A stretch of DNA of 64,000 nucleotides from Norana najaformis (Eukaryota; Annelida; Clitellata; Crassiclitellata; Hormogastridae), in contig OZ029929.1 in assembly GCA_964023275.1 (NCBI GenBank), forward strand, positions 6,487,935 through 6,551,934, written 5' to 3'. Below the pieces are notes generated by a model. That model saw only the letters and a program-made list of their open reading frames with translations. It was not told where the DNA came from and searched no databases. A program made the translations under genes and the position numbers. Below are positions 1 through 64,000 of the stretch, one piece after another; positions within the stretch are counted from its first letter, which is position 1; the number at the start of each line of letters is the position of its first letter.

Positions 1-741
1 AGGGAGGTGATGTGAAGAGTTGGTTTTATATTTACACTTGACTGGAGTTAAATTCTTAGCAACACGGATGAGGGGTTTGTCATCGTAATCCAAATCATAA
101 TCATATTTGCACTTTTTATATCACCCCTTCAAAAGCAACAGTTATTCGTTTAAAAAATCACATATGTGGTTGAGATTCTACCTTTTGTTCTGACGTTGGA
201 AAGTCATCAGTTGAGCTTTGCAGCACCTAGTAAAAGGTGCTGATTCACAGCTTCATCTTGATTGGTCGTGAGGAACTGAAAACCTGTTGTCATCAGTAGA
301 CTCTTTAAACATGGCATGATATTTCTTTTTTAAAGGTTTCATATGATAAATTGCAGCTCATGACTCACTCCTGTGTCTGCAGCTTTGATCAAGATGTGGC
401 TTTACAGTGCAACATGAAAAAATAATATACACTAATTTTTTGTTTGTTTTGTGGTAGCTGCTATTGTTGATGTTGTTACTGGTGTTATTGTATTTAGTAT
501 TATTCTTATTGTTCTTGTGCAACTGCTATGGAACTGAGTTCATTGTTTGGTAGAAAGCAATCCAGGGTTTGTGTAGCTGTCTATCTTCAGTTCGGGAACT
601 GTGTATTGAATTTAATGAGGTACTCGTATCGATGATGGTGGCCTCAGAGTTTGACAATGTGAACTTTGTCATTTTTGCTTGACAGGTCCCGGATTCTTTG
701 TGATTGCTCACTATTTGGGTTTAAGTTGACAGTAGATAGGT

Positions 742-957
742 TGAGGTAAAGTAAAGTATAGTCAAGTCAGATAGGGTAAGGTATGGTAGCGTGAGATAAG
801 GCAAGGTAAGATAAGGTAAGAAGATATGATAGGGTCAGATAAGGTTAGGTAAAGTATGGTCAAGTCAGATAAGATATGGTATGGTAGGTTCAGATAAGGT
901 AAAGGTGACATAAGGTAAGAAGTGAAGTTATGGTAGGGTCAGGTAAGGTAAGGTATT
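742..957 (+). repeat. Degenerate AAGGTA/GATAAGGTA array
   Basis: Repeated ggtaagg, gataaggta and tagggtcagata words with much variation; an old simple repeat. Confidence 0.7.
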
Positions 958-984
958 CATTCGCTTGTTACGTGCCTCTGTTAA

Positions 985-1185
985 CAATAGAATAGTTCTT
1001 AGGTGTGGGGTCTCGGCATTGACATATCTTTCTGATGAAGTGCGAACATGACAACAGAAATCCAACAGTGACAACCTTTTGATACAGATTCATTGAGAAA
1101 TGGTTGATTTCCCATGACTGGCCAGTATTCGAACCTTATACACAGACGTGAAAAGCAGACAATCAACCACGATGCCACCTCATGA
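985..1185 (-). mobile_element. Probable tRNA-derived SINE (reverse)
   Basis: On the minus strand, ggtggcatcgtggttgattg resembles a pol III A box and ggttcgaatac a B box at normal tRNA spacing. Body ends unclear. Confidence 0.4.
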
Positions 1186-2504
1186 TGGCCAAGTGAATAA
1201 CAAATGGCGCCGCCTTTGTTATCTGCCCAGCACGGTCTGTGGTGGCACCTAATCCTATAAGTGACCAGGCAACAATATTCTCTGTCACGGTCTGCCAGGA
1301 AGATGACTGTCAGTCAGTCTGCCTTTTACCCATTCATATCTGTGGTCGCTTTCATCGATCGGGACGTCTTTAACGTGGCCGAAACTGGAGGCCGTCGCTT
1401 TATGGATTGATTCAATCTGTTCTGTAATTGGATGATAGATTAAATATCAAGATCTCCTCTCGGAGTGCAAGGGAAGAGGCAGAAATGGAAAAATGTGCAG
1501 AATGCATAGATGAACATCACGATGGCACTGTGTACATCAGCAGACGGCTTTTGTCAGATTGGTAATGTAGTGTTGTTGAACTCTACTGACTGGAGATATC
1601 ATGGGCTTGTGTGTTTGAGGTAACTGGTTTTCTTAAGGTCGCCCATGGGACTCATACAGATTTGATTAAACTGTTATATAGACCATTATCTTTGCACAAC
1701 TTTAGAAGTTATCGTGCGAATTTTGTTATCCACTGATCCGGAGTAGAGATGGAATATTCCAGAGTGATGGATTGACTGTGCAGCAAAATTCTGTGTTGCA
1801 TATTGGCTGTTTTGTGGTGGAGAAACAATCAGATGGATCTCCCTTGAGAATTTTTTAAGACTGGATAGTGAAGTATGAAGAAAATATACTCAGGACATTC
1901 ATCATTTTCTGACAGTGAAAAGTTTGCCAATTATAATATGTTTTGCGACAATGGGTAGCCATGCAGTTCTCCTGCCTGGATTCTGTTGATGATTGATGAC
2001 CATGTTTTTTGGTGGTGGTAAAGATAAACAGTGAAAGATAACACTTGTTTACATACTTCTTTAGAAACGGCTGTTTAGTGTGTTCCTTAGATGAAAGAAA
2101 CATTTGGCTGAGGTGTGAACATGACTCTAGCAATCCAGTGTCTTTCCTAACCTAATAACTTGGCTTGGTGATGACAGTTGGGAGTGCCACTGCAGAGTTT
2201 CTGTACTGTTAGACATAGTGTGGCTGATTAGCTGAGTGACGGGCCGTTACAGGGAATATGCCAGTTTGAGGGTAACCTGAAGCAGTCACTTGTCTCTAAT
2301 GAAGAATTGCTTAGCAACATTGTGTTGCCTGCAATACTGCATTTGGCATGACGAGGTGGTGTGTAATAAGTGGAACAAAGTAAATGTCTATAGTATGTAG
2401 ACATAAAATTTATATATTATATATAATAATATATAATGTTTTTATGATGAACTTGGTTTGAATTGGCATGGTCAAGTAATTCAAGAGCTTGCATAAGAAA
2501 GGTT

Positions 2505-2760
2505 ATCCAATAGCTAATCAAAACTAATCTAATGCTTTCAGTAGCATCGCTACCCTAATGCTCGAGGCATCAATCGATGGTTGCTTCAAGTGAAACCATG
2601 GCCAGAAATCAATTATCCATTGGAGAAGCCTGTCTGAATTCCAGTAGTTCAGAGAAACTAGACGTTAGGCCACAGTGAAACAGACGAATCTTAAATTTAG
2701 ATCTGAGTGACATCAGAGAACTGATTGAACAGCCAGATACATTACAGCACAACTAATGTA
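2505..2760 (-). mobile_element. LINE 3'-end remnant (reverse)
   Basis: Shares words such as gaggcatcaatcgatggt, ttggagaagcc and gagtgacatcagagaa with 24640-24990. Lies just before EPAC exon 1. Confidence 0.45.
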
Positions 2761-2830
2761 GCCATTTAGCTGCTCCGTAATGTATGAGATAACTTTCAAT
2801 TTCAACCCTGAAATTTTCTATTACTTTCAG

Positions 2831-2973
2831 TCCAGCAGATCGAACCGGAGAGGATTTGGATCTCATCTATGCTCGTCTCAAAGATCTCAAAGCTTTTGAA
2901 AAATTCCATCCACTTTTGCTTCAGCAAATCTGTTACTACAGCTACTATGAAGATCTGGAGCAAGGCGTCATAC
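2831..2973 (+). CDS. RAPGEF4: EPAC exon 1 (first visible): start of cNBD-A
   Basis: Acceptor ttactttcag, donor c|gtgagt. Enters with one base completing a codon and leaves in phase 1. Encodes [16 protein letters not shown], then [15 protein letters not shown], the N-terminal helices of cNBD-A. An upstream exon must exist; no convincing one is visible in 1-2830. Confidence 0.93.
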
Positions 2974-5900
2974 GTGAGTTTTGCTTTCTGCAAAAGGTTT
3001 CAGCAGATTTCGTGGCAGAGGTTGTAGCACTGCTGCTTAGATAAATTACCAATAATTTATTATGATATATATGTTTAACATTGCTAAACTATGGAACTTT
3101 CTCTCACATCCAGACATCCTGATGCCTTCAGATCTTGATTAGAGTAAATTTGCCTCAACCATTTCTTTCCCTTTAAAACAATCTGTGATTTCAAATTCTT
3201 TTTAAGCTTAACTAACTCACGTGAATGACAAACATCAGCAGCAAACTTCTCCTGGCATTTGTTTGTAAAAGTTAAATTGCAAGTTGATAAATAAATATGT
3301 AATATCTCATTTATTACATTCCTCAACGTTATGACCCTTGGGTTGCGTAACCTTTTTTGTAGTTGTAATTGTAATCAGAAATTTGTATAGTGCTGCGTCA
3401 AGAGAAGCTAATCAGAGGCTCTGTTGTCACTAAAGCACCAGTACAACAGCAGTATCCAAACAATAGGACTTCCTGTTTCCTTATATTGATTATGTTGTCA
3501 GTAATGATGTATCAATGTCACACAAAAGTGCCATTATTCAAACTTCAAATCCAGCTGTGAAGAAGTCAACTAAAACTCAGCTGCAATTCCACCATTGTTG
3601 ATAACTTGACCTGTTCAAGCTAGTTTGACACATAATCAATTTTTCTGGGCCTCATCAACACGTTTCACAGTTGCTTGGTAAAATTTAATTTCCAAGAGAC
3701 AGAGTTTAATAAAGAGAATCTCAGACAATGGCAATGCCAAGAAGGGAGAGGCAGCATCAATAATTGTAAGCTAAAGAGAAAGGCAACCACTGGTAAACAT
3801 AGAGATAAAAGTAACATCCTTGTTCAGACCCACTATAAGAAGCCCTATGGTTGAAGGATTTGTCAGATGAAGTATGAAAAATGAGTACAGCCATCCAAGA
3901 ATGGGACACTTTTTTAACCTGATAGTTGGTATGAAGTATTTGTAGCTTAATAAACTTAACCTTGAGATATGATTTTGAACAGTCCATGAGCTCTTTCACT
4001 GCTTGAATTTCTGTTGTGTCTAAACCGAACATAGCAATGGTTGAGCTTACTGGTTGGTGCCATTGAATCAGAAATCTTGAAATGTCATTTTATTTGCATA
4101 CAGAATCAAACCCCAGCCAAAGCCCAGCTTTGTTAGTCCACCATACAAGTCACTTCAGACTAATGTATCACCCATGTTGTTGTCAATAATTATCATTCTT
4201 ACAGTCTTGCAAAACAATAAAATGTCTTTAAACTTTCTTAAATGCTAGTGCAAACGAAAGAGCACAACTGATCAAAGCAACATGGGACTATTTTTGCAGG
4301 TGATTCAGTTGCCCAGAAAATTCTAGCAGAAGACTATACATTAGCAGCATTTAGGCTGGTAAAAGCAACAGACTTGTTTACGTGCCTCCGTAAAAACTTA
4401 GAAGTCTGTCCTAACCTGAGCAATCTTACAACAGTACGCCAGTTTAAACCTTCAGACTTGCAGTGGTACTCAAGAAGGGATGGAGGGCTGAGGGAGTTCC
4501 ATGTGGTGCTGTGTACTGTACCACAGATGGTCAGACAGTGATGGCTACCCATTAGAGTACTATCCCGGCTGGATTTGTTGTAACTTTACTATGCTTCCAG
4601 CTTTGTATCAACAAAATCAAGCCGCCTTTACAAAGGTTCTTCGAAGGCACTATATAAATATATATGTTCCTATGTATTCATTTTTCTGGATCTGATCAAC
4701 GGCTTTTGACAAAGAAAGTCATTTTGTAGCTTACACAGCCAAACATTGAGTGTCTAATGGTAGGACTCAATGAACATTTTCTGGCCACAGTACTTCAATT
4801 CTGCATGAGCGCAGTGTGGTTTACCATGGAGAAATCAGGACCATGTTTATTGACAAGTCTTATGAGAGCATTATTGGTCAATGGGTTTAATTTGATGTTC
4901 TAAAGGAAGCTTTGCCGTGGTCGGTCCATCATTCTGGAATTGGTTGCCCAGTGATCTGAAAGGCAAAGACATCTGAGCCTTCCTTGGCAGTCGTTCTGTC
5001 AGCGGTTGAAGATCATCTTGTCTGATGGCGGTTTAGTGTCACTGCATGGGTAGAATAGTGCTGCAGAGGAGTTTTCTTTCGTTGATGATATGTAAATGTC
5101 AGATTGTATTATGCTACATTATGTAATAATGGAGCACACATAGACAGGACATATGCCAGATTTAGGAAGTCAGTGCAGTTTTAATTGCATGCATTGTCAT
5201 GAAATAGATCGAGGCTGTTGTGCGTGGTCAAGATCACTGTTGATACACATTGTCAAGAAAGATCACAGTTGATGCAGTTTTTTCAGCTGTGGACTTTCAG
5301 AATAGCATGATGGCAGATTGCTAACATGTTGGCTTTTTGCATCTTTTATCTGGGTTTGAATCTCACAGCATAACTTGAAAAGTAACAGTTCATTGTTGAC
5401 AAATTTAACCCATAATTAGAGGGTGTCAGAGGATTCAAATGCTGTTGTGCTTTTGCTTCATTTGGAAGTTCCTTTAACTTTAGAACACTGAAAATGTATG
5501 GATGTATTTTTGTATCTTGATATTTTGTATATTGCCAGCCTGGGAAAACTTTATTGCCTGCAAACTGGGATGACTGGCCAGGTGTGATTTATAATGAGGG
5601 TCTGGGGTAGTGGTGTAAATTTACCTGTAAAATATTTTTGCAGTAAAAATTATATTTTACCAGTTAGATTGGTAAAATATGGTAGAAATGATAAAAAATT
5701 ATTTAATTGATGTTATCTCTTGGTTATGTCCCGCACAGCTGTTTAGCCGTTTATAATTACAGAAAAATATTGACATGAAAAAGTAAGATTGATTTGCTAA
5801 CCATAGTTTATTTCCACGTTACAAATTCTTATTGCAAAGTCTATTTTTGTCGACTGTCACAAATTGTAAGGAAGGTTTTATCCTATTCACAATTTGCTAA

Positions 5901-8900
5901 GCGCAGGTGTGAACTTAAACAATGAAATACCAGTAAGTGCTTTGCTTTAAACTGAACCAGGTGTTTTAGCTAGAAATGGTGCAAAAAGATTGAGATGGGC
6001 GACATTAGGCCAGCAACTGTAAAATGAATTACTAAACCATTTTAAAATCAGTTAATCAGTTTTTTGTAACAAACTTTATATACAAATACTACAACAATAC
6101 TGTAACTGGATTGGTCACATACTACGTGAAAACTCTGCTGAGGACAGTCTGAGGGAGAGAAAGTTCCAGAAAGACCAAGCAATATGCTGTTGGATTGAAT
6201 GATGGATGAAAGAAGAAGACGAGGCTACAAAGAAGCAAAGGAGAGGCACAGAATAGAGAAGAGTGGCATCATTGAATTCTTGGACCTGCCTGGGGGCAGA
6301 ACACTGAAACAGAAGACTATAGCAAAGAAGCTGTTACACTGTGACATTGATAGTTTTACTATTATTTTTATTACACTGATCATTGTAGTGAGCTACTGTA
6401 TAGATTAAGTATTTTCTACAATTACAATTACAGTGAGCAGCCATAATAAATAGACTGTCATCAGTCTAATCACCGCAGTCAGCGTGTTTCTGTAGGACTA
6501 ATCAGCTGCAGCAATTAAACCCATCTGGGATGAGCACTAAATAAAGATAGGTTAGCAGATTGAAATGCATAATATAGTAAACTAGGTGTCAGATTAATTT
6601 AGTGAATAAAGATGACGTTGACTTGTTGAGTTAATATTGATACTATTCTATACTTCTGTAGTGCTGTTAATGTATTACACAGGGCATAAACAATAGTCTC
6701 TTCTAAGTAATACCACATTCTAACATAACAGTGGCTTCTTGAGAAGAGGATAGATTAAAGCATAGATGTAGCAAGAAGGAAAGCAACTTCAGCCAGGGAT
6801 AGGCTGACAGTAGTAGGAAGAATGACAGTTTCCTCTGCACAAAGTGATGACAGGCAAAATTCAGAGTCATAAGAGGACAAGATTACATTATAAATTAGGG
6901 AAAAATTGCTCTCATATCCTATCTCTCCATCTGTTCAAAGACTTTTATTTCACTATTCAAACCAGCATTTTGAGCCAGAAATCTCTTATGTTTCATTTTG
7001 GAGTTGCACAAGCTGGAGCTGTTTGTGGCTCGTATTGGAAGATGCGTTTAAGAGGTCATTGATCAGGGTCACTAATCGACCACATTATGCCAGACTTGAT
7101 GGGAAGAGCACTTCTTATTTGAGTTTGCTAACCGCTGCCTTGCGCTGCCAAGTCACGCCCTTAGCGGTGTTTAGGTCGATGCGTGGATGAACCAGATCAA
7201 TAATGTATTTACGGTCTTTTTTGCAGTAAAATTTGTTTTGTACTGTCGTTGAATTGCTACCAATGAACGGATGGGAACGTATCGATTCGGGGCTCAGTGG
7301 ATTGTGGCCGAGCGATTTTGTATTGAGTTGGGTGGCACAGTAACCAATTGCTGTTGTGTTTTATTACTGTGTTTGGGCTTTGAATCTTAGTGGATTTTGG
7401 ATGAGTTGGAGAAGTCCTGATGAAGCTGAAGTCCAAAATAGAACCACACATTCAGGGACAAACTTCTTATCGGAGAAGTCCTGATGAAGCTGGTATCTGA
7501 AATAGAACCACACATTCAGGGACAAACTTCTTGTTGGAGAAGTCCTGATGAAGCTGATATCCGAAATAGAACCACACATTCAGGGACAAACTTCTTGTTG
7601 GAGAAGTCCTGATGAAGCTGATATCTGAAATAGAACCACACATTCAGGGACAAACTTCTTGTTGGAGAAGTCCTGATGAAGCTGATATCCGAAATAGAAC
7701 CACACATTCAGGGACAAACTTCTTGTTGGAGAAGTCCTGATGAAGCTGATATCCGAAATAGAACCACACATTCAGGGACAAACTTCTTGTTGGAGAAGTC
7801 CTGATGAAGCTGATATCCGAAATAGAACCACACATTCAGGGACAAACTTCTTGTTGGAGAAGTCCTGATGAAGCTGATATCCGAAATTGAACCACACATT
7901 CAAGGACAAATTTCTTGTTGGAGAAGTCCTGATGAAGCTGATATCCGAAATAGAACCACACATTCAGGGACAAATTTCTTGTTGGAGAAGTCCTGATGAA
8001 GCTGATGTCTGAAATAGAACCACACATTCAGGGACAAATTTCTTGTTGGAGAAGTCCTGATGAAGCTGATGTCTGAAATAGAACCACACATTCAGGGACA
8101 AATTTCTTGTTGGAGAAGTCCTGATGAAGCTGATGTCTGAAATAGAACCACACATTCAGGGACAAATTTCTTGTTGGAGAAGTCCTGATGAAGCTGATAT
8201 CCGAAATAGAACCACACATTCAGGGACAAATTTCTTGTTGGAGAAGTCCTGATGAGGCTGATGTCTGAAATAGAACCACACATTCAGGGACAAATTTCTT
8301 GTTGGAGAAGTCCTGATGAAGCTGATGTCTGAAATAGAACCACACATTCAGGGACAAATTTTTTGTTGGAGAAGTCCTGATGAAGCTGATATCCGAAATA
8401 GAACCACACATTCAGGGACAAATTTCTTGTTGGAGAAGTCCTGATGAAGCTGATGTCTGAAATAGAACCACACATTCAGGGACAAATTTCTTTTTGGAGA
8501 AGTCCTGATGAAGCTGAAGTCCAAAATAGAACCGTATTCTGGGACAGATTTCTTGTTGAAGTCCTGATTAAGCTGAAATCCGAAATAGAACAACACATTT
8601 AGTGACAAATTTCTTGCCTTCTGTAGATCTGTTCTTAATGACATTAACATTGTTCAGGCTAGCACAGAGAGCGCCTGTGATTAGTTTCCCTTGAAGAGGT
8701 GCTATACAAATTTTTGATTACGGTTACAATTACTGCCTGGTTGTTGGATGAATGTTGTAATGCTTTTGCTCGATGTTTTTGGCAGCTGAAGCAGTTATCA
8801 TATGTAGAAAACGTTGCCACATGTTAAATTGGTTTTAGAAACTAAGGGCCTTAACAGAGGAACAACTGGTTCCTTTACTCGCACTCTGCAACCTCACAGT

Positions 8901-11900
8901 TAATGTGATCTTATAAAGTTGCATGATTTGCAGTAAACAGACTAATAAAAACTGCTTTAACTTCAGCTACCTTGCTTATGCTTAAGTTCAGCAGAAAGCA
9001 TGCCTATGTTGATAGAGGCATGTAACAGAGGCTTGATTGCTTTATCTCCTCTTATATTATGTGTGGTAAGTTAAATAGCTTGGGGTACATGTGAGTGATA
9101 TAGACGAAGATGGCATTTAAGTAAAGGTTGCGTATTTGTTATTAAAACGGTCAGCACCAATCCAAGGACTCTCTTGGCCTTTCCAGCTGGAGCTTGACGC
9201 TGTTCAGCTATTAAGCTGAAACCCCTCATGGCAGACAAGTCCACTGGCAGCAACCAAGGCTTCGGTAACAAATGTCCAAACGCCATCCAAAACATTCAAA
9301 ATGACAACAAAAGAGAAAAATGACTCCAAAAACATACAGCAGGTCACATTAGAAGTCCAAACGAACAAAAATTATCAAGCAAAAGCTGCACGTGACCAGC
9401 TGATTGATTGATTACAACAACTGCACATACCTGCACAGGCTAGAGAAACATGAGGACATCTTAGCCTGCACATTCTTGCAACAGTTAGCCAGGCTACCGA
9501 TGACTTTCCTCATCGACCTTCTCCTACATGGATGTATTCATCACTGCTGATGGCATATATGTCTTAGGTCTGAGACTCAAAATTCTAGCTGGGAACCTGT
9601 CACCTCTGAATGATTACCAAGTCGAATGGCCAAAGCATATCCATAGTGTAGGACAAGACACCATCTGAAAACTAACAAAAAACATACATGCCATAGACAT
9701 AGTTACAGATGTTTGGCAACCAGCTGGCCAGGCTACTGATGAATATCCATCCTGAGGAGTTCTTTTGGCTTGGGGGATATTCAGTCATTTCTTTCTGACA
9801 GCAGCCTATGGAGTGGTAGTAGATGAGTTTAACTGTGTGCTGTGAATGCTTTCTTTTGGGGCTCTACATTCCTGCCTCGTGCAGATCGCTGCACTTTGCA
9901 GCCACGTGGAAACAGTTGAAAATGCAAAATCAGATGAGATCTTTTTGAAAATGAGTTACGGTAGATGGAGTTAAGTCAGATCAGTTCAGATGCAACTGGA
10001 TTGAATTGTATAACGTTGAACCATAATCGATTATATCAGGCCTCATCTAAACATGGAAGGTATATTGCTGATATTTGCTGTGCTAAATGACCAGAAATGC
10101 CACTTCTATAGCCGGCTCTCACACTGCTTCCTGCCGCACTGGTCATGTTGCAAATCATGTACTTTGAAGTCATCTCTTCTTTCTCGCTCAAAATCGGATT
10201 GCTCTTCGCTCCAACGATGACATTCTCTGTAATTGTCAACTAATGAGGCATTGCCATGGAACCAGCATCTCCAGGGAACCAGCGTTTTCATTTGAATTCG
10301 TCGTGCACATGATCATGTTGCCGGTAGAGCGGATTTAATTGAATATACAGAAGAACTAAATCGCCTGTTACAATTACTGTACACCGTTCCTGGTCAATCG
10401 AGTGATGCACGTTTCCCCGCTTTGTGCGTTATCTTCGCAGGCAATTTTCTTCTGGTTATGCGTGGATATAAATTTTTTAGTTGGCACATGAAGCGATTGC
10501 TTTTGTCTTATTAATACGCCTTGCACTTGCAGCTAAATGAACTTTTCTGTTTGATTAGATTTTTTAATAAGCAAGACTTGACAACAGTCCCCCTTGTATC
10601 AGTACATTAGTTTTATTAACTACAGTTATAATAACTTGATCATCATTACTTCTTCTTGTTGCCTTTGTCAACATTCTTCTTACCCCATCATTATTGTCTT
10701 CAATGCTATTGTCATCATCATCATCATGCTCATCATTTATCTCCAATCCTCTGTCAGACATTGATTTCATGGGCATTTTTTTATTAACTACTATATAGTG
10801 TGGTGTTGTCTATAGTTATGCATATGTACGCAGCCTTTGCTTCAGTATAGTGCCTGTCCAATCTGAGCTCATCTGACTTGTCCTCAAAGCTTCTCAATCC
10901 TTTCACTGTCTTCTTCTCCGTCTTTATTCCAACCACCATACTTCACTGTTCCTGATCTGAAGTCATGCTCGAGTTATCGCTCTCCTTAACACCAAATGGT
11001 AGGGCATAATAAGAGTGGTCGGCTTGCAGTGCGGTGAGCACGGGTTCAAGTGTGTAGGACCTTGAGCAAGTCCTTTACTCACAATTGCTCAGCACCATCG
11101 ACCGATGCTTAGTTATTAGGTAGTGGCGCTTGATAAATGCAGAAATAAAAGAAATAAAAAACAAATGAAAAGACTTTTTGAACAATATTGTTTCATCTCG
11201 GAAGGCTGTTTAACAATGTCCTTCAGTCTGACTGGATTCAGCTTCATTAAGAATTCTGATACAGGTGTGTGGTCTTATTCTGGCCAAATTTAACCACCGA
11301 TTTACCATAATTTATGGCCTATTATCAAATTTTATTTGTATTGTTGCATAACTAGAAACTATTATAGGGCCTGTGACAACCTTTGCTAGTCTGATCATTC
11401 GAAGCAGTTTTCAGTAGTTGTAAGGCACTGTTGAAACATATTGATGTATAGACGTATAACAGAAACACCTGCAAGTATGTCTATGGCATGTATGTTTTTT
11501 GTAAGTTTTCAGATGGTGTCTTGTCCTACACTATGGATATGCTTCGGCCATTCGACTTGGTTATCATTCAGAGGTGACAGGTTTCCAGCTAGAGATTTGA
11601 GTCTCAGACCTAAAGACTTATATGCCATCAGCAACTGAGATATCTTGAATTTAATGAGGGAAGGGCTAGAAGAGTGTTTGGAGTGCCAACAACCATCTAC
11701 AACAAAGAGGTTCTGTGACCAAGCAAATGCATGTTTTACACTGATCTACTTACTGGCTCAAGAGACCTCTGGATGCTGTTAGGGACCACTGGGCAGTGAG
11801 GCAACTGTGTGCCCTTGACAGTAGCTGCATCGCTTGTTGTTTCTCATTCTCGATGCAATGCAGTCCAGAAGCTCTGAGCGTCGTCCTAGCAGTCAGCTGT

Positions 11901-14900
11901 GGATGGGAATCTGTTGGTTTAGCTCTGCGTTTGTGTGGGAAACCAACGCTGGTGCTTTTTCCAACTGATGAACTTTCTGTTCTTAATGACATCTGACATC
12001 GTTTAGGCTAGCAAGAAGTGCACTTCAGATTAGTTTATCTTGAAGCGGCGCTATATAAATTTAATTACAATTACAGTATTCATATACACACCTCCATACA
12101 AATGTTCATCCAGTCACATATGCATATATGTATATATATGTAATGTTTTCTTCACTGTGTTGTAGTATTTCGCCAGGGTGATGTTGGGACGAACTGGTAT
12201 GCTGTTCTCTCCGGATCATTGGACATGAACGTCTCAGAGACAGGTGATTCCAAGGTAGGCTGGCACTTCTGAGGATGATTTTACTGGTAGTAATCATAAT
12301 GGTGGTGGTCATGATCATAATGGTGCTGTTTCTGGTGGTCATGATCATGATGGCAGTGTTTGTGGTGGTCATGATCATATTGGTGTCATTGGCAGTGGTC
12401 TTGATCATAATTGTTGTGCTTAATGGTGGTTTTGGTCTTGGCGTTTTGGCAGTCATTGTCATTTTGGTGGGCGTCATGGTGATCTTTGTGGAGGTCATGG
12501 TGTTGGTCGTCGCGGTTGGTAGTGGTCATCATTATTGTAGTCATTGTCCTGGTGATCATTGTGGCTGTCATTGTTAGGGATGATGTAGTGGTGATTGCTA
12601 TGTTGTCACTATGTTCTCTGTCAGGGAGTTTTTATGACGGTGGTCGTAATGTGGTGGTTGTCATGGTAGTGATTGTTATGGATGTTGTCATGGCGATGGT
12701 TGTATCCAAACTGCGGCTAATGCAGTGATAAATCTAAGTCATGTTGTGGGTCATAGTCTCACCAACTCACACTCACCCGCCATTGCCAGCCCCCACAGCA
12801 TTCCCCTCTGTTCCCTGGAAACTCAGAGAATCCATTAGCGCCCAAGACACAGAGATACAGTAGGACACATGTCACAGGCATTCAGTTTGCATTCCACCCT
12901 TTGTACTCAACGCCCCTTCCTCGTCTCCCACGCATCTGTCTGCTTGTCTGTGTGTGTATGTTTGTATGTATGTTTGTCTGCCTGGCTGGTCATCTCTGTC
13001 TGTTCAGATGCATGTATATCTGTATATATGTGTATGTATGTGTGTATGTATGTATGTATGTATTCCTGCTTGACTGCTTGTTTGTTTGTTTGTTTGACTG
13101 TCTGTGTCTGTCTGTCTGTCTGCCTGCCTGACTGCTTGTTTTGTCATGTCTATGCCCACTTGTCTGTCTGTCATCTTCTAGGCGACAGACTCGTGCCTTG
13201 TGGCGTGTCCAGCTGCCTAGATGTGTGGCTGTCTGCTAACATGCCTGCTTGTATGGTCAAGCCCACTCTTATTTGTCTGTATGTTTGCCTGTCTGTCAGT
13301 CTGTCTGTCATCTTCTGTGCGTCTGACTCGTGCCCTGAGGCGTTTAAGTCCCCTGAGCATTGGATCTAAGCAGACAAGATATCTCGCGTGAGCCAAGCCA
13401 AGCACAAGATTATCGCTAAAAACTCGTTGATGCTATTGAGTGACTGTTGAGTCCTTGCATCTGCACATACATACCACCGGCATCATATTCCATTGTCTAT
13501 GCATGTATATATTTATTATGATTTGTGTATCTAGTGTGTTATGTGTTATATCTACATGTACGTGTGTAATGATTAATGTATATCTGTTTATATCTGTTTA
13601 TGTGAAACTAGTGTGATGTAATAATTGGCTGTCCACAGATCAACAAATGGATCCACTGAAAGACTGATTGATTGATACACTGACCAGTTGATTGATTGAT
13701 TGACCGGACTGTTTAAGTGAGCTACCAGCTGACCGGGTTGAGTGATGGATAGAATAATTAATTGGTTAGTGTATGATCAATCGAGTGATTGATCGATCGA
13801 TTGGTAGATCAGTTGAGTTTGTATTGTGGTGTTAGGATGCAGTCACCCTGTGTACATTGGGAATTGGAACAGCCTTTGGGGAGTCCATTCTGAATGACAC
13901 TCCACGCCATTCAACGGTCGTTACGAGGGAGTACTGTGAGCTGCTGAGGGTAGAACAGAAAGACTTCAAGGTTCTTTGGGAGGTTGGCATTCCAGCCATG
14001 CAACCAGGCAGAGTTGCTGTTACTGTTACTTTACTGTGATCACATTCATCGTTGTTGGCATTGACAGTGTATGTGCGCTTTGGCGTGTGAGTGCCGGATG
14101 GGTAACTTTTGTGGTTTCCATAGGTTTTAGGGCTGACAGCCTTGCGGGATTTACTATTTGGATTTATCACTGTTTTGGATTCTGTCCCCTCTTTCCACAA
14201 GCGCTTGAAGACCTTCCTATTTCCCAATCCTTATGGGTTGTTGGGCCGGGAGCGCCTCTGAGGAGTCTATCTTGAAGTGGCACTTTATAAATTTTGATTA
14301 CATTACATTATCGGTGTCATCATCATCGTCGTCGTCGTCGTCTTCATCATCATCATCGTCAGATATCTTTTAAATTCTGCTGCCATCATCTTCCTCTTTA
14401 TAAACATCTTCACAGTCATTGATATTGTCACCACCACTACTATCGTCACTACCATCATCAGTGTCATCATCATAATCATTGTCGTGGTCACAGTCAACAT
14501 CATCATCATTGTCTTCATCATCATCATCTTCATCATCATCATCTAAGTGGACCTTATTTACTGATGCTTGTGTTATGTTTTTAATGTGGTTTTGCATTCA
14601 AAAGCATTTTATGTGTTGTTTTCTTACAGAGAAATAAACAGATGATTGAAAATGTCTTAAATCCGTATTATACCAATCCATCTGGTTTTGTGGGTGAGGC
14701 TTCAAGCAATACTGTAATGATAACTGGTTTGATTGTACAGTGCACTGGAGGTGATTGAAGGCTTGATTTGATGAGTTAAGTTGCTAGCAATTGGCATACT
14801 TGCTTACTTACTCATTTACTGCCTAATTCATTCATATTCTATCTGACTGACTGACTGACTGACTGACTGACTGACTCGCATGAGAGAAGTTAACCATAGT

Positions 14901-15574
14901 CAGTGACTCATTGTTGATCTTTATGGCATAATCATGATTTTCTGTTCGTATTTCATATTTTCTGGTAATCAGACTCATTTAGTCGATCGACGGACAATCC
15001 GCTGACGCTTCTAATGAGGGCTGGAAAATTGAATGAGGAGGAGTTCTCAAACCCCGCAGCTCCAATCACCTCAGTAAGGTTTTCCAAGTCAATTTTTAGG
15101 AATCATCATCATTGTGATTATCTTCATTATCGTTGTCATCGTCGTCGTCATCATCATCATCATTTAAGGCCATGTTGACCGTGCCAAGGTATCTAGGCCT
15201 TTGACCAAGTGCCTTGCAATACAGAATGTTCAAAAGAGAAGTTGATGCTGACTAATGCCTAGAATTACATATTCCTTAATTCAATCATTTGAAGCATTTA
15301 TATAGCTCCCCTTCAAAATATCTACTCTTAGGCTGTCCAAGTTGAGCCCCATTAAAAGAAAACAGAGTTTTGAATCTCTTATGCATTGATCCATAACTCA
15401 CAGAACATTTTTAGGATGGGACACTATATAATTACAGATATAATAATAATTACAGATATAATAATAATTATTATTATTATTATTACAGTTGACCAGTATT
15501 ACTCCAGTTTAACAAGGCTCACTGTTTAGACTCTGGTGTGGTGGTGACATGAAAATGTTTATGTCATTTCCTGT

Positions 15575-15608
<34 letters not shown>

Positions 15609-15809
15609 GTGTCTTGCCCCACTCAGGAGCATTGCCGTTTCCGCAACACGCTGCCAGCCATCTCTACAGTATTCTGGGCACGTCCTGCCGTACCTTAAAT
15701 AAACTTATCTTGTCCATATCCTTCCTTTCTGAGATCTATTTGTACATTGTGTGTAGAATGTGAATTGTATTTGGATCAATAGAGGAGAATAATAATAATA
15801 AAAATAATA

Positions 15810-15841
<32 letters not shown>

Positions 15842-18800
15842 TATTATTATTATTATTATAATTATTATTATTATTATTAATGAAGATTTATAAAGTGATG
15901 TAGTATGAGAATGATGCAATAATGTTCACTTGTAACAAATACCTTTCCAGTACCCCATCCTATCGTTTTGAACACAGACTGAATACTGGATCCTTTACTG
16001 AATAATTCGTTACATTACAATCTGCTTATTTTACATTCCTTTAGATACCATCAGAGAGGATGATCAAAGCTGGGCGGATCATGCGAGGCGTGATCCTCGC
16101 TCGATCGCCACAGATGATCGTTGACAGGAAGCACCACCTGCGTTTCTATCGGTGCTGCATGGTTGGTTGCGAGATGGTTGATTGGTTGATGAAGTACTCG
16201 GCGGTTGTGCATTCACGCACGCAGGCTGTCTGCATGTGGCAGGTTCTGCTTGAAGAAGGCATCATCATTCACGGCAGGTTTCTCACTTTATCGGGTATCA
16301 TTTTGGCAAGTTGTGAGACCTTCATCTTAATGTCATTGCCTCGATTGATAACTAAACATTTTTTATCGATTTTATGAGACCCTCATCTGAATGTTTTTGC
16401 CTCGATTGATAACTGAACATTTTTTTATTGATTCTGTGGTCTGAAGTTACGAGACCTTTATCTTAATGTTTTTGCCAGGATTGATAACTGAATATTTTTT
16501 ATCAGTTCTAACAGTAGTCTGAGTGATTTCTTTGAGGTTGCAAAACGTTCTTATGTCTACTTATTATCACATTACTTCAAGCCATTTTGCATGATTATTG
16601 CTCCGTGGACCATCTAATCTAATCTGGAAACTTCTATCGCTCTGTTATCATAATGCAGAAGGCATCAATCGATGTTTGCTTGGGGTCATCCATAAATGAC
16701 ACTGGTAAGGGGGGTCACCCGAATGCGGGGGAAGTGGACTGTCCTGTGCGGACGTCCGTATCTGCATTTGGTACATAGTTATTTCTGTGCAGCCTGTGCC
16801 TTAAACACCAATTTCAGTCAGACAGACAGTCTGCGCTGCATTGGATCTAATTAGAGTCTCCGCTGGGTGCGGCAACATCAAAGTATCCCACCTCGTAGCG
16901 CAGTTAATCCTGGAAGATCAACAGGATAGCCTATTCTAGGCTTTAGTACTCCGTTTTAGTGCCCACGTCCGCAAAGAGGGGAGGCAGAGGTCAGGCAAAT
17001 GTGGACAACGGGGAGGGAGGGGTTCAAAGTACCTGTAGGTAATTTTGTTTGGACGGGTTTTATGGATGTCCCCTTCTAAGCAAACCACATTCCAGAAGCA
17101 TAATCCCTCGGATAGAACCAGTGAGGCCCAAGGTCAGAGGCACTGAGGACCCTGAGACTGGAAGAGCAGAGTCTGTCCTGTTTGAACAGCCGTGAACATA
17201 ATGTTTTGCATGACTGAACCTCTCTGCCTTCCTTAAAATAATAAAATTTCTGCTCTAGCTGGTTATTCAGTCCCGTAGGGCTTCGAACTATCCTATTATG
17301 CTTTTTAGACCGTCCTGTGTACACATCCTTTTGTTTTTGTATGACTTATCTCAACATACAGTTTCTATCTACCTTAAAATAATCAAGTTTCTGCTGGGGT
17401 TGGGGATTCAGCCCCCGAAATAGACTGACTATCCTATATTTCCTATTTATTTATGATAGACTGACTATCCTACATTTTCCTATATATTTATGATAGACTG
17501 ACTATCCTATGTTTCCTATATATTTATGATAGACTGGCTATCTATATTTCCTATATAGGCCTATTTATGATAGACTGACTATCCTATATTTCCTATATAT
17601 TTATGATAGACTGACTATCCTATATTTTCCTATATATTTATGATAGACTGACTATCCTATATTTCCTATATATTTATGATAGACTGACTATCCTATATTT
17701 CCTATATATTTATGATAGACTGACAATGCTATATTTCCTATATATTTATGATAGACTGACAATGCTATATTTCCTATATATTTATGATAGACTGACTATC
17801 CTATATTTCCTATATATTTATGATAGACTGACAATGACTATCCTCTATATTTCCTATATATTTATGATAGACTGACAATGCTATATTTCCTATATATTTA
17901 TGATAGACTGACTATCCTATATTTCCTATATATTTATGATAGACTGACAATGCTATATTTCCTATATATTTATGATAGACTGACAATGCTATATTTCCTA
18001 TATATTTATGATAGACTGACTATCCTATATTTCCTATATATTTATTATAGACTGACAATTATATATTTCCTATATATTTATGATAGACTGACTATCCTAT
18101 ATTTCCAGTGGCAGTGGTTTCCTATTTCAGTGATGTTGTTGTTTTTTTTCAACAGTTTGCCACGAGCATCCGTTTAGCGACAGCACCCTTTACTACCGCT
18201 TTTCTGATGACGACCAGGGGGTTTCCCCACTTCCAAGTCAGGTGGAGAAGAAGCAGAACGATGAGGAACTGATGAGTGTTCTTGTGATGCTTTCACAGTT
18301 GGGACCAGATGCGATGATGAGAATGATACTACGAAAAGCGTTCGTGACAATTTACTTCTAATTATAATAAATAATTTGAGAACTCTTATGGGTGCCAGTG
18401 TAGTGATGATCGAGGCTTCAGTCGATGGTCACTGCTGAGCAACGTTGGTGGTGCATGCGCAAATTTTTGGGTAAGTCCAGTCGAAAGCCATGAGGGAAAA
18501 CTGAGGACACAGAAACAGCGTATGGATGAAGCGAGTTCTTATTCAAGATCTAGTGGCCTACGCAGACTCTTCAGAGTGAATGTTTGCCAAGCAGAGTTCC
18601 AGAGTCCAGGGCTGGCACAGGAAAAGGCTTGTCACCAATGGCTGTTCTTGTCCACAGCTTAGTCAGAGTGATGAGATTGTCAGAGAAGATGGTCGGACAG
18701 TTATAAATATTGAGAGTCGGCACAGGACGAAGATTATAGCATTGCCATTGTTTGGTGTAATTGTCATTGTCATCACTGTCACTATCATCATCATCATCGT

Positions 18801-21800
18801 CGTCATCATCATCATCATCATCATCACTGTCGTCTTCTAGAGGCTGTAAGGTAAGGTATGGTAAGAGAAAGCCAAAATTTTCAACAGGCAGGCAAATGCG
18901 TGGGTGATCAACTTTTTATCTTACATGACTGCCTTGCCTTTTGTACTTATCAGACCTTTCATTAGTGTTCATTTCCTCCCACCTCATGTCCTCATGTTGC
19001 TTACATTATTGCATTCTGTACTGTGTTATGTTTACCTGATGTCATTTTTTGACTGTTACACTGTTATTATAGTGTTTTGAAGTTGTCATCTAGGGTTTTA
19101 TTATGTTGTTTTCCAGCTGTGGGGCTATATATATATAACTTTATTCAGGGTGTGATTTATAGGAGAATAGGGGAAAATTTGCTCCAACTTTTTCAGACTA
19201 TCTGCCACTGGAGATACAGCTTCCTAATTCATTTCAGTCTGGCCCATAGATTGTTCCTCACAGCTGCGAACCATGTATCACACTGTGATTGTATTGTATT
19301 GTTTGCTTATTTTTGGATCTATTCCAAACAACATCGTCCATAGCCGTCTGACTTCTGATTCCTGCCTGACTCTTTGATCTTGACCTGGAACCGAACCCTT
19401 CCTGCCTATCGATTTTGTTTTGACTGAGCGCCTGTGAATAAGCTGGTTCCCACAACTTAGCTTTTGTTGGGCATGATAAAAATCTTGAGCTTAGGATTAC
19501 GATTACGATTCTTCTTCAGTGTTCTGCCGTTAGGCAGGTCCAAGAGTCCAACGACGCCACTCTTCTCTGTTCTGTGCCTTTTCTTTAACTTCTCTGTAGC
19601 CCCGTCTTCCTTCTTTATCCATCGTCCAGTCCAAAAGCATTTTTCTTGGTCTTACTGGAACCTTCTTTCCTTTTATTCTTCCTTCAGTCACTGTCCTCAG
19701 GAGAGAATTTCCACGCAGTATGTGACCAATCCAGTTCATTTGTCTCCTGCTTATTGTATTGATTACGATTGTGATCTGTTTAGTCCAGCCGACCGTACAG
19801 CCGAGGACCTGGAGATTATCTACGAGGAGCTGTTGCATATAAAGGCATTGTCGCATCTGTCAACAATGGTCAAACGAGAACTGGCCAGTGTCATGGTCTT
19901 CGAGGCACACTGTAAAGCCGGAAAGATACGTGAGTGACCTGTTCTTCATTTCCCAATCTTGTTACTGAATGACTGATTGATTGTTTGATTGATTGGTTGA
20001 TGGATTGGTTGATTGGCTTCCTGTTTCGCTGACTGGTGCCACTTATTGATACTTGGTTTAAAAATTATTTAATTAGCAAAGATTGATTGTGCAGATATTT
20101 TGAATTGATTTATTTGTCTGATAGACTCACTGATTAATTAACTGATTAATTAACTAATTGTTTGATTGATTTCTTAGTTAGCTGGCTGACTGACTGACTG
20201 ACTGATTCACTGAGAGGATACTGAATGAATGAATGAATGAATGATTGATTGATTGTTTGCTTGATTGATTGATTGAGTGATTTATTTAATTAATTGATTG
20301 ATTACTAAATGGATCAATTTTTGGATTCACTGATCATTTATTGAACAGGTTATGGGTTGGATGGACAAAGTGATTTATAATTTTATTGAAAGGCTGATTG
20401 ATTTTTCAATGTATTGAGTTTTGTTTTAGTCTTCAACCAAGGTGATGAGGGAAAATCTTGGTACATCATCATGAAGGGATCTGTTAACGTTGTCATATAT
20501 GGCAAGGTGAGGCAAGTCTTCAGTTCTGATTTTGCTCAGCCCATTGTTATGCAGACATACTCATACACATGCATATGCATACATGTATGCATGCAAGTGC
20601 ACACACATACACACACATGCACATACATAAACATACACTTTTGCATACACATACACTTATCGTATGTATGCATATGCATATTATACATGTACTTTTAAAT
20701 ACACATGTATTACAAATATGAGAATTGTGCTTCAGCCAAGTAATCCTTCAGCCAGCAGACATGTGCATTATGCAAGGGATAGATCTTACAATGGGATGTA
20801 ATGAATCAGTTATTATGTTAACTTACCTTTTCCCACAACTTCAGGGTAATTTAGCTGGTATTATTCAGTGGCTGGTCGGTTGAGTACATTGTAGTGTAAT
20901 GCAGTGTGTGTGTGTGTGTGTGCTTGTGTGTGTGTTTGTCTGTGTAGGGAAAATCAGCAATCCTCAGTGCAGTACACCAGGTGCTTCATATGCATCGTTA
21001 TGATAAACATTAAGCTGCTGTTGTTCCTTTTAACATGGCTGAAGTCGCATTCTCTTATGTTAAGGCATACCTGTTTAGTCCCCTTACACCAGTTGTTCTT
21101 GAAACTTTTTTGAACCACGGACTGACAATAAATTCATGTTATTGTTCATGGAATACTAATGTCAAGCACAGAATTGTTAAACATATAAACTAACAAATCT
21201 ATTGGGCAAAATTATTTAAAATAAAACTCAGATAAATACATATATCTCTTCCTTGCAAGCACACAGTGATTTTCCAATGTGTAAATATGGTACGATAAGC
21301 AACCAAATGAGTCTGTAATTAATTACACACCAAGTTTGTTGGCAAAAACTTGTCTCATTTTGGGGCGCAATTATTTCTTCCCTTCCATTTCTATTCTGTC
21401 CTCCATTACCTGTTATTTTGTCCTTCTGCTTTTAACATGTCCCTCTCCTGCACTTGTAGTCTTTGAGTTCTGTTTTTCACAAAATATTGCGATCTAAAAC
21501 CTATGGATGGCCTGATGAGCTCCAAAGTTATTTGAGGTTGATTTGAGCCTGCTGGTTAGTTACCCTTAATAGAAGATAATATTGTATTTTTTAAATTATA
21601 TAAAATCTGCATTTACTGGGAACATTAAATGAATTACTAAAAATGTTTGAAGGGAATTGTGTGCAGTCTTCACGAAGGTGACGATTTTGGCAAGTTGGCT
21701 CTCGTCAATGATGCACCAAGGTCAGAACCGTTTCCTTTTGACTTACGATGCATTTAATTACGTTTTGCTGATATGTATATTTACGTTTATTTATCTGTCT

Positions 21801-24800
21801 ATGCACTAGAGACCTTTAAGATTCCAATCAATTTAAAATTGATGATTGATGATTCAATGTGGAGAGTGCAACCATGCTACAATAATGAATGCTTCATTAA
21901 AACTCCAGCTGTTGTAGTGATGTAGTTTACTATCAGTATCAAGCAACACAGTATGAGTTTTCAAGAATTTATGTCTTCATGATGGTATAATCCTGAATGT
22001 TCAGAACAGAATGTACTGCATCAGGATGACATAATCCAGAATGTACAGAACAGAATATAATCCATCAGGATGATATAATCCAGAATGTACAGAACAGAAT
22101 GTAAGCCGTCGGGATGGTAAAATCCAGAATGTACAGAACAGAATGTACTCCACGAGGATAGTCTAATCTGAAATGTACAGAACAGAATCTATCTGAGTTG
22201 CAGTAATGATGGTTGACAAGTTGTTGGTTGGTTCAAAGCCCCACTGAGGTATCTGGTCATTGTTTTGGACACTGGATGTGTTTTTGTTTAGCACCTTCAG
22301 TCGAAGACTTGTGCTTTAGTTTATTATCCTATGCAAGTAGCAGAATAATGAGGATGATAACAACAGTGATGATATGATGATTGATGAGGGTGATGGTGAT
22401 GGTGATGGTGCAGTCAACAGTCAGCAGAAATTTCATTCAGGCACGAATGAATGTGGTACTCTTCCTTAACTTGAACTTCATTTTTGGAGAGTGTCAAAAG
22501 CACTCGCTGATGCATACAGGCTGGTCGTGTTGGCTTTTTCTCATTGAAGGTGTCATGTACTTCTGGTCATTAAGGGTGTAAAAGGTGCATGAGAAATGCT
22601 ATACTGAAACAACCCACCTAACAGCTTCTCTTCCCCCTTCTCTCTCTGAACTTCTGGCAACCGGACTTGGTTCTAGACATGGCATCTTTGGACAACCCCA
22701 CTGACTTGACAAAGTGCTCCTGAATAAGCTGGTGCCCTGTGCATAGCTTGCAGAAGCTTTTTAGAAATTTTGAGATTATGATTACGATGTTGCTTTCACA
22801 TTATATGCGATTGTGGTGGCGATGATGGTGGTTGCAGTGAAACTAATGGGGCTATATAAATGCCCAGTTACCTTACTTTACATTATGTTACATGAATGCT
22901 TATTCACAGAGCGGCTACGATTGTGCTCAGAGAGGACAACTGCCATTTCCTACGTGTGGACAAAGACGACTTTAACCGCATTCTCAGGGTTAGTTATCCG
23001 ATTGCTTTTTTCCTTTCTCTTCCTTTTCCTTGTACTACATGCTAACGTCTATGGGCTTTGCATCCAGGCATGGCTGAGCCGTCGAATGATGCCTGTTGTA
23101 TGCCTCCTTGTTCAATACCACGGCTTTGCACTCTTGTCGCAGCCCAACATGTCGACAGCAAGCCTGCAATTTTGCAGCTGCTGCACTGTACAGGGAACCC
23201 AAGCTACAGTATTAGTAATGAGGCTGACTTTTGCAAAAGCAGATTTCATGTTAGCTTGGAACTCATTATCTACAAACCTGGCAGAGACGAGCGATGTTGA
23301 TGAGTTTATTCTTGAAGTGGTGCTTTATAAACGTCAGATTGCAATTACAATTACAACTGAAGCGCAGGCTTAATGTGCATCTTTAGGCACTGTCTTTCAG
23401 ACTGACAGCATTATGCATGGTGGTTGCAGTGTTTGCCACCGTGAGTGGCAGTGGTGTCTAAGAAGTACGCTTTCCTGTTCTATTGTATTGCATACATATT
23501 GTCAGTTGCCAGAGACGTTGATCATATGGGTGCCTCGGGACCCTGGCCTCGGCAATATTTTGAGCATGGGGGCCTGGCCAGTGGTTAGGCCTTGGTTATA
23601 TTTTAGCTGTAAAATCGGTAAAAAGGCAGCCATGGACCGATGACAGTTTTCTCATTTTTCACTTTAAGATGTTACTAAACAATGTCAATCCGTAATCTCC
23701 TATTGTATCTCCCTAAGTATTGCTGTCTCTGCCTACCTTTTCCTACCCCCATCCTCTTAGGGGCAATAATTGAGTACCAACACAAGTTGAGAGGTTAACT
23801 AAAATGTAATGTCGTTGGATTTCTGTGATTGTGTTTGTGCCTCAGCTGAAAGATTCTTCGACTTACAGACCTTGCTTCTGAGGAGTTTCTGTGGGAACAT
23901 TTGTTACCCTTACCTTTGTAATGTAAATGTAAATCTCCAAAATTTTTCAGCACAACACAAAAGTCACATCAGGGAAACCAGCTTATTCACAGGTGCTATG
24001 TCAAGTAAAATCTGCAAGAGCCAGGTTGTTTGGTGAGTTTCGGTGCCCGATCAGGACCTTTTTAGCTTTATGGATGGAAACGCAGTAGTGGGATGGACAG
24101 AAATTGGGTCAGTTGACATTCCGAACTGACCTGGTTTTTGTTGTTTGTAGGATGTCGAGGCCAACACCGTCCGCCTGAAAGAACATGGTCAGGATGTCCT
24201 GGTTCTCGAGAAGATCCCAGCCAACGTCCAGAGTCCAGATGGCACAATCCAAGTCCACTACAAGTATGTTCCCAATCTGTTTATGGACTTGGCCTTCCTT
24301 TCAGAATTGTTGTTGGACTTTTACAAAGACTTTAAAGTGCTTAGCAATTAATATGCTGTTTGTTGCGTTTCATTATTGGGGATTGATCAAGATTATGCAA
24401 TTTAATGAAGGAAAATTTGGCCTAAATAGATAAGATCACTGGTTGATATCATGAGCTCTGGTGCGAGAAGCATAAAAGGTCAGATTATATGAAGATAGAT
24501 TAGAATAATTTAGGTGAAATTAGATTAGATTAGAGTATAACTGTAAATAGATAAATCTCTTACCATTATATCTCATGAATAGAGCTTCCAACCCTGTGCA
24601 TGGCCACTTATTTGCAACTTCTTATGATTAATCTTATCTAATCGAAAGACTTATGTAGCGCCGTTATTATAATGCGGAAGGCATCAGACGATGGTCACTT
24701 CAAGTCCAAATCGCAATCAAAATCATAATCAGTTGGAGAAGCCGGTCAAATTCCGATTGGTCAGAGAAACCAGAAGCCAGGCCATGGTGGGTAAGCAAGA

Positions 24801-27800
24801 TGAAAGAGTTGTGTCTTTAGTTTAGACCTGAATGACATCAAAGAATTGACAGAACGAACTGGATAGTGACTTCCAAACCTTTGGACCAACTACCGATAAG
24901 GCACGAAAGCCCAACACTGTTCAGATACGGGGTACAGCAAGAGTCACAGTTTCCATTGGTCGAGTGCAATATCTGTTATTATGGCATCAGCATGAAACAT
25001 AGATAGGTTGGCTGATTTAAATATATTACTTTGTGAACTAAAAGACAAATCTTGAAATGAATTCTTTGCTCATTGGGCACCCAGTGTAATGAATGTAATA
25101 TTGGCTTACTGGCCTAGTTAGCTACAGCAGTAAGAGCGTACGCCTAGGAAGCCTCGGTGCGTGAGGATCCCAGGTTCGCGTCCCGGTCGTGGCTTATTTC
25201 AGAGATTTGAATCTCGGGCTAGTACGGTCCGTGCACGGGGACCTTAAATGGCGTGTAGCGGTGGTGAAGGATCTCACCCATGCGCGAGTGAAATCCATAT
25301 GATCGCTTTAGAAAAACGTGTACAATTTACAATTTTTTTTAATATACTGATATTTAGAGGTCTTTTTATGACTGCAACTGATTCTAGAATTCCATGTAAC
25401 TTTTTAACAGATATTCAGTGATGGCTGGTACTCCTGACAAGATCCTTGAATATCTTCTGGAAACACGAATTGGAAAGGCTTGCGACTCAGCTGGTATGTT
25501 CTGTCAACAACATTTTCCATTTATATTTGTCGGAAGTGTAGCTGTTTTACAAATCAGTAGTTCTCATACATTTCGGTTGTTTTTGATAACTGATTCCCTT
25601 GTAATATTTTGTAATGTATTGGCAAAAGACGTTTGTATAGCTCCATTTTACAAGACTAATGATAATACAATAGTTTTGGTGTTTAGTGCTTTTACTGTCA
25701 GAGGGGTAGTCTCCACATGTTTTTTCCTTTGAAAATTTACAGTGTATTTCATATGACCATCAAATTTTTCATTTGATGATGATCTTAGCTTTTTCCATTT
25801 GTCAGTTGTTACCCTGGCTGTCTTTTCTAAATTCGTGGTACATTGCTGTATGCATCTCAGTGTGTTGCACCGTTTCTTAGTACTTAGTTGGCTTCTAAAC
25901 ATGATCACATCATCCCAGTTCTTAAATGGTTGCATTGGCTCCCTGTTGAGCAGAGAATTAAATGCGAAATTAGTGTAATTACCTACAAGACATGGCATTC
26001 AGGTAACTGCAATACCTTCAAAATATGCTTACCCCTCGGACCTAGCGTTACTCCATTAATTACTGTTATTTATTATTATTATTATTATTTCTGCATTTAT
26101 TAAGTGCCACTCTCTACCCACTAAGCTTCAACAGGTGGTGCTGAGCAATTGTGAGTAAAGGACTTGCTCAAAGTCCTTATGCATTAACCGTCTCAGGAGA
26201 AAGTCTTGAACTGTACTCTCTGCATTACAAGCTGAGCACTCTAACCTACCTGCTGCCATGCCACTAAGCCCTCTGATTGTCTCTTTCTTGCTGTGGCTCG
26301 AGTGAATGCTATTCTCAGAAGCAGTTTTCCTGTTGCTGTACCAACAGTACGGGATACATTTCCACAATCTGTTCACACTTGTGGGTCTTTAGTGTCTTTC
26401 CATTCTCAACTGAAGACATTTTTCAACATGCTTATCCTCCTTGGGCTGCCTTTCTGTCTTATCAGACGGTTTTTGGGGAGCCATCGATTGATGCTTAGTG
26501 CATTACTATAATGGCGCTATAGAAGTTATAAACTAATGAGCAGATAATTAAATGCAATTATTATTATTGTTTCATGGTAGGTTGGATTACAGGCAATATA
26601 TTTCTAGGTAGCTGGTCATTGTTTTTGTTGTTGTGGTTGTTGTTGATGATGATTGTTTTGTTGGAGGTGCATAATAAATACCTTTTCTCTTGGTATTGTC
26701 TTTTAGATACATTCTGTGAAGACTTTCTCCTGACCCACATCATCTTCATGCCAAATAATCACCTGGGCCCAACGCTAATGGCTCAATATCCTTGTCGCTG
26801 ATTTTAGTTGGAATGCAGGATAATTGATTTCTTCAAGAAATACCATTAACAGCTGTGATATACGGTAGCTTGATGTAAACAAACGTTTGGAGTCTGGTTA
26901 CCAGTATATTACATGTGAGATTTCATGAAAACGTCTAAATTAAGGTAAGGTAAGCTAATTGTTTATTTCACATTTCCATCAACATTAGCATTAACAGAAT
27001 GCTGGTTTTAAAATGGTGATAGAAACAAAATCATGAACAGCATCAATAATCCTTAGTGTCATAGTCCGATGGATTGAAGTATTTTGACTACACTTCAATG
27101 CTGCTTTTAATTTGCGCTTTAAGCAAAGGCTTCTTAATCCACAGGACCAGTTCAGTGACTGTTTAGCATTTCTTTAAAGTTATGGACGTTGTTGTTTAGT
27201 TGTATATAACATATGATATTAGATGCAGGGGTGATAGAAAATCCAGTAGCAATCAGCCACTATACCCATTCATTCATTCGTTCATTCGTTCAGAGCACTT
27301 ATAAAGCACCTCTTCTAGGTGGTTACTCAGAAGTGCTTCCAGCCTGGAAAAGAGAGAACAATTTTCAAGTACTGGTAGCAGCATTCCTGTCCAGAAGAGT
27401 CAGATTCAGAGGAAGAGAATTCCAGGTAGATGGCCCGACTACAACGAAGCTGCAGTGTACCATTGTTGAAACATTCACAGTCTAAACTGTGGATGGGTGT
27501 TGAACACAATTAGACTTTTAGCTGGTTGAATGCTGGCTATTGTGCAGACATTAGTTCAGAAGTAGCTTTCCTTATCTATTTACTTATCATGCGGACGTGA
27601 CTTCCGGTAGAGCGAACTCTGATTCGCAGGAGTACGCAGTGACGAACAAGCGCCAGGTGATCCATTTTGTCTGGGAATGGTGCCAGACGATTGGAGAGGC
27701 TTTCTGGGAGGACAAGACAATACATGCCTTTCTTGAGGTAAAGTTTTCTCCACTTTCCATGTCCTCCATGTCATCCTGATTAGTATTAGTTATTCAGATT

Positions 27801-30800
27801 AGCAACAGGTTAGGATCAGCTGTTAACGGTAAGACCATTAATGTGGAACAGCAGTAAATCATTTCTTGGAACACAAATGTATGAAGGTCGTGCTTGGTCA
27901 AAACGGTGTTACTCAACAGTTGAATCAATTACTTTGGAAGGTAAGATAAGGTAAAGTACCTTTTGCACACATGTGCTTCTGTCATCAAGCAGTAGAATTT
28001 TGGCACCGGCACGATAGTGGAAGTAAACATCAAGTCTTACAATGCACTAGTCTTGCGTCCAAAACCTTAAAATTCGTCAGTTTGTCAGCTCAAGGGCCAA
28101 AGAAAGGGAAATGATCGAGTTCCTCCTTTGAGTTCCCCTACCGCATTGAGGGCTTTTGCTTATTTTACCTTTTAAGTGTGCTTTACAGCACAGTTAATGC
28201 ACAGAATATCAGGACACGAGTCGAATGAACGGAATTGTATAATTCCTCATGGATCTCAACTAGTTTTGTCCAATAGATTTTGGTTTTGGAATGCAAGTTT
28301 TGACCAACGATTGATGTCCTGTGCATTGTGATAATGGCACTATAGAAGTTACAGAATAATGCACTTCTAATCACTGAATGTGTAAAGGGCATAAAAAATT
28401 TTAGTGCAACATTTCTTTTAGTACTTGTAGCACCTAACAGTACAAAGTTGCTGAAGAAATCTGTTAACAGATGGTTCCTTACATGTGTGTGCAACTTACT
28501 TGTTCCTCTAATAGGAACTTGAAAATGCGGTCGTTGAGGACAGCCAGATATACAGCAACCTTGAGGACATAACTATTCTTCAAAATGTTCTCCAGAGACG
28601 GCATAGGTATGTTAATTTATGTTAATTTATGTGTCTGATTTTGCATCTGCCTGATAAGTCACTTTGCTGATCAGATTATAGCAAGTCGGGTCAAACTTCA
28701 CAACATTAACCTCACTAGCTGTTTGATACTAGCTCAGTTTTTGCAGACAAAACCAACTTAGTAATGGCCTGTTACCAAAACTTGGATCCAGTTTCATACT
28801 GGTCTTCTTGCTACTGACCCATCTCGATACTGGCAATTTAATATGTGTATGAACCCAACCTGACATTGGGAATTATTATACTGATCAAGTCTGATTTGAT
28901 AGTGACCTAATTTGATATGTATATGAACCCAGTCTGATACTGACCCAACCTGTTACTAATGCAACTTGACATTGTCCCAACCTTCTGCTCACGCAGCTTA
29001 CTACAGATATAACTGTATACTAAAACAATCTGCTATTTACCCAAACTGATTTTGACCTGGCCTCACATGGACCTGACCCAAATCAGGCGTTTTTGTCTTT
29101 TCTTTTTGTGATGGGTTCAGTGAAGTGAGAACATCTCGCCACGGCAAAAGTCACTCTCCGCTTCACCGAGCATCACGCAGCCTTTCTTGCAGTATTGACG
29201 AAGATGACCTCAACCATCGTCAGCCTATCAGAGTCAGTGACCTGAGTATGTACCAGATTCACTGAGAGTTCTTTTATCACTGACCTATGACAGCTGCTAT
29301 CTAGCAAGAATCAGTAACTCAGTAATTGGTAGCCAGTCGGAGTCAGTGACTTTCCTGAGCTATTAATCTAATTATATGTGAGGTCAGACTGACAAAAGTG
29401 AGCAAGGCAAAAGCACATGGACCTAAACACCTAGGAGGTTTTGAATTTGTGCCTATCAAAATGCAATTATTGTATTTAGTAACTTATATAGCGCTTCTTA
29501 CAGAACAAACTACTGAAAGGCGCTTCCAGCGTGAGAACCCCGGGGAAATAAGAACGTCTTTAAACAACGAGCTGCTCAGCTCTATCACCAACAGAGACCC
29601 TTGCACGAAACAAAGGCGAAAGTCCATTCAACAGAGATGGGCCAATAACAGCAAAAGCCGTCTGCTGCAATATTATTAAGGCAATGCTTCCTTCCTCTGA
29701 TGATGATATGACAATGATGATGTTCATGGTGGTATAAAAGTGATGGTCAGAAGAACTTTGTGCAAACTCTCAGTTTTTTTGATGTCTTTATTCAGATCTG
29801 TTCAAGATCTTCTGTGCCGACCACACATACATCACTCTGAAGCTGCGCATGGACACAACAGTAGGTACCATCATCTCACACGCTGCCACCAAACTCAGTC
29901 TGGGAGATTCCTCGCTCGTCCTGTGCGAGGTCAAGTCCAACGGAGGTCAGTATCTATGCATCGAGGTAATTATAATAGCACCTCTTAAGTAGCTCTCAGA
30001 AGCGGTGGAAAGTGCATGTGATGCTTCATGCCTTCACCACATGCTGTTCTAAAAAGCATGTTTGTATGGTGTAAGGTCTTTTAGCTGAAGAACAACGAGA
30101 GTGTAGTTGAAATTCAACAGCAGTGAAATTTGTTCATATGGCTGCTTGGTTTGACAGTGACTGTCCATGACCATGTGATCACACAATGCGCAGGGACTCT
30201 GCTTGAAATTGGGTACTAATGCTGCTGAGAAGAGCGGTCTCTTAAACTAATCCGTAGGTGCAGCCATGGGTATAAGGTATCAGCAAAGAGCACAGTCAGC
30301 ATACTCATTTTATAGTTGAGTTCCCTATAGGGTGCTAATGGAACAGAATTTTGTCATGGTAGAGATTTGAAGCCCAGACCTCTGGGTTTACAGTGCAACA
30401 CACTGCTAGATCCTTGCACAACCACTAATGCTGCTAAGCTTTGCAAGAATAAAACAGCAATAAATATTGAATGCTGTCTCTTTCCGTGATACCTTTTCAT
30501 TGCCAGATATTGACGAGTCTTATCCAGTCCAGATATATTACCTTCTCTCCAGACTGATTTGTCCAGCCCTTTGATGCATAACACCTCAGGGTAAATTAAG
30601 TGAATTAATAAATACCAGTGATTGAAGTCTGTTGTGTTTTGAACAGAGCGTGTAGTGTTTAACGAGAATGATCTGTGCGTTACGAGTGGAATGAGTATCA
30701 ACGGTCGACTGTTTATCAGCCCAAGAGAACATCTAGATGCCTTGGTCAGCTGATCCTTAGCTGTCAATCAAGTCATTAGTCAATCATTCGATCGGTATTA

Positions 30801-33800
30801 CCAATGTAAAAAGTGCTTTAAATAAATAAATAATTAAATAATTAATTAATTAAGGAAAGGTTGTCCTGTTGGTAGATTGCTATTGTTGTGTTTGTGCTTA
30901 TCTGAAAGATTCTTCAATCCCAGAACCATTGTTCATTGGTTGATAATCTAGTCAGTCATACAGTCAGGTAAATAAGTGGTTGAATCTGCAATCACTGAGA
31001 TTTAGGTTTGCCATCAATGATTGATGCCTGGTGCATTATGGTGTTGCCTCTATGGAAGTGACTAGATGAGATTGGATTCTCACTACGCTATCATATTGGC
31101 AATTCATTGTTTAGTCATAGAGCCATGTCTGATTGTTGAATTGCTGTTTTCGAGTATCCACTTCAGCTGATTCATCCTTCACCCCGATGTACACCTTCAT
31201 TAGTTACCGGTTTCAACAATGGTCCTCATTGGCATAATATACTGTGATAAGGTAATCACTCAATGTCAATGATGGTCCTCCAAATTATAGTCCTGTAATT
31301 GAAAACTTGGATAGGGTGGGAAAATACAGCAATCCGTCAACCAGACAGCAGTTTGTTAAAGGTATGAGGGCTAAGCAAGAAATTGTCATATTTACATGAC
31401 ATGCAAAAGTTCAAACCAAAACTTAGCCTTTACCAGGTGACAAGCCTAGCTTTTAACGCTGCCCAAAATCATCTGTAAATTTCTGGTTATGTTGTGTTTC
31501 CTTACTTAGCTTAATTGTAATAATGTAATGTAATGTAATCGAAAATTTATAAAGCGCCAGTTCAAGATAGACTCCTCAGAGGCGCTGCCGGCCCGACAAC
31601 CCAGAAGCACTGGGAAATAGGAAGGTCTTCAAGCACATGCAGAAAAGAGAGGGAGAGAGACTAAGAAGTTCCTGGTGCCCATTCCAAAAAACAGGACCAA
31701 CCACAGCAAAACTTCTGTGCTGGGCCGTAGCTGCCGAACAAAGTAGTCTGTGGCCCGGAATGGAGGAGGCCAATAATAAGGGACTTTTTGAGTTGCATGT
31801 ATTAAGGAACTGCATATCTAGAATTCGTTTGTTGCTTGCTTTCAGACACCTTTGCCTGAACAGGAGGGTCCATCAACCGGGTCAAGCCACTTTCTGGAGG
31901 TGCTAAGTTCACGAGAGGTTGCCTATCACATGACCTGTTATGACTGGCAGCTCCTGAACTGTGTCCACGAGGCAAGGATTTTTGATGACTGGTTAAATGA
32001 GCAACTTAACGCAGTTGCTCACATGCTCACTGTTCTATTCTGTTACCCAACTATGTATGTATGTATGTATTATCAGGCTTTTTAATTAGTGCCTTTTAAG
32101 AACCTTGCAAAGAAGCTTTATAAATAGCCAGATGTGTTATCTACCCTGGTCTTGCCTGCTTGTTCTTGTAGTATGAGCTCATATACCTTGTCTTTGGACG
32201 GTCTAACTTTGGTCGAATCACTGCGAACCTTGACCTCTTCCTTCGTCGTTTCAATGAAGTTCAGTTTTGGGTCGTCACCGAAATGTGCCTTACAACGTCG
32301 ATTAGCAAACGAATACAACTGCTCAGGAAGTTCATCAAGATTGCTGCCTAGTAATTGTCATCTAATCCTTGATAAAATGACTTTATCTACACTGTGAACA
32401 AAACACGAACCCTTCAAAGTATTTTTCCAATAACTAATGGAATTTTTTATGCAAGTTTAATCCAAACTAGATGAATATTAATTAGTTCAGTGATTACAGA
32501 TTTAATGTAACTGTATTTTAATTATCTATATGTTCAAAATGTCCTCCCTTCGCCTCAGCAGAGGTGTGTTGCTGAAAATGTTTAACAGTTTTGTAATCTT
32601 CACTGGATACCATTTTTTTCAAGGGGATCTTTACAATTGACGTCACTGTAATGTTACTTTTTAACAGGGACTGTTATTATTTTACACTTAGTTGCTACTA
32701 TAGTCGCAGTTAAAACAGTCTTAATTTATTTAAACTTTTGAATATTTAGATAGTTAATTTTAAAATAATTCAAGGGTTTGTTGTTCCTGTTCACAGTGTT
32801 TGATCTACTTCAATCTTTTCATATTCAGTGTTGGTTGCTATGTAATGAATAATCTGGAATAAGTATTATCTCAACCATAATGTAAAATTTAAACTTTTCT
32901 TTAATCAAAAGCTCATTATAAATCTTGCTGCAGAATGTTTAAAATATACTTGAATTTGTAATGTTGATGAGTCATACAGACATGCCTCAGATATGCTGCT
33001 GTTACTTATGTAAAAAGTGCTTTAAATAATTATTTAATTAAGGAAAGGTTATCCTGTTGGTAGATTGCTATTGTTATGTTTGTGCTTATTCTGAAAGATT
33101 CTTCAATCCCAGAACCATTGTTCAGATTACAGAACAGACAGTATGATTGAATTAGTGTGTTAAATTAGTGGTAACTGATTTATTGTACTAAATTAGTAGT
33201 AGTTAACTAACTAGTAACTCCTACTCTGTCTTTGCTGTGGAAAACAGATCACTCAACAGAATCCCATAGTTCGATGCTTCAATCAATACTGCACTTTGCT
33301 GCAATACACTGCTTACTCAGTAGAACTTTTTTGTCATTCATTTGATTACTTTTCTTTTCTTGAAGCTGCGAAGACTATCAGAACCTCAACACGTTCTTTG
33401 CAATTATCCTTGGCCTAAGTAACATTGCGGTTTCACGTCTGTCGCAGACATGGGAGGTATGACTATGACTTTTTGGTTATGTGCATCGATAGCTTGACTT
33501 CAGCAGCACGTTCTCCATCATTTTCTACCAATAACCTAGCTTCATCATCATCATTCCTTTTCTGTTCACTATTTTCATTGTTCATTCTCCAAATAAAACC
33601 GTACCGTTAAATGACAGCCATTGGAGTGGCTTTGCTCTGTCCTTGAAGGACGAACAATGATGGTAGACACTGGCTTTACTCATAAGTCGGCATGGGCATC
33701 TGTTTCATTCGGTGTCTCACAGGGCTCAGTTCTTGGGCCACTATTGTACATTCCTTACACGACCGACCTGACCAAGATCATCACTGCTTTAAAAGCCCGG

Positions 33801-36706
33801 GTTCATAAATATGCCAGTGATGGTCCAGCTGTATCTGACATGCCACCCACCTGACACGCAGGTTTGTGGAGCTCTGGATTCCTGACAACGATCAGTTGGG
33901 GTCAGTGGGCAATGGGACATGTTTGTCTCGCGCCTCATATGACGATGCTTTCTTGTGTATTTCGACTGACCTTCTGGAACAATCTTCCCCTGAAACTACA
34001 TACTTTTCGGAGAGAGACAGCTGAAGAAACATTTGCAACTTATATCGCACCTTTTTAGAACTGTCACATAGCCATGTTTTAGCATGACTGCGAGGTTCTT
34101 CAGGTGCTTTGTAAATAGCCACATCCATACATACATACATTCATACATACATATGTACATACATCATTACATTCATACATACATACATACATACATACCT
34201 ACATACATTCATACATACATCCATATATATACATACATACATACATTCAACATACAATTCAACATACATACAAACATAAAAGTAAACGATGTTGACATGC
34301 AGCATAAAAGAAAGGAGCCATTACCATAATTTACTGCTGAACCATTTGTTGCTAATAACTACTGAGCACATTATTTGTTCACTAATCTTCAGAAGCTGCC
34401 AAACAAGTTTAGAAAGATGTTCGTGGATTTTGAAATGATGATGGATCCATCTCGAAATCATCGAGCTTACCGTCTGGCCGTTGTTAAAATTCTGCCACCA
34501 ATCATTCCGTTCATGCCACTGCTCATGAAAGGTTGTCATTAATTGTTGTTATTGTTATTTTTACTGTTTTGATTGTTGTTTCTAACTGATCATTTTTATG
34601 AACCAAATAATACCATTGTCTAGTTGACTTCGTTGCAGTAACTGTAAATATCATTTTTATACACATTATGAGTGGGATGCAGTGGTGTAGTGATATAGTC
34701 TGTGCTTCGTAATCATAGGGTCTTGGGTTCAAATCTGCCCAAGCCACTGTGTAGCGACCTTGGACAAGTTGTTCACCCACAATTGTCTGTGAGGAAGGCA
34801 ACAGGAAACCACCTCACTCATCTCATCCCCGGGTGGCATAAAGCCAAAGGACCTGCCTGCGGGCAGAGAACTCATCATCATGGTCACACATTATGATGAA
34901 CATCATCATCGTTTATTACTCATTTATTATTGTTGTCACCAACCCCCTGTGTGCAGCTGCATTTTAGGACAAAGACATCAGCTGATTTAGCCTGCTTTTT
35001 GATAACTTTTCAGATATGACTTTCACACACGAAGGCAACAAAACCCATTTTGATGGACTCGTCAACTTTGAGAAAATGGTAATTCTGTTTTGGTTACTTG
35101 CTGCGTATGTATTTGACACTCAAATGAGAAGCATAGGGGTACTTAGCAACTATACATTTATGTACTGCTGCTTGTAAGAAGTCGACCTAAGTTCCTGAAG
35201 CTGTCTGTATTTACTGATCTTGATTATACTTTTCCAGCATATGATTGCACAGACGTTGAGGATGATCAAATTCTGTCGCAGCAAACCACTTGGTATGTAT
35301 AACAATGTCTATGTTTTAAAATAAGATGATTAATGTACTGTAATATACTTACATCCCTCCTAATCAAACATTACATTACATTGCAGGGACTGACAGGTTC
35401 TTATTGGACACCGGCTGCTTGTCTGTCCTCCCACTTCAAAATTTCTGCAAGAATCATGAACTCATAACTGTGTATTCTTGTTCTCATTCCTTAAACATTT
35501 TGGGGCAGTTAAGCCGGAGGCTTCTTTCAAAGGTTAAAGAATGTTAGGCTAACAGTCTCAGAGCTTCTATGTTATGCAGTGGATCAGAGGAATATAGTAA
35601 AATTGCAGCCTGGAACAGATTGTGATTAAATGGAAGTGACCATGTGTGATATGTACTGTCTGGTTATAACTATAACTATAATGCATTGACTACATGTATA
35701 TATTGTATTTATCTGTTATTTATGCAGCGCCTTTAAAGACATCTGAAGCCTGCAAGCAGACATCTATGTTACTTTAAGAGCCATATTGTGCATATAATTA
35801 TGGAGCACAGTGGAATTATGGACTGTTGACCATATTTTAAGACAAACCATGCATATGAGTAGTCTTGCCGCATTGGAGTTTGCTGTTATCAGACATTATT
35901 TGAAGAGAGTGGAACGGTTAAGTGGTTGTGTGCATTTGTTTCTCTGGTTTAACATTTTAGACTTTGATCCACCGCCGCTCGTAAAGACAACACAGGATGT
36001 CCGAAGCTACATCAGGTTTTTTCATTTGTTCATTTATGGCTACTGGTGTAATGTATAGTAACACAACTGGTCAACACTGAAGACTGATTTCACCTTGAAG
36101 CAATATGCAATAATTTATTTATTTATTATTATTTTTGATTTATTATCTATTTATTATCCTCTTTCGTTAGGACAAAAGCACTTGTGACTACCAGGTAGAT
36201 TAGATTATATCAGGTGATTGAAATGCTGACTTAAAAATGGATTTTGACTGTTGTTGATGCAAGCTAGGGTGCATTAGCATCTTTTGCAGGATTTTGAGTC
36301 CATTTGTTTGTTGTCAGGCCTTGAGCATGTCCTCTGCTTCTTAGATTTGGCTCTGCTAGGCCATAGTTACCTATGTGCTTTTTGTACTGAGCTTACTTGC
36401 CTATCTTTGGTAGTCATCAGGCCTTTTGTTTCTGTGATTCTGAGTGTTGTGAGAAAGTCAACAGTTCATTTTCAACAGATGCAACCTGTAACGAGAGAAA
36501 GTGGAGTTGCTTGATTTCATTTGTACTACAGTGTGCTATTGTTGATAGGGGCATGCACGGCAGTAAATGAGCGATTGCCTTATCCTGCCTAACTTTACCT
36601 TGCCTCCTGCAATCTACACTGTTTATATTTTTTCAGAAGTCTCAACGTTATCGACAACCAGCGCATCCTCACACGGCTCTCCCATCGTTTGGAGCCACGC
36701 AGGTGA
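2831..36706 (+). CDS. RAPGEF4: EPAC (cAMP-activated Rap guanine-nucleotide exchange factor), 27 exons, 5' end missing
   Basis: Membrane/cytosolic cAMP sensor that loads GTP onto Rap1/Rap2. I chained 27 exons by splice sites and phase: 3000 in-frame bases, 999 residues plus stop, close to vertebrate EPAC2 (about 1010). Domains in visible residues: cNBD-A 1-126, linker 127-181, DEP 182-275, cNBD-B 319-445, REM about 481-600, RA about 650-740, CDC25 domain 741-999. Diagnostic strings: [13 protein letters not shown] (cNBD-A), [16 protein letters not shown] (cNBD-B, with the EPAC-type Lys), [17 protein letters not shown] (DEP), [19 protein letters not shown] and [11 protein letters not shown] (GEF core), ending SHRLEPRR-stop as in vertebrates. 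Two cNBDs make it EPAC2-like rather than EPAC1-like. The start codon is not seen; about 20-30 residues should lie upstream. Exons 14-27 are repeated at 42357-52834. Exon structure is read from sequence; orthology is from family knowledge. Confidence 0.95.
3355..3430 (-). mobile_element. LINE 3' end (reverse), GCGCCTCTGATTA family
   Basis: tttgtagttgtaattgtaat followed by aaatttgtatagtgctg and ctaatcagaggct: reverse complement of the tails at 8636-8735 and 58040-58160. Confidence 0.55.
4905..5030 (+). mobile_element. LINE protein-tail fragment
   Basis: Translates to [17 protein letters not shown], the common FWN-LP motif in the C-terminal part of CR1/L2-like LINE reverse-transcriptase proteins. 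Confidence 0.45.
6105..6330 (+). mobile_element. LINE fragment, NWIGHILR family
   Basis: ctggattggtcacatact encodes NWIGHI. Closely matches the reverse strand of 19497-19765, down to the shared end cttggacctgcct and cagaacactgaa. C-terminal end of a non-LTR ORF2, decayed. Confidence 0.7.
7405..8620 (+). repeat. 64-bp minisatellite, about 19 copies
   Basis: Unit contains gaagtcctgatgaagctgat, gaaatagaaccacacattca and gggacaaacttcttgttgg. Left units carry gatatccgaa with aaacttctt, right units mostly gatgtctgaa with aaatttctt. Edge units are more diverged. Each unit's minus-strand reading gives look-alike 63-codon frames that are not genes. Confidence 0.95.
8636..8735 (+). mobile_element. LINE 3' end, GCGCCTCTGATTA family
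   Basis: ttcttaatgacattaacatt, agagcgcctgtgattagttt and gaggtgctatacaaatt, ending in a gattacggttacaattac tail. It abuts the minisatellite. Confidence 0.55.
9540..9690 (+). repeat. Dispersed repeat, left arm of an inverted pair
   Basis: tgatggcatatatgtcttag to gtaggacaagacaccatctg is the reverse complement, with mismatches, of 11478-11632. Likely an old transposon piece. Confidence 0.6.
11022..11165 (+). mobile_element. tRNA-derived SINE
   Basis: B-box-like gggttcaagtg, then ccttgagcaagtcctttact and cacaattgctcagcacca, then a short A-rich end (agaaataaaagaaataaaa). The reverse copy is at 26060-26290. Confidence 0.6.
11478..11632 (-). repeat. Dispersed repeat, right arm of an inverted pair
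   Basis: cagatggtgtcttgtcctac to gacttatatgccatcag mirrors 9540-9690 at about 1.8 kb. Confidence 0.6.
11750..12075 (+). mobile_element. LINE 3' end, GCGCCTCTGATTA family
   Basis: Shares gggaatctgttggt, ttctgttcttaa and the gcgctatataaattt end with 57965-58170; ends in an aattacaattaca tail less than 100 bases before EPAC exon 2. Confidence 0.6.
12166..12254 (+). CDS. RAPGEF4: EPAC exon 2: cNBD-A beta strands
   Basis: Acceptor gttgtag, donor caag|gtaggc; enters phase 1, leaves phase 0. Encodes [20 protein letters not shown] and [10 protein letters not shown]. Too short for an ORF scan and sits after a 9.2 kb repeat-filled intron. Confidence 0.93.
12280..12720 (+). repeat. Imperfect TGGTCATGATCA-type array
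   Basis: Recurring ggtggtcatgatcataatgg words decaying to GT/CAT-rich sequence. Long apparent ORFs here (MTTT-rich on one strand, VVV-rich on the other) are artefacts of the repeat. Confidence 0.8.
12935..13330 (+). repeat. TGTC/TGTA tetranucleotide-rich tract
   Basis: Runs of tgtatgtatg and tgtctgtctg. The 166-codon Cys/Leu/Val-rich frame across it is not a gene. Confidence 0.85.
13655..13830 (+). repeat. ATTG/GATC tetranucleotide tract
   Basis: tgattgattgattg and gatcgatcgattgg runs that end a few bases before EPAC exon 3. Confidence 0.7.
13836..13982 (+). CDS. RAPGEF4: EPAC exon 3: cNBD-A phosphate-binding cassette
   Basis: Acceptor ggtgttag, donor ggag|gttggc; phase 0 at both ends, 49 codons. 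Encodes [19 protein letters not shown], which contains the FGE...R phosphate-binding cassette, and [15 protein letters not shown], the hinge/lid helix. Confidence 0.94.
14140..14312 (+). mobile_element. LINE 3' end
   Basis: Encodes LEDLPISQS-like tail in one frame; cgggagcgcctctgaggagt and ggcactttataaattt, ending gattacattacatt. The reverse copy is at about 31525-31790. Sits just after EPAC exon 3. Confidence 0.6.
14315..14545 (+). repeat. (ATC)n tract
   Basis: tcatcatcgtcgtcg and related triplets with interruptions; produces spurious Met- or Asp-rich frames. Confidence 0.85.
14630..14693 (+). CDS. RAPGEF4: EPAC exon 4: linker after cNBD-A
   Basis: Acceptor tttcttacag, donor tgg|gtgagg; phase 0 in, phase 1 out. 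Encodes [20 protein letters not shown], matching the vertebrate KYRQYMAGLL-PPYG region in position and length. Confidence 0.85.
14845..14877 (+). repeat. (CTGA)n microsatellite
   Basis: About eight perfect ctga units. Confidence 0.9.
14973..15073 (+). CDS. RAPGEF4: EPAC exon 5: linker between cNBD-A and DEP
   Basis: Acceptor gtaatcag, donor ctca|gtaagg; phase 1 in, phase 0 out, 101 bases, open throughout. Encodes [20 protein letters not shown] and APITS, which reads into [10 protein letters not shown] of the next exon. Assigned mainly because it is the only piece that restores phase between exons 4 and 6. Confidence 0.78.
15425..15893 (+). repeat. AAT/ATT and ATC microsatellites, including a perfect palindrome
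   Basis: (ATC)n at 15576-15608; (AAT)n running into (ATT)n at about 15788-15893, able to fold into a long hairpin. Confidence 0.85.
16045..16273 (+). CDS. RAPGEF4: EPAC exon 6: DEP domain
   Basis: Acceptor tcctttag, GC donor cacg|gcaggt. Encodes [33 protein letters not shown] and [17 protein letters not shown], a DEP domain that targets EPAC to membranes. The GT three bases further on (cag|gtttct) would put exon 7 out of frame, so the GC donor is needed. Confidence 0.93.
16686..17060 (+). repeat. Dispersed repeat of unknown class (forward copy)
   Basis: GC-richer than its surroundings. Its reverse complement matches 61985-62360 over about 350 bp: shared words include cggagtact, ctagaatagg, tccaa(c/t)gcag, tctgtctgactga and cggacgtccg. 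No ORF. Possibly a non-autonomous DNA transposon or SINE-like element. Confidence 0.65.
17415..18112 (+). repeat. 36-bp minisatellite, about 19 copies
   Basis: Unit gactatcctatatttcctat plus atatttatgatagact, with a gacaatgcta variant. AT-rich; ends about 45 bases before EPAC exon 7, next to its polypyrimidine tract. Confidence 0.95.
18156..18339 (+). CDS. RAPGEF4: EPAC exon 7: end of DEP and linker to cNBD-B
   Basis: Acceptor tttttcaacag; donor aaagc|gttcgt, a weak GT site fixed by phase (exon 8 only continues in frame from here). Encodes [16 protein letters not shown] and [17 protein letters not shown], matching vertebrate EPAC2. A 36-bp tandem array ends about 45 bases before the exon. 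Confidence 0.9.
18770..18835 (+). repeat. (ATC)n microsatellite
   Basis: tcatcatcatcatc with gtc interruptions in EPAC intron 7. Confidence 0.85.
19330..19515 (+). mobile_element. LINE 3' end with GATTAC tail
   Basis: gaaccgaacccttcctgcct, atcgattttgttttgactga, gcgcctgtgaataagctggt, ending ggattacgattacgatt. Reverse copies at 60520-60990 and 61640-61790. Confidence 0.75.
19497..19765 (-). mobile_element. LINE ORF2 C-terminal fragment (reverse), NWIGHILR family
   Basis: Minus strand reads [20 protein letters not shown] and [12 protein letters not shown], the C-terminal tail of a non-LTR reverse transcriptase. Joined tail-to-tail with the element at 19330-19515 through the GATTAC run. Its 5' side reaches to within about 20 bases of the acceptor of EPAC exon 8. 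Confidence 0.75.
19784..19929 (+). CDS. RAPGEF4: EPAC exon 8: start of cNBD-B
   Basis: Acceptor ctgtttag, donor atac|gtgagt. Encodes [20 protein letters not shown] and [19 protein letters not shown]. Start motif, start phase and donor mirror exon 1, reflecting the ancient duplication of the two cAMP domains. A reverse LINE fragment lies directly upstream. Confidence 0.95.
19960..20345 (+). repeat. GATT/GAAT tetranucleotide tract
   Basis: Repeated tgattgattgattg and gaatgaatgaatg words in intron 8. Confidence 0.8.
20430..20506 (+). CDS. RAPGEF4: EPAC exon 9: cNBD-B
   Basis: Acceptor ttgttttag, donor gcaag|gtgagg; phase 1 in, phase 0 out. Encodes [20 protein letters not shown] and VVIYGK, the cNBD-B beta strands. 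Confidence 0.94.
20565..20705 (+). repeat. CATA/CACA-rich microsatellite
   Basis: acacatacacacacatgc and related words; the frame running out of exon 9 through it is intronic. Confidence 0.8.
20903..20945 (+). repeat. (GT)n microsatellite
   Basis: Interrupted gtgtgtgtgtgt run. Confidence 0.85.
21653..21720 (+). CDS. RAPGEF4: EPAC exon 10: cNBD-B phosphate-binding cassette
   Basis: Acceptor gtttgaag, donor ccaag|gtcaga; phase 0 in, phase 2 out. Encodes [20 protein letters not shown] and AP. The Lys of FGKLAL, in place of the PKA Glu, is the hallmark of EPAC cNBD-B. Confidence 0.93.
21985..22190 (+). repeat. About 42-bp tandem repeat, about 5 copies
   Basis: Unit built around ccagaatgtacagaacagaa plus a catcaggatg-type variable part. 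Confidence 0.8.
22640..22795 (+). mobile_element. LINE 3'-end remnant
   Basis: ctcctgaataagctggtgcc and gagattatgattacga match the GATTAC-tail family at 19330-19515. Confidence 0.5.
22910..22988 (+). CDS. RAPGEF4: EPAC exon 11: end of cNBD-B and hinge
   Basis: Acceptor ttattcacag, donor tcagg|gttagt; phase 2 in, phase 0 out. Encodes [17 protein letters not shown] and [10 protein letters not shown], completing the binding cassette Arg and the hinge helix. Confidence 0.94.
23200..23365 (+). mobile_element. LINE 3'-end remnant
   Basis: cttgaagtggtgctttataa then gattgcaattacaattaca tail, as in the 14140-14312 family. Confidence 0.45.
23925..24010 (-). mobile_element. LINE 3'-end remnant (reverse)
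   Basis: gaaaccagcttattcacagg and caagtaaaatct correspond to the reverse of the GATTAC-tail family. Confidence 0.45.
24151..24263 (+). CDS. RAPGEF4: EPAC exon 12: switchboard between cNBD-B and REM
   Basis: Acceptor gtttgtag, donor acaa|gtatgt; phase 0 in, phase 2 out. Encodes [20 protein letters not shown] and [17 protein letters not shown]. The VLVLE motif is the lid/switchboard anchor conserved in EPACs. Confidence 0.94.
24640..24990 (-). mobile_element. LINE 3' end (reverse)
   Basis: tagcgccgttattataatgc, gaaggcatcagacgatggtc and the following 300 bases match 2505-2760 and, in its first part, 16600-16685. Confidence 0.55.
25107..25330 (+). mobile_element. tRNA-derived SINE
   Basis: ggcctagttagctacagcag and taagagcg form an A-box region; caggttcgcgtcccgg a B box. 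The rest is SINE body ending in a T/A-rich run. Lies between EPAC exons 12 and 13. Confidence 0.65.
25411..25493 (+). CDS. RAPGEF4: EPAC exon 13: start of REM domain
   Basis: Acceptor ttttaacag, donor gctg|gtatgt; phase 2 in, phase 1 out. Encodes [20 protein letters not shown] and IGKACDSA. It is the last exon before the tandemly duplicated block, so it can splice in phase to exon 14 of either copy. Confidence 0.92.
25885..26545 (+). mobile_element. CR1/L2-like LINE tail split by a SINE
   Basis: Encodes [20 protein letters not shown] (compare the usual DHITPLL-LHWLPV motif) and, after the [13 protein letters not shown]. The left edge of the tandem duplication (26451) lies inside it. Confidence 0.7.
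26060..26290 (-). mobile_element. tRNA-derived SINE (reverse), nested in a LINE
   Basis: tttctgcatttattaagtgc, ggtgctgagcaattgtgagt and aaaggacttgctcaa are the reverse of 11022-11165. Confidence 0.6.
26707..26785 (+). CDS. RAPGEF4: EPAC exon 14, copy 1: REM; ends at an AT-AC donor
   Basis: Acceptor gtcttttag. Encodes [18 protein letters not shown] and HLGPTLMA. The exon ends in ca followed by atatccttg, a U12-type 5' splice site; joining ca to t of exon 15 gives AHYHA, exactly the vertebrate sequence. No GT donor gives the right phase. Confidence 0.92.
26786..27583 (+). other. U12-type AT-AC intron in EPAC, copy 1
   Basis: Starts atatccttg, matching the U12 5' consensus. Contains ttccttatc at 27568-27576, eight of nine bases of the U12 branch consensus, and ends tttac at 27583. 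Branch-to-end spacing is about 9 bases, as expected for the minor spliceosome. Also holds a reverse LINE 3' end at about 27255-27500. Confidence 0.88.
27255..27500 (-). mobile_element. LINE 3' end (reverse), duplication unit 1
   Basis: gcacttataaagcacctctt followed by antisense of a LINE tail. Lies within the AT-AC intron; copy at about 42910-43140. Confidence 0.5.
27584..27737 (+). CDS. RAPGEF4: EPAC exon 15, copy 1: REM
   Basis: Starts after the AC of the AT-AC intron; donor ttgag|gtaaag, phase 0 out. Encodes [20 protein letters not shown] and [20 protein letters not shown], the REM helices. Confidence 0.93.
28515..28606 (+). CDS. RAPGEF4: EPAC exon 16, copy 1: end of REM
   Basis: Acceptor cctctaatag, donor catag|gtatgt; phase 0 in, phase 2 out. 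Encodes [20 protein letters not shown] and [10 protein letters not shown]. Confidence 0.9.
29121..29245 (+). CDS. RAPGEF4: EPAC exon 17, copy 1: REM-RA linker
   Basis: Acceptor atgggttcag, donor cctga|gtatgt; phase 2 in, phase 1 out. A basic Ser-rich linker ([18 protein letters not shown]) followed by [10 protein letters not shown], which aligns with KRQPIRGSDE of vertebrate EPAC2. The Ser/Arg stretch could be phosphorylated; that is inference. Confidence 0.9.
29465..29670 (-). mobile_element. LINE 3' end (reverse), duplication unit 1
   Basis: acttatatagcgcttcttac, then gaaaggcgcttccagc and antisense tail. The apparent 93-codon plus-strand frame is not a gene. Copy at about 45535-45750. Confidence 0.45.
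29796..29945 (+). CDS. RAPGEF4: EPAC exon 18, copy 1: RA domain
   Basis: Acceptor ctttattcag, donor cggag|gtcagt; phase 1 in, phase 1 out. Encodes [20 protein letters not shown] and [19 protein letters not shown], a Ras-association ubiquitin-like fold. A later GT (gag|gtaatt at 29966) is out of phase with exon 19. Confidence 0.92.
30647..30744 (+). CDS. RAPGEF4: EPAC exon 19, copy 1: end of RA domain
   Basis: Acceptor ttttgaacag, donor ccttg|gtcagc; phase 1 in, phase 0 out. Encodes [20 protein letters not shown] and [12 protein letters not shown], matching the vertebrate INGRLFACPREQ segment. Confidence 0.93.
31525..31790 (-). mobile_element. LINE 3' end (reverse), duplication unit 1
   Basis: Minus strand reads [20 protein letters not shown] and [15 protein letters not shown], ending in a gtaatgtaatgtaatc tail. 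Copy at about 47595-47900. Confidence 0.7.
31846..31971 (+). CDS. RAPGEF4: EPAC exon 20, copy 1: start of CDC25 domain; GC donor
   Basis: Acceptor tgctttcag; donor cgag|gcaagg, a GC-AG site with no usable GT nearby. Encodes [20 protein letters not shown] and [11 protein letters not shown], phase 0 both ends. Joins VHE to YELIY, as in vertebrates (VHELELIY). Confidence 0.94.
32172..32350 (+). CDS. RAPGEF4: EPAC exon 21, copy 1: CDC25 catalytic core
   Basis: Acceptor gttcttgtag, donor gccta|gtaatt; phase 0 in, phase 2 out. Encodes [20 protein letters not shown] and [17 protein letters not shown], the Rap-binding core of the GEF domain. Identical in copy 2. Confidence 0.96.
33366..33456 (+). 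CDS. RAPGEF4: EPAC exon 22, copy 1: CDC25 core
   Basis: Acceptor cttgaag, donor gggag|gtatga; phase 2 in, phase 0 out. Encodes [20 protein letters not shown] and [10 protein letters not shown]. Copy 2 has Lys for the first Glu, as vertebrate EPAC2 does. Confidence 0.94.
33610..34060 (+). mobile_element. LINE reverse-transcriptase remnant, duplication unit 1
   Basis: Encodes [16 protein letters not shown] and KYASDGP; the latter is the YADD catalytic box with Asp replaced by Ser, so inactive. It then jumps to [15 protein letters not shown], an internal deletion. A CATA microsatellite follows (about 34124-34265). Confidence 0.75.
34393..34531 (+). CDS. RAPGEF4: EPAC exon 23, copy 1: CDC25 helical hairpin
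   Basis: Acceptor aatcttcag, donor gaaag|gttgtc; phase 0 in, phase 1 out. Encodes [20 protein letters not shown] and [16 protein letters not shown], the signature of Ras-family GEFs. Confidence 0.95.
34675..34910 (+). mobile_element. tRNA-derived SINE, duplication unit 1
   Basis: tggtgtagtgatatagtctg (A box), ttgggttcaaatctgcc (B box), then gaccttggacaagttgttca and an atgatgaacatcatcatc end. Copy at about 50780-51015. Confidence 0.65.
35014..35078 (+). CDS. RAPGEF4: EPAC exon 24, copy 1: CDC25 domain
   Basis: Acceptor acttttcag, donor aaatg|gtaatt; phase 1 in, phase 0 out. Encodes [20 protein letters not shown] and KM, next to invariant in EPACs. Confidence 0.94.
35238..35292 (+). CDS. RAPGEF4: EPAC exon 25, copy 1: CDC25 domain
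   Basis: Acceptor cttttccag, donor cttg|gtatgt; phase 0 in, phase 1 out. Encodes [18 protein letters not shown]. Copy 2 has Ala for the Pro of SKPL. Confidence 0.92.
35961..36015 (+). CDS. RAPGEF4: EPAC exon 26, copy 1: CDC25 domain
   Basis: Acceptor aacattttag, donor atcag|gttttt; phase 1 in, phase 2 out. Encodes [24 protein letters not shown] is conserved with vertebrate EPAC. Confidence 0.92.
36637..36706 (+). CDS. RAPGEF4: EPAC exon 27, copy 1: C terminus and stop
   Basis: Acceptor attttttcag. Encodes [19 protein letters not shown] and EPRR then TGA; vertebrate EPAC2 ends SHRLEPRRP. The stop overlaps a possible donor (cgcag|gtgata), so a spliced, longer tail cannot be excluded, but I found no clear next exon within copy 1. 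Confidence 0.93.
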
Positions 36707-38392
36707 TAGAGCAACAAGAAGCAATGCTCTATGAAGTCCATCTCATTAGTCGTCCATCTGACTACCAGGTACTCAAATGCCTGACCACTGTGCCAGATGC
36801 TGGAGAAGCTTCAACCGTTTTGGTACCAGCTGCAGATGACCTGAACCTAAAGGGTTAATGAATGAATGAGGTCATCCTTGTGGTTCAGTTAGGCTTCTGT
36901 TCCTTTAAGTTTACCCCATTTCCGTTTTTCTTGAGCCCCTTTCTTCTAGTTTAGGCTCCTTTTCTATGTGTTTAAGCTGTCTTTTTGCTTCACTTGGTTA
37001 ATTATGTTGTTTTTAATTTTGTTTAAGCTTTGTCCAGGGTTCAGAACCCAGTCGTTTGAAAGTAGCAATTCTTGTTAAGCTATAAAGAACATTCTGGTTT
37101 TTAGATAGCTGTTGTTGAGTCTGTGCTTAAGCCGAAGGATTTTGAAACCAATGGACTGTGAGGACAGTAGTTTTTCATTGAAGAGGGTACCTTACATAGT
37201 GAATTGACTGCAGAATCACAAGGAGATTATTTTTACATAGTATGGATTGGCAGAATGAGATTGTTGGCTGTATAAGCTGTGATCATAGGGTACAATAATT
37301 TTATGAAGAGTAGCATAGACTGTACATGATTGTGCTTTCAGCTGTTTCTGTGAAAATTCTCAGTACTTTTGAACAATTTCCCTACCCAAGGTAGAACCAG
37401 TTGCAGTGGTTTGCCCTTGTTTTAATTATAACCTGTGCTTATCAAAGGACAAGGGGTGGGCGATTGTGAATGTTTTGGCCTATAGATCCCACTGTGTGCA
37501 TTTTGAAATTAAGAATTTGTTGTTGAGTTGCTTATTTGTAAAGATAGTCCTGTTGTTAGATTGCTGTGTTGCCGTCAAAAGGTCCCTCAGCCACAACCAA
37601 GACCATACATACCTCTGAGAACTACAGAACTGATGGAGGTGCCTAATAATCATGCTTTCTTGTTTTCATCAACTTGTATATGTAGTTTTATTGGCTCAAC
37701 ATTTTGCTGCTACTTTCCTTTCCCTGTCATTGTTTAAATTGTCTATAATTTCCCTATGTTTTAGATATTCAAAATATTGTAATTGTAATCATGTATGTTA
37801 GAAGTTACTAATTGCTATATGTTGAATATTTTGTTTATATTCATTTACATTTTGTCTATAATTCCCCGTTGTAGTTTATGTGTTGAATATGCTGTTTATC
37901 TGTTGTGTTAGTACCATTTATTCCCTAGGTTGTATATGTTTCCTATGTGGTATTTGCATTGTTTCCATACCTATGTGTTTTGTGTAGAACTGCTGTTTGT
38001 TGACTTAACACTACTGACTGTCTCATGTATCTTGTTCCGGTAATAGTGATGCCTGTGCTGCTTTTTTTCCCAGTACATTTCAACTGTGCTGTTGCTTGTA
38101 TGTTCCATGTGCCGTGTTAATATTATTTGCCACTTAGGTTGTGTCAGTATTACCTATATGTTGTGTTCAGACAGACTATGTTCCTGTACATTTTGTTAAT
38201 AATTCCAGTTTAGTGTGTGTATAAATGATGTATTATGTTGTTGCCATTCCCATGTGTTTACATATTAGTAATGTTGCTTATATACTGTTTATACTTCCCC
38301 ATTTGTGTGTATTGAGCTACCCTGCCCGTAGCACTGTGTGTTCATCACTTTTATATCAATTGAATTGTAACAGTGAAGATCTCAGTATTTTG

Positions 38393-38398
38393 AATAAA
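38393..38398 (+). terminator. Candidate poly(A) signal of EPAC copy 1
   Basis: AATAAA about 1.7 kb after the stop, at the end of a T-rich, repeat-poor stretch (36707-38400) that resembles a long 3' UTR. The same hexamer is at 54512 in copy 2. Position-based inference. Confidence 0.35.
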
Positions 38399-39466
38399 AT
38401 GCTGTCTAAACAGCTCCATGACAATATTTGTTAAAAATCCTTCATCATGTGATATGGTCAGAATGTTGCCAAACCATACAACGTGCAAACGTTTCCAGAT
38501 GTACTGTTTGCCTGTATGTCTAACATGGTGGCCACTAGTGTCTGCTCTTAGCAAGCAGTCATTATGGTAGAGAGGCTGGTTCAAGCCTCCCTTTTTTCTA
38601 AGCATCCCCCTATTTTCCATCTGTCCCAAGCTGCTTCTACTTCCTACCCAATCACCCCATTCCTTGCTAGTAATTTAAGGTGGTACAAAGGCAACATTTG
38701 TATAGCATACTTATGTGAGGTACTTAAAAGGCGCTATATTAAGTGTCCTGGTGCAATTGAACCCTTATAAAGTCTTCTTGAGTTGCCTACAGGTAATAAA
38801 CAGCCACTTGTGTTGCCATTCCTACCTTACGTTACCATGATACCAAGACAAACACGTGCATCACATTTCAATATATTTACTAATAATTATTACATTTGCA
38901 TTAATACATGTTTTTATTTAGTAACAATTATACTTTTTATTAATAGTTTCTGTTTATTATTAAGCATTGCAGGCAGAGTGTTACTTATAGGCAGTTATAA
39001 TAAACATCTCAAACAAAACTGATATATCTGGTATATAAAAAGTCTTTCAAAAAATATAATGCAGTTCAAAAGCATCATTTAATCCAAAGCTGCATTCTGA
39101 AGAATCTGAAAAAAATTCATAGAAAAACTGTCTGCCCTGTTTGGAGATCTAATTTGCACGTTAAGCCATGCGCAATACTCTTAATTTAAAAACTGGAAAG
39201 TGTATTTATTATTTTGAATGCTAATGTCTGAACAGCTTTATCTAAAAATCCTTCATGCCCAGACCCCTGAGGACTTAGAAAATAATGACCAAATAATACA
39301 GGTACTATAAGACTTTGTGTCAATGTAACAATGAAGTAAACCAGGCGCCTGCTCATTTGAAACATAGTGTACATTACAACCAATAAGATTTGCCATGCAA
39401 AATGCTAAAATGTTTGCTTTGGATTTCGGAAATGTATATGAATTTAGGATCCATATGTAAAGCAAT

Positions 39467-39784
39467 TCGGAATGCCTGCTGAGGCTATGCCATCAGTGGT
39501 GAAGGTCTTGGCCGAGGTACCACCTAGGGCGCTTCACGAGGTGGACAGGCTCAGCGGGAACCCTGAAACAGCTGGCTAACGTGGGCGGCACCGCCGCCTC
39601 TGGTGCCACAAGGATATCAGAGCCAGTTCCAAGCCTGGAACTCATTTCATAGAGAAGTGCAAGGGTCGAACGGATGGGTGCAGATACTCCATTCATAAAG
39701 GAAACAGACAAAGGAAATCCAATGCAACCATGCAGTGGACACCTACGGGCTCTTGGCCCATGGATCATAATGATGATGATGATG
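39467..39784 (+). mobile_element. Unit-1-specific retroposon, 318 bp, with 12-bp target-site duplication
   Basis: Flanked by atgtaaagcaat at 39455-39466 and 39785-39796; the site is empty in unit 2 (near 55569-55580). Ends in an (ATG)n tail, so forward orientation. GC-rich body; class not assigned (RTE-like end or SINE). Confidence 0.85.
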
Positions 39785-41279
39785 ATGTAAAGCAATACAA
39801 CCAGAAATTTATATATCTCGAGAGGCTCTCAAAAGTTGCCAATACAGAGCAAAATCATATGATGTAAGTTGAACTTGTGTGTTAGGTTTTATCAAGCAAA
39901 ACAGATATGATCCATCTCCAGCAGACTATTCTATGAGACAGTACTAATAAATTTATGAGACACCACCTGTATCCTAGATTGTGGTAATATCATCATAAGA
40001 AGAGTTGTTTTTTTCTTAAATATGGCATTCAAAACTACTTGATATTTTCCGCCTGCATTCCAACAGCACTTTATAACTTGAAATACAACAGACAACTTGT
40101 CTAGTAAAAGCAGTCACTATGGCCTGCCTATTAAACACATCTGATTGCAGGAAAGCCTAAAGAGCCAGAGCATTGTGACTGTTGTATGCAGACATTAATT
40201 TTACAATGGAAAAGGAACAAATTTTCCAGCCATCAGAAAGTCCAGTTTAAAAAGTTTGAATCCAGACTTATATTCTCCAGCATATTTAAAATTTAATGCT
40301 CCAAACATTTATGTAGTACATTCTTGCAGCCAGTGCTATGGAAACATCAGAGAAATCTGTCAACAATAATGTTACATATGATTTTGCTTGACATTTATAT
40401 GAAGCCTATTCAGAGCCTCTCAGACTTCTTAAAAGACTTCAGAACAACCACAGACAAGAATGATAAAAAAACAATAAAGCTAACACATACTCTGTGCATT
40501 GGAGGATAACTTTAGGTATCTTCTACTGATGGAAAATCTTATGGTTTGGGTTTTCCCCACACTCAACCACTGCCCTACTACACGCACACCTACAAGAAAT
40601 GTCTTCTAACAGCACTCAGTAATGTGGCTAAAATGCTCACAGACAAAAATATGGCTGTAAAGGAATTCATCATGGCCTACACAAAACTTTTTAAGTATGC
40701 ATGTATATTTGCATAATAACAATAAATAATTATAGCAATTTCTAAGATGCTGGCTGCTAATGAACAAGCCATCAATGTGCATCAAAATCAAGGCAAAAAA
40801 CAGGCCAATTTCCCTAAGGTCAATCCAGAGAGACAGAGTTTAATGCAGGTAAGCCTGTTGAAAGAGGTAGGTCAGTCAAGACTGGAATGATATCAAAAAC
40901 AGAGCTGAATGAACAGAGAGTAACAAAGATTAGGACAAGCATCAGAAACTGCGCCTTTACACAGAACAGTTAGGCCAACAAGAGTACATAGGCCTCTGTA
41001 TGTATTCAGATGCTACTATGGCTCATGTTAAGCCTCTGAGGTGTTGTATGCATGGCTGTCATGTTAAAAGTCAAGATCAACAAAAATGTTTCTTCATAAT
41101 TGGACAACATTGGTGTCAAGAGTTATGATCACGGTGTGCTACCAAACAATCTATGTCTTTAAACATTCAGGCCACACTACTTTTGAGAGTGCAAGTGGTC
41201 TGGCTATGAATCTGGGTGGTCCATCCATTATACCTAGACTGGTTGTGGTGTCAAAGACATCCTGTTAAACCAGAATGGT

Positions 41280-41720
41280 TTATGAAGAATCACTGGGGCT
41301 GTTCTTGCAGTGGACCAGGGTTCCAGACAGAGCGTGCCAAAGGTAGATGTTCTTGGTGTCAGAAGTCGGATACTCGTAGGCCTCTTGAACAGACCCGGTC
41401 CGGACAAGATTAACACCGGACCGATGGTCTTTGCTAGCCTTCTGAGTCACAGGCACATACCCGGCAACGTATCCTCTGTTGATTGCCTTAGTACCTGCTG
41501 TCTGCTGGTTCCACTGTTGTGGTGATCGTTCTGATGCTTGTGAAGCAGAGGTTTGTTTGTGTTTGCGGGGTGCTCCACCAGGGAACGCATCCGAGGTTGA
41601 GTAGTGGGTGCGGAGTGGGTTGTTTGTGGTTGAATTTCGCAAGCTGTAGCCATAGACCTCATTAGTTGTGCAGGGACGGTCTTTTGCCCAACTGTAGTAA
41701 GTAGGCATGTGCGATGGCAT
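41280..41720 (-). CDS. Uncharacterised 146-codon ORF, copy 1
   Basis: Open minus-strand frame starting MPSHMPTYYSWAKDRPCTTN and rich in Tyr, Ser, Thr and Gln, e.g. PLRTHYSTSDAFPGGAPRK and NRGYVAGYVPVTQKAS. No domain recognised. GC content is clearly higher than its surroundings, which favours a real coding exon. It might be one exon of a spliced gene; the tail HCKNSPSDSS may be read-through past a donor. Small Tyr/Pro-rich ciliary microtubule proteins look similar in composition, but that is only a resemblance. Lies about 4.6 kb downstream of, and converging on, EPAC copy 1. Confidence 0.45.
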   Translation of the reverse strand: MPSHMPTYYSWAKDRPCTTNEVYGYSLRNSTTNNPLRTHYSTSDAFPGGAPRKHKQTSASQASERSPQQWNQQTAGTKAINRGYVAGYVPVTQKASKDHRSGVNLVRTGSVQEAYEYPTSDTKNIYLWHALSGTLVHCKNSPSDSS

Positions 41721-42356
41721 CTTGGAAGTCTACGACAAAGGATGCAGTGTCTATAATAGTTTCCTCAGGTTAATCGAATGACTTCCAATGCATGAATCAT
41801 TAAACAGTTATTCTAATGATTCCAATGTGTGAAGCGTTAAACAGTTAACATAATGCAATGTTCTGTTTTCATGTACAATTTATATAGCGCCGCTATGCAT
41901 GTCATTATGTACATATTTCAACACACAGTTATGTTCTCAATTAACTAACCGCCACCTAAGCCTATGACATGTAAACATTGGCCACATGTCTTTCCCCATT
42001 GCCCCAAGCAGATATTGTACCCTGCTACGTTCAGCCTATGACCCGTTGCTTATCCGTATTCATCCATATTATTTTATCACGTATTTATTTCTGTCTTATC
42101 AGACGGTTTTTGGGGAGCCATCGATTGATGCTTAGTGCATTACTATAATGGCGCTATAAAAGTTCTAAACTGATGAGCAGATAATTAAATGCAATTATTA
42201 TTATTGTTTCATGGTAGATTGGATTACAGGCAATATATTTCTAGGTAGCTGGTCATTGTTTTTGTTGTTGTGGTTGTTGTTGATGATGATTGTTTTGTTG
42301 GAAGTGCATAATAAATAGATCATTGCCATACCTTTTCTCTTGGTATTGTCTTTTAG

Positions 42357-42435
42357 ATACATTCTGTGAGGACTTTCTCCTGACCCACATCATCTTCATG
42401 CCAAATAATCACCTGGGCCCAACGCTAATGGCTCA
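42357..42435 (+). CDS. EPAC exon 14, copy 2
   Basis: Same as copy 1 with one silent change (GAA to GAG). Preceded by gtcttttag and followed by the same U12 donor atatccttg. Confidence 0.88.
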
Positions 42436-45400
42436 ATATCCTTGTCGCTGATTTTAGTTGGAATGCAGGATAATTGATTTCTTCAAGAAATACCCTTAAC
42501 AGCTGTGATATACGGTAGCTTGATGTAAACAAACGTTTGGAGTCTGGTTAACAGTATATTAGATGTGAGATTTCATGAAAACGTCTAAATTAAGGTAAGG
42601 TAAGCTAATTGTTTATTTCACATATCCATCAACATTAGATTTGCATTATCAGAATGGTGGTTTTAAAATGGTGATAGAAACAAAATCATGAACAGCATCA
42701 ATAATCCTTAGTGTCATAGTCCTATGGATTGAAGTATTTTGACTAAACTTCAATGCTGCTTTTAATTTGCGCTTTAAGCAAAGGCTTCTTAATCCACAGG
42801 ACCAGTTCAGTGACTGTTTAGCATTTCTTTAAAGTTATGGACGTTGTTGTTTAGTTGTATATAACATATGATATTAGATGCAGGGGTGATAGAAAATCCA
42901 GTAGCAATCTGCCACTATACCCATTCATTCATTCGTTCATTCCTTCAGAGCACTTATAAAGCACCTCTTCTAGGTGTTTACTCAGAAGTGCTTCCAGCTT
43001 GGAAAAGAGAGAACAATTTTCAAGTACTGGTAGCAGCATCCCTGTCCAGAAGAGTCAGATTCAGAGGAAGAGAATTCCAGGTAGATGGCCCGACTACAAT
43101 GAAGGTGCAGTGTACCATTGTTGAAACATCACAGTCTAAACTGTAGCTGGGTGTTGAACACATTAAGACTTTTAGCTGGTTGAATGCTGGCTATTGTGCA
43201 GACATTAGTTCAGAAGTAGCTTTCCTTATCTATTTACTTATCATGCGGACGTGACTTCCGGTAGAGCGAACTCTGATTCGCAGGAGTACGCAGTGACGAA
43301 CAAGCGCCAGGTGATCCATTTTGTCTGGGAATGGTGCCAGACGATTGGAGAGGCTTTCTGGGAGGACAAGACAATACATGCCTTTCTTGAGGTAAAGTTT
43401 TCTCCACTTTCCATGTCCTCCATGTCATCCTGATTAGTATTAGTTATTCAGATTAGCAACAGGTTAGGATCAGCTGTTAACGGTAAGACCATTAATATGG
43501 AACAGCAGTAAATCATTTCTTGGAACACAAATGTATGAAAGTCGTGCTTGGTCAAAACGGTGTTACTCAACAGTTGAATCAATTACTTTGGAAGGTAAGA
43601 TAAGGTAAATTACCTTTTGCACACATGTGCTTCTGTCATACAGCAGTAGAATTTTGGCACCGGCATGATAGTGGAAGTAAACATCAAGTCTTACAATGCA
43701 CTAGTCTTGCGTCCAAAACCTTAAAATTCGTCAGTTTGTCAGCTCAAGGGCCAAAGAAAGGGAAATGATCGAGTTCCTCCTTTGAGTTCCCCTATGGCAT
43801 TGAGGGCTTTTGCTTATTTTACCTTTTAAGTGTGCTTTACAGCACAGTTAATGCACAGAATATCAGCACACGAGTCGAATGAACAGAATTGTATAATTCC
43901 TCATGGATCTCAACTAGTTTTGTCCAATAGATTTTGGTTTTGGAATGCAAGTTTTGACCAACAATTGATGTCCTGTGCATTGTGATAATGGCACTATAGA
44001 AGTTAGAGAATAATGCACTTCTAATCACTGAATGTGTAAAGGGCATAAAAAATTGTAGTGCAACATTTCTTTTAGTACTTGTAGCAAACCTGAAGAGAAT
44101 GGAGGCAGAGCATCACCGCTGGCAGCGAAAGATCTTGGGAGTCACGTGGAGAGACATGGTGAGGAATGAGGAGATCAGGAGAAGAACGGGAATGGAGAGA
44201 ATTGAAGAGATGATGAAGAGAGCAAGACTGTGATGGTTGGGACACCTGCACCGCATGGATGAGGACAGAATCCCGAAGCAGGCAATGGACTGGGCCCCAG
44301 GCGGGTGGAGAAGGAAGAGAGGAAGACCAAAAAAGAGCTGGAAGAACACGATCACAAAAGACCTCACAGATGGAGGACTGACGTGGGAGGAGGCTGCCAG
44401 AGCTGCTCAGGACAGAGAAGGATGGAGAACCTGTATCGCCCAATGTGCGCCAGCACGTGGAGGGACTTGGTCTAAGGTCTTGTAGCACCTAACAGTACAA
44501 AGTTGCTGAAGAAATCTGTTAACAGATGCTTTCTTACATGTGTGTGCAACTTACTTGTTCCTCTAATAGGAACTTGAAAATGCAGTCGTTGAGGACAGCC
44601 AGATATACAGCAACCTTGAGGACATAACTATTCTTCAAAATGTTCTCCAGAGACGACATAGGTATGTTAATTTATGTTAATTTATGTTAATTTATGTGTC
44701 TGATTTTGCATCTGCCTGATAAGTCACTTTGCTGATCAGATTATAGCAAATCGGGTCAAACTTCACAACATTAACCTCACTAGCTGTTTGATACTAGCTC
44801 AGTTTTTGCAGACAAAACCAACTTAGTAATGGCCTGTTACCAAAACTTGGATCCAGTTTCATACTGGCCTTCTTGCTACTGACCCATCTCGATACTGGCA
44901 ATTTAATATGTGTATGAACCCAACCTGACATTGGGAATTATTATACTGATCAAGTCTGATTTGATACTGACCTAATTTGATATGTATATGAACCCAGTCT
45001 GTTACTGACCCAACCTGTTACTAATGCAACTTGACGTTGTCCCAACCTTCTGCTCACTCAGCTAACTACAGACATAACTGTACACTAAAACAATCTGCTA
45101 TTTACCCAAACTGATTTTGACCTGGCCTCTCATGGACCTGACCCAAATCAGGCGTTTTTGTCTTTACTTTTTGTGATGGGTTCAGTGAAGTGAGAACATC
45201 TCGCCACGGCAAAAGTCACTCTCCGCTTCACCGAGCATCACGCAGCCTTTCTTGCAGTATTGACGAAGATGACCTCAACCATCGTCAGCCGATCAGAGTC
45301 AGTGACCTGAGTATGTACCAGAATCACTGAGAGTTCTTTTATCACTGACCTATGACAGCTGCTATCTAACAAGAATCAGTAACTCAGTAATTGGTAGCCA

Positions 45401-48400
45401 ATCGAAGTCAGTGACTTTCCTGAGCTATTAATCTAATTATATGTGAGGGCAGACTGACAAAAGTGAGCAAGACAAAAGCACATGGACCTAATCACCTAAG
45501 AGGTTTTGAATTTGTGCCTATCAAAATGCAATTATTGTATTTAGTAACTTATATAGCGCTTCATACAGAACAAACTACTGAAAGGCACTTCCAGCATGAG
45601 AACCCTGGGGAAATAAGAACGTCTTTAAACAACGAGCTGCTCAGCTCTATCACCAACAGAGACCCTTGCACGAAACACGAAAGGCGAAAGTCCATTCAAC
45701 AGAGATGGGCCAATAACAGCAAAAGCCTTCTGCTGCAATATTATTAAGGCGATGCTTCCTTCCTCTGATGATGATATGACAATGATGATGTTCATGGTGG
45801 TATAAAAGTGATGGTCAGAAGGACTTTGTGCAAACTCTCAGTTTTTTTTATGTCTTTATTCAGATCTGTTCAAGATCTTCTGTGCCGACCACACATACAT
45901 CACTCTGAAGCTGCGCATGGACACAACAGTAGGTACCATCATCTCACACGCTGCCACCAAACTCAGTCTGGGAGATTCCTCGCTCGTCCTGTGCGAGGTC
46001 AAGTCCAACGGAGGTCAGTATCTATGCATCGAGGTAATTATAATAGCACCTCTTAAGTAGCTCTCAGAAGCGGTGGAAAGTGCATGTGATGCTTCATGCC
46101 TTCACCACATGCTGTTCTAAAAAGCATGTTTGTATGGTGTAAGGTCTTTTAGCTGAAGAACAACGAGAGTGTAGTTGAAATTCAACAGCTGTGAAATTTG
46201 TTCATATGGCTGCTTGGTTTGACAGTGACTGTCCATGACCATGTGATCACACAATGTGCAGGGACTCTGCTTGAAACTGGGTACCAATGCTGCTGAGAAG
46301 AGCGGTCTCTTAAACTAATCCATAGGTGCAGCCGTGGGTATAAGGTATCAGCAAAGAGCGCAGTCAGCATACTCATTTTATAGTTGAGTTCCCTAGAGGG
46401 TGCTAATGGAACAGAGTTTTGTCATGGCAGGGATTTGAAGCCCAGACCCCTGGGTTTACAGTGCAACACACCACTAGACCCTTGCACACCCACTAATGCT
46501 GCTAAGCTTTGCAAGAATAAAACAGCAATAAATATTGAATGCTGTCTCTTTCCGTGATACCTTTTCATTGCCAGGTATTGACAAGTCTTATCTAGTCCAG
46601 ATATATTACCTTCTCTCCAGACTGATTTGTCCAGCCCTTTGATGTATGACACCTCAGGGTAAATTAAGTGAATTAATAAATACCAGTGATTGAAGTCTGT
46701 TGTGTTTTGAACAGAGCGTGTAGTGTTTAACGAGAATGATCTGTGCGTTACGAGTGGAATGAGTATCAACGGTCGACTGTTTATCAGCCCAAGAGAACAT
46801 CTAGATGCCTTGGTCAGCTGATCCTTAGCTGTCAATCAAGTCATTAGTCAATCATTCGATCGGTATTACCAATGTAAAAAGTGCTTTAAATAAATAAATA
46901 ATTAAATAATTAATTAATTAAGGAAAGGTTGTCCTGTTGGTAGATTGCTATTGTTGTGTTTGTGCTTATCTGAAAGATTCTTCAATCCCAGAACCATTGT
47001 TCATTGGTTGATAATCTAGTCAGTCATACAGTCAGGTAAATAAGTGGTTGAATCTGCAATCACTGAGATTTAGGTTTGCCATCAATGATTGATGCCTGGT
47101 GTATTATGATGTTGCCTCTATGGAAGTGACTAGATGAGATTGGATTCTCACTACGCTATCATATTGGCAATTCGTTGTTTAGCCATAGAGACATGTCTGA
47201 TTGTTGAATTGCTGTTTTCGAGTATCCACTTCAGCTGATTCATCCTTCACCCCGATGTACACCTTCATTAGTTACCGGTTTCAACAATGGTCCTCATTGG
47301 CATAATATACTGTGATAAGGTAATCACTCAATGTCAATGATGGTCCTCCAAATTATAGTCCTGTAATTGAAAACTTGGATAGGGTGGGAAAATACAGCAA
47401 TCCGTCAACCAGACAGCAGTTTGTTAAAGGTATGAGGGCTAAGCAAGAAATTGTCATTTTTACATGACATGCAAAAGTTCAAACCAAAACTTAGCCTTTA
47501 CCAGGTGACAAGCCTAGCTTTTAACGCTGCCCAAAATCATCTGTAAATTTCTGGTTATGTTGTGTCTCCTTACTTAGCTTAATTGTAATAATGTAATGTA
47601 ATGTAATCAAAAATTTATAAAGCGCCAGTTCAAGATAGACTCCTCAGAGGCGCTGCCGGCCCGACAACCCAGAAGCACTGGGAAATAGGAAGGTCTTCAA
47701 GCACATGCAGAAAAGAGAGGGAGAGAGACTAAGAAGTTCCTGGTGCCCATTCCAAAAAGCGGGACCAACCACAGCAAAGCTTCTGCGCTGGGCCGTAGCT
47801 GTTCGGACCGATGGGACAAGCAAGTCCCCCCGTACCGCCGAACAAAGTATACTGTGGCCCGGAATGGAGGAGGCCAATAATAAGGGACTTTTTGAGTTGC
47901 ATATATTAAGGAACTGCATATCTAGAATTCGTTTGTTGCTTGCTTTCAGACACCATTGCCTGAACAGGAGGGTCCATCAACCGGGTCAAGCCACTTTCTG
48001 GAGGTGCTAAGTTCACGAGAGGTTGCCTATCACATGACCTGTTATGACTGGCAGCTCCTGAACTGTGTCCACGAGGCAAGGATTTTTGATGACTGGTTAA
48101 ATGAGCAACTTAACGCAGTTGCTCACATGCTCAATGTTCTGCTCTGTTGCCCAACTATGTATGTATGTATGTATTATCAGGCTTTTTAATTAGTGCCTTT
48201 TAAGAACCTTGCAAAGAAGCTTTATAAATAGCCAGGTGTGTTATCTACCCTGGTCTTGCCTGCTTGTTCTTGTAGTATGAGCTCATATACCTTGTCTTTG
48301 GACGGTCTAACTTTGGTCGAATCACTGCGAACCTTGACCTCTTCCTTCGTCGTTTCAATGAAGTTCAGTTTTGGGTCGTCACCGAAATGTGCCTTACAAC

Positions 48401-51400
48401 GTCGATTAGCAAACGAATACAACTGCTCAGGAAGTTCATCAAGATTGCTGCCTAGTAATTGTCATCTAATCCTTGATAAAATGACTTTATCTACACTGTG
48501 AACAAAACACGAACCCTTCAAAGTATTTTTCCAATAACTAATGGAATTTTTTATGCAAGTTTAATCCAAACTAGATGAATATTAATTAGTTCAGTGATTA
48601 CAGATTTAATGTAACTGTATTTTAATTATCTATATGTTCAAAATGTCCTCCCTTCGCCTCAGCAGAGGTGTGTTGCTGAAAATGTTTAACAGTTTTGTAA
48701 TCTTCACTGGATACCATTTTTTTCAAGGGGATCTTTACAATTGACGTCACTGTAATGTTACTTTTTAACAGGGACTGTTATTATTTTACACTTAGTTGCT
48801 ACTATAGTCGCAGTTAAAACAGTCTTAATTTATTTAAACTTTTGAATATTTAGATAGTTAATTTTAAAATAATTCAAGGGTTTGTTGTTCCTGTTCACAG
48901 TGTTTGATCTACTTCAATCTTTTCATATTCAGTGTTGGTTGCTATGTAATGAATAATCTGGAATAAGTATTATCTCAACCATAATGTAAAATTTAAACTT
49001 TTCTTTAATCAAAAGCTCATTATAAATCTTGCTGCAGAATGTTTAAAATATACTTGAATTTGTAATGTTGATGAGTCATACAGACATGCCTCAGATATGC
49101 TGCTGTTACTTATGTAAAAAGTGCTTTAAATAATTATTTAATTAAGGAAAGGTTATCCTGTTGGTAGATTGCTATTGTTATGTTTGTGCTTATTCTGAAA
49201 GATTCTTCAATCCCAGAACCATTGTTCAGATTACAGAACAGACAGTATGATTGAATTAGTGTGTTAAATTAGTGGTAACTGATTTAATGTACTAAATTAG
49301 TAGCAGTTAACTAACTAGTAACTCCTACTCTGTCTTTGCTGTGGAAAACAGATCACTCAACAGAATCCCATAGTTCGATGCTTCAATCAATACTGCACTT
49401 TGCTGCAATACACTGCTTACTCGGTAGAACTTTTTTGTCATTCATTTGATTACTTTTCTTTTCTTGAAGCTGCAAAGACTATCAGAACCTCAACACGTTC
49501 TTTGCAATTATCCTTGGCCTAAGTAACATTGCGGTTTCACGTCTGTCGCAGACATGGGAGGTATGACTATGACTTTTTGGTTATGTGCATCGATAGCTTG
49601 ACTTCAGCAGCACGTTCTCCATCATTTTCTACCAGTAACCTAGCTTCATCATCATCATTGCCATGTTCCTTTTCTGTTCACTATTTTCATTGTTCATTCT
49701 CCAAATAAAACCGTTCTGTTAAATGACAGCCATTGGAGTGGCTTTGCTCTGTCCTTGAAGGACGAACAATGATGGTAGACACTGGCTTTACTCATAAGTC
49801 GGCATGGGCATCTGTTTCGTTCGGTGTCTCACAGGGCTCAGTCCTTGGGCCACTACTGTACATTCCTTACACGACCAACCTGACCAAGATCATCACTGCT
49901 TTAAAAGCCCGGGTTCATAAATATGCCAATGATGGTCCAGCTGTATCTGACATGCCACCCACCTGACACGCGGGTTTGTGGAGCTCTGGATTCCTGACAA
50001 AACGATCAGCTGGGGTCAATGGGCAATGGGACATGTTTGTCTCGCGCCTCATATGACGATGCTTTCTTGTGTATTTGGACTGACCTTCTGGAACAATCTT
50101 CCCCTGAAACTACATACTTTTCGGAGAGAGACAGCTGAAGAAACATTTGCAACTTATATCGCACCTTTTTAGAACTGTCACATAGCCATGTTTTAGCATG
50201 ACTGCGAGGTTCTTCAGGTGCTTTGTAAATAGCCACATCCATACATACATACATTCATACATACATATGTACATACATCATTACATTCATATATACATAC
50301 ATATATACAAACATACATACATACATACCTACATACATTCATACATACATCCGTATATATACATACATTCAACATACAATTCAACATACATACAAACATA
50401 AAACGATGTTGACATACGGCATAAAAGAAAGGAGCCATTACCATAATTTACTGCTGAACCATTTGTTGCCAATAACTACTGAGTGCATTAAACTTCAGAA
50501 GCTGCCAAACAAGTTTAGAAAGATGTTCGTGGATTTTGAAATGATGATGGATCCATCTCGAAATCATCGAGCTTACCGTCTGGCCGTTGTTAAAATTCTG
50601 CCACCAATCATTCCGTTCATGCCACTGCTCATGAAAGGTTGTCATTAATTGTTGTTATTGTTATTTTTACTGTTTTGATTGTTGTTTCTAACTGATCATT
50701 TTTATGAACGAAATAATACCGTTGTTTAGTTGACTTCGTTGCAGTAACTGTAAATATCATTTTTATACACATTATGAGTGGGATGCAGTGGTGTAGTGAT
50801 ATAGTCTGTGCTTCGTAATCATAGGGTCTTGGGTTCAAATCTGCCCAGGCCATTGTGTAGCGACCTTGGACAAGTTGTTCACCCACAGTTGTCTGTGAGG
50901 AAGGCAACAGGAAACCACCTAACTCATCTCATCCCCAGGTGGCATAAAGCCAAAGGACCTGCCTTCAGGCAGGGAACTCATCATCGTGGTCACACATTAT
51001 GATGAACATCATCATCGTTTATTACTCATTTATTATTGTTGTCATCAACCCCTGTGCAGCTGCATTTTAGGACAAAGACATTAGCTGATTTAGCCTGCTT
51101 TTTGATAACTTTTCAGATATGACTTTCACACACGAAGGCAACAAAACCCATTTTGATGGACTCGTCAACTTTGAGAAAATGGTAATTCTGTTTTGGTTAC
51201 TTGCTGCATATGTATTTGACACTCAAATGAGAAGCATAGGGGTACTTAGCAATGAGAAGCATAGGGGTACTTAGCAACTATACATTTATGTACTGCTGCT
51301 TGTAAGAAGTCGACCTAAGTTCCTGAAGCTGTCTGTATTTACTGATCTTGATTATACTTTTTCCAGCATATGATTGCACAGACGTTGAGGATGATCAAAT

Positions 51401-52834
51401 TCTGTCGCAGCAAAGCGCTTGGTACGTATAACAATGTCTGTGTTTTAAAATAAGATGATTAATGTACTGTAATAAACTTACATCCCTCCTAATCAAACAT
51501 TACATTACATTGCAGGGACTGACAGGTTCTTATTGGACACCGGCTGCTTGTCTGTCCTCCCACTTCAAAATTTCTGCAAGAATCATGAACTCATAACTGT
51601 GTATTCTTGTTCTCATTCCTTAAACATTTTGGGGCAGTTAAGCCGGAGGCTTCTTTCAAAGGTTAAAGAATGTTAGGCTAACAGTCTCAGAGCTTCTATG
51701 TTATGCAGTGGATCAGAGGAATATAGTAAAATTGCAGCCTGGAACAGATTGTGATTAAATGGAAGTGACCATGTGTGATATGTACTGTCTGGTTATAACT
51801 ATAACTATAATGCATTGACTACATGTATATATTGTATTTATCTGTTATTTATGCAGCCCCTTTAAAGACATCTGAAGCCTGCAAGCAGACATCTATGTTA
51901 CTTTAAGAGCCATATTGTGCATATAATTATGGAGCACAGTGGAATTATGGACTGTTGACCATATTTTAAGACAAACCATGCATATGAGTAGTCTTGCCGC
52001 ATTGGAGTTTGCTGTTATCAGACATTATTTGAAGAGAGTGGAACGGTTAAGTGGTTGTGTGCATTTGTTTCTCTGGTTTAACATTTTAGACTTTGATCCA
52101 CCGCCGCTCGTAAAGACAACACAGGATGTCCGAAGCTACATCAGGTTTTTTCATTTGTTCATTTATGGCTACTGGTGTAATGTATAGTAACACAACTGGT
52201 CAACACTGAAGACTGATTTCACCTTGAAGCAATATGCAATAATTTATTTATTTATTATTATTTTTGATTTATTATCTATTTATTATCCTCTTTCGTTAGG
52301 ACAAAAGCACTTGTGACTACCAGGTAGATTAGATTATATCAGGTGATTGAAATGCTGACTTAAAAATGGATTTTGACTGTTGTTGATGCAAGCTAGGGTG
52401 CGTTAGCATCTTTTGCAGGATTTTGAGTCCATTTGTTTGTTGTCAGGCCTTGAGCATGCCCTCTGCTTCTTAGATTTGGCTCTGCTAGGCCATAGTTACC
52501 TATGTGCTGTTTGTACTGAGCTTACCTGCCTATCTTTGGTAGTCATCAGGGCTTTTGTTTCTGTGATTCTGAGTGTTGTGAGAAAGTCAACAGTTCATTT
52601 TCAACAGATGCAACCTGTTACGAGAGAAAGTGGAGTTGCTTGATTTCGTTTGTACTACAGTGTGCTATTGTTGATAGGGGCATGCACGGCAGTAAATGAG
52701 CGATTGCCTTATCCTGCCTAACTTTACCTTGCCTTCTCAATCTACACTGTTTATATTTTTTCAGAAGTCTCAACGTTATCGACAACCAGCGCATCCTCAC
52801 ACGGCTCTCCCATCGTTTGGAGCCACGCAGGTGA
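42357..52834 (+). CDS. Second copy of EPAC exons 14-27 (REM-RA-CDC25 half-gene)
   Basis: Fourteen exons with the same lengths (1478 bases in total), phases and splice sites as copy 1, all open, ending at the same TGA (52832-52834). By eye I count about eight base differences from copy 1 in the coding part, three of them in two replaced residues (Glu to Lys in exon 22, Pro to Ala in exon 25). It lacks cNBD-A, DEP and cNBD-B, so alone it would encode an unregulated Rap GEF. It could instead be joined to exon 13 as an alternative catalytic half, since phases fit. No promoter is evident upstream. It may also be a misplaced second haplotype of copy 1. Confidence 0.85.
42436..43237 (+). other. U12-type AT-AC intron, copy 2
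   Basis: All U12 signals kept: 5' atatccttg, branch ttccttatc at 43222-43230, 3' end tttac. The surrounding intron differs from copy 1 by several substitutions and small indels. Confidence 0.86.
43238..43391 (+). CDS. EPAC exon 15, copy 2
   Basis: Identical in sequence to copy 1 exon 15; REM helices; donor ttgag|gtaaag. Confidence 0.88.
44087..44478 (+). mobile_element. Unit-2-specific LINE insertion, 392 bp, with 9-bp target-site duplication
   Basis: Flanked by cttgtagca at 44078-44086 and 44479-44487; empty in unit 1 (near 28425-28435). Encodes [38 protein letters not shown] and [17 protein letters not shown], the C terminus of a non-LTR ORF2. Strongly 5'-truncated and little decayed, so recent. 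Confidence 0.88.
44570..44661 (+). CDS. EPAC exon 16, copy 2
   Basis: Two silent changes from copy 1 (GCG to GCA, CGG to CGA). A 392-bp LINE insertion ends about 90 bases upstream; it lies in the intron and leaves the acceptor intact. Confidence 0.87.
45186..45310 (+). CDS. EPAC exon 17, copy 2
   Basis: One silent change from copy 1 (CCT to CCG). Ser/Arg-rich REM-RA linker. Confidence 0.87.
45535..45750 (-). mobile_element. LINE 3' end (reverse), duplication unit 2
   Basis: Second copy of 29465-29670 with a few substitutions. Confidence 0.45.
45864..46013 (+). CDS. EPAC exon 18, copy 2
   Basis: RA domain; no difference from copy 1 seen. Acceptor tttattcag, donor cggag|gtcagt. Confidence 0.88.
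46715..46812 (+). CDS. EPAC exon 19, copy 2
   Basis: End of RA domain; no difference from copy 1 seen. Acceptor ttttgaacag, donor ccttg|gtcagc. Confidence 0.88.
47595..47900 (-). mobile_element. LINE 3' end (reverse), duplication unit 2
   Basis: Second copy of 31525-31790, keeping 36 bp (about 47803-47838) absent from unit 1; these extend the LINE reading with [18 protein letters not shown]. Confidence 0.65.
47950..48075 (+). CDS. EPAC exon 20, copy 2; GC donor
   Basis: Start of CDC25 domain; one silent change (CCT to CCA). The GC donor cgag|gcaagg is kept. Confidence 0.88.
48276..48454 (+). CDS. EPAC exon 21, copy 2
   Basis: CDC25 core; identical to copy 1, including [19 protein letters not shown]. 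Confidence 0.9.
49470..49560 (+). CDS. EPAC exon 22, copy 2
   Basis: One replacement against copy 1: CKDYQNLN instead of CEDYQNLN. The Lys matches vertebrate EPAC2 (HCKEYKNLN). Confidence 0.88.
49720..50170 (+). mobile_element. LINE reverse-transcriptase remnant, duplication unit 2
   Basis: Second copy of 33610-34060; the catalytic box reads YAND here. CATA microsatellite follows at about 50234-50395, with a different length from unit 1. Confidence 0.7.
50499..50637 (+). CDS. EPAC exon 23, copy 2
   Basis: Carries [11 protein letters not shown]; coding part the same as copy 1. The intron just before the acceptor lost a short stretch relative to copy 1, but ttcag is kept. Confidence 0.88.
50780..51015 (+). 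mobile_element. tRNA-derived SINE, duplication unit 2
   Basis: Second copy of the SINE at 34675-34910. Confidence 0.6.
51117..51181 (+). CDS. EPAC exon 24, copy 2
   Basis: Identical to copy 1: [20 protein letters not shown]. Acceptor acttttcag, donor aaatg|gtaatt. Confidence 0.88.
51367..51421 (+). CDS. EPAC exon 25, copy 2
   Basis: Reads FCRSKAL where copy 1 reads FCRSKPL (two adjacent-codon base changes, CCA to GCG). Donor changes from gtatgt to gtacgt, still acceptable. Confidence 0.86.
52090..52144 (+). CDS. EPAC exon 26, copy 2
   Basis: Identical to copy 1 ([16 protein letters not shown]). Acceptor aacattttag, donor atcag|gttttt. Confidence 0.87.
52765..52834 (+). CDS. EPAC exon 27, copy 2: C terminus and stop
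   Basis: Identical to copy 1, ending [11 protein letters not shown]. Acceptor ttttttcag. Confidence 0.88.
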
Positions 52835-54511
52835 TAGAGCAACAAGAAGCAATGCTCTGTGAAGTCCATCTCATTAGTCGTCCATCTGACTATCAGGTAC
52901 TCAAATGCCTGACCACTGTGCCAGATGCTGGAGAAGCTTCAACCGTTTTGGTACCAGCTGCAGATGACCTGAACCTAAAAGGTTAATGAATGAATGAGGT
53001 CATCCTTGTGGTTCAGTTAGGCTTCTGTTCCTTTAAGTTTACCCCATTTCCGTTTTTCTTGAGCCCCTTTCTTCTAGTTTAGGCTCCTTTTCTATGTGTT
53101 TAAGCTGTCTTTTTGCTTCACTTGGTTAATTATGTTGTTTTTAATTTTGTTTAAGCTTTGTCCAGGGTTCAGAACCCAGTCGTTTGAAAGTAGCAATTCT
53201 TGTTAAGCTATAAAGAACATTCTGGTTGTTAGATAGCTGTTGTTGAGTCTGTGCTTAAGCCGAAGGATTTTGAAACCAATGGACTGTGAGGACAGTAGTT
53301 TTTCATTAAAGAGGGTACCTTACATAGTGAATTGACTGCAGAATCACAAGGAGATTATTTTTACATAGTATGGATTGGCAGAATGAGATTGTTGGCTGTA
53401 TAAGCTGTGATCATAGGGTACAATAATTTTATGAAGAGTAGCATAGGCTGTACATGATTGTGCTTTCAGCTGTTTCTGTGAAAATTCTCAGTAGTTTTGA
53501 ACAATTTCCCTACCCAAGGTAGAACCAGTTGCAGTGGTTTGCCCTTGTTTTAATTATAACCTGTGCTTATCAAAGGACAAGGGGTGGGCGATTGTGAATG
53601 TTTTGGCCTATAAATCCCACTGTGTGCATTTTGAAATTAAGAATTTGTTGTTGAGTTGCTTATTTGTAAAGATAGTCCTGTTGTTAGATTGCTGTGTTGC
53701 CGTCAAAAGGTCCCTCAGCCACAACCAAGACCATACATACCTCTGAGAACTACAGAACTGATGGAGGTGCCTAACAATCATCATGCTTTCTTGTTTTCAT
53801 CAACTTGTATATGTAGTTTTATTGGCTCAACATTTTGCTGCTATTTTCCTTTCCCAGTCATTGTTTAAATTGTCTATAATTTCCCTGTGTTTCAGATATT
53901 CAAAATATTGTAATTGTAATCATGTATGTTAGAAGTTACTAATTGCTATATGTTGAATATTTTGTTTATATTCATTTACGTTTTGTCTATAATTCCCCGT
54001 TGTAGTTTATGTGTTGAATATGCTGTTTATCTGTTGTGTTAGTACCATTTATTCCCTAGGTTGTATATGTTTCCTATGTGGTATTTGCATTGTTTCCATA
54101 CCTATGTGTTTTGTGTAGAACTGCTGTTTGTTGACTTAATACTACTGACTGTCTCATGTATCTTGTTCCGGTAATAGTGATCCCTGTGCTGCTTTTTTCC
54201 CAGTACATTTCAACTTGTATGTTCCATGTGCCGTGTTAATATTATTTGCCACTTAGGTTGTGTCAGTATTACCTATATGTTGTGTTCAGACAGACTGTGT
54301 TCCTGTACATTTTGTTAATAATTCCAGTTTAGTGTGTGTATAAATGATGTATTATGTTGTTGCCATTCCCATGTGTTTACGTATTAGTAATGTTGCTTAT
54401 CTACCGTTTATACTTCCCCATTTGTGTGTATTGAGCTACCCTGCCCGTAGCACTGTGTGTTCATCACTTTTATATCAATTGAATTGTAACAGTGAAGATC
54501 TCAGTATTTTG

Positions 54512-54517
54512 AATAAA
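54512..54517 (+). terminator. Candidate poly(A) signal, copy 2
   Basis: AATAAA in the same place as in copy 1, about 1.7 kb after the stop. Confidence 0.3.
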
Positions 54518-57049
54518 ATGCTGTCTGAACAGCTCCATGACAATGTTTGTTAAAAATCCTTCATCATGTGATATGGTCAGAATGTTGCCAAACCATACAA
54601 CGTGCAAACGTTTCCAGATGTACTGTTTGTCTGTATGTCTAACATGGTGGCCACTAGTGTCTGCTCTTAGCAAGCAGTCATTATGGTAGAGAGTGCTGGT
54701 TCAAGCCTCCTTTTTTCTAAGCATCCCCCTATTTTCCATCTGTCCCAAGCTGCTTCTACTTCCTACCCAATCACCCCATTCCTTGCTAGTAATTTAAGGT
54801 GGTACAAAGGCAACATTTGTATAGCATACTTATGTGAGGTACTTAAAAGGCGCTATATTAAGTCTCCTGATGCAATTGTACCCTTATAAAGTCTTCTTGA
54901 GTTGCCTACAGGGAATAAACAGCCACTTGTGTTGCCAATCCTATCTTATGTTACCATGATACCAAGACAAACACGTGCACCACATTTCAATATATTTACT
55001 AATAATTATTATATGTGCATTAATACATGTTTTTATTTAGTAACAATTATACTTTTTATTAATAGTTTCTGTTTATTATTAAGCATTGCAGGCAGAGTGT
55101 TACTTATAGGCAGTTATAATAAACATCTCAAACAAAACTGATCTATCTAGTATATAAAAAGTCTTTCAAAAAATATAATCCAAAGCTGCATTCTGAAGAA
55201 TCTGAAAAAAATTCATAGAAAAATTGTCTGCCCTGTTTGGAGATCTAATTTGCACGTCATCTGAAACATTCGTTAAGCCACGCGCAATACTCTTAATTTA
55301 AAAATTGGAAAGTATATTTATTATTTTGAATGCTAATGTCTCAACAGCTTTATCTAAAAATCCTTCATGCCCAGACCCCTGAGGAGTTAGAAAATAACGA
55401 CCAACTAATACAGGTACTATAAGACTTTGTGTCAATGTAACAATGAAGTAAACTAGGTGCCTGCTCATTTGAAACATGGTGTACATTACAACCAATAAGA
55501 TTTGCCATGCAAAATGCTAAAATGTTTGCTTTGGATTTCGGAAATATATGTGAATTTAGGATCCATATGTAAAGCAATACAACCAGAAATTTATATATCT
55601 CGAGAGGCTCTCAAAAGTTGCCAATACAGAGCAAAATCATATGATGTAAGTTGAACTTGTGTGTTAGGTTTTATCAAGCAAAACAGATATGATCCATCTC
55701 CAGCAGACTATTCTATGAGACAGTACTTATAAATTTATGAGACACCTGTATCCTAGATTGTGGTAATATCATCATAAGAAGAGTTGTTTTTTTCTTAAAT
55801 ATGGCATTCAAAACGACTGCCTGCATTCCAACAGCAGTTTATAACTTGAAATACAACAGACAACTTGTCTAGTAAAAGCAGTCACTATGGCCTGCCTATT
55901 AAACACATATCTGATTGCAGGAAAGCCTAAAGAGCCAGACAGCATTGTGACTGTTGTATGCAGACATTAATTTTATAATGGAAAAGGAACAAATTTTCCA
56001 GCCATCAGAAAGTCCAGTTTAAAAAGTTTGAATCCAGACTTATATTCTCCAGCCAAATTTAAAATTTAATGCTCCAAAGATTTATGTAGTACATTCTTGC
56101 AGCCAGTGCTATGGAAACATCAGAGAAATCTGTCAACAATAATGTTACATATGATTTTGCTTGACATTTATATGAAGCCTATTCAGAGCCTCTCAGACTT
56201 CTTAAAAGACTTCAGAACAACCACAGACAAGAATGATAAAAACATTAAAGCTAACACATACTCTGTGCATTGGAGGATAACTTTTGGTATCTTCTACTGA
56301 TGGAAAATCTTATGGTTTTGGTTTTGCCCGCACTCAGCCACTGCCCTACTACACGCACACCTACAAGAAATGTCTTCTAACAGCACACGGTAATGTAGCT
56401 AAAAGGCTCACAGACAAAAATATGGCTGTAAAGGAATTCATCATGGCCTACACAAAACTTTTTAAGTATGCATGTATATTTGCATAATAACAATAAATAA
56501 TTGTAGCAATTTCTAAGATGCTGGCAGCTAATGAACAAGCCATCAATGTGCATCAAAATCAAGGCAAAAAACAGGCCAATTTCCCTAAGGTCAATCCAGA
56601 GAGACAGAGTCTAATGCAGGTAAGCCTGTCGAAAGAGGTAGGTCAGTCAAGACTGGAATGATATCAAAAACAGAGCTGAATGAACAGAGAGTAACAAAGA
56701 TTAGGACAAGCATCAGAAACTGAGCCTTTACACAGAACAGTTAGGCCAACAAGAGTACATAGGCCTCTGTATGTATTCAGATGCTACTATGGCTCATGTT
56801 AAGCCTCTGGGGTGTTGTATGCATGGCTGTCATGTTAAAAGTCAAGATCAACAAAAATGTTTCTTCATAATTGGACAACATTGGTGTCAGAGTTATGATC
56901 ACGGTGTGCTACCAAACAATCTATGTCTTTAAACATTCAGGCCACACTACTTTTGAGAGTGCAAGTGGTCTGGCTATGAATCTAGGTGGTCCATCCATTA
57001 TACCTAGACTGGTTGTGGTGTCAAAGACATCCTGTTAAACCAGAATGGT

Positions 57050-57490
57050 TTATGAAGAATCACTGGGGCTGTTCTTGCAGTGGACCAGGGTTCCAGACAG
57101 AGCGTGCCAAAGGTAGATGTTCTTGGTGTCAGAAGTTGGATACTCGTAGGCCTCTTGAACAGACCCGGTCCGGACAAGATTAACACCGGACCGACGGTCT
57201 TTGCTAGCCTTCTGAGTCACAGGCACATACCCGGCAACGTATCCTCTGTTGATTGCCTTAGTACTTGCTGTCTGCTGGTTCCACTGTTGTGGTGATCGTT
57301 CTAATGCTTGTGAAGCAGAGGTTTGTTTGTGTTTGCGGGGTGCTCCACCAGGGAACGCATCCGAGGTTGAGTAGTGGGTGCGGAGTGGGTTGTTTGTGGT
57401 TGAATTTCGCAAGCTGTAGCCATAGACCTCATTAGTTGTGCAGGGACGGTCTTTTGCCCAGCTGTAGTAAGCAGGCATGTGCGATGGCAT
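57050..57490 (-). CDS. Uncharacterised 146-codon ORF, copy 2
   Basis: Second copy of the 41280-41720 frame, same length and open. I see four replaced residues (Thr to Ala, Ser to Leu, Gly to Ser, His to Arg) and two silent changes, so constraint between the two copies is not obvious. Faces left, toward EPAC copy 2, with the RIIa-like gene 1.7 kb to its right in the other direction; a shared upstream region with that gene is possible. Confidence 0.45.
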   Translation of the reverse strand: MPSHMPAYYSWAKDRPCTTNEVYGYSLRNSTTNNPLRTHYSTSDAFPGGAPRKHKQTSASQALERSPQQWNQQTASTKAINRGYVAGYVPVTQKASKDRRSGVNLVRTGSVQEAYEYPTSDTKNIYLWHALSGTLVHCKNSPSDSS

Positions 57491-57964
57491 CTTGGAAGTC
57501 TACGACAAAGGATGCAGTGTCTATAATAGTTTCCTCAGGTTAATCGAATGACTTGTAATGCATGAATCATTAAACAGTTATTCTAATGATTCCAATGTGT
57601 GAAGCATTAAACAGTTAACATAATGCAATGTTCTGTTATCATGTACAATTTATATAGCGCCGCTGTGCATGTCATTATGTACATATTTCAACACACAGTT
57701 ATGTTCTCAATTAAGTAACCGCCACCTAAGCCTATGACATGTAAACATTGGCCACATGTCTTTCCCACTGCCCCAAGCAGATATTGTACCCTGCTACGTT
57801 CGGCCTATGACCCGTTGCTTATCCGTATTCATCCATATTATTTTATCACGTATTTACTTACATCGCAATTCAAACTTTTATTACAGGTTAACTGAACCAA
57901 AAAAGGACTGAAATCATTGAAAGTTTGAAATAATTCATGACAAAGCTGCCATTTTTCAGCTCTA

Positions 57965-58170
57965 GCTGGGAATCTGTTGGTAGGGCTCTGTGTGCGCGCG
58001 CGAGCCTACCACTCCTCTTCTAGTTCTCTGAGCAATGTTTACTAATGGATGAATGTTCTGTTCTTAAAAACATTTTACATCGTTAAGGCTATCGCAAAGA
58101 GCGCCTCTGATTAATTTATCTCGAAGAGGTTTTATACAAATTTCATATCATGATTACGACAACTGTTTTT
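57965..58170 (+). mobile_element. LINE 3' end, GCGCCTCTGATTA family
   Basis: gctgggaatctgttggt, gttctgttcttaaaaac, agagcgcctctgattaattt and ggttttatacaaattt, ending atgattacgac. Confidence 0.6.
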
Positions 58171-59110
58171 ACCTTTAGTTAAACAGTTTTCAAACGAGAA
58201 TCAAGTGAATGTTTACGTTATAAACACAACTTTCCGAAACACCAAAGCACCTGCTGCCCAGATACGGTTGCTATACATCTTGCGCATGCGCAACAAATAA
58301 TTAAATGTGTAGCGCTTCAACTTTTATTGTATGCGATATTCTAAGAAACATCGTGAGCCCCAACTATATATATTTAGTTCATTCAAATAATATTAGAAGA
58401 TCAACAAAATCGAACAATAAGGAGTATAGTTCGTATCTGGCATAAATTCTTTATGCACAACAGTAGTTTTGTTAAATTTTGTTAAATTTATTTTTACAAA
58501 CTTTCTGATTTAATACTTTAATTATTAACTTGATGAGTTGTTTGATAATCTATCCTACATTTATAGCACCAAATTAATTTCGTTAATACATTATAATCAT
58601 GTAATACTTGTATTTTACCTGCTGAAAATCTTCGGCACCGTTATATACATACAGGTAAGCTTGTACCTAATTTTAACCTGTAACAACAATAAAAACTTCT
58701 ATTCCATGGATCAGAGCTTTTCAGCTTACTACGATTTCTTCCTTCGTTTAACTAGTTTAAGTTAGTCCGCCAGCGCACACTAGCGAACTGAGTTATAAAT
58801 GAGTACATTATTAATGATGGAAACAATTATTGACAGGAATGGCCTTCGTGATTACGACCTTGGGGTTGGCTGGAGTGGGATGTTCGAGTTCCTAGAATTC
58901 TTCTTTATATACAGATTATTTTATTATTAATACTTCACTTCTTTTCCAAAAATCTTATCCTGATTCTTCCTCTTCCTCTTATCTCTCTTCTCGCTTCAAT
59001 TTCAAACAGCATTCCTAGAATTCTTCTTTATATACAGATTATTTCATTATTAATACTTATGCGTAATGGCGTTATGAACAAACGCACGGCGCACAACGCT
59101 TAGAGCGTTG

Positions 59111-59124
59111 GTTACCAAGGTGTT
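59111..59124 (+). promoter_or_regulatory. X-box-like (RFX) site before the RIIa-like gene
   Basis: gttaccaaggtgtt, 35 bases before the ATG. The left half fits the RFX X-box (GTTNCC) well, the right half only partly. RFX factors drive ciliary genes, which would suit a docking-domain protein. Tentative. Confidence 0.3.
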
Positions 59125-59158
59125 GATTGGCAGGCGATTGTAGCATGTGCTTCGGAAT

Positions 59159-59383
59159 ATGGCGGACTTGCATGGGATTTCGGGAAACAAAGGCACCAAA
59201 GAACTGCTAGCCACAGGTAGCACTGACCCTGACATCTCCAACGAAGAAAGGACGACCTTTCCAACGGTAGTCGTGCCATCTGACGTTACGAAAGGCTCAA
59301 CGGTAGCGAAAGACGTGCCACACGATCCCTTAATCAGGGCGGAAAAGTACCTATCTAAGCACGATATCATCGAACTTTTTCAG
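59159..59383 (+). CDS. RIIa-like gene exon 1
   Basis: 75 codons from ATG to donor cag|gtagcc; ends with YLSKHDIIELFQ. An in-frame GTG sits four codons upstream, but ATG in good context is preferred. Reading past the donor gives only a short tail with no docking motif. Confidence 0.75.
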
Positions 59384-60217
59384 GTAGCCGAACCCCTGCA
59401 TCCAGGGTTTGAATTGCAGTGTGCCATGCAATATAAGCGATTCGTTGGAATTGTGATTGTGACATAATTCATCTAGCATTAGTCAGTGTAAAGATGATGA
59501 GCTCCTGCCGAAAGGCTCTTTAACGACAGAACCACAACGCTTTGGGCTACTGCTAATGGAGTTGATGGAAGGGCATCATTTGTGTTTAAACCTTACCTTG
59601 CCGTACTTTACCTTTCCCTTGCTTACTTTATCCTTCACTTTCTTGCATTTCATTAACTTGCCATGTATGCCTGTCCTTTGTTTGATTGCTTCAGGTGTGT
59701 TTGCCATAAGCCAAAATATCACTGAATGCTTCAACCGCTTTGCCACTCCGCTGTTGGGCACAGAATTTAAGAATGATTACAAGTTATAGGGCAACTGTTA
59801 ACTTACCTAGTTTACTCAGTTTTTAATGAATGCATTAGGACTACAGCTGATTGGGAGAATAAGACGAGGGAGGCAGAGTATCAATAGATATAGACCAAGT
59901 CACCTACAGAGTCAGAGACAGAGAGAGACACACAGACAGAGAGATTGTTGTTGTTGATAACGGTGGTAGTAGCGATGGTGGTGCTGCTGTGGCCGATGAG
60001 TTTGATAATGAAGATGATAATTACAATGACTGCAATGATGATGATTATATGACTGTTTTTCCTGCCTTTGTTTTAACAACAGCACATGACATCAGATGTC
60101 GCCTATAGACGACCACATGACGTCATAGACCACATGATCGATTACATCACGCAGCGGCAGGAAGAAGCGATGGTCCGAAGAGGCGTCATTCTGGCGTCAT
60201 CATCAAAGAGCTCATGA
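59159..60217 (+). CDS. Small RIIa/Dpy-30-like docking-domain protein, 2 exons, 119 aa
   Basis: Exon 1 59159-59383 (75 codons; aatATGG start context), donor tttcag|gtagcc; exon 2 60083-60217, acceptor taacaacag, phase 0 junction, TGA stop at 60215. The first 55 residues are a polar Ser/Thr-rich tail; residues 61-98 read AEKYLSKHDIIELFQ-HMTSDVAYRRPHDVIDHMI, the pattern of the RIIa/Dpy-30 dimerisation-docking fold (helix, then Y-x-R-P, then helix), as at the N terminus of adenylate kinase 8 and EFCAB10. Such proteins bind amphipathic helices of anchor proteins, often in cilia or sperm tails. No kinase or EF-hand follows. Structure read from sequence; fold and role are inference. Confidence 0.75.
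60083..60217 (+). CDS. RIIa-like gene exon 2 with stop
   Basis: 44 codons plus TGA; begins HMTSDVAYRRPHDVIDHMID and ends ASSSKSS. Completes the docking helix begun in exon 1. Preceded by a T-rich tract and taacaacag. Confidence 0.75.
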   Translation, partial: HMTSDVAYRRPHDVIDHMIDYITQRQEEAMVRRGVILASSSKSS

Positions 60218-60379
60218 CTGGAAATGGTCCCAACTAGGGCCAACGAATGTATAATATATTATAATAGCCTATAATTATTGGAAGTACTTTGGATAAAACA
60301 GCAAGATATATTGCCTTCAACTTGTCTTCGAAGGGTCTATATTGTCATCATAACTACAAACATACAGTGGCCTACACAG

Positions 60380-60475
60380 ATACATATGTACATACATACT
60401 ACATACATATGTACATGCATTCTAAATATAATGCATGCATACTAAATACATGCATACATACGTACATGCACAATG
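60380..60475 (+). repeat. CATA microsatellite
   Basis: acatacatactacatacat-type run with atgc interruptions. Confidence 0.75.
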
Positions 60476-60519
60476 GCAAATCCTGTAGGACAATCTCTTT
60501 ATATAGTGAGAGTGGCGTG

Positions 60520-60990
60520 CCACCGAGTAATCGTAATCGTAATCCCAATATTTCTACAGCGCCCAACGAAAGCCGTGCCGCGGAGACCAGCTTATTCACA
60601 GGCGCTGAGTCAAAACAAAATCGATAGGCAAAAGGGTTCGGTTCCGGGTCAAGATCTAAGAGTCAGGCAGAGAGACAGCATGGCAGCTACGGTGGGTGAT
60701 GTTTGGGGCTGGAGAGCAGAGGCAGATAAGAGGAAGGGGTGTCAGGATAGGATCTGTGGAAGAGGAATGTTTTCAGTTTTGAGGGAAAGGCCGAAGCAGA
60801 AATTGCAAGCGGTGGAGCATCGGTGAGTTTGTATGATGGGTCCGAAAACTGTCGCAGTTCTGGGGGGGAGTTTATTCCAGAGTGGTGGGGCAGCTATGGC
60901 TATGGAGTGATTACCAAATTTTAAGGATGAGGTGACTGGAGGGCAGAGAAGTGTTAGGGCAGAAGAAGACAGGGTTGATTTCTTCAAAAT
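60520..60990 (-). mobile_element. LINE 3' end (reverse), GATTAC-tail family
   Basis: Starts with gtaatcgtaatcgtaatcc (the tail), then 3' UTR shared with 19330-19515. Minus strand further encodes HSIAIAAPPLWNKLPPRTA, a LINE protein-tail motif. Confidence 0.75.
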
Positions 60991-61639
60991 GAACAGAGTG
61001 AGGATTGTTTGTTCAACTTGTAAAGTGACAAGGGAATAATATTATTGAGGAATTTAAAAAGTTGCCAAAAATTACTTAAACCAAAAAAGGTGACTGAAAT
61101 TATAAGTTAAAACCAAGTAGTCAAAAATGACAAAATGTGCATCAGGTTGATGTGTGGATGCACAGCACCTGCTTATCTCCACAGGCAGCAGAGATATGCA
61201 AACCTTTGCAATTCTGGATATGAGCTTACAATTTAAAATACCCAGTCTGAGTTTCATTGTTTTTTCTGAGAGCCCTAATTGTCCTTGCTAACAAGCAAGT
61301 ACATTATATTGTATAGCCTCTATGTTATTGCAAGTGCTGTTTCTAGGAATGTTGTAATGTGTTTCAAAAGTCACATTACTTCCATGTTTTGTGTGTCATT
61401 GAGAAGTTTAGGAGATTCACATTCCACTAAATTCCCTCAGCCTAAACGAGACAACTGTAACAGCGGAATTTTGAGTTCACGTTGCCTATGTCAGCTGTTA
61501 TTCTCTGAGATGTGATCCTCTAGCTGTATGGTCTACGTTGTTTAGGAAATTTCTGTAGGACCTCTTGTTGACAAAATTACACGAGGTGCTTCTGTTAGCC
61601 TATACAGGCTTTCATCGCTGAACCATATAAAATGTAAGG

Positions 61640-61790
61640 AATCGTAGTTCCGACATATCTATAGCACCCAACGAAAGCCACGTCACGGGGACCAGCTTAT
61701 TCACAGGCGCTCAGTAAAACAAAATCGATAGGCAAAAGGGTTCGGTTCCAGGTCAGTATCCAAAAGTCAAGCAGAGAGACAGTGTTTGCT
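61640..61790 (-). mobile_element. LINE 3' end (reverse), GATTAC-tail family
   Basis: atagcacccaacgaaagcca, gaccagcttattcacaggcg and caaaagggttcggttcc, as in 60520-60660. Confidence 0.7.
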
Positions 61791-61984
61791 GCCCTATCCT
61801 GTGCGATCCGTAGGTTGCTCTGTCATTCGGGTCTAAACTTACGAATCGTCTGTTGCGACTTGTTTGACAACTGTAGTCTGACTTCTGGTTCCCTTAGTTA
61901 TCGGGTTTAGACTGGACTTGGATTCTCCAATGGATTATGATTTTTTACTTGAAACAACCATCAGCTGATGGTTTAGAGATCGTA

Positions 61985-62360
61985 CATAGAGGGCGTCAGC
62001 AAAATGACCTACTCTGGACCTCTCCCTATCCATGTCCGCATTTGGCAATACCCTCTCTTACCTCCTTTGCCGACGTACGCACTACATCGGAGTACTGAGG
62101 ACTAGAATAGGCATCCTTGTTGACCTTGTAAGGCTAACTGTGCAGCGGGGTGGAGTGCTTTTATATGCCGCGTCCACCAAAGAGACTACTTAGGTCCAAC
62201 GCAGTGCGAACTATCTTCTGTCTGACTGATGTTGGTGTTTTTGTACTGTAATGGCTGTATGTACCACATTTAGGTGCAGGCGTCCGCATCGGACATAACT
62301 AGCTTACCTCCCTTTGTTCGCATTTATAGGTACTTGTGTGATCCTCCTTCCCCTCTCTCT
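61985..62360 (-). repeat. Dispersed repeat of unknown class (inverted copy)
   Basis: Reverse complement match of 16686-17060; diverged, with small indels. Ends not defined. Confidence 0.6.
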
Positions 62361-62529
62361 GGAGGTCCTTAATGCAACGACCCCTTGCATATTACGTTAA
62401 TGGAGCTGAAGAAGTGATCTGGTTAGATTTCTGGTAGTCTGGATGTGTCGACCATATCTGCACCGAACGATATCACCGTGGCACATCCCTTTGAGGACTT
62501 TTCTGATGCGGCCATTTATAAAAGCAGGG

Positions 62530-62790
62530 ATGCGCGATAGTCTAGTGATTAGCATACTGGGGCGTTAATCAAAAGGTCGGGGTTCAAACCCCGCCAGGGC
62601 AGAAATTTGTTTCGAGATTTCAGCTCCACTTCGGCCCCCTAGCGAACTCAGCTAGGAGCCGCAATGTCTTCGCGTTCTTCGTCTAACCGAACATTTATAT
62701 AGCACCGCTCAGGAGCCTCGTAAAGGAGCTCTGCAGGTGGCTAACAGCCAGATGGCAGAAGATGGGTCTGCAGTGGTTTACCGTTGTCGA
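62530..62790 (+). mobile_element. tRNA-Asn-like SINE
   Basis: Head has tagtctagtgattagcatac (A box), an anticodon-like gcgttaatc and gggttcaaacccc (B box), resembling tRNA-Asn. Acceptor halves do not pair, so not a working tRNA. The body contains ccccctagcgaactcagcta and an end with tttatatagcaccgctcagg. Confidence 0.7.
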
Positions 62791-63078
62791 CTGGGGGAGA
62801 TTCGCTGAGTAGTTTTTTTACTCAGGCGATCAGCAAGCAATGAACGAAATCAAAAACCAAGTTTAACTGAAATCATTAAAATTTTCTTCATAAAGTCGCA
62901 CAATAATATTAAAACGCTGACTTACATAAAAATAAGCGAAATAGCGCTATTTAAATGTTTTGTTACATTACAGGTGGAGCTATTTAGATGGTCTTTCAAA
63001 TATTTGTTTCAGACGACATTGCTGAATAGTCGTTATTATCACAGACGCCAGAGTTGGCCGTGATGAAAACGTACCCCG

Positions 63079-63204
63079 ATCAGGTCAAGTTCAATGATGC
63101 CATTTTGATTAGGTTCAGTTATCAGGTCAAGTTCAGTGACACCATTTAGATTAAATTCAGTTATCAGGTCAGGTTCAACGACGCCATTTAGATTAGATTC
63201 AGTT
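63079..63204 (+). repeat. 42-bp tandem repeat, 3 copies
   Basis: Three units beginning atcaggtcaagttca or atcaggtcaggttca, exactly 42 bases apart. Confidence 0.9.
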
Positions 63205-64000
63205 TTGAAGGCCTCGCTGTTTCGGCCAAGTCTAACACTGCTGTGAAAAAATTCTTTGCGAAGTTAGGGCCAATGTTGGTTTCGTCTTAGTAATACATAT
63301 ACCTTTGTTGGGGTGAAGAGGGATTCAGCAAGAAGTATGTCCGGTCGTGTCGGGTCAGGTAACAGGCCTAGTGACTGAAGGCCAACACTGTTCGCTTTAG
63401 CAGTTCATTCAACAGCCAGATAGATAACTGGATTAATCATGCAACTGCCTTAACTAATTTAACTTAACTAATTAAGACTAACTAATTATCGAAGAGCTCT
63501 GCTAATGTTTACTACACGCTTGGCGCATGAATTGAACAATTAATTGTGTACGCAATGACTACATTTTCTGCAAAAGCAGGAATAGTTAAGAAGACTGGAA
63601 TATTTTTTTGACATGTTAATTGTATTATTAAGACTAATTAGATTATTTTATAGGCTTCGAGTCGTTACGTTAATGTGGCTTGGTTATTTGACTTGAAGTT
63701 AAAAATGTTGTCGTAATCCGTTCCTTTTGAATCCTTGTTCTTGTTATTTCGGTTAACTTCCACAGAATTCCTCCAACTAAAATTATCAGCCAATAATAGA
63801 CCTAAACAATGGCATAGGATAGCAAACGTCATGCAGTAAACGCCCCAGTGGCTACGGTAGTCGGCAGCACTGGTGTTGAAAGACCAACCTATCTGAGTGT
63901 AAATGGAAAAATGTAAATATCCCATATCTTACAAGTGGGACGCAGGAAAGGCGCTCATCTCCTTTTCTTGGCCCTTGAGCCGGCAGTGGACGAATAACGA
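63205..64000. other. Right end, no gene recognised
   Basis: AT-rich, unique-looking. A minus-strand 86-codon frame (63665-63925) has a hydrophobic stretch (YCMTFAILCHCLGLLLA) but no other support. Confidence 0.4.

Follow-up and report, generated by a model that had tools for sequence, protein, structure and literature searches.

A repeated catalytic half of an EPAC gene in the assembly of Norana najaformis: haplotypes placed in series or a tandem duplication?

In the genome assembly of the annelid Norana najaformis (GCA_964023275.1), a window of 64,000 nucleotides (the whole stretch of DNA analysed here; contig OZ029929.1, positions 6,487,935 to 6,551,934) contains an EPAC gene whose catalytic half appears twice, behind a single regulatory half. 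Does the animal carry two catalytic halves, and would the second be of use to it, or were two haplotypes of one gene placed one after the other during assembly? The initial annotation had weighed a duplication with functional consequences against serial haplotypes. Its structure and the identity as EPAC stand. An old duplicate of which one copy evolves freely is rejected, and the functional reading is weak.

Self-BLAST and MAFFT alignment recover two adjoining units of 15.6–15.8 kb, about 98% alike, with the boundaries proposed initially (Table 1). Over 15,224 aligned sites, 14,974 match and 250 mismatch (1.64%). The alignment contains 34 gap entries, one of which lies at the alignment end, where the extract of unit 2 was 3 bases overlong; the largest are sequence stretches of 401 bp (unit 2 only) and 330 bp (unit 1 only). 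Among the 264 kb examined, minisatellites aside, one other same-strand pair of copies of at least 800 bp and at least 90% identity was found (3.4 kb at 92%). In a search of the assembly for a third copy with a 201-base query spanning the junction, the 40 places scored of 195 candidates comprise the junction itself, the outer edges of the two units (unit 1 start and unit 2 end) and 37 occurrences of a dispersed repeat. No RNA family reached the gathering threshold and no tRNA was detected in the window. In the search for other genes, ten of 102 open reading frames were scanned against Pfam with E-values up to 1; all names fell below the cut-offs and none was used.

Table 1. Position of the repeated units, their exons and the differences between them (window coordinates).
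Feature	Position	Strand	Remarks
Regulatory half, single copy	2832..25465	+	similarity blocks to EPAC2; ends at REM start
Unit 1	26451..42087	+	15,637 bp; exon '14' (middle of REM) to stop codon, then 5.4 kb downstream
Unit 1 coding exons 1–7	26707-26785, 27584-27737, 28515-28606, 29121-29245, 29796-29945, 30647-30744, 31846-31971	+	
Unit 1 coding exons 8–14	32172-32350, 33366-33456, 34393-34531, 35014-35078, 35238-35292, 35961-36015, 36637-36706	+	
Tract without unit 1/unit 2 difference	32133..33182		1,050 bp: 179 exon bases, 871 noncoding
Nonsynonymous difference	33370 (unit 2: 49474)	+	unit 1: E; unit 2 and EPAC2 of PDB 3cf6: K
Codon with two differences (nonsynonymous, synonymous)	35286..35288 (unit 2: 51415-51417)	+	unit 1 and EPAC2 of PDB 3cf6: P; unit 2: A
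Unit 1 stop codon	36704-36706	+	
330-bp insertion, unit 1 only	39455..39784		12-bp target-site duplication ATGTAAAGCAAT (by eye); (ATG)n end
Unit junction	42087..42088		blunt; microhomology 0 bp; no N
Unit 2	42088..57856	+	15,769 bp; repeat of the unit 1 segment, 1.64% substitutions
Unit 2 coding exons 1–7	42357-42435, 43238-43391, 44570-44661, 45186-45310, 45864-46013, 46715-46812, 47950-48075	+	
401-bp insertion, unit 2 only	44078..44478		9-bp target-site duplication CTTGTAGCA (by eye)
Unit 2 coding exons 8–14	48276-48454, 49470-49560, 50499-50637, 51117-51181, 51367-51421, 52090-52144, 52765-52834	+	

Judged by its sequence, the gene with the repeated segment is of the EPAC/RAPGEF4 type. 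The duplicated segment of the protein can be aligned over its entire length with PDB 3cf6 EPAC2 (E 1e-173), and a Pfam scan of the unit proteins at E 0.001 listed RasGEF and RasGEF_N as the only families. RasGEF is matched over its full profile in both units (positions 1–181 of 181; E 2e-52 and 1.1e-52), RasGEF_N above its cut-off over positions 24–105 of 106. The RA part between REM and RasGEF was placed by the full-length EPAC2 alignment, giving the C-terminal domain order REM, RA, CDC25-homology (RasGEF), as in EPAC (RAPGEF3/4). Upstream, similarity to EPAC2 is found once, as similarity blocks only; this half presumably comprises two cyclic-nucleotide-binding domains and a DEP domain. With the catalytic set present twice, the proposed layout of one regulatory half followed by two catalytic halves is borne out in the assembly. 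The exon numbers 14–27 are those of the initial annotation, the upstream count here being 11 similarity blocks, not 13 exons.

Each unit contains a reading frame of 1,479 nt in 14 exons, and the splice dinucleotides are identical between the units, confirming the intact frames and splice sites described before. Two introns of each unit are noncanonical, one AT-AC and one GC-AG, the AT-AC intron following the first duplicated exon. Because this first exon has the same start and phase in both units, the upstream exon could join either of them. Six AATAAA motifs are located after the stop codon of unit 1 and ahead of unit 2.

The left flank ends in GGGCTGCC, continuing across the break with TTTCTG, while the junction reads CGTATTTA followed by TTTCTG and the right flank CGTATTTA followed by CTTACA. 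Neither a gap nor microhomology had been reported at this site, and indeed no base is shared at the blunt join and no N occurs in the window. Microhomology is frequent in replication-based duplications; a value of 0 bp was the outcome of 54% of 20,000 random joins drawn in the same neighbourhood. The left break is situated in a dispersed repeat, whose aligned piece spans the break point in four of five other copies fetched (L004–L007, not L008), two of the four pieces being weak. Its earlier placement inside a LINE tail is plausible, yet the open reading frame at the break has no Pfam match. Dispersed repeats are common places for assemblies to break. An assembly gap between the copies, the usual though not universal mark of false duplication, is absent here. 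The assembly consists of 17 sequences (608 Mb), and the window, the 90 kb around it and the 262.5 kb enclosing it are free of N, with one N run beyond in the 264 kb examined. As assembled, the small number of sequences and the lack of nearby N favour a real join at 42087/42088.

Between the units, six synonymous and two nonsynonymous coding differences are found (dN/dS about 0.09), and the unit proteins differ at 2 of 492 residues, at codons 337 and 450 of the analysed segment. The synonymous divergence (6/325 sites, 1.84%) is close to that of noncoding sequence (242/13,746 sites, 1.76%). About 20 nonsynonymous changes would be expected under neutrality and, compared with the two seen, 10–11 if one copy had been free since a duplication of this age (P 0.001–0.002). 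The test rejects an old duplicate with a freely evolving copy, and the units therefore resemble either alleles or a pair of copies under constraint. In each unit there is one insertion and one residue that the other unit lacks; at both residue sites EPAC2 (PDB 3cf6) agrees with the other copy, a symmetric pattern. Intact coding sequence in both copies and a seemingly allele-like divergence are also features of false (haplotypic) duplications.

The divergence is distributed in patches. For the differences in noncoding sequence, the index of dispersion (per 500 bp) amounts to 2.36, a value reached by none of 1,000 permutations, and the longest identical noncoding run covers 871 sites. A duplication of uniform age without exchange reproduced neither this index nor this run in any of 400 simulations and is rejected. 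Simulated allele pairs were restricted to those with a mean age at most 15% off the expected one (400 kept of 415–1,581 tries each). At a rho/theta of 3 or 10, both the dispersion index and the longest run fall within the 5–95% range, although at 3 the 100-bp index of 1.41 lies just under the simulated range of 1.45–2.3. At ratios of 0.1, 0.3 and 1, simulated alleles are patchier than the observed units, the probabilities of an index no higher than 2.36 being 0.035, 0.0125 and 0.0475, respectively. Since lower ratios predict excess patchiness, the allele model is retained only with recombination 3–10 times mutation. Patchy divergence could also come from gene conversion or conserved noncoding sequence, and while alleles could account for the pattern, a segregating duplication recombining with single-copy chromosomes could do so too.

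We see an even chance that the units are two alleles of one EPAC segment, set in series by assembly. A sequence stretch of haplotype A would stop at 42087, and a second stretch, of haplotype B, would start at 42088 and be joined to it, turning the overlap of both into an apparent duplication. The animal would then have one normal EPAC gene whose catalytic half is present once, and we infer that the junction is absent from its DNA. This reading appears the most likely one in view of the allele-like constraint, the closeness of synonymous and noncoding divergence, the patchiness and the symmetric private changes, together with a blunt join of the kind most random joins yield and a left break in a dispersed repeat. 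Against it speak the gap-free junction deep in N-free sequence of an assembly with so few parts, the unusual assembly step that a blunt join without gap or filler would require, and the patchiness of the units, which is lower than the allele model predicts at rho/theta of at most 1, where it does not exceed the 5th percentile of the simulations. Because the copies differ much as maternal and paternal alleles would, the doubling may have arisen in assembly and is poor evidence for a new gene design.

A real 15.6 kb tandem duplication, formed by end joining and young or still segregating, is a serious possibility short of an even chance. Unit 1 would yield normal EPAC spliced from the single upstream half, and unit 2, lying past the stop codon and AATAAA motifs of unit 1, would be mostly silent. 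The copies would carry differing alleles because chromosomes bearing the duplication recombine with single-copy ones, and such exchange would account for the constraint, the patchy divergence and the identical 1,050-bp tract just as well as a haplotype error. The continuity of the junction with its surroundings is in line with this. PMC9516828 describes a true allele-specific tandem duplication within one contig, and according to PMC3207856 about 80% of new Drosophila duplications are tandem. The missing microhomology weighs against a real duplication. The coding differences also reject a fixed duplication of such age in which one copy is free, so that a real one must be segregating or recombining.

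It is improbable that the animal makes use of the two catalytic halves, exon 13 being spliced to exon 14 of either unit to give two EPAC proteins with different 3' untranslated regions and two differing residues. Frame and splice dinucleotides are preserved in all 28 exons, the AT-AC intron included, the first exons are interchangeable in start and phase, and purifying selection has acted on both copies, which would suit interchangeable catalytic halves kept by selection behind one regulatory half and chosen by splicing. However, alleles account equally well for the constraint, splicing to unit 2 would have to bypass the 14 exons of unit 1 together with its stop codon and the six AATAAA motifs, and with 2 of 492 residues differing, little would be gained by two halves. 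Least probable is that unit 2 makes the GEF without cAMP control suggested initially, here taken as a short protein expressed from unit 2 alone by a hypothetical promoter of its own: the unit carries most of REM, the RA part and the whole RasGEF domain, but it starts inside REM (RasGEF_N being matched only from profile position 24 of 106), it is preceded by the stop codon and AATAAA motifs of unit 1, and the near identity of the unit proteins does not point to any change of role.

Should the doubling prove erroneous, it would be a warning that gap-free, clean-looking tandem copies with all exons in order may nevertheless be alleles, and that a spurious 'EPAC-like' gene could be annotated at this locus. 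If it is real, a cAMP-signalling gene has been partly duplicated and its copies still recombine with single-copy chromosomes, with consequences for dosage and splicing open to direct test. Two functional halves would provide a natural test of a cAMP-sensing gene gaining a second catalytic output.

RAPGEF4 and RAPGEF3 are cAMP-regulated Rap exchange factors, which the gene resembles in the end-to-end EPAC2 match and the upstream regulatory similarity; it differs in that the catalytic half is present twice in this assembly. PMC2831892 lists a U12 intron for Drosophila Epac and human RAPGEF3, with which the AT-AC intron agrees in type. A search of the literature for EPAC/RAPGEF duplication in molluscs gave no match, which does not show the case to be unpublished. 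Partial-gene tandem duplications segregating as copy-number variants share the head-to-tail order, the one clean new junction and the noncoding boundaries. In contrast to these, the present case is known from the assembly and displays coding constraint on both copies, which an old free copy would not usually show. According to PMC9516828 (Ko et al. 2022), a gap most often separates false duplications, while unsupported sequence connects them in some cases only. Gaps were present both in zebra finch ZBTB11, where a false copy of 9 of the 11 coding exons adjoins the gene, and in NPNT/NPNT-like, a second precedent of like shape. While the junction described here differs from such heterotype false duplications, as presented there, by lacking a gap, it shares with them an adjoining partial gene copy, allele-like divergence and intact exons, with the other exons present once.

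The catalytic half of the EPAC/RAPGEF4-type gene is present in the assembly as two head-to-tail copies that differ at 250 of 15,224 aligned sites (1.64%; 161 transitions and 89 transversions), in agreement with the two adjacent near-identical units of the initial annotation. The alignment contains 34 gap entries, one of them at its end. Among the length differences are tandem additions of 10 bp and 25 bp, one 36-bp difference, microsatellite steps and insertions of 401 bp (unit 2 only) and 330 bp (unit 1 only) with target-site duplications. Single bases or dinucleotides account for nine of the 34 entries, and the origin of these is ambiguous. To our eye these indels have a natural look, unlike sequencing errors. 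The junction is blunt, no microhomology was found at 42087/42088 and the whole window contains 0 N, as had been described. At the left break lies a dispersed repeat, whose aligned piece crosses the break point in four of five fetched copies. Unit 1 therefore probably keeps its ancestral neighbour on the left, and the 42087/42088 join is probably the new one, whether the arrangement is an assembly error or real. Apart from this repeat, no further copy of the junction region was found among the 40 scored of 195 candidates.

Exons were located with EPAC1 and EPAC2 seed sequences and afterwards checked with tools. All 14 are intact in both units, which bears out the earlier claim. The unit 1 protein (492 residues) aligns over its full length to EPAC2 in PDB 3cf6 (E 1e-173), and both unit proteins match Pfam RasGEF and RasGEF_N above cut-off. 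An RA domain was absent from the Pfam matches at E 0.001, so its assignment rests on the EPAC2 alignment. The units start within the REM domain, the RasGEF_N match beginning only at profile position 24. An AT-AC intron with the motifs ATATCCTT and TTCCTTATC, which we take to be a U12-like donor and a branch-like sequence, follows the first duplicated exon in both units. The regulatory half was detected a single time, as 11 blocks of similarity to EPAC2 upstream of the units; its span includes a 64-bp minisatellite (7405-8616, 19 copies, 94% match). A 36-bp minisatellite (17420-18106, 18.7 copies) is overlain by a 116-residue frame of 12-residue repeats (17827-18177), which stays open because 36 is a multiple of 3; an exon block (18164-18337) follows directly, in a different frame.

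Features of the duplicated segment (window positions)
Feature	Unit 1	Unit 2	Remark
Unit	26451-42087	42088-57856	first and second of two head-to-tail copies
AT-AC intron	26786-27583	42436-43237	ends identical in both
GC-AG intron, donor	31971/31972	48075/48076	GCAAGG in both units

Eight coding sites differ, six synonymously and two nonsynonymously. At the noncoding rate of 1.76%, 20.3 nonsynonymous changes are expected with both copies free of constraint and 10-11 with one free; two or fewer have probabilities of 3e-7 and 0.001-0.002, respectively. Both lines have therefore been constrained, and alleles are constrained by nature. Alignment with EPAC2 suggests one changed residue per unit, E in unit 1 and A in unit 2.

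In noncoding sequence the differences show over-dispersion, with an index of 2.36 per 500 bp, and are absent from one run of 871 noncoding sites; neither value was reproduced in 400 simulations of a single-date model. Simulated allele pairs with recombination at 3 or 10 times mutation hold both values within their 5-95% range, the 100-bp index at 3 times being slightly higher than observed, and pairs with recombination at or below mutation are patchier (P 0.01-0.05). The pattern is thus intermediate between that of a single date and that of classic alleles with low recombination. Such a pattern could also arise by conversion between duplicates or from conservation of noncoding sequence.

An assembly error is favoured by constraint like that of alleles, by the patchiness of the divergence, by the symmetry of the private changes, by the blunt join and by the break in a repeat. 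We give it about an even chance: two alleles of one EPAC segment would have been placed one after the other. A real but ordinary duplication is somewhat less probable. It is favoured by the gap-free junction within a long gap-free stretch, 262.5 kb including the window being N-free of 264 kb examined; the one run of N beyond may be a gap or a withheld stretch. A duplication segregating and recombining with single-copy chromosomes would be expected to leave the same pattern; hence sequence alone does not decide between the two, and the divergence simulations leave the odds unmoved. The assembly (608,420,607 bases in 17 sequences), taken to be at chromosome scale, bears the window on the 19.4-Mb sequence C17. 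The 264 kb searched hold one other same-strand copy pair, minisatellites aside (at least 800 bp and 90% identity), near C17 position 6395254 (3.4 kb, 92% identity, 12 kb spacing), which places it some 93 kb to the left of the window.

That both catalytic halves function is improbable: even in a real duplication, unit 2 lies downstream of the stop codon and six AATAAA motifs of unit 1, and its protein part differs at only 2 of 492 residues. An independent short GEF from unit 2, which would lack the first part of REM, is very improbable indeed. In RNA of a heterozygote, exon 13 joined to both versions of exon 14, the first exon of each unit, is expected under every model.

Published false duplications of similar shape (PMC9516828) provide precedents for an assembly error; those had gaps, whereas the join here is gap-free. 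The AT-AC intron is of the same type as the U12 intron already listed for Epac/RAPGEF3 of fly and human (PMC2831892).

Follow-up and report, generated by a model that had tools for sequence, protein, structure and literature searches.

An EPAC2 (RAPGEF4)-type gene has its last 14 coding exons twice, in tandem, in the 64-kb window (the whole stretch of DNA that we analyzed), and we lean towards reading this as a true and young duplication. In-frame splicing of the last single-copy exon to either copy would be possible; that both copies would be used is less sure than the duplication itself.

The gene and its single-copy regulatory half

EPAC is a signaling protein that is activated by cyclic AMP. 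Judged by its sequence, the gene is EPAC2/RAPGEF4-type and lophotrochozoan, and the earlier note was right to call it EPAC: the best solved-structure matches of the predicted protein are EPAC2 structures (which the protein of unit 1 also matches), and the Pfam domains agree. In a joined model of 951 residues, from which linkers and unmatched exons were left out, Pfam finds two cNMP-binding stretches (PF00027), DEP (PF00610), REM (RasGEF_N; residues 435-538, profile positions 2-105, 44.9 bits in the whole model), and a full-length RasGEF (CDC25-homology) domain (PF00617; 176.4 bits with unit 1 and 179 bits with unit 2). The RA stretch is absent from the Pfam list at E 0.001; EPAC2 structures do align with it, as does a 120-residue Rap GEF chain.

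The best listed homologous protein is from a chiton (65% identical). In a tree of 27 proteins, the gene groups with lophotrochozoans and falls outside the supported clade formed by the 12 molluscs included. The 120 listed homologs, of 2,345 matches, have 913-1091 residues, as expected with one catalytic half (the table covers candidates of up to about 1,660 residues). The regulatory half is in single copy (Table 1); its coordinates (2832..24267) are extents of tblastn matches and not exon bounds, and the bait was mouse EPAC2. The first coding exon may correspond to a weak match of 9 residues that lies beyond the left end of the window (L013:4199). Rfam gave 0 matches in the window.

Two adjoining units with intact exons

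Self-comparison recovers the two units in direct orientation, adjoining, as four collinear blocks (blastn identity of 96.9-97.7%, with small gaps counted). In the global alignment, 14,972 bases are identical and 260 are mismatched, or 98.3% identity over 15,232 aligned bases, so the earlier description of two adjacent units about 98% alike holds, with extents exact to the base. Likeness at such length and identity is not chance. There are 32 indel events between the units, none of which (0/32) falls in an exon. The largest length differences are a segment of 401 bp that unit 1 lacks and one of 330 bp that unit 2 lacks; short direct repeats bracket both private segments and resemble insertion footprints, so these are likely retroelement insertions.

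The set of 14 coding exons is the same in both units and totals 1,478 bp, including the stop codon. These correspond to exons 14-27 of the earlier note, which had described their frames and splice sites as intact, and both copies are indeed open: we found no frameshift, early stop, or lost splice dinucleotide in the 14 coding exons of either unit, and on these grounds we reject decay of unit 2. There is one GC donor per unit. What was called a duplicated catalytic half is accurate in that the catalytic exons are doubled; the unit starts within REM (RasGEF_N), however, so there is no clean catalytic boundary, and unit 2 by itself falls short of a complete catalytic half.

U12-type introns are recognized by a ATATCCTT donor, a branch motif like TTCCTTRAC, and an AC end. 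An intron with these features is predicted in each unit (ATATCCTTGTCG ... CTTTCCTTATCTATTTAC in both): the donor ATATCCTT, the branch-like CTTTCCTTATC, and the AC end are identical in the two units, with a slight departure of the branch motif from the consensus. Comparable U12-type introns are given as examples in PMC7367187.

Table 1. Positions of the features within the window
Feature	Position	Strand	Details	Source
EPAC regulatory-half matches, single copy	2832-2969, 12159-12242, 13836-13982, 16009-16272, 18155-18337	+		tblastn
EPAC regulatory-half matches, single copy, continued	19785-19928, 20426-20506, 21650-21724, 22908-22988, 24151-24267	+		tblastn
Exon 13 (numbering of the earlier note), last single-copy exon	25411-25493	+	phase 1 end, donor GTATGT; encodes REM start	
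Unit 1	26451-42087	+	15,637 bp	self-comparison and alignment
Unit 1, coding exons 1-7	26707-26785, 27584-27737, 28515-28606, 29121-29245, 29796-29945, 30647-30744, 31846-31971	+		
Unit 1, coding exons 8-14, stop included	32172-32350, 33366-33456, 34393-34531, 35014-35078, 35238-35292, 35961-36015, 36637-36706	+		
Predicted U12-type AT-AC intron, unit 1	26786-27583	+	798 bp	
Unit 1-private segment	39455-39784		330 bp, then repeat of TGTAAAGCAAT; likely retroelement insertion	alignment
Junction of units 1 and 2	42087-42088		no gap, no microhomology	sequence comparison and genome search
Unit 2	42088-57856	+	15,769 bp	self-comparison and alignment
Unit 2, coding exons 1-7	42357-42435, 43238-43391, 44570-44661, 45186-45310, 45864-46013, 46715-46812, 47950-48075	+		
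Unit 2, coding exons 8-14, stop included	48276-48454, 49470-49560, 50499-50637, 51117-51181, 51367-51421, 52090-52144, 52765-52834	+		
Predicted U12-type AT-AC intron, unit 2	42436-43237	+	802 bp	
Unit 2-private segment	44078-44478		401 bp, CTTGTAGCA repeats on both sides; likely retroelement insertion	alignment
Codon 337 of unit	33370-33372 (unit 1); 49474-49476 (unit 2)	+	GAA (Glu) in unit 1; AAA (Lys) in unit 2	
Codon 450 of unit	35286-35288 (unit 1); 51415-51417 (unit 2)	+	CCA (Pro) in unit 1; GCG (Ala) in unit 2	

The junction and its flanks

That the junction lacks both a gap and microhomology, as previously described, is borne out: there are 0 bases of microhomology on either side, and there are no N bases within the window or in the surrounding 160 kb. 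Among scored matches, the junction sequence occurs at a single place genome-wide, its two halves are also found at the unit ends, and the unit ends have no further copy. The outer flanks (2 kb on the outer side of each break) show no match between them at E 5, and the comparison against the 2 kb before the junction gives only four matches, of 11-17 bases. We therefore reject a repeat-mediated origin. A dispersed repeat of about 60 bp starts about 20 bp inside the unit (42108-42168) and is found at 37 other places among 40 scored matches. Other dispersed repeats, each of about 200 bp, lie in the left flank (26059-26265) and the right flank (57945-58157), and these two do not match each other in the E 5 search. 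It is plausible that the dispersed repeats near the left break are parts of LINEs.

Divergence between the copies

The coding exons of the two units differ at 8 bases (5 silent codons and 2 amino-acid changes), as compared to 27.1 expected at the noncoding rate of 1.83% (Poisson P = 1.7e-5), and dN/dS between the units is about 0.09. The silent differences are in the unit 1 codons at 26718, 28527, 28599, 29224, and 31849. The first changed residue, at codon 337, is Glu in unit 1 and Lys in unit 2; across the 120 listed homologs, this site is Lys in 118 and Arg in 2. The site of codon 450 is variable (Pro in 61/120 listed homologs and Ala in 4/120). Noncoding mismatches are patchy: the ratio of variance to mean is 1.87, 2.23, and 2.30 at 250, 500, and 1000 bp, which was reached in 0, 1, and 7 of 1000 shuffles, respectively. 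The longest clean noncoding run is 851 positions (reached in 0/2000 shuffles), and the alignment of the units also has a clean run of 1,050 bp at 32133.

Is the duplication real?

Under a true duplication, a break that was rejoined without homology would have copied the stretch from intron 13 to about 5 kb beyond the stop codon. The scarcity of amino-acid changes would then reflect either selection that still acts on both copies or gene conversion that keeps them alike. We favor a true duplication because the outer flanks do not match, and, by our own reasoning, an overlap assembler would need such a match to form a false joint. Also, Glu in unit 1 at a site that is basic in 120/120 listed homologs is what we would expect if a spare copy eased the constraint. 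We further count in its favor the junction free of gap and microhomology, the lack of N in 160 kb, the absence of further copies of the unit ends among scored matches, the conservation of both open copies, and the in-frame fit of exon 13 to each. The exact extents of the units prove nothing, because they would come out alike from one false joint.

The foremost alternative, which we consider quite possible if less than probable, is a false heterotype duplication, in which two alleles of one locus were put end to end, either by the assembler or during gap filling. There would then be one ordinary EPAC gene that is heterozygous for the Lys/Glu change and for two insertions. The noncoding divergence together with the low dN/dS is what two alleles at a locus would show in an invertebrate of high diversity, and the patchiness points the same way, as copies made at one time and spared conversion would differ evenly along their length. 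The private insertions (330 bp in unit 1 and 401 bp in unit 2) fit alleles as well. Furthermore, PMC9516828 documents false exon and gene gains of like shape, and it states that false heterotype duplications may also occur without an assembly gap. Nevertheless, the lack of any gap, overlap, or microhomology at the junction and of any N in 160 kb argues against a false joint, and Glu at an otherwise always basic site would be unusual in a working single-copy gene.

Which copies would be used?

If the duplication is true, then the ordinary 3' half would come from unit 1, whose stop codon and AATAAA signals are reached first (there are six such signals in unit 1, the first at 38393, upstream of unit 2). 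Unit 2 would be used when splicing of intron 13 leaves out unit 1 and ends at the second exon 14, a distance of about 16.9 kb. This is structurally possible, as the earlier note proposed: exon 13 ends in phase 1 and joins either copy of exon 14 in frame. The splice form with unit 2 would be an EPAC that differs at two residues and that has Lys instead of Glu at the otherwise always basic site. The full version of this proposal, with exon 13 joining either 14-exon 3' half and both kept by selection, to give two cAMP-regulated Rap GEFs of which one has the Lys-to-Glu change and an altered exchange activity, strikes us as rather unlikely.

A second possibility, somewhat unlikely in our view, is that the duplication is real and only unit 1 is used: transcription would stop after unit 1, and unit 2 would be silent, its intact look owing to its youth or to gene conversion that keeps the copies alike. 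(As this is one form of a real duplication, its probability overlaps with that of our preferred explanation.) The stop codon and the AATAAA signals that precede unit 2 are consistent with this, and the 1,050-bp clean run and the patchiness suggest conversion. However, unless conversion is frequent, a copy drifting freely since the duplication should have accumulated about 10.5 amino-acid changes on its branch, and only 2 in all are seen (the probability of at most 1 change is 3e-4); also, the odd residue sits in unit 1, not unit 2.

Third, it is very improbable that unit 2 has its own promoter and yields a GEF without the cAMP-binding half, because the start of REM would be missing: unit 2 contains the RA and RasGEF segments and the greater part of REM, and REM passes the Pfam cutoff (31.0 vs. 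28.3 bits), but its profile match starts at position 24 (position 2 in the whole model) and the score drops from 44.9 to 31.0 bits, which weakens the earlier suggestion of a GEF free of cAMP control.

We also set aside a single long protein with both catalytic halves. Skipping the stop exon of unit 1 alone breaks the frame, because the last-but-one exon ends in phase 2 and exon 14 starts in phase 1. A join to the second exon 14 would in principle be open to four upstream exons of unit 1, whose ends are in phase 1.

Implications and comparison with known systems

A partial tandem duplication is a modest finding. If this one is true, then a single-copy signaling enzyme has been caught as it starts to split, with one regulatory and two catalytic halves, one of the latter carrying a reversed charge where all listed homologs are basic, and subfunctionalization by alternative splicing would be directly testable. 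If it is false, then an assembly error gives a wrong EPAC gene model, and annotation would miss the error, as the frames are intact on both sides. In the portion of the literature covered by our search, we found no report of EPAC with a partial, tandem, or intragenic duplication, which is not proof of absence.

In general kind, this would be an intragenic partial duplication with alternative 3' cassettes. As in other genes with alternative 3' cassettes, one 5' part could join either of two 3' parts; the difference is that the putative cassette here has 14 exons and about 15.7 kb. The false heterotype duplications described in PMC9516828 are similar in having adjacent, near-identical copies of part of a gene with allele-like divergence, but here there is no assembly gap between the copies. 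Finally, the gene shares its domain order with EPAC2/RAPGEF4 (cNMP-binding, DEP, cNMP-binding, REM, RA-like stretch, and RasGEF), and it differs in that the last 14 coding exons stand twice.

Gene Identity and the Two Tandem Units

Within the 608 Mb genome assembly of 17 contigs, the window (contig C17, 6487935-6551934) contains exons that code for an EPAC2/RAPGEF4-type protein. The top solved-structure matches of the encoded protein are EPAC2 structures, and the best protein among the matches listed is from a chiton (65% identical). Pfam identifies two cyclic-nucleotide-binding stretches, DEP, REM, and RasGEF in the joined model; RA is absent from this listing, although EPAC2 structures do align over the RA stretch. 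A 27-protein tree places the gene with lophotrochozoans; the 12 molluscs included form a supported clade to which it does not belong. The regulatory half is matched between 2832 and 24267, and its first coding exon may correspond to a weak 9-residue match in the sequence to the left of the window (L013:4199, E = 4.4). (There is a minisatellite between regulatory-half matches, at 7405-8616, with 19 copies of a 64 bp unit that are 94% alike, and another at 17420-18106, with 18.7 copies of a 36 bp unit.)

The earlier note described two adjacent, nearly identical units, and self-comparison bears this out: a global alignment has 260 mismatches across 15,232 aligned bases, with 32 indel events. The two largest inserts are each confined to their own copy and, judging from the short direct repeats that flank them, resemble retroelement insertions. 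Each unit does hold 14 coding exons (1,478 bp in total) that end with a stop codon, and extends about 5 kb beyond it. RasGEF scores 176.4 bits in the unit 1 model and 179 bits in the unit 2 model.

Features of the two units (window positions)
Feature	Position	Description	Remark
Unit 1	26451-42087	direct tandem copy	self-comparison
Unit 2	42088-57856	direct tandem copy	self-comparison
First internal intron, AT-AC with U12-type donor	26786-27583 (unit 1), 42436-43237 (unit 2)	REM coding part of EPAC	ends identical between units
GC donor AG/GCAAGG	31972 (unit 1), 48076 (unit 2)	after exon ending 31971	kept in both units
Longest identical run, all sites	32133-33182	1,050 bp	average non-coding difference 1.8%
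Largest indels		401 bp extra in unit 2; 330 bp extra in unit 1	both between short direct repeats

Unit 1 also contains a repeat of about 103 bp (30834-30935 and 33022-33124, 96% identity), which is present again in unit 2. A minus-strand open frame of 146 codons (41280-41720 and 57050-57490) has few changes between units, but its presence in both is likely due to chance, as the units are 98% identical.

Divergence between the Units

The coding exons differ at 8 of 1,478 bases, versus 27.1 expected at the non-coding rate (252/13,754; Poisson P = 1.7e-5). Of the codon changes, five are silent and two alter the amino acid (dN 0.0017, dS 0.0187), while free drift of one copy would lead to about 10.5 amino-acid changes on its branch. 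So, both copies are constrained, or they are alleles, or they are kept alike by conversion. At unit codon 337, the residue is Glu in unit 1 and Lys in unit 2. Among the 120 homologs listed out of 2,345 hits (mostly vertebrates, and including multiple isoforms from a single species), 118 have Lys and 2 have Arg; the chiton protein has Arg. The second change, with Pro in unit 1 and Ala in the other copy, affects a variable position (Pro in 61, Ser in 45, and Ala in 4 of the 120 listed homologs).

Excluding exons extended by 10 bases and three stretches with repeats or indels (34100-34399, 30800-30869, and 39400-39799), there are 231 mismatches at 13,067 positions, and they are patchy. The variance/mean ratio is 1.87, 2.23, and 2.30 at 250, 500, and 1000 bp, which was reached in 0, 1, and 7 of 1000 shuffles, respectively. 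The longest clean run in this filtered set is 851 positions (reached in 0 of 2000 shuffles). The longest identical run across all sites is either a conversion tract or recent shared ancestry.

Duplication or Haplotypes in Series

We lean towards a true duplication in the animal. The junction has no microhomology, as the earlier note had it; a search for overlap between the outer flanks found none; there are no N bases in the 160 kb around, nor any further direct pair above 2 kb; the unit ends have no third copy among the scored matches (40 candidates per search); and unit 1 has Glu at codon 337. We count all of these towards a real duplication. A less probable but serious reading is that the assembly placed two haplotypes in series: the divergence and dN/dS are allele-like and the mismatches are patchy, although patchiness would also result from gene conversion acting between tandem copies. 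The precise extents of the units prove nothing either way, because one false joint would look identical. To the left of the window, the contig carries a sequence of about 1.45 kb twice in inverted orientation, with 96% similarity between the copies (G000:C17:6465222-6466676 and 6471796-6473238). It is likely a mobile element, and there is a partial copy at 6556762-6557431.

Possible Use of the Two Copies

The other two explanations, that unit 1 alone is used or that a promoter in unit 2 yields a cAMP-free GEF, each presuppose a real duplication, and their odds therefore overlap with it. The single-copy exon 13 (25411-25493) has a phase 1 end, which lets it join in frame to either exon 14 (the first coding exon of each unit). 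If the duplication is real, then the default transcript is probably from unit 1, because its stop codon and AATAAA signals (the first at 38393) precede those of unit 2. A splice from 25493 to 42357, spanning about 16.9 kb, would produce the Lys form. Of the two ideas in the earlier note, the cAMP-free GEF is the weaker one: the unit boundary cuts the REM domain, which PMC3506601 places in the EPAC catalytic core, so unit 2 alone would not be a self-contained catalytic half. (The unit-only product matches the REM profile starting at profile position 24, versus profile position 2 for the whole model; the shortened domain, at 31.0 bits versus 44.9, still passes the Pfam cut-off of 28.3.) The intact partial tandem duplication is confirmed in the assembly and probable in the animal; both this type of duplication and the gene it affects are already known.
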